Source: Bugulina stolonifera (lineage: Eukaryota; Bryozoa; Gymnolaemata; Cheilostomatida; Bugulidae). From it: a DNA stretch of 64,000 nt. The notes beneath the pieces are model-generated. The model saw only the letters and a list, made by a program, of their open reading frames with translations. It was not told the origin of the DNA and did no database searches. The position numbers were made by a program, and so were the translations under genes. Shown in pieces: positions 1-64,000 of the stretch. Location of the stretch: assembly GCA_935421135.1 (NCBI GenBank), contig OW285197.1, positions 3,686,850 to 3,750,849 on the forward strand. Direction: 5' to 3'. The stretch's first letter is position 1. Each line of letters opens with the position of its first letter.

Positions 1-490
1 CATATAAATATGTTTTCGACATAAAGAGGCATGATCAGAAACCTTACTGGTACATGCAACACCGATCTTATAAGTGGTTGCTATGTACATGTATATGAGC
101 GGTCAGGTAGTGTGAACAATGCTTGCCCCAAAGGGAAATTCCTCCGTTTGCAGTATACATTATTATCACTCAAATTGATTATGTGCCTAATCTTTCACAA
201 GTTAGGCACATCAACAAGAAAGTTGCTGAAAAAACGCTCAGTCTGGCAGCTGTAACATATTATGCGATTCTTTAATGTACATGTAGCCTACTTATCTGAT
301 ACATTGTATGCCCTGAATGGTCCCTGATTTTGTACGACTGCTATAAGAATCCTACGAACATTAAATGGCCACAATATCGTCAAAGTAAAGATACTATTTT
401 TCCAATGTCGACTTACTACAGTGTTGATTGTCTCAAGAAAAATAATTATGATGCAATGATCTCACTTCCATTTCATCTACATCGACTTAC

Positions 491-2512
491 CCAGCCTGAC
501 CCTCCGCAAATCCATTCACTGACATCCAGGTTGAACCATTCTATGTAGTCAATTACAGCATCAAAGTCACTTCGGCTTAAAGCTTCTACACAGAGCTGGG
601 TCACAGCATCTATCATCTACAGAATAGGGTGTAGACTTTTAACTCACTTATAAATCCTTTACTGATGTTTACACATTTCTTCTGACGAGACTTTGATGTC
701 TACATGTAAATTGTACTTTGTATTAACAAACATTACCTCATTCTTCCAATATCATCCATGTTTACACATGTAGGCTACACAATAATAATGTCACATAGTT
801 TCAACAAGTCCACCAACTAATGTCATGTAAATAGTCAGTGGCTAAAGTTACTGCTCCCACTGGTGAAATTTATAACCTGAAGAAGTCGTAGTATAACGCT
901 GGCATCACATGAAGTCTCTTCTCCAAACAGCAGGTCTAGTAAATCTCTTTGAAATATTGATTTCTTCACTTCTTTATTCACCATCTGGTATTTTGAGGCC
1001 AGCTCAATGCTCTCTCTCTTGAACTCAGGGATGAATACAACTATAACTGTAGCATAAAAAATATGTTGAGCTCACACAGTAATAGCAGTATAACAGTGAG
1101 CTGAACATTGAACTCGCTTAAAAATTATAATATGCACTTATCCATTCTGCTTCCATTCTTACCAAAAGGCCGCGTTAGATGAGAAACATGTACGTGGATA
1201 TTATGGTGTCTTAATCGTTGACCTTATGGTACATGACTGATTGTAATTAACCAATTAGAAACACATATTGCCAACTACATGTAGAATCACTGATTCAATG
1301 CAGGCGATGAACTCCGCATGCAAGATAACTAATACACACACCAATTTCACCTGCCAATTAGAGTAGAATTTTTTAAAATAGGTACATGTATATTATAGCA
1401 ATATTTTACTTACGTCTTAGCAGTTTCTCAGTAACTATGCTGTCATAATTAATCTGACAAAGATTCACGTGATTTCTGATGAGCACTTGTGCTAGTTTTA
1501 GGTCTGCTTGCTTAAACATTTGCCAGTTCCTGCACAGTCTACAAGTCAAAGGGCCGAATCAGTCATTTAGTGAGCTATTGAGACACTACATCCTGATCCC
1601 ATAAATGCAACATGAATAAATATATTTTTTTGCTGAACTCTCACCCAATCAAAATAAACTAACCATATATAGAAAAGCTTCATGTTCAACGGAGTACATT
1701 GTAGTGTAAACTGTGTTTCTTGTACTCTACACAGAACTCTGATATAAAAGTGTCTACTCCTAAATTCAGTAAGTCAAATATTCTAATGTATATGAAAGTG
1801 CAAGGACATCATAATAGCAATATTTTAGTTACATGTATATTATAAAAAATGGCATTTTTACACAATCTGCCAGTTTAGCGACATTAGTGGGTTTATTATT
1901 TTTGTTTACAATAGCGTTTTACATTGTAACAGAATGTAACAATGATGACCAACTTGTCTATGCACTGCATTGTGAATGTTTTTCACTTTCAAAAAAAAGA
2001 TTATTGATGAACAGATGGTCATTGTGGAATGTTGACACATATGTATTTTTACATGTAGATGGTATGTGTGCTGTATGTACAGTTGTACACCTATACATTA
2101 TAATAGCTGCCATCTACATTGTATATACAATGTAAACTTGCATGTAAATGTACATCTAAATAACAACGTCTACGCTTGATATACGTACAAACACTTACAG
2201 CATCAGCGTTATACTGCTACTAATGAAGAATAAGAAAAAAATATACATCATGGCTTTGATCGCTATACACACTGGCTGAAAATTTGTTTATCAACCAGAT
2301 CTAACATCGAAATGATTACTGCGCTGCAAGATTTTGAACTTTGGGTGATATTTGATCAAATTTAATTCTGACCTCTTAGAGATGATCACAGCTGCCACTT
2401 CATACAGAGAGTGTGCGTCTCGTCCTCTTCGTCCAGCATGTTGGATGAACTCCGAGTCTCTTACTATCCCACTACCTGCACAACAATACCTTGTGAATTC
2501 TTGTTTTGCCAT
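491..2512 (-). CDS. Bcl-2-like gene A (four exons, 3' end not found)
   Basis: Exons read on the minus strand: 2373-2512 (ATG at 2512; an alternative acceptor would start the exon at 2475), 1414-1529, 877-1046 and 491-616. All phases join, giving 552 nt or 184 codons without a stop. The last exon reads as a Bcl-2 helix 5-6-BH2 segment: an amphipathic stretch with LCVEALSRSDFDAVIDYIEW, then EWICGGSGW, followed at once by GTAAG. In known Bcl-2 genes BH2 has the form WIQxNGGW and an intron commonly falls close after the GGW. Exon 877-1046 holds KKSIFQRDLLDLLFG, matching the helix before BH1, but NWGR of BH1 is not preserved. The exon layout parallels gene B at 5.0-6.1 kb. Bcl-2 proteins regulate mitochondrial apoptosis; whether this one promotes or blocks death cannot be told. 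No tail-anchor exon was found below 486, so the gene may continue beyond the window. The 877 donor (GTTATA) is weak. Confidence 0.6.
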
Positions 2513-4998
2513 TTTTAATTTTTACCTGACTTGTATTTACTTTGTGAAAATATTTTGCCAATGCGAAGCCACGCAATTGCAAACTTCAGTAAAGTACAAT
2601 ATTGAGACTCACTGGCACTAAATTGTAGAATTTAGGCACAAGCTAGTCAAAGGTACTCAGACAGTGTTTAAACGCATATGAATGTACTTGTTTAGGTTCT
2701 GCAGTTAAGCTATCATCCTGGCAGCTACATTATGCTGTTTTGAGCTATACTTCCAGCTTGACTTAACACAGCTGCTTTTTTGTACTAAAAGAATAATCAA
2801 TGCAACAAGTTGCATGTGCATGTAGCCTACTTGTGACCAAGTTTCAATGTGATATTTAATATAGCTTAGACTTCATTGTCGTATATGAGTTACCCATGAT
2901 TGTCTAACCACTAAGTGGTTGCCTGCTATGATGCAGTGGGTAGGACTTAAATAAATGCTTCATCTATGAAGTAGGAGCGGATTGTTTTAGCCTTAATATA
3001 GTAGTTGTTATGGCAGATCAAAAAATTTATTAAACTAAGCTAAAAACAAGATGCACATATAACTTTGATGTTGCAAAGCCTAGCTTAGCCTACACGTTTC
3101 AGAGGGCGGAAGAGGGGCGAGAGCTATACAGAAGGGTTCAAAATTAAAAAAATGTCTTTATTACAATGTAGGATTTATTTAGGATTTTTGCAATATTTTT
3201 TGCTAATATAATGTACACTTATGTCATTAACCTGTAGATGGTAGCCTACAAGTAATTTGTAGCACTGGATGTGTTGGGCCTAGGGCATATTTGTAGCCTT
3301 AAAGTCATGTGTAGCCTGTGTACATGTAAGTTGGGTATCCCGACTTGAGGGAATCAGTCTTGATTGGCTACAGTGCACACAAGCCAGTTGAGTTTAGATC
3401 CTAAATACATGTAAACAAATTATTATCATTTTAATATCTAATTTATGATTATATTCTACTGACTGCAAAATAGATGAAAGCTGTATAGCTACTGTATGTT
3501 GTTTAAATTAATGCAACAAAAGACCAGCACTGCAGAGAAGTTCAATCCTTACTATAAACACCAGGAAAATAAAATAAATCAACAGTCAAGCCATTGTGCT
3601 CATTGTATCCACTGTAACTATGTAAATCTAAGTCAAGCCTCTCAGGCACATAAATATAGGAAACTGCATGCTTCGATATACTGCTAAAATAGTAGAGATT
3701 TTAATTTAAGCTACAGAAAGGAAGAGCTAAAGTTAAAGGGATTGAATGCAAATTTATAGCAACCCCCAACTATCCTTTATAGGTTCACACCTATGATAAT
3801 TCCTTAGATTTATCTGCTTTTGCCTTTAGTTGAATTATTGAGTAGACAACTTCTTTTGATTACAATAAAAAATGCAACTTCTGTGTAGCACCTAACAACG
3901 ACTTCTGTCTTTTTAAGTTGCGGTATTCGTAGAAGTAGTCTGGTCATGTAGCCCATGCCCTTAATATTCTGCATCATACCTAGAAGCACTTGTGTAATTC
4001 CTCTACTTTTGGAAGAATGGTAGGAAACCGCAAGTAAGGGAATCACCATCATAGCTTACCTACGGTGTACATGCTATTATATTCACCCGAATTAGGGAAT
4101 TGAACAGTTGCTTAATCTTATTTCAGTCATTTTTTGTAGATTTCAAGACAACATGGGTTAGAATTGTAAGACACTGAATATACATGTAAGGTGCTTAGCA
4201 ATACTTATTGTTGTCAACTTTTTTGCAGTGTTCGTAAAAGCTAGTTGTACATTTGAATATCGATAGCCTTTCTTCTCCATTATGTCGGTCACTCAGGCTA
4301 AGTTTTATAAAACAAGTCTGGTACTAGATCTTAATTTTTTTATTTTGATCACAAATTCACAACTTTTATAACCTTCTTGTTCTAGTTTATTTTTATAGTT
4401 GTTGATTCTTCTAGTTTTGATGAACATCCACGCTGTTCCTATTTGGTGTCATACATGAGAGCAGTGATACTGGTTATTCAGCTTGAAGTAGTGTTGACTA
4501 CAACAAAACAGTAACGACTGGATGACTTACATAATATTACGTACATGTACAATGTATCAGGAAAGTAGAGGGATAGTGGGATAGAAGATTTATTGTTGTT
4601 CCAGTGTGATATCTGCAGAACCAATGGTTTATTCATCAGCATTGGTTTTAAAATATTGTATTGATTCTATGAAAAAATTTTCAGTGACGAAAGAAGAAGC
4701 AGGCACATGGTTTTTAAAGTGCATGTACTTGCACAAGGTTAGCCCAAATATTTTAATACAAAGTATTAATAAAATATGATAGGGTCGTTAGGAATGATAG
4801 GTGCACATGTGTGAATAAATAAATGCATTTGATGAAATATTCTAAGTCTTCACAATTACATGTAATTACCAGCAAGGTTATTATAGCCATCATGTTGTGC
4901 ACTTTATTATATACATGTACATTACATTGTACAGTTAGAGTCGTTTTGATATGCCTGCATGGGTGAATACCAACTTGAGTTCAAGCAAAGTTTCTTAC
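2513..4998. other. Spacer between the two Bcl-2-like genes
   Basis: No exon with convincing splice sites and family similarity was found. The missing 3' exon of gene B should lie here on the minus strand. An 80-codon minus ORF at 3810-4052 was considered but has no usable link to the GGW exon. The rest is AT-rich DNA with scattered TACATGTA. Confidence 0.4.
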
Positions 4999-6076
4999 CC
5001 AGCCTCCCTCATTAGTTATAAATTCATTGATAGCACAGGGGTCCACCCAGTCAATAACGTTGTAGATTTTGTCAAATTCTCTGGATCTAGCAAAACGAAT
5101 ACAGAGTTCTGCAACTGCTGAAATAACCTGCAAATAAAAATTTTTGCAGTCACTCTGTTATCAATTGCCTGTGATATTACAAGTAATAGAGCATTAATTG
5201 GAAACTTTGAAAGCTAGCTAACACACAGCATTTTGTATATATATATTATGGAATTAGAATTATCTAAACAATACCCTACTTAAACTGAACTTTATTGACA
5301 TCATTATTGTGAACACTAAATCACAATAATGCCAGTACAGAACTACAATATTAAGTAAGTTAATGAGACATATACACTGCCACGGCGAGCATGAGTCACT
5401 CACTTTAATAACTCCAGCAAATGATATATTCCCTTGAGTTGTACGACTTAGTAACTCTGTAACTGCTTCTTTAAATATAGTCTTCGGTTCACTTTCTATT
5501 TCCAAATCTAGGATCAACACTGCGACTGTCTGCTGGAGATGGTCGGTATCTGACTGGCAGAGGGATGGGTCTGCCAAATATAGCATATGAGATCATATTG
5601 TGATGATGACCATAACTTGATCATGTGATAAATAATCTAAGAATTGCAACATTAAAGTTCTGCATATACATGCACATGCCTCTGATCGAATTAAAGTTGT
5701 GGTGCTTGAAAAGTTGTGAGTTGTCTCCACATATTATATGGAAACAACTCGCAACTTTTCAAGCACCACGACTTTGATTCAGCCTTAGGCATGTACATGT
5801 ATAAACAGAACTTCAATATTGCAATTCTTGGGCTATTTATCACATGATCAAGTTTCAGGCTTATGTTTAGTAATACTTATCAACCTCACCCTGATCAGAA
5901 CTAATTTAATCCGAGATGAAAAACTAACAGGTTTAAACTCAACACTTACGAGCAGAATAGAAAAGAGCCTGTTCGACCTCTGAACAGCTATCGGAGATCT
6001 GCTGAAGTTTGAAGTTATCAGTGAGATGATTTACTATGTAGAGTGCGTCAGCTGTTAGCAGGGCTGGTTGTTCCTC
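4999..6076 (-). CDS. Bcl-2-like gene B (three exons seen, partial)
   Basis: Exons on the minus strand: 5950-6076, 5404-5570 and 4999-5127. Phases join (the second exon starts with two bases completing a codon and ends in phase 0). The second exon contains TIFKEAVTELLSRTTQGNIS, then FAGVIK. This fits the ELFxDGxNWGRVVALF (BH1) region of Bax/Bcl-xL in spacing and hydrophobicity. The third exon reads VISAVAELCIRFARSREFD and ends EFITNEGGW with the donor GTAAG straight after the tryptophan, the BH2 pattern. Gene A has matching exons of nearly the same size (126/129, 170/167, 116/127 nt). The first and last exons were not found. The 5571-5949 intron is largely filled by a foldback element. Known role of the family: control of apoptosis at the mitochondrial membrane. 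Here only the fold assignment is supported. Confidence 0.6.
5614..5854. repeat. Foldback (MITE-like) element in gene B intron
   Basis: Two arms of about 112 nt are near-perfect reverse complements, meeting around 5732. The left arm opens with AACTTGATCATGTGATAAAT and the right arm closes with its complement. The inner part pairs AAAGTTGTGGTGCTTGAAAA with its complement. It occupies most of the 379-nt intron between the exons at 5404-5570 and 5950-6076. Confidence 0.8.
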
Positions 6077-7641
6077 CTGTATTCTAGTGGATATGAAGAT
6101 ACATTACTAGTTTATGATTTCCAACAGACACAACCACACGGTTATAAAAATAATGTACATAATGCATGATTAATGCAGATAATAATGATTACCAGCTACT
6201 TGAAAGAATAATACTATATTATATTACATAAAATATTGTGTGAGTAAATTTAGGAGTATCTAGATTGTACATGTATAATGTATTTAGTGCTAAGGCAAGT
6301 TTAGTGTGAACTCTGAGGGTATTTCTGAGCATACCCAGTGTCACCATATTAAATTATTGAAAACAGTTAGTGAGGACTAGTATATTTATTCTGAATAGTC
6401 ATACACGACACATTTTTATTTTAGTTTTCTCTTAATATTTCAATTCTCATCCAAGCATGATCACCACAGGAATATTTTATCATTTACCCTCTGATGATGA
6501 TGCTTGGATGAGCGCTAAAATATTAAGAATCAATAGAAATAAATACGTGTCTTGTATTAATATTTATATTGAATGATGTGTGTATTGCTGCCTATTATTA
6601 AATATGTAGGTATGGTACACCAGACGTACCAGTTTCAACTTTTAACCTAAGATTTAAATGTAGTACATGTACATGTAAATGAACTAGTCAAAATTGAGCA
6701 TAACAGGAATTTAACTTGGTATACGACATGTAATATGCCAAAGCAAATTTTCTTATATGCTCAAAGATTCAAAAAGACTTTGGTGCGCAAATTGTGTACA
6801 TCATGCGTTGTACACCCACTGCAAATGATATTTTCATCACTACAACAACCAAAAATGTGCTACATCAAACGTATTTGCATATACTTTTCTCCATCGAACG
6901 ACAGTGTACTTGTCGACATAACTGAGTTTGGATTCTTCAATTATTTATTAAATGGAGCTAGAAAAAACCATATGTTCAATGTTTCCTACCTTCTACTCAC
7001 AACAACTGCTAGCATCTCTGTAATGGTTATAGGTGGGCGAGCATTGTGGCACCCACTTCCTGATTGTACTGAATGACCGCTTGCAGCCATGTTTGCTCAG
7101 TTTATTACTATAAAAAGTTTTTTGCTATGAAACTAAAGTGAAACCATGACGTTATTATTAGGTTTTAAAAGCATTCTTCACGATTTTGCCATAAAAATTA
7201 AATGTTTTGCATACCATGCTACTATTACTCGAGTATTAAAGGCAGGCTGAAGAACTTGCTAATGAAAACATTGTAAATGGTGTTCAGGATTCATATCCCC
7301 ATGTCGTAGCGTAGTGTTCTCAAACTAGTACCAGCTAAGGAGTTGGCTTAAAAGTTTTCACACTTTACAGACAGGCATTAGTTGACCATCTAGATACATT
7401 GCAATAGCTCATAACAGAAATAGAAAAATATTGAATTTTGCATGAAGCAAGACCAGTCCACTGTGTTATATCAGCGCGTGATTGTTTTTGGCAGAAGTGC
7501 AATACTGAGTGGCACAACTCGCCGTGCTCCACAATTTTACCTGTTCCACATAGAAATACCACTGTTAATACCTGTCTCTCTCCCAGTTATGCATACAAGA
7601 GTAATTTTCAATTTATAATTTTTTAATCTGGTTTCAAAACC
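6077..7641. other. Intergenic, no supported gene
   Basis: AT-rich DNA. The 113-codon plus ORF at 6735-7076 has no signal peptide, domain or splice context that would support it. The first exon(s) of gene B probably lie here on the minus strand but were not recognised. Confidence 0.35.
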
Positions 7642-8108
7642 TGTTGAAATTGTTGTCCAGGGTCCAAAGGAGTGTAGAAAGTAGTAGTGCTGATCTAGGA
7701 GCTTAGACCCGACGCTAGATTCATTGAAGAATTCAGGATTGGCTAAAGTCCGATGGTATAGAACCCACAAGAAGTGTAGAAAGAGTACTTAAACGAGTAT
7801 GAGGACGAGCTCGGGCGCTGAGGTCTAAAAGACCAGGCTAGATATGCCTGCCTACAAGAATAAGACTCCGTAGGTTGAGTTAGGAGATGTTGCTTTATTA
7901 GAGCGCAAACAACAACTTATTTGTACAGCGAAAATGCGTGAGCTTTTATACATAAGATACGTCCGGTAAAAAGGCACGATAAGGTACGAGTGGTACGATG
8001 AGGTATCGCACCGGAAATTGCATACCCATATGGCGAAAATACGCCCGAGGTCAGCTCTCAAAAAGATCGGCCTTCAAAAAGGTCGGCCTTGCACAAAAAG
8101 TGCTTGCA
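7642..8108 (-). mobile_element. Solo LTR, minus orientation (family 1)
   Basis: Read on the minus strand it starts TGCAAGCAC, has a TATA-like box (TATAAAAG, about 7943-7950) and an AATAAAG poly(A) signal at 7894-7899, and ends ...TTCAACA. The stretch after the poly(A) signal (GCAACATCTCCTAACTCAAC) is identical to one in the element at 36,122-36,620, so the two are one family. No internal gag/pol is nearby, so this is a solo LTR. The ends were chosen by the TG..CA rule and no target-site duplication was confirmed. Confidence 0.6.
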
Positions 8109-9796
8109 ATAATATGCTAAAACAGATGATGTATAATTATGACCGTGTTCTGAGACATCGGCCGCAAAAGTCTACAGGTAAAAAGGCGTGTAAAGAGTAA
8201 TAATCAGGCAAAGAAGTGATTGCACACAGTAGTATAATTAAACTATACAAGGATTGCGAAGGCCTGATTGGCTAATAATAATATAATACACATTATACAT
8301 GCAGTAGTTGATAACAAAGGTAAGATAATACGTGTAATGTCAAGCATGTATTACATAATAGAATATTGTCAGTGTGTAGATATCCAGGGGAGAATACTAC
8401 GGAGGCTAATTCACTACTGTACTTATGTTCGTTTTGTAGTTAGTCGACTAGTTGGTAAGCGTAAAATGATACTGTCCCTAGGTACTGTACAGTACGGTGT
8501 ACATATAATTATGTAACTGCCAGCATGCCTAAGAGAACAAGCACCGTGATGCCTATTTGCTGTACCTGCTGACTTTCCACAGTCAAAAAAACGTCACAGT
8601 CAAAAAAACGAAAGTTCCTACAACTTTGATTATATGCTAGTAGAATATTGTTGTTGCTGTTATTCATTTCATTTTGACCAATTACAAATACAAATTTCAC
8701 AGGAATCCATGTCTCAAAGAATAGTCTAGCCTAAACCACTAGCTGTCGCACTATTCAAAATTTGCAAAATAATATTGTTCACCTTATTTCAGTAAAATTG
8801 GTATGTTGTTTATGTTTGGAAACCTAGCTGCTCCCAAGTCAACCCTCACCTTGAATGGTTTAAATTATGTGCTCTCAAAATAATATGTGAAAACAATTGT
8901 AATATATACCAATGTATATGTATTGTGCAAAAGTACATGTATTTAATATGTAGTTCTGCTACAAATACCGTAGCTGTTTAGAAGAATAGTGTCTTAAAAG
9001 AGATCTAATTATTGTTTAGTAAATCACAAACGGTTTTTTTTGTGAGAAATGGTATAAGACTCAGAAGTTTTATTCACTGCCTGTACAGTCATAATATATT
9101 ATTTACATGTGCATTGTACATTGTAAGTGTTTACATGTACATGCATACTAGATTACATGGTACATACATTTGTATAATTATGATACATAATAAAATACAT
9201 GTACATACTATGTACATGTAACTACATGTATGTACTAGTTATAAGACATACACACATTTGTCTCCTTTTATCCATGTAATATCATGGAATTTTAGTAGCA
9301 CTGAGGTTTGAGGCCAGTAAGCGAGTGAATGTGATTGTACTGGAATGCAAAAATTTGCTGCTTCTCAACCCGTTTCAGCATTTACATGTGAATGTAGGTC
9401 ACTGTGTAACTCTTGTTTGTGACTTATTAGCACCGTGAGTCAGTTTGAGTTTTTTAAAGCTCCCATTTTGTCAATTTAGCTGAAAAAAAGCCAGAGACTA
9501 TCACTATTTCAATGTATATTATCACAAGCCAACATAATTCTAGTCACATATATATTGTTATAGATTCTTGCACATTTACTGACATGTACGTGTATGAGAC
9601 AAAAGGATAATTTGACCATTTGGTTGCTTTTAAAAATATTGATTGACAGCACAACTATATTAAGTCTCGACTATTATCTATGAACCATTAGTATGATAGG
9701 CAATGTTAATTTCAAACAGAGAGTGTGTTGGACATAATCATCAGGGTCTAATGGTCATCTTCAGACCAATCTTTGCCGAACCGATATTGATCATCT

Positions 9797-10258
9797 TCAG
9801 ATGAATCTTGGTTTAAATTCAATCTTTATTAGCGGATGTGTTCCAGCTCCAAGCTTTCTGTGAAACCATTGAGTAATCCGAGGACTTGGAGAGATACTGC
9901 TCCGGCGCACTGGTACCTCAATTGCATAAGCAAATTCAACATCACCCATACCACCCGTCCAACGCAATATGAAAGCTCTATAAATTATTTGCCTCAGCTC
10001 TACAAAATTTGGGAAAAAGTTAATCCAAAGAAAGAGTACCGCAGCAGTAGAGTAAAACAGCAGGTACGATAGATCGACGACATCGTCCCATAGTTCATGT
10101 GCGTAGCATATATATCTTGACATTTTTGCAGAATACGTGTAAATATCAATCTGAGGCGACAGAATCTGCAGCAACAAACTCTGAAAACTCAGTGGAGTTT
10201 TAATGACTCTGGAATGTGGAATGGACATTAGTATGTGGACTTGCAACAAAGCATACAT
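9797..10258 (-). CDS. Unrecognised 153-codon ORF with hydrophobic segment
   Basis: This is the longest unbroken reading frame in the window outside simple repeats (ATG at 10258, stop at 9797). One long hydrophobic stretch around residues 60-100 contains LSYLLFYSTAAVLFLWINFF, so a membrane protein is possible. I recognise no family. It could be a real single-exon gene, an exon of a larger one, a transposon fragment or chance. No TATA or poly(A) context was convincing. Pairs of near-identical phrases just downstream (9,740-9,810) look repetitive, which slightly favours mobile DNA. Confidence 0.3.
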   Translation of the reverse strand: MYALLQVHILMSIPHSRVIKTPLSFQSLLLQILSPQIDIYTYSAKMSRYICYAHELWDDVVDLSYLLFYSTAAVLFLWINFFPNFVELRQIIYRAFILRWTGGMGDVEFAYAIEVPVRRSSISPSPRITQWFHRKLGAGTHPLIKIEFKPRFI

Positions 10259-11040
10259 GGATGCAACGGATTACTTCTAGCTTGTAAGCTAAAGTATTTT
10301 TTTATACATAATGAAAAGCCTATAACATCTAGTATCTTCTAGCCTGTGTTTATACAGATAGTTATAACCATCATACATGCACTTGTAAATGTAAATGTAG
10401 ATGTAGACAATTCATGTACTACTGTACTAATAGTGTGATGATCCACTCAGTGATTTCACTGATGTCTATTCGAAGTGACAATATCTATAGTGTTCTAGCA
10501 TGATAGTAGTGATAGATACCACTGATAAGTGATAGATTTCATATCTATTGCATCTAACTAGCCACAAAAATCAATTGCCAGTTCGAATAGGATTGCTCTG
10601 AATTAGTATAACAGTTAGTAAAGAAATTGTGGTAATTGACAATTGACCTAATAATAATATTGTACATGTACATTGTACATTGTACTTTTGAATTGTTAAA
10701 TGAAGCTGCTTTAGTCAATAATGTAGGTTTTAGCATACATTTATATTAATATTTGTCTATTTGTGTGACAATTGCAAAAAATGTATGCTAATGCAAGAAG
10801 CTACAACCTACGGAACTTCATTCTGACAGCTGTTTGTCAATGTTGTAGCATCAGTGTTATGAATGGAAATTACTGTATGCAATTATAAGCTAAGAAGAGT
10901 GGAGTTATTAACACGTTGAATCGTTGATGTTTTATTGTTGCTTGTACATTTATAAGGAAAGGTTGACAATTATAAGGCTGAAAATCTGGCTGAACCAAAG
11001 TGCTAGAGAAAAGTAAACAAAGATAGCTGTATTCTACAAT

Positions 11041-13189
11041 TTATGCTGATTTCTCACAAGCAAACCACTTGGAAAGTTCACACGTGTTGTCATCCCAGAG
11101 GAAGTATATTCCATTTCCATTCTCAGATAAGTCATAGAGACACTGGCCACTGTCGTTCGGTTCACCGTTATGGAAGTTACTTAGTTTCATTTCCTGTGAC
11201 ACACGACCTTGCCAGTACCATTGTCCTTCCGTTTTGAGGGCACCCAGCCAAATGTCCTTCTTTTGATTCCATTCTGAGAAAGAAATTGTAAAAATATGGG
11301 TAGAGCATATCTTCTGATGGTGGACTATTCATGATGGAATTTTTGTACAATGGCACAAGAAGAAAAGCTTTTGGCCACTGCAAATATAATGAGCTGTATG
11401 ACCATAAACTGTTTATGCGTGTATAATAGCATTAGCTTGGTGTTCTTTACATTTTATCTACATTGTATATGTTGGCCGTGAGTCCGCGAATCCGTTTTAT
11501 GGCCTATTCACGTTGTATAGCCTATTTGAGAGCAGTTTAGCAAGAAGCCCTTGGAAAATTTACAGTGTACATTCCCAAATTGAAAAAAAGTACCAAAATA
11601 CATTCTTTGGACATGTATAATGAAGCATCGCTATATCCATGATAGCTTTTACTGTACAAACGGAAAAAAACTTTTTACCAGTACTATTAAAAAACAACAT
11701 TTATTTTTTTATTTTATGATGTCATAAACACTTGAGAAAAGGAGGAAGAAGCTTGACCAATGCTTCCTTAAGCTATTGAGGCTATTCACTTAATAGATAG
11801 CCTGAGTTTGGCCGGTGTTTTTTTGCTGAATTTTGAAACGTTACACCCATTATTACATCCTTAGATACAATGTATATTACTACAAGAACACCTGGTGAAA
11901 TGAGAGCTTACAACAATTCCAAATTCGCTGGCCTAGTTCACAAATGTGCCAACTGGCAAGACGAAAAAAATGAACTTACCAGTTGCATGTTGTAAAGAGT
12001 GGCAAATTTCATCACCACAGAAAATTTTGAAGCTCTAGTGAACTTATTGGTCCTGTTATGCCGCTTCAAATATTAGAATTTACTATATAACTTCATTGTG
12101 GTTTTGTCACTAAATGCCTATTATCTCAGTTTGGCCTTTTGTCCAGTTGGCACAATTGAGAACTGGGCCAGTGCAATTACATGTTACTTTATTTTCTCAA
12201 CTATACCTAAGATCAATAATTGAACTTGAATTGGTAAGAATAAAGATAAAAGATCTGATCAGGCTCGGTAAACTACGAGGTTTTCTGCTTGGTTTTTTGT
12301 GACTATGTTATACATCAATATACATGTTAGATTTGAAACGCATAACATACCCGGGTTAGTAGCTCTCAATGTCTTAAACCAGTTGATGCTTTCAAGGGTG
12401 TTGAGTACCAATAATTCTTCTCCAGCATTCTGACATGTGAACCACGCTCCAAACCAAGATCTGGCAGTCTTCACCAGTCTAACACAAGTACTGGAGAATG
12501 GGTTGTGTACATAACCTGAATCGCACTGACTCTTAGCCCGAACGGAACTCTTAAGGCTTTGTGAGACTTTGCTTAGACGAAATGCTGAAATACACAAAAT
12601 ATTACAATATAGGTCAAACATATGTAGGTCAAACAAGTTAAAATAAAAAAGTAGTTAAGTTTCCTTCCTTAAGCAATGTGTAGGTATTTAAGACGTCTTT
12701 GAAAAGAAACAGTCAGTGACAGTACATTTTATCTCTAACAGCTTACACATCTATGGAACCTAATGAGAGTTAGATGATTATGATCAAGCTGCAGGTCATT
12801 GGCTTACTTACAAAGCTATAAATGTGGTGTTGCATAAAAAGGGAAGGTAGCAAAACAACTGCTCAGCACAACTATTATTCAATTTTTTCCTAAACCGTCA
12901 GATTAACAGGAAAAACATGCTCCATGGCTCATTGCTTACTCATATACATTGTAAAGTGCATTTTCAGCAGCTGAATTTTTGGCGTGCTTCAGTCCATGTG
13001 AATGAAAAGGATGTTTACATGTACTTGCATATGAGTGTGTCTGTACATCACCCAGGTAACCTACGTAGGTTCAGATTTAAATTGTATCATTGAATATTCA
13101 ACAAATTAATATTTACCTTGTTCAGCCAAACCACCATTAGCTGACCAACATCCCAACAGGAAGACGCACATTACCAGGAGAATTTTCAT
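11041..13189 (-). CDS. Secreted C-type lectin L1 (EPN type)
   Basis: Three exons on the minus strand: 13117-13189, 12351-12584 and 11041-11273, joining in phases 1 and 1 to 540 nt (179 aa and TAA). Exon 1 is a signal peptide (MKILLVMCVFLLGCWSANGG). Exons 2 and 3 form one C-type lectin domain. They carry CDSGYVHNPFSSTCVRL, then WFGAWFTCQNAGEELLVL, the IWLGAL core, the calcium/sugar motif EPNDSGQC, WDDNTC, and the last cysteine in FACEKSA at the C-terminus. Six cysteines match the long-form domain. In the family EPN usually favours mannose-type sugars with equatorial 3,4-hydroxyls. The WND motif is WDD here. No membrane segment is present, so it is probably secreted. Paralogue L2 at 22.8-24.4 kb has the same exon plan and length. 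A TATA box lies about 95 nt upstream of the ATG. Confidence 0.9.
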
Positions 13190-13283
13190 GATCAGCCTTT
13201 GATGTTTATAATGTAGTGATAAAATCTATAGGCAGCTCAATGTTACCCAGAAAGTAAGTAACACATTGGGTGAGGTACTTGCT

Positions 13284-13292
13284 CTTTTATAT
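13284..13292 (-). promoter_or_regulatory. TATA box of lectin L1
   Basis: ATATAAAAG on the minus strand, about 95 nt upstream of the L1 start codon. L2 has an equivalent box at about the same distance. Confidence 0.55.
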
Positions 13293-13293
13293 G

Positions 13294-16200
13294 GGTTCTT
13301 TTTGTTGTTTGTTTTTTGTGTGGTGAGGCAGATCATTACGAGTTTTGGCAATTGTTGCTGTTTGTGCAGATTTTTTCCCAAAATAGCTATAATTGTGCTA
13401 CAAAAGCCAAGTTTTGAACGTGTCTGACATACAAGTGGACAAGTTGATAAAACAAAACAAATTCATTATTGAAGTATAATGGGTTATGTGAACAGATATT
13501 TTGATAATTCAAATGAATACTGGAGCTTTTTTATCTTCTTTCCCACTAAATAACTGTATAAAGTGATATAGAGGTAGCACTGTAATATGTATTTTTGGTT
13601 TTTGTTGCTACCACATGAAGATACTTTGTTATTGTAAAACTACTTCCAGGGAGGATCTAGTTTTGCCGAACACCATGACTTGTGAATTTGATTATTAGCA
13701 GTGGTGTTTTACAATGGACTAATCTTAGTGCGGAACTCATTGAGTTGTGACAAGAAGACATGAGTATTTTTTTAAATACATGCATATGGATTAGATATAA
13801 GACAAATGCCTCATGAAAGGACTGATGAAATTTTCAAATTTGATCATAGTTACGCCGTAACCACAAGAAAGAGGCAAAGAACTAAAATGTACTTGGGTCT
13901 TACTAGTATAAACGTTGTTAACCCTAAAACCTGTAGTCAACACTATTATGACATGTAATTGCTCCTGGGATAAACCAACCAAGGACTTAAATAAATTTCA
14001 AATGAACTGCTCACTTCTTGAGTAGTCAACTCTCTGCATTACTTATTGTACTATGTAATAGAAGAATAATACGAGAATTTAAGAGAATGAAACAACAAGA
14101 GTTCAATATTGTAGTGCTTGGCTCGATAGCTGAGATGCAGTCAGAGTACGGAGGAGAGAGCCAAAACTGGCTCATCCAGCAGAACTTAAGGGGAAGCAAG
14201 TCAAACCAAACAGTGTAAGCACTCTACAAGGATGAATGTAACAATGAACATATAGATGGTCTGTGTCACGCAATACTCGAAGGTGGGACTGCTAAACTCC
14301 TAGCTGGAATGGTCCTATCTGGCACAGAACCTGCAGCTGTGTGAAAGCTGGGTAGTGGTACTTAGTCACAAGACTCCTACCTGCAACATCAAGGGTCAGC
14401 AAAGAGTGATTGTATATACAATTATACATGTAGATGGGACACTTCTGATATAGTGCTCTTTGTTATACTACTTTTGTTAAGAAATATAAATATAGGCAGT
14501 GACGTTTGTGCAATCTACATATTGTATTATGTCGATTATTTTCAAAAAGTGCTAAACAATTAATATCGCGCCACAGCATTCCGATTCTGCAAAAAGTATC
14601 AATGCATGATACCGCAAGTCATGGCTCGCTGTATATTAGTGATGTTTAACTTATTAATTGCTGAAGACTGTGGATAAAACATGCTGCACGCTACCATAAT
14701 TATAATGTATAAGATTGTTGAGGATTAGGGATGGAAAGCATTAAACTAAGAGTTAAGGGTTTGAGTAAAGATTGTGATGCCAATTACCGGATAGAAATTT
14801 ATCTACAACACATGCATACATAATTTCTGTTCTAAATGTTTGCTCGTTTTTGACTTACTTTCCTGGAGCAACAATGTATATTAACATCTGCTGGTAGCAT
14901 TGTACTGATAGAAGTTTATGATGTGAGTGCTACCACATGACCAAGAAATCATTGCCAGTATTAACTCCTTAAAAAGGTGTGACATATTACCTGATATGAT
15001 TACCAGAGTTTACTTGCCATCTCAGAGCAATTTATTTAATTTGCTTCAAATAAAACTGTAAGATGATGCTAAGTAATGACGGTATATCCTGTTAAACCAT
15101 GTTCTAACACTCGGAGTGTAGTATTATGCTGTGATAACCAACGTCATTATGTTAAACATTCCACTTGACTCTGTAGACAAGTAATATTCACATCAGACAA
15201 ATTAACAGCATGCATATCAGTGGAATCGGAAGTGGATGAAAAGGCCAAGTGCTACTTCCAGGATTTTGTTATGAAAGTCATAATTGCATTGCAACATGCT
15301 GGCACTAACACTGATATCAACATTTGAACGTGACACAGATAAAGCTAATCAGGTTCTGCAATGACACATAATACATGTATATGTATCTGTATATATACAC
15401 TATATTGGTATGATGCAACAATTGAAAACGCAGAATGTAAGCTCATTATTAATGTAAGTCTTGGTTTAGTGTGCTAAAGTTACAGCAAAATCCTAATATG
15501 GATCCAAAGCAGCTAGAACAAATTTTAAACAAGACTACCAGCAATTTCACCTGTTCACTCAGACCTTAATAGGGTATAAACATAATCATTTCAGAAATTT
15601 TACTGATGCTTTTGTACCATTCTATATGATTGTATGTATCATGTACCTTTAACAAGTACATTAATTACACATATCCAGTCAAACTACAATTTATGAGACC
15701 CGCAATCTGTATTAGTTTCATTTTTTTTCTTCTTCTTAGGCCAATAATACGCAAACTACATGAGTAGTATAATTATACATGTACATTGTAACTGCAGACA
15801 TACACTGTATTTAAAGCACAGCCATAAAGTTACAGTGGTTAAATACATGTACATGGATATACATTGTATAAATTTCAGGTATAGAACATCTATGCGGAAA
15901 TTTCATGCAATAATGCAGTTGACTGTATTTCAAGGCTCCACGAAACACAGGCATTGACCCCTTTAACACCCCTTCTACAGCACAATGGTTGTATAGGGAT
16001 TTTTTTGTGTCCACTTGTGTCCACTTGTGTATACTGTCTTTTTGAGACAAGTATGCATTATGTATGCAATGTGCTCTGTCGAGTACCTGAGTAGATGAAG
16101 TACCATATCCCCTCAATTCCCAATCAGCAGTTATTCTTACATTTAGCAAACTATGTTCCTAACTGTCCATGGACAGACTTATCACAAACGAAACATTAAT

Positions 16201-19091
16201 TACTCACAAGCAAGACTTCAGTAACATCCAAATAATCATTTATACTTTTTCATGGATATCTTATAAATTTAGAGTCCTTCTTCCTTCAATCTTGATTTTC
16301 TTCTGCTTCTGCTATAAATATCAACACATGACAATGTACTGATGCAGTTTAGCGTAACACATTAATAATTGTATCATTTTGTTTGCTTTGCATGTACATT
16401 TCCGTCTGAGTTTAAATTTTCCTGCAGCAGATTTGCGTATACATGGTTGTGCTTTTTATGGAAAAACAAATTAGTATGAAACATTAGTGTTTTTCTGTTT
16501 TATGGCCTGAACTTCAGTAAGTCGAGGACATTGACATCCAGATAATGATCGCCAATCTAGTCTCATTACCTTTGCATATAAAATATTCTTGGTATATTGA
16601 TACATGTACTGTTACGGGACATTTATCAAAATACCTACAGTACGTACTGTTTGCCACATAGAAAACACTGTTTATAGTGTTCTACTGAGTATAAATTTTA
16701 GGCAAACAGCTAATTTAAATGAATTTGCTTCAGATTCTGTAAAACTGTAGGTTGCATCCACTACAATGTAGTAACTGTAAAACGGTTGAGTATTCACAAA
16801 TTATTTCATAAAAACATAAAGGTGTCCAATCTGTGGTCACATTCTGCAAGCCAGAAGTCAATCTATTCTGGTTTCTGGATGTTTACTTGTTTTTCCCATT
16901 CACTCCATGAACTATTTTAACATCTGCTGGTAGCACTGAAATAACAAAAAAATAACTTCATTGCTACCACAGGAATTTGAGATCATGGTCAAAATGATGA
17001 TTTTCAACTGGATGTCATATAAGTAATGTTAACATTTATTTGCCATCCATCTGGTGCGCATTTAGACAGGCAGGGAAGTATCGGCCAGTATATTCCTCCT
17101 AAAATAATAAACAGAGCATAGTTACATTCTCTATCTGTACTGTCTGCTTGAAAAGGAAGCATTGACATAGAGAAGTAGACGTGTATGCAGGTACATGTAA
17201 ATGTACCTGCGTACACATGTACACATGTAAATGTAGATAAACATAGTAGCAAGTAGCTCCCTCTACAACCATTGTGCTGCAGAAGGAGTTTTAATTTGGC
17301 TATTGCTTGGGTTTCATGGAGCCTTGATTTGCACCCGGCTGCAAATACAGTGCAATAGCTGTGCCTAGAGTTCTCATAACTAGAAGTAATAAATGTAACC
17401 TCTAACAACCGAAAAGCTGTATTTAAAATACAATGTACAGGCTATGAATATATAGGCCTACTTCAGAAGAAAGCAATAATTCTCCATTGGACGTCACGCA
17501 AGTTACATATAATTTAGCCATACATACATAAAGGAATTCGCTTGTTGTCGGAAATGAGAAAGTTCAACAAAATTTTGACACCTGCAAAAGTTTTCATATC
17601 GGTAGAATATTATCAGTAAAATCTGTGGGATAAGTTTATTCCTACCCTACTCATTCTGTGTAACCAGATCAAATTGACGGTGGTCTTACTTGAAATTTGT
17701 TTTCTAGTTTAGACTTGTTGATTTTAATCCACGTCAATTTTGTCTCTCTGATTTTAGCACACTACACTAGTTATTGAAACTGAGTATTAAATGACTCTAC
17801 GCCTGGTATTTTTAATACATGTATAGTCACTAATATACAATATTATAATATTATCATGTGATACAGCATAACCTGAGAACCATTATATGTGTCACGTTCA
17901 GATGTTGCTATTAATAGCGCCGCATGCAGCAACATGACTTTCATAGCAACGTTTTTGTCTACAGTTTTGTGAGCAGTTGGATATATACAATTGTACATGC
18001 ACATGACGCTGGTTATAACAGCGTGTCATTACATAAATGAACTACACTACAAAGACCTAAATGTAACAGGATATAGACACAAATACATACCGTCTTGTTC
18101 AAGTTTATGTCTACTAAATTAAATAAATTGGTATCAGATGCTATCGTTTTAGTTTACGCAGCATGCCTATTATATTGATAATTTTTATTCAAACCTTATA
18201 CTTTTATTATCCTAAATTCACATCAATTCAATTCTTATTTATTGCACTACACAGCATGCCTTTCAAGCAAAGTGTTCGTTCAACAAGGACGTGCACGATT
18301 GCTTTGATTGCTGCTTATATGCGACATGCATGTATCATTGTTGTGATGCAATGTTGGTTTCTAGCACCATTTCAAAAGCAGCAGCATAATATACGTATAG
18401 TTCATGTAGCCTACATGTAGAAGTATATATAAATATAACCAGAGATATTGCTAAATGTAACTCTCCACTTTTTTATTTATGCACAAATAAAAATATCAAC
18501 AAGCAACATCGTATCAAAAGTGCCAGACTCATAATTATAGAGAGAGAGCCCATGCTGACAGAGTGATGCCGTAAAATATATGTCTCTATATCAGATTATG
18601 GAGATACTTGTGCAGCGGTGTGGGAAATAAACTGGACCCCTTTCTTTATTGAATGCGCTCTACATGCTTTTTGTTTCTAACTAAATTCCCAGCATTCTAT
18701 GTGAATAAAAGGTACAATTTATATATCATTAGAAAGGAAATTTTCTCAGGATTCTGAATCTGCTTGTCAAATTTTCCACTTACTTAAACAAAATTGAATT
18801 GCAAACCATTTACTCCAGTTAATTTCTCACAACATTGTACTACTCAGTGCAGGCTCCTTTCTCCTAGCATGTTGGCGATTTAATCCTTGAACTGCTAAAA
18901 ATCCCCAGCACATACATAATGCAATAAGTGCTCTAAAAATAACCATAAAATCAAGTGATTGGGCCAAGGGAAAAAGGGAAGATATCTCAAGAGGTGACAA
19001 CATGATGACCACATTTACATGATTGTGTATGTAAATCAGCTAATAAGGTCTGTATATGTAGCAGAATTAAAAAGTCTTATTTGCATTTTAC
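13294..19091. other. Duplicated non-coding DNA upstream of the lectins
   Basis: No supported exon. Two stretches, about 13.4-14.95 kb and 15.2-17.1 kb, resemble each other and 24.5-27.1 kb. Shared phrases include TTTGAACGTGACACA at 15.3 and 24.65 kb. AACATCTGCTGGTAG occurs near 14.88 and 16.92 kb, and the close variant GACATCTGCTGGTAG near 26.84 kb. An ORF at 17,004-17,408 falls in this repeat, but its counterpart at 27.0 kb has length changes that are not multiples of three, so it is not conserved coding DNA. Confidence 0.55.
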
Positions 19092-19158
19092 CAGCTTTAG
19101 CATTCACTGACCAGCATGCCAAGACAATGACACTAGCAATCAGGAGTATGACGTACAT
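19092..19158 (-). pseudogene. Orphan lectin-type signal-peptide exon (L3 remnant)
   Basis: ATG at 19158 opens MYVILLIASVIVLACWSVNA and runs into a GTAAAATGC donor in phase 1. This is closely parallel to exon 1 of L1 and L2 (both phase 1, with the shared CWSxN motif). No lectin-domain exons were found downstream on the minus strand down to 17.1 kb. The simplest reading is the remnant of a third tandem copy that lost exons 2 and 3. Splicing to unrelated downstream sequence (an ORF at 18,827-19,012 exists) cannot be excluded. Confidence 0.5.
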
Positions 19159-21244
19159 TTTATTATGTATGACAGAAATCTAGCAGCAAAAACTTCTGCT
19201 ATCCAAAGAATGGGGGTGGTGCACTTGATACTCTCCTCTTTGTTTGAGACTCATCGCCTCCCTGTTGTTGATTAATACATGTACATCTAAATATAAACCA
19301 AAATTGTGACATCTGGCAAATCCTTTCTATTGTGGTTTATACAGTGGAGTTTTGTATTATAAAATGCTGGTTCTACATGTATAAATAGTGAGTTGAAACG
19401 TGGCTTGGACAATGTTTCTCAGGTTCCAATGCCCCATCATGGATTGTATATACAGTTTTAATCAAAGCAGTATTCATTAGTGTGTTTAAGTAAACGCTTC
19501 AATTCCAGTAAATGGTGCATAATTCTACGATGGCAGACAGAATTATGATTTATGATTTATGATTTATTATTCATAACACCTGCCTAATAAAAATATACAG
19601 TGTGAAGCAAAACTACAAAAGAAGTGGTGCAAGAAAGATCGCAATGATTTCAATGAGCTCAACGGCAATAATATTGTTTGTATTACTACATTTTGCAGTA
19701 AAACAGTGTTCCTGGCTACACAGGACAGAATCGCTTGTCGGAATCCTCTAAACGTTTCAGCATCTTATAAATGCTTTGACGGTGAGGTGTTTATTTTAGA
19801 GAAGTATCAACATTGGCAGTTGTTTCATTACATTTCATGGAATCCAAGTTGGTTTTGTGATTATTGTGTTCTGTCCATCATTCTCTTAGATTAGGCGCCG
19901 GTTTGCCTGTAGTTTGTACCCTTTTTAGTGATAGACCTTTCTCACATATATAAAATAATGTACATGTACATATACATGGTTGTATGCGCCATTTTTTTCC
20001 GGCTTCTGATAAACTAGTATATATGTACATGTAACTTTCTCAGCAAAAAATATTGATCAGTCAAATATAATATCAGTATCTTCAAAGTATTGAGTATTCA
20101 TACAATGTACATTTGGTCTAATTTTGAATGCCAATGTACACTATGACATGTAGAATTTCAGTTTCTTTTAACTACTGCGGTCTGCCATTACAGCTGATTT
20201 TGATTGATTATAAATTATCTCAAGCTTCTTTGTTTTCAATCGGGAGCAAATGATCATAGTCATTATATAAAATCATCACCACACGCCACTGTTTTTCTGA
20301 TTTTGGCCTCACTTCTTATATAGAAGATATATTTCACAGAAAATAAAATTGCTTTTTCCAGTTATATAAAGGTAACCAAAGGTTGTCATTCTAATAAATA
20401 ATATCAAGTTAAGTATTATGTACATTTGATTACTACCATTACATAGACTTTTGCCGTTATAATTTAGGAATAGAATTCTACTTGACAAATAATATATCCT
20501 TGACATCTCTAAATTCAAATGTTAATGGACTCTGGATAAGCCACCGCAAAACAAGCTCAAAATCAAGGCTAGCAGTTGTTTGTCTTGATCTATGCACTGA
20601 ACCTGGAAAATCCAGTGCACCGGTTGTTGATTAAGATTATACACTAAATTATGTAACTACTTTCAGAAAAGTTACATAACCCTAATAGTACATGTAAATC
20701 ACTTACAATTATATACCGGTACATTTCAAAACTATTTCTCTATGTACATGTACTTGTTGATGTCATTTACTATTATGTACATGTACATGTACATTACCCT
20801 ACATGCAGGGTAATGTGGCGTAATTTCTAGTCATTAAGACAGTCAACCAGCGAAAAAAGTAAAGTTGTGTATAAGTTTTATTAAAAATACAGATTTTGAA
20901 TAACTTCTGTACGTATAGTAGTCACTCTACTTAGATAGATGCTTCCTTTGCTAATTATGGTGATATTTTACTTCCTACACCTACACGTACAATGTACAAT
21001 AATTATTATAACCATATAACTATAATATTGCGATGGTACGCCAAGTCGTATCTTACATCTGACACTCATTATTGTGTGCATACATGTATATATCTGCTTG
21101 TACTTTACTCTCATATTGTTGTATATGATTATATGATTATATCTAAGTCTTTTAATGTCTTTTATACCCATGTACAGAGGCCCGACCTCTCAGAATCCAT
21201 TGATACTCATTTTGTACATGAATTGGACCATTATAAGCAACTTT
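19159..21244. other. Intergenic, no supported gene
   Basis: AT-rich DNA with many TACATGTA/GTACATGTAC palindromes, for example around 20,750-20,800. The short ORFs here show no domain or splice context. Confidence 0.4.
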
Positions 21245-21650
21245 TGTAGAACCCGACCTATCTTGTTGCGCAACTTCCGGACGACCACACGTCGTCTTTT
21301 CCCGACGTCACGTCGGCCGGAAGTCCTTATACTATATAAAGGGCACTGTTTTACTGTTCATTGTCTCAGTCTACACTTGGTTTTCAATAAAGACAAATCT
21401 ATTATACTTGATACAGAGACTTTCACTTCCTTTTGTCAGGTCATTCGCTTAGCGAACCACCTACTAGGTCGGATCACTCTCTTTCATTGTATAGTCTGAA
21501 GGTCAGACTTGGGACCAGATGGGTCGTCTTTGGTAGTTCTTGGGCTACTGAGACCGCTCGATCTTTCATGTAATGCGAAGTCCTATTACCACTCATAGGC
21601 ACTTCATTTCTGGGTCGATAGTCGTCCAAGGACGACCGCACCAAATCACA
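21245..21650 (+). mobile_element. Probable solo LTR, plus orientation (family 2)
   Basis: It has promoter-like architecture: CTATATAAAGGGC at about 21,332-21,343 followed by AATAAA at 21,386-21,391. It is locally GC-richer than its surroundings and opens TGTAGAACCCGACC. The TATA and poly(A) spacing resembles family 1, but the sequence is unrelated. The borders are uncertain (TG..CA rule only) and no target-site duplication was found. Confidence 0.4.
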
Positions 21651-22336
21651 GAAACCATTACAATATTATACCACAATGTGCATGTAATATAATATTGTCC
21701 ATAATGCAAGTAGTACAGTACAAAATGTTTTCAATGTGGAGTTGGCTACCCTCTGCTAGATACATATAGATCATTGAGTTGCCTTCGCTTACCCATGTAG
21801 GCTGTAGATTGCGATCAAAGTGCCTGCTTAGCTAAGACAAAATATCTATTCACATGATTTTTGTAGCAAATGTTATAAAATCAACAGGAATTATGAACAA
21901 TATTATTATTCTAGCAACTTGCATGGTTTCTGTCATAACATTGAGTCAACATGTAGAGAGAGTTGTCTTCTCCTGTCTATTAAACAGTCATTATGTTAAA
22001 CCACTATATTGTCGCACTATGCAGTATTTTCGAATAATCTTGTTTATCCTTTTTCAGTAAGATTGATGTTTTGTTTGTGTTTGGTAACCTACCAGCTGCC
22101 AAGACAGCCCATCCTGAGAATTCTAGGACACACTATGTTCTAGAACTTGCAACTCATTGCATTGTTATTATGGCATGACTCTAACATACTTGTTCATCGC
22201 TGTGCTCAAGAGTTATTTATAGAATGACGGTTGGAGCTGGTTCAACAAGATTATCTGGCTATTTGATGCTAGTAGCTTACCTAAGTGTACAGAAGTTACA
22301 ATAAAATGGACTTGGGACAGACATCGCCATAGCAAG

Positions 22337-22615
22337 TTAACAGGTCTCAGCGCTGACTGGAGGTGATAATAGCCAGTATTTGAATGAGGTTATCTTGGCT
22401 GCCATTAGGTTCACAAAGACGAACACTGAATTAAATATAGTGCTCAAACTATAGGCTATCCCAACGAACAAGAATGTTTCTCTCGCCAGATTTTTATTGG
22501 ATGCTATAACTAACCAGGCTTGCGGCAGCGTCAAGAATAGGTATATAAAAAATCTCTCAGATGCGAAACTACTGAGTCGTCGGGATTTCTTCCCAAGATA
22601 TTTTTGTAAAGCCAC
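22337..22615 (-). CDS. Unrecognised 92-codon ORF, two hydrophobic segments
   Basis: ATG at 22615, stop at 22337, lying just past the 3' end of lectin L2 on the same strand. It has two hydrophobic stretches (about residues 22-38 and 48-70, the second containing FLFVGIAYSLSTIFNSVFVF). It could be a membrane-protein exon or a chance frame. It matches no family I can name, and no splice sites are evident. Confidence 0.25.
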   Translation of the reverse strand: MALQKYLGKKSRRLSSFASERFFIYLFLTLPQAWLVIASNKNLARETFLFVGIAYSLSTIFNSVFVFVNLMAAKITSFKYWLLSPPVSAETC

Positions 22616-22840
22616 CTACAGGAAACCTTTGAGGTTGAACAGTTCACTTGTATTTTGCCATTGTACATGTTGGTGAAATTCGGTCGAGAAGTCAATGGTG
22701 GAAAAGGAATACGAAATGTTTGTTCATGATTACATGGTTAAAAATAATTATCAACAAGGTCAACCTATGAACTGTGGGTTGCATAGTTATATTTCAATGA
22801 CAATTAAACTTGAACATTATGTTTTAATAAGATCATAAAT

Positions 22841-24387
22841 TCATGCTGACTTTTCGCACGCGAACCACTTGGTTGATTCACAGCTGTTGTCATCCCAAAG
22901 GAAATATCTGCCATTGTCATCCTGAGGTCGGTCATAAACACATTCGCCACCGTTATTACTTGAATTTGGCTCACCAAGGTCAAAGTTGTTCAATTGTAGT
23001 GGCTTAGTCACACGACCATGCCAGATCCACTTTCCTTCTGTTTTGATTAATCCCAGCCAGATGCCTTTGTTCTGCTTCCAAACTACAAGATACATGTACA
23101 TGTTTATCATGTTCTGATGCATTGAGACAGGGAATGAATAAGTATTCGCATATCTTTAGAACTAAAGTTGTCCTGTCTGAAATGGTGACACAGAACTGTT
23201 CTAATTCAATTGCAATGATTGTTTTCATGTTTAATAACATACTGTTGAATACAATGCTATGTCACACGAGCATAATATAGCAGTATTGTCTTTGTCCAAC
23301 TTGGATGCTAGATACCACGCAGGGTAAGATTTAGACGCTAATTTATTGCACTTGTGAATATCCGCTTGACCGAGTGAATATAATGTTATTGTGTATTTCT
23401 TTGTTTATGATTATTAGATGCAATACACAATGGGCATGTATCTGGTCAAGTTGACAATGGATGGTTAACTGGAATCTATAACAGAGCTGCAGTCGGGGCA
23501 TAACAAATTGAAATGGCAGCAACACAGATCACGCATTTGGTTACTTGTTACATGTAATTATTTATTTATTTATTTATTTGTTTATTTTATACCTGAGTTG
23601 GTGAGTCTTAGTGTTTGGAACCAGTTGATGCTTTCTAGGGTATCAAGTACTACTAGACCTTCTCCAGCTAGATGGCAGTGGAACCAGGCTCCGAACCAAG
23701 ATCTGGATGACTGAATCAATCTCATGCAAGTTCTAGAGAATGGGTTGTGGACGTAACCTCCACGGCAAGGACTGCTGACTCGCAGCGCACTCTTGGATAG
23801 TAGGCTCTGCCGAAATGCTTAAATAAAACATCATATCTCCTTAGCATTGCAACAAAATGTAGACATTGTCAGAAATATGATTGTTATAGGCTGTCAATAA
23901 AATAAACTAATTGATTAATTGCTCAATTTCACTTACTGACTTTACTAATAATATTATATTAAATTGTTAAAAGCAGTTGAAAATGTTAATAATATAACAA
24001 ATTATTAAAGCCAGTATGTAAAAGCCAATAATTCTGATGACAGGTAAACAATTGACTTTCTTTGACTTGGTATTTTAAATTTTTATGGTGATTGGCAGGC
24101 GAAAAGAAAAGCTATATTGCATTAAAAAGGTTTTCAGGAAACGGCTCTCTGCATTTTAATAAATAGGTTACTCGTTTGAATGTTCTAAAATTGTGGTCAA
24201 GTTATACTAAGTATAGTTTTGGTTACAGTTTAGATGTCTGTAGAACAGATTCAGTTGGTAGAAGCACAATCAGTCTTAGTAATAAATATATGAGTGTGGA
24301 AATTTATATATTACCATTTTCAGCAGCTCCAGCATTGACTGACCAACATGCCAAGAGAAGGACACCAGCAACTAGGAGTATCTTCAT
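22841..24387 (-). CDS. Secreted C-type lectin L2 (EPN type)
   Basis: Exons on the minus strand: 24315-24387, 23593-23817 and 22841-23082. Total 540 nt, 179 aa, TGA stop. Exon 1 is a signal peptide (MKILLVAGVLLLACWSVNAG). The lectin domain reads CRGGYVHNPFSRTCMRL, then WFGAWFHCHLAGEGLVVL, GIWLGL, EPNSSNNGGEC, WDDNSC and terminal FACEKSA. Six cysteines, EPN and WDD are kept as in L1. The exon 2 acceptor is TTTAAG, unusual but supported by homology with L1. Exon 3 has a three-residue insertion relative to L1 after EPN, and exon 2 is three codons shorter, so the total length is identical. Likely a secreted sugar-binding protein in defence or symbiont recognition (inference from the family). A TATA box lies at about 24,471-24,477. 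Confidence 0.9.
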
Positions 24388-24470
24388 GATTCACTTTATG
24401 TTGTACAGGAGTGCGTCGTCACCATGTACTATACTGTGAACAAGTGTGACACTCTTGATAAGGTGCCCCA

Positions 24471-24477
24471 TTTTATA
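24471..24477 (-). promoter_or_regulatory. TATA box of lectin L2
   Basis: TATAAAA on the minus strand, about 85 nt upstream of the L2 ATG, matching the position of the L1 box. Confidence 0.5.
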
Positions 24478-24693
24478 CTGTTTTTGTTTCCTTGTTAATA
24501 ATGCTTATAGACATAAATTGAGATGGTTGCTCAAATTATTTGGCAACACCTTTGGTTTATATTTATAATCTGCTGGTATTTTTCAAATATTGTTATGGGT
24601 GTCACATTGCATCAGAACATGTTGGCTCTATAAATATCAATGTTTGAACGTGACACATATAATGTTTATCAGGTTGTGCAATGTCACATGATA

Positions 24694-25620
24694 CAGAGGT
24701 GTGCAAAATAGTTGGGACGCTCTAATACAGTAGCTAAATTTGGAATACACTTGTAGTTCTGCCATTATACTAGTTGTTTTCCATCAAAGAATATAAGTAT
24801 ATTATATTAATTGATTCCTCTCATTCTAAGCAACACATTTATGCTTGTTTTAAATCTGTTATCTCACCTCTAGTGAAGTTACAATGCAAATACACTTTGA
24901 TTCAAGTTACATATACACGACCAAAGGTCGCTCGCTAAGGGATTGATTTACATGTATCTCTTCAACTAATTTCTCTACTAGCAATGGACTTTAACAGATT
25001 TTTAAACTTTACTCAAATGGTAAAGTCCTCAATTGTTGCATAATTCTTTGCTCACTTTTCTGCAATATTTCCATAATTTGGTTATAAGTAGTTGGAAAAA
25101 CCGCTGTTTCGTGAAATAGCTGCATTTCAAGGCAAGAAGTTTACCGCTATACTCTTGCATACCGATAACATGGCAATTGGAGAAAATTTTATTTAATTGT
25201 GGATTCCAAATTTTACTGTATATAACATTATTAACAGACGAAAGGGAACTGGTACTGTGGAAGATCTTCGAGCTGGAAAAGTAACTTCTTGTCTTGAAGC
25301 ATGGCCATTTCACGAAAGAAAAACTTCTGAAACCCTTATGCTCTGAGTAAAGTCTAAAACTCTTTTGAGGTTCATTGCTAGCGAAGAAATTAGTCTAAAA
25401 CATACATCAATCCCACAGCGAGTGACTTTTGTATACAAAACTTGACTCAAAGTGTATAATGCATTGTAACTTTACTGGAGATGTGTTAACTCAATTGAAA
25501 CAAGCATAAATGGGTTCCTTAGAGTGAGAGGATTCAATTGATATATGTATTTTTTCTGAAAGAGTGTATTCGAAATTTGGATGCTGCAGTAAAGCTTCCC
25601 AACTATTTTGACTACATCTG
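24694..25620 (+). mobile_element. Tc1/mariner-like element with long terminal repeats
   Basis: 927 bp flanked by TA on both sides (24692-24693 and 25621-25622). The left end CAGAGGTGTGCAAAATAGTT and the right end (reverse complement CAGATGTAGTCAAAATAGTT) pair over roughly 300 nt. The core retains part of a Tc1 transposase helix-turn-helix in plus orientation (NIINRRKGTGTVEDLRAGK, about 25,226-25,285). The catalytic DDE region is missing, so the element is non-autonomous. It sits in the duplicated lectin-upstream block. The paralogous block at about 15.36 kb lacks it, an empty site. Confidence 0.85.
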
Positions 25621-25622
25621 TA

Positions 25623-28388
25623 TAATATATCATGGGATATCCACAACCATATTATGTACATGCACATATACATAATATATTAGTGATGATGAAATCCCCA
25701 CGCATGAGACTTGTTTCAATAACAAACAGGGTAGTGTGCTACGATATTATAAAGATAAAGTGTATGTGGATCCAAGACCGCAAGTATCAAATTAGATATA
25801 CCATGTTGTATAAGTTTTAGGCAAGAAAACCAGCAATTTCATCTACTTACGTAGAACAAGTAGGGTATAAATCTAACTATTCCACAGATTTTACTGATAG
25901 TTCCATAATTGAGGACCTATGCAAACGATGCTTGAATTTTTTTTAAGCTTTTGCAAGGCGGGCGCGGAGCAAATGCTTTTATGTAAAACTGATCACATTA
26001 TTATAATTATTATAATTATTGTATTATAACTATTTCTCATAGACTATAATAGTCTATGAGAAATAGTTGTTGTTTTTTTCCAGGCCTACATGTATACACA
26101 AAGTAGGGCGTATACATGTACATTTACATTGAATTTTTAATAGTGTCGCATATCAAAAACATGTAGCTGTTCCTACAACAAGTGGGTACTTAAATAGCAG
26201 CTACGGAACATCTATGCACAAATCTTGTGCAATAATAATATGGCTGAGTGCTTTTCTGTTTTGTGATCTTGTAAGTCAACATAATTGATATTCAGTATTT
26301 GCCAATGTTTATAGAAGTTGAGTGGTATTTCCATGTCCTGCTGGTCTCATATATCGTGGCTGATGCATACATACACATGTTGCACTGACCACTTATTAAA
26401 CAAGTATAACACTTAGACAAACAGCTAAAGAATATCTTAGTTTCTCAGCTGAATCTAAAAATACGAAGGACCATATTGTTGACTGCATGCATGAAGGTTT
26501 TGCTAGCAAAGACTTTGGTGAAACACATTGCAGAAAACAATTACTCATCCGTTCTACAGAAACTACTTTGCATTAAGTGAGAGGTGTTCACAATGTTTTG
26601 TAGTTGTCCAAATGTTAGATACTATATTGGCTTTTTATAATACAGGAGTTCAGTAGGTGAATATATATCATTACTGTTTCTATTGAACTGTTCACCGGAA
26701 ACAGTTGGCATATGTGGTAGCCTACTTATTCTAGCCAAATGTCAATGCGTCGTGACTGTGATCCAGTTCTGCAAGCCATAAGTTAATCTATTTTCGTTTG
26801 TAGATGTCTACTTGTTTTTCCCATTCTTATCTAGAGCAATGTTGACATCTGCTGGTAGAGCTGAAGCAATGTTTAACTTTGGTGCTGTTACTACCACGCA
26901 AATACGAACTGATACCCAAAAATACACGTTGAAAACTGCATGTCAAAATATGTTATGCTATTCATAGCAAAATAACTAATAGTCAGTTTAGTTGCTATCA
27001 ATCTGGTAGACATGGGCAGGGAAGCAAAGCCAAGTATTGACCTGTACATTACATAACAACCCTCCGTTATAGCCAGTAGCAATCATATTAAACTATACAC
27101 ATGACTGTGTATTAATTGTGTACATGTATACTGTATTATAATAATTGTGTAACATTCACACACAGCAAATAAACTGTTCCTTTATCACCTACATTAAATA
27201 CATCCACCACAACTTGACATATAACGGAATACCAACAAACATTGTATATCTCATTTAATATGAAACACCAATATTATGTTATTCCATTAATTCCATATTT
27301 TTATTCTATTTGTGTACATGTAGTACAGTATATTAAAGCATTAAGGAAACCACACTTTCATGTTGATATTCAAATTATACAAGTATTGAGCTTCCATTTT
27401 AGTGTTTGTTTAACTTTCTAGACTTAGGGGTTCAAGAAATCAGTTGTAAAACTGGAGTATCTCCAAAAACACTAGCAGTTACAGGGGGAAATAAAGCCAA
27501 ACGTTTACTGAATTGCTATAACTATTTGTTTACATTTATTACATGTATGATAGGAGTGATTATTCACTAATAATAGCATTTCATCCAATAGTGAATAAGT
27601 TAGTTACAATTTTGTAATTAGGAAAACATGCTTGGATGTTTTCCATGCAATGCACGCCAATGAAAACATCGCTGTTCAACAGCAATGACTGTGTGACTGT
27701 TTGACAATTATTTTTACTATTTGCTTTGAACCTGTGGGCAATTTTATTATAAATAATTTGGCAGTGACTAGAAAGTACCTCAGGCTATAAATTGCTGAAA
27801 TATTATCGGATATTTTACCATAGATCAAAATATATTTGTTAGTGAAGGTTACTATATATTTACTACCAGTGGTGCGGCACCCTGGCATCAATATCACAGG
27901 TCAAAGGTCATTACAATGGTTTCTCATCTAGTTAAGTTTGTACTAGCATTTTTCTACAGGGTAGATTTCTGGGGGCTATATCTCTGAATATACTAGGCCC
28001 ACAAAGACAACAAAATAGCTCAAATTGAAGCTCAATACCTCTAAATTGTGAATATACACATGTGAAGTAGCTTCCATAAGGCTTTAGTAACCTCTAATGC
28101 CTATTCTTGATATATTGTTTCTTCCAACTCTTATGTATAGACACAATAATCATTTTGGGAAGGGTTAAAAGAAACTTGATTATTTGGCAGAAAACAGGAA
28201 TGGAAATGCATCCATTTCAACCCTAGCTTAGATGATAATGTTTGATAATTGAATAGATTTTGAAAATTGACATTTCCGGTATTCATTATAAAAATGATGC
28301 ATTGTGCATGTAAAGTTATATTACATTATTACATCCAGTTGACAGTGCACAACTAGTAAATCACTAGTATAATGCAAGACTGCCCAAC
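25623..28388. other. Intergenic: duplicated block, then unassigned DNA
   Basis: 25.62-27.08 kb is the right part of the block shared with 15.4-17.1 kb. Paralogous phrases include CCAGCAATTTCA and AGGGTATAAA near 25.84 kb and 15.55 kb. A short perfect palindrome lies at 26,028-26,067. From 27.1 to 28.39 kb I see no gene. Confidence 0.45.
26028..26067. repeat. Short perfect inverted repeat
   Basis: Twenty-base arms: AACTATTTCTCATAGACTAT and its complement, adjacent with no loop. It could form a cruciform or hairpin. Confidence 0.7.
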
Positions 28389-28626
28389 TTAACGGTGTGA
28401 GTTTCGTTTAGGATATCGCTTCCTAGACTTTCTAGACTTGATCGTAGATCTCCGTGACGGTCCAGCGGTTATTGATTTCATGGTGTATGGCTCGTCATAT
28501 ATCTCTGAATATGCAGAAACCTCTGTGCTCACTCCAGCCATACCAGCAGGGTACTTTGTTTGCGTTTTATCCATTTGGGGAGGTAATGGCAGGGGTCGCA
28601 TAGAAGACAGCTTTTTTTTCTTGAAA
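28389..28626 (-). other. Gene M exon 13: cytoplasmic tail
   Basis: 238 nt, 79 codons including the stop. It starts with FKKKKL straight after the membrane exon (a stop-transfer cluster), followed by a proline stretch (PLPLPPQ, SH3-ligand-like) and SEIYDEPY. A YDEP motif is a possible phosphotyrosine SH2 site. The tail ends with alternating R/K/S (RRSTIKSRKSRKRYPKRNSH). The gene P tail exon has the same length and the same basic end, but little other identity. Confidence 0.8.
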
Positions 28627-31600
28627 CTTAAAATAGATAAACAGTCTGAGTTCTGGATAATGAAACAAATATGTGTGACAAAAACCTTGCATAGAAACTG
28701 AAGCTGGACTATTTTGAGGGAGAAATACATAATATACGTGTACATGTATAATATAAATACATATAACACAATACGTAATACATATAATAATGTACCTATA
28801 ATACATATAACACATAATTATAATCAGGGGCGGATTTGGGGTCCCGCCCTCCCTGCCATGGCGGGACCCTTCATTTCCAATAAGAAAAAATTAAATTGAT
28901 CATTTCTCCTAAAAATAGCTGCAAATTGATCATGAAATAAAGTATTTACGGCTTACTCAAGTTCATCTTTCAACACAGGAAAGCTATTACTAATCTGTGA
29001 GCTTGATTCGCTACAGTTATAGTAGTAAGCTAGCCACATTAGTGGATTAGTAATAGATACACTATAAGACACAGACTTCCTACAGGAAGCTATTTAGGCT
29101 AGAGTGAAAATGTCAAGGACAATGTAATGTTGCTAGGAAACCAAATCAATGATAATATTATCATTGACCAAATCACGTGCAAGAAGCCAAGAAGGAAACT
29201 GCCTTATGTACAATAAAGATGGAAAGACAACTCTTGTCAGCTAAGAGGCAAATAAACCAAGCATGCAGTATTTTAAGATTTCTGTTGATCAAACACTAAA
29301 TGTAAAGTCATGTAACCCATGTTCATGTTTATTATGCTTTAGTACAAGAAGGAGAGCGAGTTGCACTGCACTCCATACAAGCTTGGCAATGGCTGAATGG
29401 CATACATATTCATAGTCATAGATTACTATAATAATACAATGTAATTATAAGATGATAATATAATTTAGAATAATATATTAACACAAAAATATTTTATTTA
29501 TGTTATAGGGCAGCAAATATTTATGTAACAAAAACATGTTGATTCATGGAGTGAGTGTGCATAAATTTGCTTCATTTAGTGCAAAATTCAGCATATGGCT
29601 TCGGTGGCCGGTGCGCTGCCCCGGACCCCGCCAGGAGGCCTAGTCGGCCCCCTGGACCCCCGGTCTGTTGGCAGAACCCTTCAAACTGTGCCAGATCCGC
29701 CCCTGCATATAATACACATATAATACATATCATACATAATTATGATATAATGACTTGAGTTGCATGCTGCCAACTAGTTGAAGTATATTATTATTGTTAC
29801 AAAAGACAAGTGAGAAAGCACCTACAGTGTATGGCGTAAGTTAAGTTACTTACTACATCCCAGTTAGAACTCCAACTGCCACCACCAGCAGAGAGTATAT
29901 TGTGGCAATTATAACTTGGGCAGGCACTCCTACAAATACACATTAATAATCATATACCCACAACTTTGTTCCTTATACAATGTCATGTACATGTAAAACC
30001 ATGAATAAAGCATTAGATATGAGCAACCTAATACATGCAAATCACTTCTCTGCTACTGAGAAATTTCTCTAGATTCAGTAAATAAAAGAAAGTAACTATA
30101 ATAATATGCAAGAAATGCTCTTTGCTCAGTAGAAGACAATGACCAGATTTCCATGAGTACTACTTTACCCACAATCCTAAGACAAGTTTACTCAATTAAA
30201 CTGCAACTGTCAGTTTCCAATTATTATTTTTAGTAAATGCCTGTATTGTGTCTGGCTAAACTTCTTTCAAGAGCCTACAATTTACTCACCAACGTTAGCA
30301 AAAGTTTGACCAAATCGGAAGCCATCTTGAATGGCTGAGCCAGCTAACGTAGTCTCCACACTTGTTTCATCTAGTTTAGTTGCTTTGACAGAGACTCGGA
30401 ATCTGACGGGAAGTTTTCCGTTCCATGTGTATTCTACAATTCCGTTTATACTTTTGTTTCCAACTTTGGCAGCGCCAAGGCATTTAGACGGAGTGCAGAT
30501 CTCAAACAGATACCCATCACATAGCTGCAATGGAATAATGCGGTCGAGCGCAAAATTATTATTTGTGTTGAGATCCATGTAAATATTTGTTAGTTCCCTT
30601 CTATACATCTTAAAAAATACAATGTTTAAGAGTTCAAACAGCCACATATTTTTTGGTGTTCAGTTTGCACTATTCATTAACACTATCCATAAGGTATGCT
30701 GTTGTTTTATTGATGTTAGACTAAATTATTTTATGGTCATGTTTAAACAGAGAAGTAGTCTGTCTGTTAGATTTTGTGTCTGATGCAAAGAGTATTCTAC
30801 ATGTACTACTGCAGCCTATTAAAGTGTACACTGAGATACGAATATGCATCGGACTAACACAAATAAATTCTCAACCGGAGAGTACTATACATGTATGCCA
30901 CACTGTAGTAAGGCAATGGGATTTTACTTCATGCTTTTTTTCAGGTAAGAATGTACACACATCATGTTCTACTCACGCCTTTTCCTGGCCTCCAGGAGAA
31001 CAAGTGTGATGCTCCAGCGTCAACCTGGTGTGTTAAGTCTTTTGGAGGAGCAGGTGCTAGAAACATAAAATATTATCTAAAGTTCTGGACCTGCTGAAAC
31101 TGAAACACAAGTGTATTTATGAGTCAAATAATGTCTTCCACAGTGCAGACTGTGTGAAACATTGAGTATCATTACATCTTTGATTGCAGCTGTAGGCCTA
31201 CATTTAGGATATCTGTATAATGCTGTTCATCATTTTCTTCTAAAATGTATAGCTTACTACATTGCTTTGGATAGTTGAACCAGAGAGTAAAATTGAATGG
31301 GCCAATGGGCATGGACCAATGGGCATGAACCAATGGGCATGGACCAATGCGCATGGACCAATGCGCATGGACCAATGGGCATGGACCAAGAGGCATGAAC
31401 CAATGGGCATGGACCAATGGGCATGGACCAATGGGCATGGACCAATGGGCGAGGACCAATGGCAAAGATAAATATAATGTTATGGCAAATAGTCAGCTTT
31501 AATTGTGTTATGAAGGAGTTCAAACCTCAGACAAATTTTATAAGCATGTAAGCAAACTCCGCTTCCATTATACTTAGCACTTTGCAGTATAACAACAGCA

Positions 31601-34600
31601 CACTGTTGCTTGCAGTTGCTCATCTCAGTGGCTAACATCAGATACACTATTTTGTGGGTTGGGACCCCTTTCGCTAGCCTTTGTTTACTGGTTTAGATAG
31701 GCTATTTTTCATCCAATAATAATAGCTAATTTCCTCAACTGGCCAATAGAAATACTTTTGACAGATTTTCTTAATGCTCCAACTTGCACCAACAATTTTA
31801 GCCGAAATGGGTAATCGGGAGAGATATCCATTAGTGCGATAAAGTAATGAAAAAATGAATAGATGAGCTGTGAGGTCAAAGCACACCTATGGTGAAGAGT
31901 TAGCTGCAGAATCAAAAACTCTAACAGCATTACAATGTTGTTTTTAACGGATAATTTGTGAGAATTTTCATAGTGCTGTAATCATTTGCAAGTTCAGATA
32001 TACAAAATTACAAAAAAAACCGTCATAACATCAAAATTTTGGCTGTGTTCAGCTTCTTTTGAGAGAATCCGGTATTGAATGAATCTAACATGTTTGACTT
32101 GGTTAAAAAGAGGAGAGATTCTGCTTCCAACAAATTTACAATATTTATATGACTTGTGTCACCCAGTGTTAGGGTATAATAGTTTTAATATGATGTAGTA
32201 AAAAGACAAAACCGTCTAGCCAGAGTTGAACATAACAGTCGGGATGGCGGACTTGAGAGAATTTTGAGTTGAGCTCTTAGAGCTTTATTGTACTGTACAC
32301 ATTATGAGCAAATGCTCAACTATCTACCACTTTTTTATAATATACATGTACACATACCTGCAGTTTCATCGTAAAACTTAGGTCACATGTTTTCTCAACT
32401 TTTTTCATACCATGGCCCACTTTGCCTAATCTAAAATTCCTATGGCCCACAAGCGGTCACAACAGATAATCAGAAATCAGTAATTTTTAGTATAATAGAT
32501 GACTGTATTTGAAAGATTGTCATATCTGTACAAAGCCAGAGTAGGAAACAAATGAAAGTTAGTGAGAGCCTTGGCAGTGACGTTTGACTGCAAGTACTTC
32601 CTATCGTGGTTCCACTTGAGATAAAGCACATCTGATGTCATGGGCTAATTCAAGGGGTTCTTCGATTTAGTTTCCAACTGCACCATTGTAGAAAATCCTG
32701 ACTCACAGAGATATGTTGTTGCGAATGGCAGTAACATCCTTAGACATTCCTTGGCTACTGATGGATAGCTGGGTGCCATTCTGGGTCAAAACTGGTTGGG
32801 GGATACTTCAGAAAATAAATTGTTCTCCACAGAATCATTTTCTAGCTCTATAAGCTCATCTTCCAGGTGATCTTCAATGTCCTCTACTTGGGTTTGGAAA
32901 AGATTTCTCAGTAGTTTCCGAGATGTAGGTTCCAGGTTGGAAAAATATCGCTGAAATTCATCTTTCAGCGCTTCAAGATGTGCAGTTATGTTGAAATTTA
33001 GCTTGGAATTTATTGGTTGAGCACCAAATAACTCAGACGGCTTCTGGAAGGAACTGAAGACTCTATATCCTGTCTTGCGCCTCCAATTCTCCAGTTTCTG
33101 GGTAAATGCGTTGATTGCATCTATCAACTGGATTACAGTAGATTCTGGGCCTTGGAGTTTCAAATTCAAAGTATTCAGATTTACTTGTATACTATATACT
33201 ATATACTATGTATACTGTGTATGCCCTGTGGCCTCTGAAAATCTCTGTTGTGCCCCCCCCCCCCCCCCCCTGGGGTTCATCGGCTCCCCGTTGAGAGCCT
33301 CTGACTTAAGACGATCTACTAAATAATGCAAGAGGTCTTACTTGATACAAATGTGGACGTCAGATTACTGATGGAGTTTACTCTGCCATGCGACATGAGA
33401 AACGAAGTCCAACTTTCCATAGTATACAGATGACCAGGGACTAGTCCTTCTTGGAAAATTATTGTCCTAGTCTACATGAAAAGAAACACATTATTGAAAA
33501 TACATGTAGCTAATACTAAAACAATTATTTACTCGTAGATGTTATTGATCCATAACAATATGAAATATTTTAAATGTGGAGCCTAAAGTGATTTACCTGA
33601 CCATAACTACTCTTCATTGTACATACCACATAATATTTACATGTGTATGTATTAGGCCTGCAACGATGAATCGATAACGATTCTCGATGCGATTATTAAT
33701 TTCCAGCATTTTCAATATTGATTCATTGCACTCAATTTTCGATTCTTGTTAAATACATACTTAGTCTGCAGAATCCCAAGTTATCACCATAGCATGGTGG
33801 CAGAGTGCTCGCTTTACAAACGTGTGGTCATGGGTTCGAATCTCAGTGAAGAACCATTTTTTTCTAGTAATTTTGTTGGCAATAAGTGGATATCTATAAT
33901 ATACATCATGTGCTAAGGTGTATTACTAATATACACTGTAAGTCTAAAAATATATAAATGCCCCAAACATACAATTTGTATTTGATATTCCACACCATTA
34001 GAAGGTATGCTTCTGGAATCTACTCATTCAACTCTTTTTGTTGATTCTGAAATGGAATTATCAACTCAATTACTACAACTGACAGTGTTCTAAAATACTG
34101 TCGCGAAGAACTACTGCAACGTAAATGGTGTCAGGGTAAATGATTCAAATAAATAGCAACATTGATAGTTGTGCTCACTGTCTTCATTCACTGCTCGCTT
34201 GGGGTTACAGTAACACACTTGCCTATTGTTGTACTACATAGTTACATTATTTTAGTAAAATCGTGAGATACTGTTATTGGTCTGATTGATCTCACTAGTG
34301 TATTTTCTGTTAATTTTGCGCAATGAAGTATCGAATCGAAAAAATCAAAACAGTATTTTGTGAATTGTTGCAGGCCTAATATGTATGTATCATACTAAAT
34401 GCATATTTGAAAACTATCACTCTAGACAAATGTATTGGACTTTAAGGAGTTTGGCTATTTTATATAGTATGTCTTACACTCGTTATACAGGAAACCACTG
34501 CTTATACCAAATACAATATTTTCATCATCTTTGAATATGTACATTATGGTGAGTCAACTGAGCTTCTTCATTTACACGGAAATATGTTACCAGAGACCCA

Positions 34601-37600
34601 GCTATCACTAAAAGTTTTCCAAGCCAGGGCTTCCTTGTAAGTAACAACATTTACATAGTGTCAATTTCTGCCAAATAATAGTGAAATGAAAATAACGGAT
34701 TTTATTCTGGTCTTCAGGTACAACCAGCTTATTGCGATACAAGATAATCAACTTACATTTTCCAGAGTGTAAACATAAATACTTTTAGATAAGCTGAAAT
34801 GAATCTTTAGATCTTCATACAGTTCCGTATTATTTGGCTCCAACGCAAATGAGAAGTTCGGAAATCCGTTTTCAGTTTGAATGAAGGTGACTGAATTAGG
34901 TGGTAATGGTGCTGCAACAAGAGTGATGGTCATTGATTTTTTAAATTGCTTGTTGTGAAAGATAAGTACCTGTACAACTGTATGAACAAGGTTTTCTTAG
35001 TAATACACCCATCAACTGTTTTCTTACAGAAGAGCATATTATGTACATGTACATGTATGCGGTTCAAATTGTATGCGTGTTGTGAACCTTTGGAGAGCGT
35101 TTGTATTGGAGTACAGACATTGTAGAGCTGAATGCTTATTGCGTAACGCTAACTGCAATATTACATTGCAATATTACATTGGATAAGGAAAAATAAGTTA
35201 CAGTCATTTATTTTTCATGGTACACAATCCTGGTGTACACAAATCCATTTTGGAAGCAGCTCGTATATCCGCTAGGTTTTTCCAGATTTTGTGATCACAA
35301 TTCATAAAAATTATGTTGTGCGCTTATTTTTAGACATCATGTGCACGAAGAACTCATATTTGAAGGACTCAGAGAGAGGCAAGTATTTTCTGATTAGACC
35401 GATCAGATACAAGTCTACTCTGAAAACTGTAGCTCAAATTTTTGCTCTTCCGCTACTGACCCTGGTAGCTAGTCTAGTAATATGAGTGTGTACATGATGA
35501 GTGTACTGTACTGTGGATATAAGGTAAATGCAACCTATGATAGTTTCCTGGGCTGTTCGGGTTTTGGGAAGTACATGTACATGTGATTGTGTCTGCTGAA
35601 CCTATGATGGATCCAGTATCTCATCTGACCACGCCATATACATGTATGGGTTCAAAAGCTTTTTGCGGTTGCTTCTATTACATGTACTAATGGCATTTTG
35701 AGGCAAAGATATTTAAGACATCTTTACTAGCCTTTTTTATCCCTATATGGCACACATATGTGCCATGGCTACACAATGGATAAGTCCCATTATGGCACAG
35801 ATGTGTGCCATAATTTCATCACAACTTTGAAAAGTTTAGATTGTGCTATGATGGTGACTGACTATTCAAATGAAAGCTCATTATGTTAGCCATCCAATGA
35901 GCCTACAATGTCAAGGCCATAGTTTGAATAATTGCTAAGTGACTCCTGCAAAGGTAGTAAAACTCTGTTTGGCATGTGCATGTGTAAAGTTTTTGAGTGC
36001 TTTTGCCTACGAGAGCCGAGGGCTACAAGTATGGGAAGGACTTGGACGGTGGTAGAGGCCGACCAAGTGTACCTTCTGCTCATTACATAGAAGAGTGAAT
36101 AGTTGTGGGTGCTCTTTATAGTGTAGATTGTAGATTATATCAGACGTAGGCCGATGCCGAGACTCATTGGAGCTCAGGACCGACGTAGGTCATGTAGAGT
36201 TTATACGCCGAGGGAGTGCAGAGAAAGAATGTCTACCCTTGAGAACCTAAGTCCGACGCTAGGTTCATTAGAACCCGGGATCGGCCTAAGCCTAAGGGGT
36301 GGATAGAGATGTGCTTAGCCTAGGATGAGGTGAACTCGAGCCGTACTGAATCCCACGGATTCTCAGGTGGAGTTACCTGCCTGAAGAGTAAGCCTCTGTA
36401 GGTTGAGTTAGGAGATGTTGCTTTATTCAAGCGCAATCAATAACTGATTCACAACACAAAATGCACTGCTTTATATACATAACAAACTTCCGGCCAAAAA
36501 GGCCCGACATGGTGTCGGTTATCCGACATGGGGTCGGCTCCGGAACAGACGCAACAATATGTCTGGTTCCGCCCGACTCGGCCATATAAAAGGTTGGCCT
36601 TCGCACCAAATGTGCTTACAATAAAGGAGAAACATGTCGTCTATAAATATGAGCTAAATCCATAAGGTCGGCCACGAATGTACTATATAAAATGGCAAAA
36701 GACTCTAATAATTCACAATCAAGTAAGGACAGACAATTACTAAATAAGTATATACATGTGGGAAAAACCAAGTTGCAATAGAACGTAATCCCAAGGCTTG
36801 ATTGCTAGTACATATGTATATAAGATACGCAGTATAATTATAAGATAATGAATGCATAGATGAATATGGATAACAATGCATGGGTAAGATATTTGAATGT
36901 CAGCTAATAATAATGTTATGTGACTAGCCAAGGAAAGCTAGCTGTCACGACCTTCTTAGAGCTGGCCAGGAGGGACAGCATCCGCTTTGATACTAAGGCC
37001 TTCTCAACGGCGTTGGCGTACGTTAGCTTGGGACTACTTTTGGCTGGCTGTTCCATCACACATGCACGCAACAATTGGAAACAACAATAGATCAACTTGC
37101 ACAGTGTGCAACAGTGACTTTCAGTGACACAAAATGTCTTCTACATTGAGTTATTTCAGTCAAATAAAGCATTTCTCGAGGAATACATTGGTGTTGAAAT
37201 TTTTCTGTTTTTTTGCACACGAATGTAGGTAATAGTAGTTTTGCACACACATCTCTAGTAACGAAAAAGTGGTAATACTAGCTTTTCTCACATCTTCTAG
37301 TATATTTTTCATCATTGTAAAACTCACCTGTAAGTAAAAACTGTGGATTTATATTTATCTTATACAGAATTTTGTCGGAAATGCAATGCACTTTGAATCT
37401 TGAAGCTGGCATAAATAGAAATAAGAATACAGGCAATTTTTGAGACACACCTCAGCGCACAAAAATAAGGCCTGGGATTTAGCCCCAAAATTAGACGAGA
37501 CTTAAAAGGCTAGTCTTAGTGCATGTATTGTACAGTGTATTGATATATACATATACATATATATATTTTAAGTGTACGTCTACATGTATATCACTGACTA

Positions 37601-40600
37601 AACCACAATGCTTCATCAAACAATGACTTCAGCAGTTCGAAGTATTTATGTCATGTGTCTTGATGTAGAATTGGGGTGCACCTAGCTATTGTCTAGTGGC
37701 CACATACCTTATGGTGGTGGTGCAGCTAGTGCTTCCAATAAAAGCAACTGGCTGATGCCCTATAAGCAATATATTATTCATACTCACGGGTCAGCAGAAG
37801 GTCAGAAAGTTGTGTAGGCTCTGAGAGCACAGACTGATTAGAGGATTCGGTCACTGCATATGCAGTACAGTTGAGAGCCATACCAGCTGGCAGTTCATCG
37901 ATCATCATTAGCTGCCTTTGTTGAAAAGGGAGAGCTAGAAATACCATGTGGTGCATAAATAATAATAATAATATTTAAACGTCCTAATATATAATCTCTA
38001 TAACAAGTTTTAATGTGGCTCACTTTGCCTAGAGAAAGAAATGTGAACTTTTTTTCAATGCCTACTGCTAAAATTGTAGTGTACTAGATTCACCTGGTTC
38101 AAATATCTCCACTTCACTTATCTCCAAAGGTTCCCCCTCCTCCAGATATCCACAGAGAGTTACCACTCTGTCACGGAAAGGAGGTGCAAACTCCAGACTG
38201 GCAATAATACCGTGAACGCTCCCTGTATACTTTCTTCTGTAATGGTCTGGAGTTTGCTCACATGGAGGGTCATCTGTTATTTGCCGACTGGACATCACAT
38301 TTATTTTCCAGAATGTACTAACTGTAACATAGCGTATTATAGCTTCACTCTGCAATATTACTGTTTACTGCAAACGTAAACGGTAGTGGTTAAAGGCACG
38401 AGTATGACACGAGAATTAAATGGGGGAAGATGAGAGAAAAAGAAGACAACTCCAACTAAGGTTCCGAAAGTTAACAATAATAGCCTTTGTTTACCACAAC
38501 CAAAATATTTTTGTTTGTTTAGTTGTGTCCAGTTATGCATACAATCATGTAAGCACATCGGCCATCAGTTGGAGTTATCTTCACGCTCTCACTCAATTTA
38601 TCACTGCCTTATCCTGCATGAGGAAAACAGCATAACTATGATATCCCTGTGCGAATAAAACTGAAACATGTCAGTTTGCTTAATATGGAAGACACAGTTC
38701 TGACTGAGACTGCTTGGAAAAGCCACATGAACATGTAGATGGCATCATGTATATCGACTAAAATTTAAATTTACATGCTCGTACACTGCGTGTACACTGT
38801 TTCCAATCAGTTCTCGTGCTACTGTCATAATGGAAATTGCAGTAAATGTTAAAATTGTGAAATCTGATTTGGTTATCAATTTGATTCTACTTCATCCATG
38901 ACACCATGTTGTTATTCCTGACTGGGTTTTGCCTCAGACTTCTATTTAATAGCAATGTAGTAACATGGTGCAGTGAACACCAGGGCTATACACTTTGTAA
39001 GCCGACTATATACAGACTAGACAACCTGGATATACGGGCCACCTTGCTATAAAACTGTATTTGAGCAGCCAACTGTATAGACCTGGAATTTCATTGAGGT
39101 GAGAGAAATATCATCTGGCGTTTTAAACACAACTCTCCTGCATAGTTACAGTAAGAGCAGAGCCCCTAGCAATCTGATTTCAGTTGTAAAATTCAACAAA
39201 TGAGGTTTCACACGCAAACATCTGTTCTGGATTTCAGGTAGAATCGTTCATTTTGAAACCGTTTTCAGTTTTAAATTCCAATGTCAGTTTTTTAATTCAA
39301 TGTACATGTTCTTTACTAGGCTCATTAATGGCTTGCATAGATTGTAGACTGAGTAAATAACCTACAGTGTACAAGCACATGTACATACATTCACTCATTG
39401 TGTTGAACACACATGGTACATGACTCATTATAATATAGATGATTTGTGAGAATACGCACTGCAAGCTACCGTTCTGTGGTAACAAAGAAACTGTTCACCA
39501 TAGTAATCAATCTGTTGAATTTTGTACACTCTCCCTAGATCAACACGCCACCACTTCTGTCCTGGTTCATCTGTTCTTGCCTTCCTAGTGCTCTTTCCAA
39601 TTGCACCATCAACAGCAAAATGGGATGTATGGTTATTAAATGACAAAGCTGTAGGTTTCCCAAATGCAATGTTTTCTACAGCAGCTAGGAAAGAAGGAGT
39701 GATTTGTTCACAGTAATAATTATGATGGATGCTTAGAGACTTATTTATAATAATAATAGGCACTAGTGCGATATATCAGGTGGTGCTAGTACCACACTGC
39801 AGGTACTACTACTATACTGCGGGTACTACTCCCACAATAACTAGCAGAAGTGATGGTACACAGAAGATATACATGATATATGTAGTCTTTAGTGCTAGTA
39901 GTCTACACTATTTCTAGGTACCAAAATCTTAACAAAATAATTTCACTTTTCGCAAAATGCCCAACAGGCGAAACCAAGTGGAATGACAGTAAAGAAACAT
40001 TTAAGAACCTGCTCTGAGACATGTGTGTACATTCTTTGTGGCACATAATTTTCACTCAACCGTTCAAAGTCGATTTACATGTAGAGGATTATTAAACTAA
40101 AGGAAGATGATTTTTAGGATATTCTGCTGTGTGACCAAGAGAAGACAACTCTAAATAATCACAAATGATTTTGCATTTACTCAAATCAAAAATAGTGTTT
40201 CATAGCAACTGGTGGCAGTAAATACATGTGTATGTACTTTTCGGCTACTTGTACAATCATGTACATGACGTATGTAATACATTGATGATGCATAATCACC
40301 ATCAGCTAAATTAGTGTGTGCATGATTGTATTTAATCCTGCAGCAAACCATTATGTACAATTTACAGTAACATCCATTCCATTGAACTGAAACTAGTCAA
40401 CTCCGGCACTCTGACTACACATTTTTATGTAATTACATTTACTATGTAACTATGGTTGTATGAATAGTACAATGTAACTCTGCCTACCTGAGTAATTCAA
40501 TGGATACTCCCACACAATAGTAGAGTTAGTTGTGTTGCTGGGTTCAATACTCTCACATTCTATCATAACAGAGGAATAAGATGACTTTCTCTGGATTGCA

Positions 40601-43600
40601 TAACTGACAGCAATAAAGCTTGGGTACTTGTTTTTCATTGTGCCGTTGTAGTCTAGTGAAATTGAAAAATCTATCACAGGTTTAGGTCCTGCAAAACATA
40701 CATGTGCATTAAAAAATGTATTTATACAACATGTATCTTTACATATAAAACTATTATGAAAATATTCTTTACCCGTTTACCGGTTGAGAGAATATCCAGT
40801 AAGTGAAAACTGACATGTCTAAATAATTTGTCTATGACTCACCAGATCCTAAAATTTTGGTGCTCCAACGTGCTTCTAATTTTTTACACAGAAATATCAA
40901 TTTAATGAGATAACTAGAGGCAGGTTATGATGCTCTCTGGCATGTTATACATGTAGGAAAATTTCAGAGTAATACCGCTTAGTAAAGAACAATCTTCCAC
41001 CTAATTCTGTGTACGGTGTAGCAGCAATCAGATTGGTCTATGGACTAGCTGTCAGCTAAGTTGAAGTATGGGTTTCAAATGTTGTGGATTTTTCCACCAT
41101 GATATTTGTGTGAGCTTGATGCTTAGCCCTAAATAATGCTTTCAAAGTCTTCTTCTCTGCTTTGACATTTTCTTCAACGCACATGCCAAAAATAATTCAG
41201 TTGACTGGAAAATGTGACAACTGAAAAAACCATGTGACTACATGCTTGCTTTCGCAAAGTGCCAACCTCGCATGACAGTTGACCCCAAGATGGTAATTCC
41301 TAAACAGCTTTCTTCTGAAGTCGCATTATGATATGGGACAAGTTAGTAACAAACCACACCAAAGAAAGTACTCACTTAGAGTTACGTATCGAGTTACTCT
41401 GGGGGCTGTACTATATTTTACATAGAGAGTAACTATGTATCTTTGTCCAGGCTCAAGCCCTAAGATTTCTTGACCTTCCTGTAATAAAGTTACATAGTGA
41501 TAGAATGCATGCATGGATGGATGACACAAAATATTATGATACATGCATGCAGTCATAGCCAAAAGTCTTAGCACCCCCCCCCCCACCCCCCCCCCCCCCA
41601 ATGGCTACACAGTGCTATCATAATATATAAATTGGATCTATTTTCAACCGCTGCTAATTTACTTAAGCTGTGCAAGTTATACATCACTGTGGATCTGAGG
41701 ACTTTCTCTTTCTACTGCTAAAAGGAATTTCATTGACGCCGTATTTACTCAGTTATAGGCTTTGAAAACAGATTAAAGATCATTAGCAGCAGAAACCAAC
41801 AACCGACCACTAAACTCAAATTTTTGTTCTGATTCTGTTTTGAAAACCTAGCACTGAGTAAACATGTTTTTAATGCAAATCATTAGGCAGAGCAGGTTAT
41901 CAAATTTTCAATGATGTATACTTATAATATAGCTTGTATAGTTTAATACTTGTAGTATATAAACTAGGCAATAAGATTGTAGCGGCTGATGGAAAATATC
42001 TTGTATTCCCATTTTTCTACGTACATTTAGTACATACAAGTTGAATACTCTAGATCCTGAGGTGATAATTTGATTACTTGGCTCTCTACACGTTCACATA
42101 TATTCTGACCTACATGTACATGTAGGTTACCGTGAGTACGCCAAATATGAAGAGGATATTTTAACCACACTTACCCCTCGGTAACCAAGTCTCTCTATCT
42201 CATTATTTTCTCCAAATACCTGCAGAAGGTAAATAACTCCAAAAACAGAAGAACCACCTTGCGTGTTAACTTCACAAGAGATATTAAGGCCTCGTTCTGA
42301 TGTTTGAAGTATTGTCACATTTTCTATAGTGTGTGGTACCGAATATGAGTGTGAACACCTACGACATTTACTTTGTTAGTTAAGCGTTATCACATATCAT
42401 TACCAGCAATAGAGTGCTTACATAGTATTATAATACTTGTACGTGATGTATATGTACATGTTTGTCTACATGTACGTGTACATTGCATTTAGATGTATTC
42501 GCATTTTATTCTATCATGTATATATATTAAGTATATATACGTGTATTCAATAAATATTGAATACGTGTATACGTTATTCAATAAATGAATAAGTTCTATT
42601 AATTAGTGTTACCATGGACAGCTCACTGTGTCAGTTGAAAATTCCAAAAAATTTGTGTTCATTGTAATAATGATCTAACAATTGTAAATAATTATAGGAG
42701 TGCATGCACATATACGTGTATATGCGCATGCACTCCTACAATATTATTTACAATTGTTAGATCATTATTACAATGAACACAAATTTTTTGGAATTTTCAA
42801 CTGACACAGTGAGCTGTCCATGGTAACACTAATTAATAGAACTTATTCATTTATTGATTGAATGCACTCTAAAAAATGCACGTTTTGTGTGAGTGGTATT
42901 TTCAATGTACTACTCTACCGTACATGTATGTGTATGCTGTACATTAAAATAGAAATATCGCTAAACGTGATATACAGGTACATCAACGCATAATACTGTA
43001 AATTTTAGACAACACCTAAACATGTACATGTACATTTTGTTAATGATGCAGTACTGCAAAATAAAGTCTTGAAAAGTCTTAAAGTCTTGAAATATTAACC
43101 GCCTTGAAGACCAACAACTGACAACGTTTTGAGAGTGGATGAGGGTAAAAATATTTTCCTCTATCACAATTTGAGTTTATCTGGCACCAATCCAGATTCT
43201 AGATTGTTAACTATAAAAACAAGATAACAAGATGACTACATGCAGACAACAGATACATATGCATAATTACGTAGAGCTACAACATGGTGAAACACGAATG
43301 AACCAAATGTTACTCAGCCAATAAGAACGCAATCATGGTCGTAGTTTCTAGTTTTGAGTTGTGGGTAGGAAAGCATTTCAAAATAACTTGTGCACATACA
43401 TGTAAAAATTCAATTTTGTCCACATTATTTCATAGTATTATTTTGAGACCTGGGCAAGTCACACGTAGCTCAATCAATGGGGTCGAATAACACCTCAAGT
43501 TAGCTCATAGACATCACCCACATCAATCTGCATCAGGAAAAAACCTCTAACAGTTCTTTACAAGGCAATACATCCAATTAGACGTGTTTCTTGGAAGCAT

Positions 43601-43870
43601 TATTGCAAATAAATCATCAGATACGTATGCAGGTATCCCATAAGTTAAACTGTGCGCATTGTTAGATAATTATCAGTCAGTTTTGGAAACTAATATGTCA
43701 TAGTATTCAAAGTACTGTAGCACTGGTGCAACTGTCTGTATTACAATGTATACTCATATGCATGTATATTCTCAGCCTTACCTAGTCCAAAACAAGGTTT
43801 GTAGGAAGCACAGTACTATTGTTGAACTTTTGTACAAACGCTCTCCCTTCAAACATGGCTGTGTTGACAT
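28389..43870 (-). CDS. Receptor gene M: FTP/FN3 single-pass membrane protein
   Basis: Thirteen exons, minus strand: 43782-43870, 42175-42358, 41376-41478, 40488-40688, 39460-39684, 38094-38321, 37788-37934, 34757-34911, 33342-33471, 30977-31056, 30290-30524, 29854-29929, 28389-28626. Total 2091 nt, 696 aa, every junction GT..AG and in phase. The order is: signal peptide (core TIVLCFLQTLFW), an FN3-like domain in two exons (LEPGQRYIVTLYV), a PKPVIDFSISL segment with several N-glycosylation sites, then an F5/8C/fucolectin-like domain (NIAFGKP, AVDG, WWRVDLG). Next come half an FN3 domain, two FN3 domains (each two exons), a transmembrane helix and a basic cytoplasmic tail. Probably a surface recognition or adhesion receptor. 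Gene P is a head-to-head paralogue with matching exon phases. The large introns hold transposons. The signal exon is the least certain part. Confidence 0.85.
28825..29705. mobile_element. Non-autonomous DNA transposon with CAGGGGCGGAT ends
   Basis: Terminal inverted repeats: CAGGGGCGGATTTGGGGTCC at the left, and at the right the complement CAGGGGCGGATCTGGCAC. 881 bp with no transposase frame. The flanking 8-mers ATTATAAT and CATATAAT agree at six positions, compatible with an old 8-bp target duplication (hAT-like). It lies in the last intron of gene M. Confidence 0.7.
29854..29929 (-). other. Gene M exon 12: transmembrane helix
   Basis: Encodes VPAQVIIATIYSLLVVAVGV plus a few residues, hydrophobic throughout. 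It is flanked by the last FN3 exon and the tail exon, with 2-base overhangs at each side. The gene P counterpart (59174-59246) shares the IYSL motif. Confidence 0.85.
31301..31462. repeat. 14-bp minisatellite
   Basis: About 11.5 copies of CATGGACCAATGGG, with a few single-base variants. It lies in gene M intron 31057-33341. Because the array is uniform, it opens long frames in several phases that look like genes but are not. Confidence 0.9.
32385..33305 (-). pseudogene. hAT transposase relic (ZBED/SCAND3-like C-terminus)
   Basis: Minus-strand frame 32786-33169 reads NLKLQGPESTVIQLIDAINA, KLENWRRKTGY and HLEALKDEFQRYF. These are typical of the C-terminal half of ZBED5/SCAND3-type hAT transposases. 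A second frame, shifted, continues LPFATTYLCESGFSTMVQ at about 32,690-32,740, the hAT dimerisation signature, then a stop. The right end at about 33,305 (minus strand CAGAGGCTCTCAACGGGG) resembles a common hAT terminus. A poly-C run of 18 is at 33,253-33,270. Broken by frameshift and stops, it lies within a gene M intron. Confidence 0.75.
33653..34378. mobile_element. Non-autonomous hAT element carrying a tRNA-like unit
   Basis: 726 bp. Ends: TAGGCCTGCAACGATGAATC at the left and the complement TAGGCCTGCAACAATTCAC at the right. Flanked by 8-bp repeats GTATGTAT and ATATGTAT (7/8), the hAT signature. There is no transposase. A tRNA-like promoter unit sits inside at about 33,791-33,855. It lies in gene M intron 33472-34756. 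Confidence 0.8.
33791..33855 (+). other. tRNA-like sequence (pol III box A and box B)
   Basis: Box A TGGCAGAGTGC at 33,798-33,808 and box B GGTTCGAATCT at 33,833-33,843, correctly spaced, with a T-run shortly after. The arms do not fold into a clean cloverleaf that I can confirm, so this is a tRNA relic or SINE head rather than a working tRNA gene. Confidence 0.55.
36122..36620 (-). mobile_element. Solo LTR, minus orientation (family 1)
   Basis: On the minus strand it starts TGTAAGCACATTTGGTGC, with TATATAAAG near 36,469-36,477, the AATAAAG poly(A) signal at 36,422-36,427, and ends ...CAATCTACA. It shares GCAACATCTCCTAACTCAAC and the CTAGCGTCGG region with the LTR at 7,642-8,108. It lies in gene M intron 34912-37787, with no internal coding part. 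Confidence 0.65.
38094..39684 (-). other. Gene M FTP (F5/8C/fucolectin-like) domain, two exons
   Basis: The first half, 39460-39684, has NIAFGKPTALS, FAVDGAIG and KWWRVDLGRVYKIQQID. This is the characteristic start of fucolectin/F5/8C jelly-roll domains. Its donor is GTGCGT, chosen because it aligns with gene P. An alternative GTGAAC donor at 39498 also keeps frame and would drop 13 codons. The second half, 38094-38321, has VVTLCGYLEEGEPLEISEVE, matching the conserved LC...L..CEVEV strand. The fucolectin sugar-site motif (H...RxDCC) is not seen, so the ligand is unknown. Confidence 0.8.
42576..42863. repeat. Long near-perfect palindrome (foldback) in gene M intron 1
   Basis: Arms of about 137 nt are nearly identical reverse complements, with the centre at about 42,715-42,722 (ATATACGTGTATAT). 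The left arm runs through GTTACCATGGACAGCTCACT and the right arm repeats its complement. I see very few mismatches, so it looks recent. It is in the intron between the signal exon and exon 2. Confidence 0.85.
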
Positions 43871-46800
43871 CATTGAACTGTAGTCTGTCTGCCACATAAG
43901 GTATGTGAGTAGTTCTATGCACAGCTTAGTTTCCTAGTTACTTAGCTGAACCAATATAAATTAATTCCACAGGAAATAATATATTTACATTGAGTTACCT
44001 AAAATGGAAATTCAAGTTAGCATGAAACATTACTAGGTTAGCAGTGCCATGCGGAACGTAAAGCACAGTGCCACACACATGTAACATGAGGTACATGTAA
44101 GTGGAGTTGAACTACAAGTTACAATGTAGTGCATATTGCAAGATCACCAATTTTTTGCTATCACCTACCTGTTGTCTAATGACACTCAATTAGCCACTAG
44201 ATGACCAGTGTCATATAAAATTCCCACACCACTCTCTGCATTGACAAAAAAACTGCCTATTACCAAGCATAGGATTTTTATACCCATATGTAGTGCAGTG
44301 CACTACAATTCCTGAGCTAGGTGTCAATGTTGCTTTACTGAATTCTTCTCTTCAATCTAATTTGAAGTATTTTTTGCAAGTGTCACATTGTTTAAAGAAA
44401 ATAGAAGCTAAAGCTATCAGTATTGGAGAGCAATGGACAGGCTAAAACCTGTTTAGAGGTCGTTGTGCTTACTATTACCACTTAGATCGTCTAAGTAAGC
44501 ACTATGATATTATGGTGGTAGTTGTGTGTCAGTCTAACATGTAGTACGACTAAACATCATGAATACATACAGATATTTTTCCAGTCTGTCATACATGTAA
44601 CTGCCATTGTACATGTATGATGAATTAATACACTCACTGAAGGGACTATGTTTAGTATTAGCATTAGTACTAAATTGGCTTTGGCATGTGTAAATTAGAT
44701 TGATTCGATTATTGCATAGTATTACAGGTACAATTTTTATAAATACATTGTAGCTACCTGCCGCAATAACTATTTATTTCATTCAATAGTACACAGTGGC
44801 CTATTACGCTATGTTACATATACACAGTAGGCTGCCCAGTAGTAATCATTATTGTAAACAAGGGGAGTTTCTTCAGTGCCAAAGTCACGTCTGTGAACAC
44901 TTAAAAGCAGTCTCATATGAACAAGCACAGTTTCCAAATAAGCATCTTGTCTTATTCAGGTTCATTTCACATGTGCTACTATTCATACAAGGTTGAGTTA
45001 TTTGCCCCCCCCCCCCCCCCCACCCAATCACCAGCATGAGTAACTTGACTAGATTGCTTGTACTACTTGTGGAATAAATATTAGTATGAGGTGTTAGTAA
45101 ATTATAATTTTATATTTTATTATTAATTATTATAACTACATGTACATTGTATAATGTAATGTTTAAATTTAGTGTAAATAAACTACCAGAGTTGGGTTCA
45201 AACTAGCAACCAAAGTTTTTCTTTAGCATTTAGGAGGCGAGTCAAGTCAATGCTGCCTCAAGTCGAATCAAGTCAGCCATCATGCTACATTGTAGTCGAA
45301 GTCAACTTGCATGGCATGATGAAATTATGAATCAAGAGGTCAATACAAGGATGTGAATAAGGATTAGGATTTTATTTGGGAAATAACTTGGCAACGCTAA
45401 CTTTCCCTCTGCCTTGAAGCTACAGCTAATTTTTTACTGCTGAATCTTGCATTTAGTGTTTCAAAGAGTGCGTAAGCTTTTCTGGTATGTACATGGTTAA
45501 ATAATAACCTGGATAGATTGACAAAATAAACTCATAACACTGGTACATACATGTACATGTACATTATCCATGCACAGTATACTTACACGGGTGTAGGTGT
45601 ACACTGCAGTTATGTACATATACATACGTAGTAATATTATACTTGTGCAAACATAATACAAAAAAATTCCTTTAGATCTACTTTATATTCCCTGCATCGA
45701 TTTATTATCCACATGCTTAAGCATTGACTACAAGATGGAATGTCCTTCCAGTTCTTGCTAATGAAACCTTGTCGTAAATTGATCAGCTATTGATAGACCA
45801 ACATTAGCTACATGTACAAGCACAAAATGGTTATTGACCTATTTAGGTTGAATTTGCCACATAAATCGTATTAGCTTTGGATAATGGCTGGAAGTTGAAT
45901 AAGACTGCTCTGTGGTCTGGAAATACAAGCTGACTAATCACCGTGCCAATTAGCAGGCGCCGGACAACCTGTCACAGAGCAAGGCGGTTATTAATGAATA
46001 TATTTTAAAATTCTTCTGACAATGTACACAGCTTCTCAACCTACATCAAGTACATGTACAAAATAAGGTTAGTAATAGGAAGGCGAGGTAGGATGCACAG
46101 GGCACTTGTCACTAGTTTTTTCGTCAATGTGTTCTTGCAAAACATTGCTCATTTACATGTACATGTACATTGTGCAGATGAGTGCAACATTTGCTCTGTA
46201 AAGTGTTGTGGTATACCAGCATTGACGCCTAACGGTCTTATACCAGTGTGGACAGAAGAGGTAGATATGGAAATAGTGTGACATACATGTACATTGTTCA
46301 TCAATTTAGCTAATAATAGAGCTAAAATTTTGGAAACTTTTTGCATACTGCATATTACAGCCACGTGCCAAATTCATAATCATGTTTTAGTTGCATTTGT
46401 ATGTACTGAAAAAGAAAGATATTAGGCACATCCGGATATTTCACCATGCAAGGTTATAAATAGCAATATGCGGCAATAACAATATATTTTATTCAATAAT
46501 ATAGCGCTAGCTATAACGCAAGGCTAGGCGTGCCAAGTAATAATAATATTCTGTCAACAAGAGGATTTCCCTTCAAATCAAGCACTAGTAACGCCTGGAC
46601 GCTCAAGTTTTAGTGAGATAGTTAGAGCAGTCCTATATGAACCATTACAGTTTATAAATACTCCTATTATGCAATATAGTTATCAGAAATATTGTTGTAC
46701 AGTATACTCAGATAGACTAAAGTTTAGTTCAAAAGTCTCAACCAAAAAATTATTCAGAGAAACTGTTTGCAATATTGTGGGCAATATTATGATGTATCAA

Positions 46801-47051
46801 TCAATTTCCTATAGTGGTTACGGCTCTATCATAATTTACTATTAGCATTTTAGCCAACGTTACTTTCCTTGAGAGAGAGGATATTCAACAACAATAGCAA
46901 ACTGTGAGCCTGTGAGCTGTAAAAATGCAATTTAGTAGGAGCACATTGTTAGCCTTAATGTGATTTCATTTTACATTTAATTGTTTATCTAAATTCAGAA
47001 GCTATTTTATACCAACACACGGTAACTGAATAGAATTGATAGTTTTGAAAC
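43871..47051. other. Shared 5' region between divergent genes M and P
   Basis: 3.2 kb between the two start codons. No exon found. It contains a C17 run at 45,005-45,021 and several GTACATGTAC palindromes (45,547; 46,155). The two promoters should be here, but no clear TATA was assigned. Confidence 0.5.
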
Positions 47052-50000
47052 ATGGTCAAATGTGGGCATTGCATATACTATTTCATTGTGCCAATCTCTC
47101 TGCTACTAAGGTAAGTTTCGAAGATTGTTTTCTGAAACTTTTTGGTGAAAGAGAGACACTAGAGTCATGTACTTCAACATTACTTGCACTTTTATTGTTA
47201 ACAATATTACTTGAAAAGTCATTTGAATTTAATCAAATAGATTATATATTTTGTTTGAAATCATGATTTACCCAGTACTAATCTGCAACTGGTAAACTTT
47301 CTCACAACCATCTTATTTTATTGTAGAACCTCAGCACAGACTTATCCCTATAGGATTGATCAACTCCGCATTAATGAAATGTACGACACTGGTATGCGTA
47401 TCCAATGTAGAGTGAAAGATGCAGCTACATCAGCTCATGTGTCGACAGCGGTGATGGTATACACCATCTCTAGAGCCGGGGCTAATACTTCCTTTAGATC
47501 TATTCCTCATGTCTCAGTAGGTAGAAGATGGCTGACATCTAGCTGCCCCAGCATACAAATGGCACTTTTTCATTTTCTGCCAAAGCGCTACCAAATTTGT
47601 GTTGCTAATTATTCTGTAATGGTGCCGCCCAATTACTAAAATTTCTCCCAGACTATCGTTCCTTGTGCTCACATAAATGTATTCAACTCATTTTCGGGTA
47701 ATTTATTCACTTCCTGTTGCGATGGTTTGTAATAAACAAACACAGAGAAGTGATTATTGTAATATCACTGAATCTAGTGTGAAACCAACCTATCTGGCAA
47801 CGAAACCTATTAAATTGGGATTTATTCTAAAAATTGGATTGAAATTGACATAGAAGCTCAGTTTGTGATCTATAACCACTACAAAGATGCCAATTGCAAT
47901 TATTGGGTTGAAACAGTAAAGTTAGTGTATCTATTTTTGTGTGACAATGTAACAATGTGTAACAATGTAAAATGCTACCCATAAATTAAATTTTACTTCT
48001 ATTCCAAATTTTTAGTCCTTCTAAGTACTTTTCATCTCAGTAAACTCATTCCTTAATTTCAGAAATATTGCTGCAGTAAACTTATCTTTGTAAAACTATC
48101 CAAGCTGTAACATAGCCATTACCAAAGTACCAGTAAAAGTTAATGTTTGCCATCCCAAATACAGGTCCAGTAGAAAATGTGGTGGAAATGTTGTACAGAA
48201 TTATTCCTTTTGATTTCATCAAGTGTACAGTAATATCATTCTTAATAATAATATAGTAATTCGTTCAACAACATAATATTGTCTCAAATTTGCCCGATAT
48301 GATTCTGAATTTTATGAAAAAAACAATCATTCCCATCTTTTTACTTTTGCTTTCTGTTATAACGCTTGCATTGTTCATGCATTGTACTGCTATGCTGTAT
48401 GTTTACTGCATTCACTTCAAGTACAGTACAATGGGACTAAATTACTCTTCTGTGTGTTTACTAGGAGACATTTGATGTACGTCACTTGATTGCTGGTCAG
48501 TTCTATGAAGTGTATGTTCAAGCCTATCCAGATCTCTCTGCTTTGGAACGGCGTGAATTTTTCTATGGTGAGTTGGTTGTGCGTTAGTTGGTACATCTGT
48601 AAAAAAAAATTCCTTGCAAAATAAATGTACTAATTCATGGCAGTTACAAACTGTGTATCAGGATTGCTAAAGCAGGGATTGTTAGTTGTAAAGTAGCACA
48701 ATGACAACAATATTTAGAACAACAAATTCACTTTACCATAAGAGCAGTAAAAGTACATGGTCAATTATTATTCAACTTTGTCGCAAGAGACACATACAGA
48801 AAATACACCTCCTGGTGTAAGAATAGACATGTTTTTTAATTCTTGCTACCAAACACAGACAAGGATCGGGTAGGCCTACTTCATTTAACGCACACGTAGC
48901 ATTTATTCATGTATCTTGTTTTTGCGGTTTCGAAAAGTTGTTATCTCATTGCTTTACATAGACATTGTATTTTAGAACCAAAACCTGTCCTGAACTTCTC
49001 AGCTTCTCTCCAGAGATTTGAGGGAACAAATTTCTCTGATGTAATGACATTCTCTTACATTATTCCTCCTTGGTCAGACTACAGTGGTTTTACAATTCAC
49101 TGCCGCCCAAATGGATCTCATGGCAATGTAACTTTCTCCAAACATTATGAACATATCATTCAGGGTGAGTCGAAGAAATATCTGCTGTTGCAAATAATGT
49201 ACCTCTACGTCCAATGCAATTGCTCATACTATGGTGAGATGAGAGAATCAATGTATGAGGAAATGAACAGCACAATTGATTGTGTATTAACAATGCACAC
49301 TCTGAGTTCCTACAATCATGACACATGGATCTCAATGCAATGATGTTAACCTAGAAAACCACTAAATTGCGTTTTTTTTTATAGATAATTATTATCACAT
49401 GTGTTTACCATCATCCAATAACATACATGTACATCATGGAACTCGGTTTGGTTTCCAAAAAGTAATTACGTTTCAGTCTCTTTTGGTATTCCAGTCTGTG
49501 AATGTTGTTTTACAAGTAGGGGCATTTACCGTGGCTTTCAATGACACCTAACTATAGATCATGCAAATGATCTAGCCACAACAGCCTACATTATAGTTCA
49601 TGACACACGGTATACAGGTACTTGGCGTTAATGACATACGGTATACATGTACTGGTAGTTCACGGCACATGGTATACAGGTACATTGTACCTGGATTGTT
49701 AATTTCGATGCCCAACCTCAAACATCACAAATAACTTTTCCATCTGTGATTTAGGAGAGAGAAACATAGCCTTAAATAAGCCAGTAAGCATGAGCTCCAC
49801 AGCAAGTTTGTCCAGGCCCGCCTATGTTACAGATGGCATCTACTCTGCAAGTGCGGGAATAGCAATCACCTTAGAGGACCATCCAAAATGGATAAAAGTC
49901 GATCTTCAAGCCATATATGTGGTTTCTATAGTGGAATTGTATAACTACCAACGTTATTGCAGAAGTGTGCACTGGACATGCAGTAAGTCAGAAGATTGAA

Positions 50001-53000
50001 TAGAAAGTTCTATTATGATTGTATTGTAGGGCATTAACTAACCTGAGTGTGTATAATTACACTGTGTGCTGTAAGGTGTAGATGTCTGTACATGTAAAAT
50101 GACCATTTGTATAACATGCAGTTGCAACACAGGTAAAAGTTCGTCGTAAGAGGAATAGGTAATTTGTACTCACGGAAAACATCAGGATGTTGGCTAGGTA
50201 TGATGTTGATCACTTTATTGTAGGTAGTTTTGTCATGTAATACTTATTCTTCTTCTTCTTTCAGCCGCCACGACGTATAACTTCTGTCACATCTACTACT
50301 TTTATATCTTTTCTAACCGCATCAAGTTATTTTCCTCTAGGTTTTTCATTTATTCTTACTCTTACTCTTAGTTCCATGCCTGTTACTCTTCTTTCCATTA
50401 TCTCCATAGCACATGCCTCTACCATCTCAATTTGTTTGCTCTGACTTTGCTTCCCAGTTTTCCTACCTTCTGTACTTTTTGCTGTATCTCTAATGTACAA
50501 TCTCTTAATTCTATCAAGTCATGTGTCCTCTCAATGCAAAGTATACGCCGGCTCTAATTCAGCCTCCTGCTTTCTGGCCAAAACCACTGTTTCCATGCTG
50601 TATAGAACTGCTGGTCAGATAGTTGTCTTGAGCAGTCTATTCTTCCTCTTTGATTCGCCAAGAGCTTCGTAAGGCATAATATACCTGATAGTTTCTGCCA
50701 ACTACTCCGACCAGCTTGTACATGTGTATTTTTTGCCTTCACACTCCACATTCTCCAGTACTATATTTAATATTTTACCTTCCAGGTATTTTTTATCTCA
50801 AAATTCCAGGTTGATTTTACTAAATATGACTATGAAGCACATATCTTACAATTATTGCTCCTCATTGGTTGGGGCTACAGCTACGATTGTAATACTGATT
50901 TGTAGCTAAAACTTGCAGCTTTCCATCTTTTATCCCCCTTGTAACCATAGCACAAGTCATGTCATTACCTAAAATATTCCTCAAAACTAGAAAAATTACC
51001 CGAAATCTTGCCATGTTGATGTTTCATGGTCAGATGTAGTGGGCAGCAGCTGACTGTATGCTACACTAACCTTAGATGACCTATATTTTTGTCACCTATT
51101 ATAGACTGTTGGAATGCTGAGGCTAAGCTATATTTAATGAGCTAAACAGTTTTATGTTGTTTCTATTTGCTTAGTTATAAAAATGTTGTTTTGACACTTT
51201 GAGTGGAAAGTTAGTGATTAGGACATTCCTAGAACAGTTAAACTCTTTAATGATTTTTCTCAACTCAATCCCCTGTATTTTTATTGCACCACCACTTGAA
51301 CCTTCATGCAAACACAAATGCTCTATATTATGTACATTTTTGAATGTGTAACTTTGCTTACAGTTAGTTTCCTCTTCTCCGGTGCAAATCTCCTACTCTC
51401 TAGACTAACTTCAGCTTGCTCTTTACTCTTTACACATTTGCAAATAGCAATGTCATTCGAAAACATCCGTTTCCAGGGAGATTATCTCTTATATCATCGG
51501 TTAGTCTATCCATCAATATAGCTGCTGGCACAGCAGCTAGAAGGCGGGTTATTATTTTGGAGCAGAGCTTTACATCGAATTGGTTTTCTTGTTATGATTG
51601 ATAGGTATTACGCTGTTTATTTTTGTCGAGTGAAACTCAGTGCTCCAATATTTCTACATCATTATATTTGATATTGATTATAATATTATGGTTGTGTGTC
51701 TATAAAGAACTGAACCCGCACTGAAGAAATCAACCCACTGGAACCCACATAACCCCCATGCAAGCCAAGCAGCTAGTCCAGCCACTGCAGCAAGCCCAAC
51801 AGCCACTGCTTCAGACAATGATGAAAGCTTTTTCCATCATTGTCTTAGGCCCACAAGCCCTATCCAACACGGCAGTGGTCACACCAATCACCGCAAGTCC
51901 CAGCGGCAGCTACAATCAATATTAAAAACCCACTGACCACTCCTCGCCGATGTCATCTTCTTTCGTATAGACTTATCCTCTTATTGCTCATCCATATATC
52001 TGTGATCTTAAGCAGCGATGTAAGCAGTAGAGTCAGTGAAGTCTACACAGACGACTAGCTAATTATTTGCATACTGGGATAGCGAAATCTCTTTCATTTA
52101 ATTACATGCAACTTGTTCAATTTCCAGCTGTTTTGTCTTAAATGATTTTATTTTTTGCTGAATTTTTAGTTGTCAACTTCTCAGATTTTGGGATTTCAAC
52201 ATCACTGACCCACACAACTCAGAACGCTTGCTCACGTCACTCAAACTATGATTGGGTGCATCGTCACTCTGCTGAATATGACATTAGAGAATGGGTGGAA
52301 TTGAGTGTTCCAGTTCGTGCCAGATCTCTTGCAGTGTGCAGTTTCACAAATCCAATCGTCCCACTAGCAATTATGGAAATGAAAATATATGAGAAAGGTA
52401 ACATCTAACTAACAATGTCCTCGTTGTACAACATCATGTAGTATCAGCTTTTACTTCTAGCAGTGCCATCATATTTATTTGTTTTTGTAACTCCAATATT
52501 TGGCATTATCAATAGTAATAAGAACATCACAGTCATGTAGTTTGTAGTGCCAGACAATGATTGTTTTAACGTGATTGCCCAATAGCAGAGCTAGTCAGTG
52601 TTTCCGGTTGTCAGTGCCTGTTGACTATAGGCCCTCTAAGCTGTTGAACTGCATCGCTGGGCTGCATAGATGTTTCTACATTTCTTTATGTTTTAATCAC
52701 ACAAAGGAAAGAGTATATTCGGGAGAAAGAGTGTTAATGTTATACCAGAAGAGTTTCCAAGTGGAGTAGGGATAAACTGCAGCATATACTCTGCAGCTTT
52801 TATAAGAACTGAAAACAGATTGTTTAAGCCAGTGCAACTGCAAAATGACCTTCTTATTGGTGAGTAAAAGTTTAAATGTTGAGTTTATCGAACAAGTCTC
52901 ATCTACAGTGAAAATCGCGGTCAATGGAAATAATGACTTGTATTACTATAAAATACATTGCAGACAAAATATTATGGCTACATCGATCCTGGTATTTCAA

Positions 53001-56000
53001 AAAAATTCTAGAACCATTTGGACCTAGAGTAAATGTGACAAGCACTTCACAGCTGATTAATGGACTGGCAAGCTTTGAGGTCACATTTGAGAAGATACAT
53101 GAATCTGACATGCTACCAAACTTGAAGCTAAACGTTGTGCAAACAACGAATGACAGTACTCTGCATATACAAGACACTGGAATTTGGGTGAGTGTTTCAA
53201 ATATTGAATTTGTCCAATCCAAATTCTTAACTTGGCTGAAACTCAGCAAAGATTTATTTACATGTAGATGCAGAGAGATGTGCAAAATAGTTGGGATGCT
53301 GTAATGCAGTAGCCAAATTTTGAGTGCACTTTTCGTTCTGCCATTATATCAGTTGTTGTTCATCAAAAGGTGTAAATATATATACATCATTTGAATCCTC
53401 TCATTCTAAGGAACCCATTTATACTTGTTTCAATTGTGTTATAACATCTTCAGTAAAGTTAAAATGCATTATATATTTCGAGTCCAGTTTTGCATCCACG
53501 ACCAAAATTCGCTCCCTAAGAAATTGATTTATGTCTTAGACCAATTTGTCTGCTCAATGGGCTTCAAAAGATTTTTAGAATTCGCTCAGAGCATAAGGTC
53601 TCCAATTGTTGCATAATTTTCCGTTTATTCACCTGTAATCTACATGCATTTATAAATTGGCTGTAAGCTACAGTTAAAAGAATCGATATTTCATAAAATG
53701 GCCACACGTCAGGACCAGAATTTGACCACTTTTCTTGCATATTGGAAAGATGATCAGAGAAAACTCTATTAAATGATGCATTATGAATTCTACTGTGAAT
53801 AACTTCATCAGAAGGTGGAAGGAAATTGATACAGAGAAGGATCTTAGAGCTGCAGATAGAAACTCTCCGTCATGAAGCGCGACCATTACGAGAAACAGTA
53901 ATTTTCTTAACTGTTTCCAACAAATTTATGCAAATTTAGCAGACACGTAGGCAAGAATTATGCAAAATCTGAATACCTTATGCTCTGAGTGAAGTCTAAA
54001 ACTCTTTTGATGTTTATTACTAGCAGAGGAATTAGTCTAAGACATGAATTAATCTCGTAGGGGGCGACTTTTGGTCACATAATACAAAACTTGACTCAAA
54101 GTGTACTATAATGAATTGCAACTTTACTGGAGATGTGATAACACAATTGAAACAAGCGTAAATTAGTTCTTCAAAGTGAGAGAATCCAAATGATATCATA
54201 CACTGCATATTTATGTGTGAGTGCAGGCGCACTCATGATTATTTACCCAGTGCGTGTATGTCTAATGCTGCTATTTTAGATGAACATTTCAAACCTTGTA
54301 CATGGTGGCTCCTATGAAATATATTACACAGTTACTGCTACCTATGGTGCATTAACTAGAACAAGGTCAGGGCCGACTTTCAAGTTGCTGGTTGGTGGGT
54401 AAATTCACATATAAGTGTTGGCTGTCTGCCGCTGCTTTGTATCTACTGTAATACGTATTCTATACACATTGTACAATGAACAAGTAGATTGTAGTATTGT
54501 ACTGTTCTATGTTATGAGACAGGAATACTGAAGAGATATCTGTTCTATTCAAAAAACGTTTAAGGGTGGAACTAACAGTATTACATGGGTAATTAGACCA
54601 GATTACTAGACGCGAGTGTGGTATTATTAAGACAGCAGAAAATTTCAACTGTGGCTATAATGCAATAATTGAACTTTTGCGCAAACCTCTGAACCTACAT
54701 TGTAAGTAGGGAAAACTAATAATTTTCATCAACATAATATGTTGTGAGAGCTCATGAAGTCGACTAATGTTGAAGCTACGAATCATATCAATGCTGTGTC
54801 TAAACTGAACTGTATGAGCCCTTCTTACAAATGTACATCGTTCACACATTCTGAATTTCCAGCAAATGCAAGTTTTCTAAAGAATTTTTTGGGATGCATC
54901 TGTGATAGACCCTCAAACACACTGGCCTAAACTAACAGGAAAAATTTTTATATCAAAAATTCAGCTGTGCCAAATGGCTAGAATAATAATCTAACTAAAA
55001 CCCACGGCTAATAGTAGTTTGGGTTGAGACCATATTACAAACTAATTCTTTTGTAATCCAGGTCGGTCTTTTAGGTTTAAATCATTGAATTGTATCAAAT
55101 TATAGCTCCATTGAAACCCCAAGAGATGAAAGTCGAGGAGAAAGTTTTAGGTCAACTGATTGTTACGATCACAATGGAACCAGAGAACATAACAAGGTCT
55201 GATGAGGTGCACATGGACTCCGATGGGCTCATGAATGTTTACAGGAAAGAAAATGTAAGGCAAACTGTGACAATGCTGAGATAAGTCTACAAATAAGTCC
55301 TATCATTATTAACTGTAGCAATTGGAAGCTAAACATTAAGTGTAGAAAGAAAAGTTTACTGTCACCAAAAACGTCTATAATCATCTGAGCTGTACTTTGA
55401 CCATAGGAATGAAAGCATGAATTGCATGTAAATTTTGCTGCAGTTGAGCTAATTTCATTGAAACCGTCAAAATTATTTTGTGGTGTGGCGATAACCAGCA
55501 TTCTTGTACGGTTCAGGTTAGCCGGGAAACCACATTAACATTTTAACTCATGTTTACGGTACGTTACTATTAAGTCACATATACTTGGTTTGAACAAATA
55601 TAGGCACATCACTACGTGTATTATAATGAGACACTAAAAATTATACCATTTACTATGGTCAACAGAATATTATTTTAAATTGAGATTTTGTCACACCTGA
55701 GTGATCCGGTTCTTAAATTTAACCTCACATAACCAGTACATTTCATGTTTTCTAAATATTATCAGTCGTAATATGGAAAATTGTTTTACAAACATATTTT
55801 GACACAAATATTTTTTTGGTCATATTTGTACTCTATTCCACTTACGGTGTGTTATTATGCTAAAAGGCTGATTAAACACACACGATTCATGTTAGTTTGC
55901 TGCATATAATTATACAAAAATCGGAACTGCTTTTTTCACTATACCAGGTGCCTGGAATGTATATATACTTTGGACAAGCATCGCCTGGTGAGAAATATCA

Positions 56001-59000
56001 TCTGCATAGTTGGACAACAATGCAATTATTTGGTGAAACCATTAAATCCGAATCTAATGAGACAAATATGTTTGTACCAGGTAAACCTCACTTTTATCTA
56101 ATTTTACTGCACATTGCATTTTGTGGCGTGGGATGCGTCTGTCACAGGTGACAGTGCTTGTTGTTTCCACAGGTTTTTAACTGTATCAAGCAAAAAATGT
56201 TTATCTTCAACAGAAACAGTCTCGGGAAGACCATTGTCCGAGACATAGTTTACTCGTGAGGTTAATACGCAAATGTGTTTAGCTCGAGATTGGTGACGCC
56301 TTTAAACCGGACTTTTGGTCATCCAATAATGAGAGATGCTTTTGTTCTGAGCCAAATGTGTAATTTAGTCAAGAAATCCAATAGCTCGGTAGTCATATCA
56401 CCATCCCCTTACAACAGTTACTTTGGCAAACATAACAATTTCAGCTTCAAGACAATCATTTGCTACTGCTAGTTTCTATTACTTTAAAAGGGGTTATGAC
56501 ATGTGGTTTATGTCTATATTCAATGAAGCACCTCTTATTTGTTTTTTTCGAATTTGTTCTACTATAAGCAGAGCTGTGTCCTCTTGCCCATGCTTGACTC
56601 ATTAGCACTATTCAATGCTGCTTCAAATGTAAATTTGTGCGCTTCATGTCTTTAGAGAAAATTGTCAAATTCAAGTTTTTTGCATAGAAAGAGTACAACA
56701 AATGATTTCACAGTGATTACTAATATAGCTGTAGAATAACTTGTGCAAGTTGTTGAATTTCTCTGGGCTTTCCCTTTGCTGGCAATAACTAGCTGCCTTT
56801 ATTGGTACATGTTTTAGGTCTGGTATTTTATCTGACCACACTATATACAGTGGCTATTATTGCGGTCTTCTATATGTCTATACATTGCGTTGTGGTCTAG
56901 TCGTTCTAAATATAGCCTGGAAGGCACAAACAATAGAATAGCTGTAAAAATAGAATAACTAAATAGCTAGGCACTGACTATATTGTGCCACTAGATAGCT
57001 GAGGGCGTCTTGATGCCACCGTAAAACATGTGGCATAACCCCTTTAAAATAAATCGGTTGTCTAATGTATGAAATAAATTTAATTCATCATCCTGCTTTT
57101 CATTGAATGGATTATTTGTTTCTGTTCTTTGTAACTGTAGAGAAAAAAGTGAATACAATTTTTAAATTGGAAAAAAACTAAATTTTATGATAAAAAAGAA
57201 GTTTTTCCTTTCGATGGAATCTCATGATTTTTTATGCAGACTTCTTATTTGAGTAAGGATCTGTTCAACATTATGTTCTTACCTTCTTTAAACAATTTTC
57301 TTTTAGGACCACCCTCACCTCTCAACTTCACATATCAAGTGACTTCTAACAATGCATACCTCTTTTTGTGGAGAGTTCAAGAATATTTGGTAAGTTGGTG
57401 TTGTTTGCTTCCTTGGGGGCATAATAATTTACTTCTTCCACACACTCACAGTACCTAGCGATCATGCATCTGTGTGACACATTTATGTAAATGTCTTGTC
57501 TCAATATAGTAATTATTTCACAGGATGCTTTAGAACTTTGACAAATAAAATTGTCCATTGCGGATTTTATGAGTATACACTTTGTTCCATTAGGACAGTG
57601 GCAGATCCTAAATTTTCAACACTTTACTAGCTAGTACTTTTATATACAGCGGCTAGGCGTGTCCGATTTTATAATAGAGTGTGAGATTACCATGTTCTTA
57701 CCACCACTCTTCTGTCATCACCTGCTAAAAATCTAGGGTGAAACATTGCTACAAGGTCGGAGCAGACAGTGCTAATGCAGCTGTTTTTTGCCCAGCTACA
57801 TGTGGATCTCTATCCTGCATGCAAGTGAAACACACACATAGGGGACCTCCATTATTTCAAGACTAGAGAAAAACGTCTTAGCCCCTAGGCCATGAAAATT
57901 AATTTAAGACATGAGTAAAAAGTCAGTTTACTACATATCATCTTTTTGTCCGGATAACAACTCATCCACTTTTACAGCTTCAAGATGGGTTTGTCCTGGA
58001 CATCTGTACGGAAGAAAGGTGTCAAGAAACAATATCAATTTCTTACAGTGGAACTAATAAATATGTAGAATATCTTTGGGAAGGTCTGACTTCAGGCCAA
58101 CTCAATGCATCACTGAAAGCTACATTAAATAATGCAACTAGTGTTCCAATTGCGGGAAAGCCGGTCACAGAATCTTTCCAATTGCAGAAAAGGCCGAGGG
58201 TTATTGGAAAACGAAGTGGTTTGTATTCTCTGTATTTTCTGCAGACTAGTTGTTGTAGATATGTTACAATAGCAAAGTGGGCTAGTCGAGGCGAACGTCT
58301 GTTTTACAGTAACATGTTTCTTCTCATCATCTACTGTCCATTCACAATGTCACTGTAGGAAAGTCAAAGACCTGGCGTGTTGTCGGAGCGGCAATGTTCA
58401 AATGTGTACAATACGCTGCTGCTCTAGCAGTCCTAAATTGTTTCTTGCAGGAAGTTTGGTTGGCATAAACACAATATAGATTTATCACACATGGCAGCAG
58501 TTGGGCCAGTTATCACAAAACCTGATGGTCTTCACAAGAGCCCGTCAGGTCCAGCTTTGTTAAAGCTTATGTGTTACTTCTATTTGAGATACTCAAAGAC
58601 ACAAAACACAAAGATACGTCTAGAATTTTGTAAATGAAAGGAATGCAGATGTGCATGCATAAAGCATAAGTTCAAAACACCAGGTTAAGAAAAGACATAT
58701 CTACTGAGCTGCATTGGCTAGCTGCAGTATTAACTATACTTTTGCCTATTTTCGCATGGTATGATGTTCTTCGTCCATCTTTAAAATTATATAAAATGTT
58801 GCTTTTACATAATAATTATTAGTTTCATGCACAGAATATCATACCATGCAAAAATAAGCAAAAGTATAGCTAATACTGCAGCTAACCGATGCAACTCAGT
58901 AGATATGTACACTCTTTAGCCTAGTGTTTTGAACTTATGCTTTGCACCTGCACGTCTGCATGCCTCATTTACAAAATCTAGATGCATCTTTATTAATATT

Positions 59001-60525
59001 TGTGACATATAACAAGCCCAATTTCCATGCTAATCTTCCATTACAAACATGGTCACTTTTACACCACATCTACCGCGTATGTGCAAAGGTGTTTACACTG
59101 GTGTACTTTGTTTACTCTGTTTCACATAACTTTCTAAGATGGAAATATCTTTGAAAGGTGTAAACTCTTTTAGGTGTCTCATGGTTTCTCATTCTGCCGA
59201 TATATTCACTGGTATTACTAGCTGCTGGTCTAGTCGGAGGGTATGGGTAAGTTCCAGAGGTCATGTCACATGTTGTTACATCTCCAAAATGAGGGGCATG
59301 GTGATTGAGTACTAAAATTTATAATTATTGAGGTGTTTTGAGCCAAATGTGGCTTCTGCAGGATTATAGCTCTATAATAATAATAGATTTAGTTATTTGA
59401 ATAATTGCACTGCCTTAGCTAGGTGCGATTATTATTGTGAGTATCAATATTATGTAATGTGCGGATCAATGTTCTTTGCTAATTTGCATAATGTATAAAT
59501 GGGTCAGAGCTAGTGCAATATGTACAAAACAACCTGCCATTACAAGGATGATACTTTTTATTTATGGATAGTAGTACAAGACACATTTTTTAATTATATA
59601 TTTATTACTTAATATTTCAGTCCTTGCCCGAGTAACACCATACTCTTATTGGTATTACTTGGACAAGTAGCAAAATATTAGGTAAGAATTCTTTATAAAG
59701 AAAAGCGTCTCGTGTTGCTATTCATAACTAAAATATAAGCCCATACCAACATTTTTCAATTTTTTTACTACTAATACGTCTCTACACTTTTCATATACAT
59801 GTACACTGGTCATGTACTAGTGCACTGTTCATATACATGTACACTGTTCATATACATGTACGCTGTTTATATACATGCACCGTTTATTTACATGTACATG
59901 TTGCACTATTTTACACATGCAGTAAATAATGCGATCTAAAAAAAGTTGTTTTCAATCGACTCTCAGCAGTGCCTACCATTTCCATCCTGGATGGATCAAT
60001 TTTTCTGCCTGACTGCACCTTAGCTACACTGCCAGGTGGAAAACTTACATTGAAATTGTTATTGCAAGCGTGCATCAAACCAAATAGGTAACTCTGTTCT
60101 GAGAATGTGACATTTAAAAGGTCCGCTGAAAAAGTCTGAATTTAAATTCTACAGCTTGCTCACTCGCAAGTTAATAATTATTCTGCACATCAGTGATTGT
60201 AAAGTCATCTGAAAGTCCTTTACTGCAGTTTTGAATGCCATACTCTATCGAGGATGAACAACGTGATGATATACATCGATATTGTAGAGTGAAACGGTCT
60301 TACCAAGTGCAGGTTGGGAAAATTGCACCAATTGAACCTCTGGACAATGCGTCTAATGGATCGGCAGCTGGAAAACAGATGAGAGACTCGAACCCTTATT
60401 TGCCTGCTGCAAAAGCATCTTCAAGAAGAAGAAAAACTGCATATTCAGCTACGAAAGTCTCGAAAAGGAATCGTATGCGACGCTCAATTCGACGCTCTAC
60501 TAGACGTTCTGCTCGATTCAAATAA
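47052..60525 (+). CDS. Receptor gene P: FTP/FN3 single-pass membrane protein
   Basis: Fourteen exons: 47052-47110, 47327-47516, 48465-48567, 48976-49164, 49755-49982, 52170-52397, 53012-53187, 54280-54394, 55106-55254, 55948-56080, 57307-57389, 57978-58218, 59174-59246, 60288-60525. Total 2205 nt, 734 aa, all GT..AG and in phase. The order is: signal peptide (YYFIVPISLLL), an FN3-like domain in two exons (AGQFYEVYVQAY), EPKPVLNFSASL segment, FTP domain (NIALNKPVSMSS, WIKVDLQAIYVV), three two-exon FN3 domains, a membrane helix and a basic tail. Exons 3, 6 and 14 are exactly as long as in gene M (103, 228, 238 nt). AATAAA overlaps the stop (60,521-60,526). Likely a surface recognition or adhesion receptor; its ligand is unknown. 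The tail acceptor (TTGTAG at 60,287) lacks a pyrimidine tract and rests on the length match with M. Confidence 0.85.
49755..52397 (+). other. Gene P FTP domain, two exons
   Basis: Exon 49755-49982 carries RNIALNKPVSMSSTASLS, VTDGIYSAS and KWIKVDLQ. Exon 52170-52397 carries WVELSVPVRARSLAVCSF and IMEMKIYEK. The halves match gene M in phase (2 in, 1 out) and nearly in length. Two cysteines just before the junction are also present in M. The 2.2-kb intron contains a reverse-transcriptase relic. Confidence 0.8.
50253..51540 (-). pseudogene. Non-LTR retrotransposon (LINE) reverse-transcriptase relic
   Basis: On the minus strand, broken frames give MDRLTDDIRDNLPG followed by LLFANV where FADDI would stand. 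Then come RRRGN (compare ERRGMKVS) and RANKLRW before a stop (compare LRWYGHV). These follow the order seen at the 3' end of LINE ORF2 proteins. Many stops and frameshifts make it clearly dead. It lies in intron 5 of gene P. Confidence 0.55.
53271..54205 (+). mobile_element. Second Tc1/mariner-like element, decayed right end
   Basis: The left end CAGAGAGATGTGCAAAATAG matches the element at 24,694. The following 300 nt and the inverted right arm are paralogous to that copy. The core retains a transposase helix-turn-helix in plus orientation (STVNNFIRRWKEIDTEKDL, about 53,790-53,850). The right end stops near GATATCATACACTGCAT without the final bases. It lies in intron 7 of gene P. Confidence 0.75.
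58621..58980. repeat. Foldback (MITE-like) element in gene P intron 12
   Basis: Arms of about 145 nt pair with a few mismatches around a loop of about 60 nt. The left arm opens TTTTGTAAATGA and includes GCATAAGTTCAAAACAC, and the right arm holds the complements. It is unrelated to the other two foldbacks. Confidence 0.8.
59174..59246 (+). other. Gene P exon 13: transmembrane helix
   Basis: Encodes WFLILPIYSLVLLAAGLVGG, preceded by the last FN3 exon and followed by GTAAGT. Its phases (2 in, 2 out) match gene M exon 12. Confidence 0.85.
59621..59681 (+). other. Possible alternative short-tail exon of gene P
   Basis: A strong acceptor (AATATTTCAG) precedes it, and GTAAG follows directly after TAG. 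Read in the phase left by the membrane exon it gives GPCPSNTILLLVLLGQVAKY and then a stop. If used, the receptor would lose the basic tail. It is not in gene M, and this is an inference from splice signals only. Confidence 0.3.
59935..60230 (+). repeat. 300-bp direct repeat, copy 1
   Basis: Matches 61,866-62,165 over about 300 nt with moderate divergence. Shared phrases include ATCCTGGATGGATCAATTTT and AATGTGACATTTAAAAGGT. It ends just before the gene P tail exon. No open frame is conserved between copies. Confidence 0.75.
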
Positions 60526-60708
60526 ATATCATTGAAACAAACTATTATTGCCATTAACATAATCATGACATATGATGCAAACTTACCAAACTATATTACA
60601 CCTGTATTTTTATTGCTGCATAAAAAATTAAGCAATTCCCTTACAGTTTTTAGCATCAGATTGTCTGGGCACCCCATATAATGCCAAGCTGACCTACAGC
60701 AGAGATCG

Positions 60709-60780
60709 AAAGACAAACAGACAAACAGACCGACCGGCAGGCAGAAAGACAGACAAATAGACATATACAGAGAGACATGC

Positions 60781-60841
<61 letters not shown>

Positions 60842-60842
60842 T

Positions 60843-60929
<87 letters not shown>

Positions 60930-60930
60930 T

Positions 60931-60962
<32 letters not shown>
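60709..60962. repeat. (ACAG)n microsatellite array
   Basis: About 60 copies of a 4-base unit, with a few interruptions (ACAT, AAAC). It opens long spurious frames on both strands. It sits about 200 bp past the gene P stop codon. Confidence 0.95.
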
Positions 60963-60963
<1 letters not shown>

Positions 60964-61599
60964 ATTACCATGCAAGTACATTATATTGTAATGTCTTATG
61001 GGTTGGTCACACTGGTGTCGATGTAGACACGGGTGTGGGATGTGCTTGGAAGTGGTCTACCAAGTTGTATTTTCACCATTACATACAGAGTTAATTGTTA
61101 TGTACATTTGCACGTAGCACTCATAGTCTAGCAGACAATATTACTTAAGAAACAATGACAAACGAGTACATGCAGGGAAATATTCAATGAATAATGTTAT
61201 GCAACCAATTAAAGTACAGGCAATCGGTTTCTGATGGTATCTGAACTTATGTTGAACTACATGTATCTGGCCGGAAAAGAATAGCCTCTTGTTTACTAAA
61301 ATGGTAACCAATGAGATAATTTAGTACTAGGTTTCAAAATGATGTTACTCAACAGGTAAAACACACGCAATCTACGCCACAATTCGATATGCATATTAAG
61401 CAACCGATAATACCTGCCGATTGTGATTGTACAAAGATAATTCTACCTGTTTTATTACTGAAAAATGGTCAAACACTAAATAGTCCAATAACACCCATAT
61501 ACAGGTAAAGTTATAATTCTTATATTTTTGTTTCATATAATTCTAATATAAGTAACAAAGGAAACCACTTAGCCAATATTACTTTCCTGACATCATTTT

Positions 61600-61855
61600 G
61601 ACAGTGTGCATGTGATACTTTCTATGAGAGTACTTGTAGGGACCGCTAGCGGTCTAACTACACCTGTATATTATATTAACTGTGTGCAAGTGATATATTT
61701 TATAATCGGGTACTTGTGGGGACCGCTAGTAGTCTAACTATGCTATATTGAATGTGTGCATGTCATGCTTTCTGTAAGAGTACTTGTCGGGGACCGCTAA
61801 TAGTCTAACTATAATTATTATATTGACTGTGTGCCCGTGACACTTTCTATACATA
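61600..61855. repeat. Tandem repeat of about 76 bp
   Basis: About 3.4 units, each opening GTGTGCA and containing GAGTACTTGT (or GGGTACTTGT) then GGGACCGCTA and GTCTAACTA. Starts near 61,604, 61,682, 61,754 and 61,829. Confidence 0.75.
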
Positions 61856-61865
61856 AACATGTACT

Positions 61866-62165
61866 ATTTTACATGTGCAGTAAATAATGCATTGTAAAAA
61901 AAGGTGTTTGAAATCGACCCAAAGCAATGCCTACCATTTTAATCCTGGATGGATCAATTTTTTTGCCTGACTGCACCTCAGCTACGCAATCAGGTGGGAA
62001 AAATGCACTAACATCTTTATTGTATGTGTGTATAATATCAGATAGGTAAATCTGTTCTGAGAATGTGACATTTAAAAGGTTTGCTGATAAAGTCTGAATT
62101 TAAAATCTGCAGCTCGCTTACTTGCGATTTAATAACTTGTCTGCGCATCGATGGCTGTCAAGTAC
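61866..62165 (+). repeat. 300-bp direct repeat, copy 2
   Basis: Counterpart of 59,935-60,230. No tail-exon counterpart follows this copy. Confidence 0.75.
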
Positions 62166-62369
62166 TCTGAAAGTATATGATTTCCAATCAATTTTGATAT
62201 TTTTCTCATTCACACAATTTTACAAGATGCCTGAAATAGGGGTTCCATACTTTGCAACTAATCTCAAGTATTGACCCGCCATAATGAGAAATGAGCCACT
62301 TTCTTAACATTGGATACGCATCCCACTAGGCATACCTCAGCAACCCTAACATAGCAGATGCTTTATTAA

Positions 62370-62950
62370 TGGTATACTCTTTATGGGTGTCCGGTCTAAG
62401 ATTTGTATTTAAACATACACCGTGATAATGTTTAACAGTTTCTAGTTGTTCAAAACATAGTCACTATTGAAAGTAGGAGCAGTTTAAGATGCAAAAACCG
62501 CAACCTTACTTTTAGATAAATTAAATCTCATGAAATGGAACTACTCCGGTCACCTAGAGTCTGTTTAAGTCAATTTGAAAATGTAAACTGTCAGAGGGAG
62601 CCTTTATGGTCATGTACTTTACAGTATCATCAGCAAACAACTTGATGTTTGAATTTTTGACAGATTTGACGATGTCCTTAATGTATATGATGAAAAGAGT
62701 TGCGCTCATTACACTTTCCTTTGGAACACCAGATGTGATATTAACTGGGTCAGACCTAATTCCCTGCGGTAAAACAAACCGAGATCTATTAGACAAGAAC
62801 GTTACCATATGAGTGTCAATTTTCATATCTATTAGTTTAGTCGATATATTGTGATGTGGGACGAAGTCGAAAGTCTTGTGAAAACCCAAAGCAGCGAGGT
62901 GAAATCTTTCACCTTTTTCAAGTTAAGCTGAAATATCCTGCACCACAGTG
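62370..62950 (-). pseudogene. Non-LTR reverse-transcriptase relic (CR1/Jockey-like)
   Basis: Minus strand: GFHKTFDFVPHH (compare DFSKAFDSVPHH), VNITSGVPKESVMSATLFII, then KLFADDTV with the catalytic FADD. These are palm blocks in the right order. A further frame holds MRFNLSKSKVAVF, as in the RT thumb. The 111-codon frame is flanked by shifts and stops, so the element is dead. Confidence 0.85.
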
Positions 62951-63715
62951 ACTGGTTGTGTGGAGCAGGGTAGTGGTCTCCTAAACCAGTAACCACGAAC
63001 AACACAACTCTCATTATTATAGAGCTATTAGAAAAAATAAATAATTATGTGATTTATGTAAAGTCTGTGCATGTGCTACATAGCTTAAAGTGAATAGCTT
63101 ATGAGTGATGCTACAAGTAGGTCTACTACATTTGATGAAATATCGACAGGTATTTGTAGTCAATAAGTGAACCAAAATAACCCATATGGTCCTGAGTCAA
63201 TACTTGGTTGCTAGACTTGAGAAAGAGTATGTTCAGTCTCAGTGGGTAGTTTGGTCATCAAGTTTGAAGACATAATCAGCTCGAACTAACTTCTACTACG
63301 AGAGAAGACTATGTATTAGTCGCAAAGAAGTGTCTTTATAGAGATCTAAGCATCATCTGAGACAATGATAGCCCAAACCATTGACTTTATATATTATTGT
63401 AACTTCTGGAAAATAGTTCCGGCAAAAGGCAAATGTAGCATCGTCTGGAAACAGTGCAACAGTACATTACTTGTATAATCTAAAACAATTTATGTTAAAA
63501 ACACTTATTTATATTGTTGAATTATGAATAGCCAATTTGATATACTTCATTGTTGGTGTTGATGTAGTTAGTAACTACACCGTACATTGTATAATTTATC
63601 TGCTTAGTTCACTTGCATTACATCTTACAAAAAAAGATTATTATAAATACATGTGAATATAATATATCGAATACATAGTCTGTACTAACTTTATTTTATT
63701 GCAAAGTCAAACATT
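62951..63715. other. Spacer upstream of gene Q
   Basis: No gene seen. It probably contains the Q promoter. AT-rich, with no clear TATA assigned. Confidence 0.4.
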
Positions 63716-64000
63716 ATGTTGTTCTTGGTCCTAATCCCACTCTTTCTGGCAGGAAGGTGAGTTAATGTTTGCACAAATTTCTATTGGACATAAAAAATAT
63801 CCATTATTTGCAGTGCTTACATATGCATAGCAGTGCAAAATTTATTGTGAACACACAAATTTGACTTAATCTAGTTCAAGTAAATGTATGATGCATCTAT
63901 TTACAGGTCTTGCTCTCCCGCTGTGGAGCTAAGTCATTTGAATGTCACAGCAGTGTCTGACTTCCGGTTAAGAATGGAATGTCGTTTGACTCGAAACATA
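63716..64000 (+). CDS. Receptor gene Q, 5' end (third family member, cut by window)
   Basis: Exon 1, 63716-63756, encodes MLFLVLIPLFLAG, a signal peptide, and ends AG before GTGAGT in phase 2, as in M and P. Exon 2 starts at 63907 (TTACAG acceptor) and reads SCSPAVELSHLNVTAV then LRMECRLTRN up to the window end. The cysteine near the start, the NVT site and the hydrophobic-x-C-R pattern match exon 2 of M (NVTILQ, NISCEV) and P (MRIQCRV). It is therefore the start of another receptor of the same family in tandem with P. The rest is outside the window. Confidence 0.75.

Follow-up and report, generated by a model that had tools for sequence, protein, structure and literature searches.

In the bryozoan Bugulina stolonifera, the genes M and P are predicted to code for type I single-pass membrane receptors with fibronectin-type stalks, and both are complete members of a 24-unit family that probably recognises self, non-self or microbial ligands. 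In the proposed arrangement, a head of fucolectin fold, held off the membrane by FN3-type units, would bind the ligand. Class I members (M and two others) would signal through an ITIM-type tyrosine motif of the tail, and class II members (P and others) would carry a basic tail free of such a motif, as in paired-receptor families. In the pieces compared, the repertoire grows by segmental duplication, and one pair of members is an exon mosaic of mixed age. Both genes lie in a 64,000-nucleotide stretch of chromosome 11 (the window) that represents one haplotype, and their models were assembled by hand on the evidence of sequence alone.

M is a minus-strand gene of 13 exons and 696 amino acids and P a plus-strand gene of 15 exons and 784 amino acids; the two stand head to head, with 3.2 kb between the start codons. 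In the predicted models, every internal boundary is GT-AG, and splicing leaves each frame open from end to end. The exons common to the two genes follow one order: signal peptide, FN1, FN2a, fucolectin (FTP) domain over two exons, FN2b, FN4, FN5, membrane helix and basic tail. P has an extra unit, FN3, which is present in a third copy (T) and was not found when searched for in M. Phases are the same at 13 of 13 common exons, an agreement that is not wholly independent, as some boundaries were chosen by hand with the phases of other copies in view. FN1b (103 nt), FTP2 (228 nt) and the tail exon (238 nt) have identical lengths in M and P, and FTP1, FN4b, FN5a, FN5b and the membrane helix exon differ by 3 nt. 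The shared exon order, matching intron phases, identical exon lengths, membrane helix and basic tail described in the initial annotation are thus borne out by spliced open frames and homologous exons.

M opens at 43782..43870 (minus strand, as for all M exons) with a predicted signal peptide exon of phase 0 to 2; this hydrophobic ATG exon with a phase 2 donor is the least certain of the model. FN1a (42175..42358) is homologous to P FN1a, with none of 1000 shuffles reaching the score, and FN1b (41376..41478) is part of a joined FN1 profile that matches the FN3 of fibronectin. The FN2a or 'PKPV' segment (40488..40688) is recognised by homology to other copies; the first and second halves of the fucolectin domain, FTP1 (39460..39684) and FTP2 (38094..38321), by exon homology and profile; FN2b (37788..37934), FN4b (33342..33471) and FN5a (30977..31056) by exon homology; FN4a (34757..34911) by shuffle comparison with P; and FN5b (30290..30524) by exon homology and genome search. 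The membrane helix exon (29854..29929, phase 1 to 2), assigned by hydropathy, is followed by a cytoplasmic tail (28389..28626) with a proline-rich stretch, the ITIM-like SAYSEI, YDEP and a basic end. An ORF in an M intron (32786-33205, minus strand) was rejected as an M exon; by eye it looks like a piece of a hAT/ZBED-type transposase, and its Pfam matches were all below cut-off and to unrelated families.

P (plus strand throughout) starts with a predicted signal peptide exon (47052..47110), FN1a (47327..47516; model and homology to M) and FN1b (48465..48567; model, Pfam and FN1 profile). Exon homology identifies FN2a (48976..49164), FN2b (52707..52859), FN4b (55948..56080) and FN5a (57307..57389), and is joined by fucolectin comparison for FTP1 (49755..49982), by profile for FTP2 (52170..52397) and by genome search for FN5b (57978..58215), the donor site of which is weak by eye. 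Within the unit particular to P in this comparison, FN3a (53012..53187) is homologous to T and FN3b (54280..54394) is read from the sequence; FN4a (55106..55254) follows from the model and homology to M. A membrane helix exon assigned by hydropathy (59174..59246, phase 1 to 2) leads to a strongly basic tail (60288..60525) without an ITIM-like motif. For both genes, hydropathy of the first exons and the TM exons predicts a signal peptide and a single membrane helix; a weak Pfam match to DUF6787 over the P helix was under cut-off and was set aside.

The homology of M and P is apparent exon by exon. In phmmer comparisons of their ORFs, the matches listed include FN5b (36 bits), FTP1 (26), FN2a (20), FN2b (19), FN4b (16), FN5a (15) and FTP2 (15), against a background of unrelated ORF pairs for which the listed matches are mostly at or below 12 bits; the exception, at 15.3 bits, pairs two ORFs read from the same DNA near 45.5 kb, where they overlap on opposite strands. 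FN1a (10.5 bits) falls inside this background and is set apart by shuffling only. Ten of the 13 common exons exceed all 1000 shuffles of the partner and FN1b exceeds 987, while the signal peptide and tail are not separated from shuffles (694/1000 and 104/1000, respectively, reach the real score). Identity between M and P is about 20-35% by exon, in keeping with the strong ectodomain divergence noted earlier.

The FN-type units differ in how far profiles support an FN3 fold. The FN1 profile matches fibronectin structures 1fnf (E 2.9e-7) and 3t1w (E 8e-6), most strongly within its second half (59-86 of 103), and a designed FN3 (tencon) over positions 13-101 (E 0.014); Pfam fn3 scores P FN1 at E 5.8e-5 (23.7 bits versus a cut-off of 25). 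By profile, FN1 is an FN3 domain split over two exons. FN5 has FNDC5 as its best match (E 0.029, a weak profile match) and no match in Pfam. No FN3 match was obtained for FN2 (joined profile), the FN3 unit or FN4 (Pfam). The FN3 domains of the initial annotation hence stand for FN1, mostly in its second half, and weakly for FN5, and find no profile support in the FN2, FN3 and FN4 units; the assignment of units other than FN1 follows their pattern, the sequences being seemingly too diverged for profiles. We propose that the FTP domain interrupts a single FN3 domain, of which FN2a and FN2b would be the two halves, an arrangement that would set the family apart from other fibronectin type III receptors, with which it shares FN1 as an FN3 domain by profile. 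In size, and by eye in strand pattern, each FN2 half resembles the a/b halves of other units, an invariant cysteine occurs once per half in six joined members, and the FTP exons are 1-1 modules between the two halves. A comparison of the FN2 profile with the other units and halves gave nothing significant. FN2b is present in M, P, T and three of eight further copies; it was not confidently found in the other five, where some stretches end soon after FTP and one candidate (L059) is doubtful.

The FTP profile, built from nine members, matches the fucolectin structures 4gwi over positions 2-153 of 154 (E 7e-13) and 2j1r over positions 3-153 (E 7.4e-12), and covers 3cqo and 1k12 at least in part. 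As in F-type lectins (fucolectins, FTP domain, CBM47), the whole domain is thus represented, both halves included. The family differs from these lectins in that the domain is encoded by two phase-1 exons, is flanked on each side by an FN-type half unit and forms part of a predicted membrane receptor. In both M and P, the His of THT and the Arg of YNR of solved fucolectins are replaced; across the family alignment, read by eye, the aligned His is present in none of nine members and the Arg in one, with L054 and L059 having a His two positions away from the aligned site. We take the aligned His and Arg to be the fucose-binding residues (motif H..., RxD, R/K). The description of the domain as fucolectin-like therefore holds for the fold and not as evidence of a lectin, a label left unsupported because the canonical fucose-binding residues are missing; with the His and Arg gone, the ligand need not be fucose.

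The clustered family first seen in the window proves much larger than the window. A whole-genome search for the FN2a-FTP unit finds 24 copies on chromosome 11 (20 strong and 4 weak matches) at 2.33-4.08 Mb, a span of 1.75 Mb, and one on chromosome 2; the search of the flanking genome called for by the initial annotation thus returned further copies. The order of PKPV segment and then FTP also stands, FTP1 lying downstream of FN2a on the same strand in 24 of 24 chromosome 11 copies. Genome searches for the 3' exons return matches confined to the same 2.33-4.08 Mb of chromosome 11: 8 of 8 for FN5b (E<=1) and, for the TM/tail (E<=10), 5 of 5 for class I and 10 of 10 for class II. A membrane-helix exon of phase 1 to 2 follows FN5b in seven of eight copies, and a TM/tail pair at 3.877 Mb is without an adjoining FN5b match. 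As FN5b and tails are each detected at only 8 sites versus 24 FN2a-FTP units, as many as two thirds of the latter may have a diverged 3' end, be secreted or be dead. Duplicate pieces of recent origin are 92-99% identical between blocks, and in the pieces compared this identity shows growth of the repertoire by segmental duplication. C-type lectin exons are also found in the window, at 11 and 23 kb. Interspersed with the genes are a fragment of reverse transcriptase and a transposon-like ORF.

The third copy reported to start at 63.7 kb is real. T has a predicted signal peptide exon at 63716..63756 and FN1a at 63907..64066 (both plus strand), the latter crossing the window end at 64000; the rest lies beyond, with homologous exons out to about 92.4 kb. 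T may be a pseudogene because its FTP1/FTP2 junction reads TGA in the hand model; no TM exon was found in the 4.6 kb searched. Compared with copy a23, T has dS values of 0.07-0.11 in FN5, 0.39 in FN2a and 1.4-1.5 in FTP; judged by these values, the exons of the pair differ in age and together form a mosaic.

Two tail classes occur on the same ectodomain plan. SAYSEI of the M tail and SEYSQI of two others give SxYSxI in three of three class I tails, two of which are close relatives (77%), while the motif is in none of the three class II tails read. This motif fits the short ITIM consensus, which we take to be [SIVL]xYxx[ILV]. Paired inhibitory/activating receptors with ITIM tails are found in vertebrates (KIR, LILR and the like). 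The likeness to such receptors lies in the two tail classes, one with an ITIM-like motif; the difference is that Pfam finds no Ig or C-type domain in M or P. The class II helices read have no charged residue in the core of the kind that marks an activating partner.

Among recent duplicates, pN/pS is 0.25 over nine exon pairs, and T/a23 dN/dS is 0.14-0.35 (FN2a, FTP1, FTP2, FN2b and FN3a). By these ratios the recent copies are under purifying selection and, thus, maintained. Diversifying selection between recent copies is rejected on the same values; such selection might be expected of a recognition family, and the recent copies bear no sign of it.

A narrower version of the receptor reading, which overlaps with it, limits the family to pattern recognition of bacteria or symbionts and gives it no part in encounters between colonies; it has a substantial though less than even chance of being right. 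The fucolectin-type fold and the C-type lectin exons of the same window are in its favour, as is the common immune role of large lectin families in invertebrates; the canonical fucose-binding residues are not found, however, and the proteins are predicted to be membrane-bound, with a class I tail of signalling type, rather than secreted. Rather unlikely is that these are developmental adhesion or wiring proteins (between zooids, neurons or gametes) that happened to expand by tandem duplication. Purifying selection on recent copies would suit such proteins, and FN3-type stalks are common among adhesion molecules, but it is judged unusual for conserved developmental adhesion genes to sit in a single cluster that has undergone segmental duplication recently, holds a mosaic pair and shows 20-35% identity by exon between the neighbours M and P.

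That the cluster is largely decaying, with few functional genes and many relics, seems quite improbable. The paucity of FN5b and tail sites relative to the 24 units, the junction stop and undetected TM exon of T, and the reverse-transcriptase fragment and transposon-like ORF among the genes point that way; M and P are nonetheless fully open, pN/pS is low, and FTP1 is stop-free in eight of eight and FTP2 in seven of eight further copies, where candidates were limited to stop-free 1-1 exons. With P as the query against 5.8 billion proteins, none of the 7,993 candidates scored (those sharing 5-residue words) reached E<=10.

A more specific form of the receptor reading, speculative and on balance doubtful, is that the cluster is a bryozoan allorecognition complex of linked, highly diverged membrane receptors, in which a fucolectin without its sugar site, inserted in a fibronectin-type domain, would serve as a protein-binding head, and ITIM-like and non-inhibitory tails would decide fusion versus rejection. 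If true, this allorecognition system would be assembled from components unlike the Ig domains that hydroids use. The Hydractinia Alr family similarly gathers many diverged but related single-pass membrane receptors of a colonial animal in a single chromosomal region, and the cluster here shares the trait of a clustered multigene family of predicted single-pass receptors. By contrast, Alr ectodomains are immunoglobulin-like, whereas M and P match no Ig family in Pfam (E<=1). According to PMC11686985, bryozoan colony fusion may be restricted to close relatives, and kin recognition is seen in Bugula neritina larvae. A passage of the B. neritina draft genome paper mentions only weak similarity to Alr1, and a literature search on bryozoan allorecognition gave no bryozoan recognition gene among the matches listed. 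B. stolonifera can be cultured (PMC10213821); with the cluster at known coordinates in a culturable species, the recognition question is directly testable by resequencing and expression.

The 64,000-nt window occupies C11:3,686,850-3,750,849, on chromosome 11 (C11) of the colonial cheilostome bryozoan Bugulina stolonifera, and holds members of a gene family that has a common domain order, is clustered on this chromosome, carries two classes of cytoplasmic tail, has expanded by duplication, shows purifying selection between recent copies and includes one mosaic pair. M is a minus-strand gene of 13 exons (43870 to 28389; 696 aa predicted) and P a plus-strand gene of 15 exons (47052 to 60525; 784 aa predicted), both modelled from exon homology, splice sites and phases, with open reading frames and GT-AG at every internal boundary. 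The two stand head to head, one gene of each tail class. Their exons run in the order signal peptide, FN1a/b, FN2a, FTP1, FTP2, FN2b, FN3a/b (P only), FN4a/b, FN5a/b, membrane helix (TM) and tail, where FN denotes fibronectin-type units in a/b halves and FTP1/FTP2 the halves of a fucolectin domain. The common order and matching phases noted in the initial annotation are borne out by these models: all 13 shared exons agree in phase (0-2, 2-0, 0-1, 1-1, 1-1, 1-1, 1-1, 1-0, 0-1, 1-0, 0-1, 1-2 and 2-0), an agreement qualified by the hand-picking of some boundaries with other copies in view. Ten of the 13 exons score above all 1000 shuffles when M is aligned to P and FN1b above 987 of 1000, while the signal peptide and tail exons do not separate from their 1000 shuffles.

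A third copy, T, was expected to begin at 63.7 kb and does so, starting at 63716 and, in window coordinates, running to about 92.4 kb. Like P, T has the extra FN3 unit. The codon at its FTP1/FTP2 junction is TGA in the model, where seven other copies have a sense codon, and a TM exon was not found in the 4.6 kb searched downstream; T may thus be a dead gene or a mis-modelled one.

The FN3 domains assigned earlier to M and P hold in part. A three-member profile identifies FN1 as an FN3 domain: it hits fibronectin, tenascin and designed FN3 proteins, and the best of these hits come mainly from the second half of FN1. The evidence for FN5 is suggestive. FN2, FN3 and FN4 have no match as FN3 domains in sequence or profile searches, and are named FN-type solely from size, two-exon make-up and strand pattern. 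FN2a (62-67 aa; formerly the PKPV segment) and FN2b (45-50 aa) each have one invariant cysteine in all six joined members; the pair is proposed to resemble the first and second halves of one FN-type unit split by the FTP domain.

The FTP1+FTP2 profile, built from nine units, matches solved fucolectins over the whole length (4gwi, E 7e-13; 2j1r, E 7.4e-12) and 1k12 along the first half (E 2e-6). In solved fucolectins the fucose-binding residues are the His of 'THT' and the Arg of 'YNR', both of which are replaced in M and P; by eye, the family alignment lacks the aligned His in 9/9 members and the Arg in 8/9, with a His two positions from the aligned site in two of the nine. Further FTP-exon arrays occur at C9 9.17-9.29 and 13.05-13.24 Mb, C4 16.45-16.54 Mb and C5 12.29-13.11 Mb, and also on C10. 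The genome search finds no FN2a match beside the arrays on these four, which thus point to additional FTP families in B. stolonifera.

Seven of eight copies, all but T, have a hydrophobic phase 1-2 exon after FN5b, and the family proteins are predicted to be secreted by way of a signal peptide and to cross the membrane once. Class I tails (M and the 2.52 and 3.88 Mb copies) are all rich in proline over one stretch and contain a DKTxTK(Y/F)PxG segment as well as S(A/E)YS(E/Q)I, which fits the ITIM consensus and is followed by YDxP in two of the three. Class II tails (P, the copies at 2.34, 3.90 and 4.07 Mb, and one 3.877 Mb TM/tail pair) are basic, and the three that were read (those of P and of the 2.34 and 4.07 Mb copies) lack an ITIM-like motif. 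The TM/tail pair (C11:3877438-3878081, +) has no FN5b match alongside and lies on the same strand as T, whose 3' end was not detected.

These features are consistent with a fucolectin-fold recognition head that would no longer bind fucose in the usual way, joined to class I tails that may signal through tyrosine phosphorylation or to class II tails that would act without it. Candidate ligands of such a head are colony self markers, microbes and adhesion partners. None of the 7,993 candidates scored from the protein collection is related to P at E<=10, Pfam detects an Ig domain in neither M nor P, and the bryozoan literature matches listed do not include any on a receptor family of this kind. 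Excerpts of published work describe kin recognition in Bugula neritina larvae, with colony fusion perhaps restricted to relatives (PMC11686985), and only weak similarities to Alr1 in this species (PMC7576161).

The search for more copies called for in the initial annotation covered 234,951,659 bases in 27 contigs. FN5b of M matches eight sites genome-wide, all on C11 from 2.338 to 4.070 Mb. A combined query of FN2a, FTP1, FN3b and FN5b pieces from other members locates FN2a 24 times on C11, from 2.326 to 4.077 Mb, and once on C2; all these counts are lower bounds. Eighteen of the 24 reach E<=1e-3 in this search, T and another copy, a23, do so in a separate search, and four are weak (E 0.11-0.33). 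FTP1 matches lie downstream on the same strand within 12 kb of 22/24 sites; for T and a23, the FTP1 downstream of FN2a was located by local examination. Eight further copies (L051, L053-L059) have FN2a (8/8; short in L057), FTP1 (8/8), FTP2 (7/8) and FN2b (3/8), their phase being given by construction, as the scan took only stop-free 1-1 exons. L053 (C2:11200000-11203300) has a complete FN2a-FTP1-FTP2-FN2b in 1.8 kb, the only such unit found off chromosome 11.

Over 14 small pieces, identity is 93-99% between the blocks at 2.92-2.98 and 3.27-3.31 Mb, compared to 90-93% for neighbouring copies across blocks, and pieces at 2.33 Mb recur inverted at 4.07 Mb with 92-98% identity. Comparing recent copies over nine exon pairs gives differences at 35 synonymous and 31 non-synonymous positions; the resulting pN/pS of 0.25 indicates purifying selection, with no sign of diversifying selection in these pairs (the tail pair by itself, 0.64). 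Between T and a23, dS is 0.07 and 0.11 for FN5a/b, 0.39 for FN2a, 0.48 for FN3a and, near saturation, 1.4 for FTP1, 1.5 for FTP2 and 2.1 for FN2b. Because the differences extend to synonymous sites, the exons in this pair seem to be unequal in age, as would result from exchange or gene conversion among family members, a pattern rather than a law in one gene pair with short exons.

Two similar C-type lectin (PF00059) genes adjoin the cluster, with exons at 11041-11328 (-), slightly below the Pfam cut-off, and 22841-23155 (-); 12259-12654 (-), which has no Pfam match, resembles by eye the first half of one of the two. Within the intron region of M, a long ORF (32786-33205, -) appears by eye to be a hAT/ZBED-type transposase piece, 62554-62922 (-) is a retroelement fragment with reverse transcriptase (RVT_1), and a GACA-type microsatellite with several open frames lies directly downstream of P (60656-61094).
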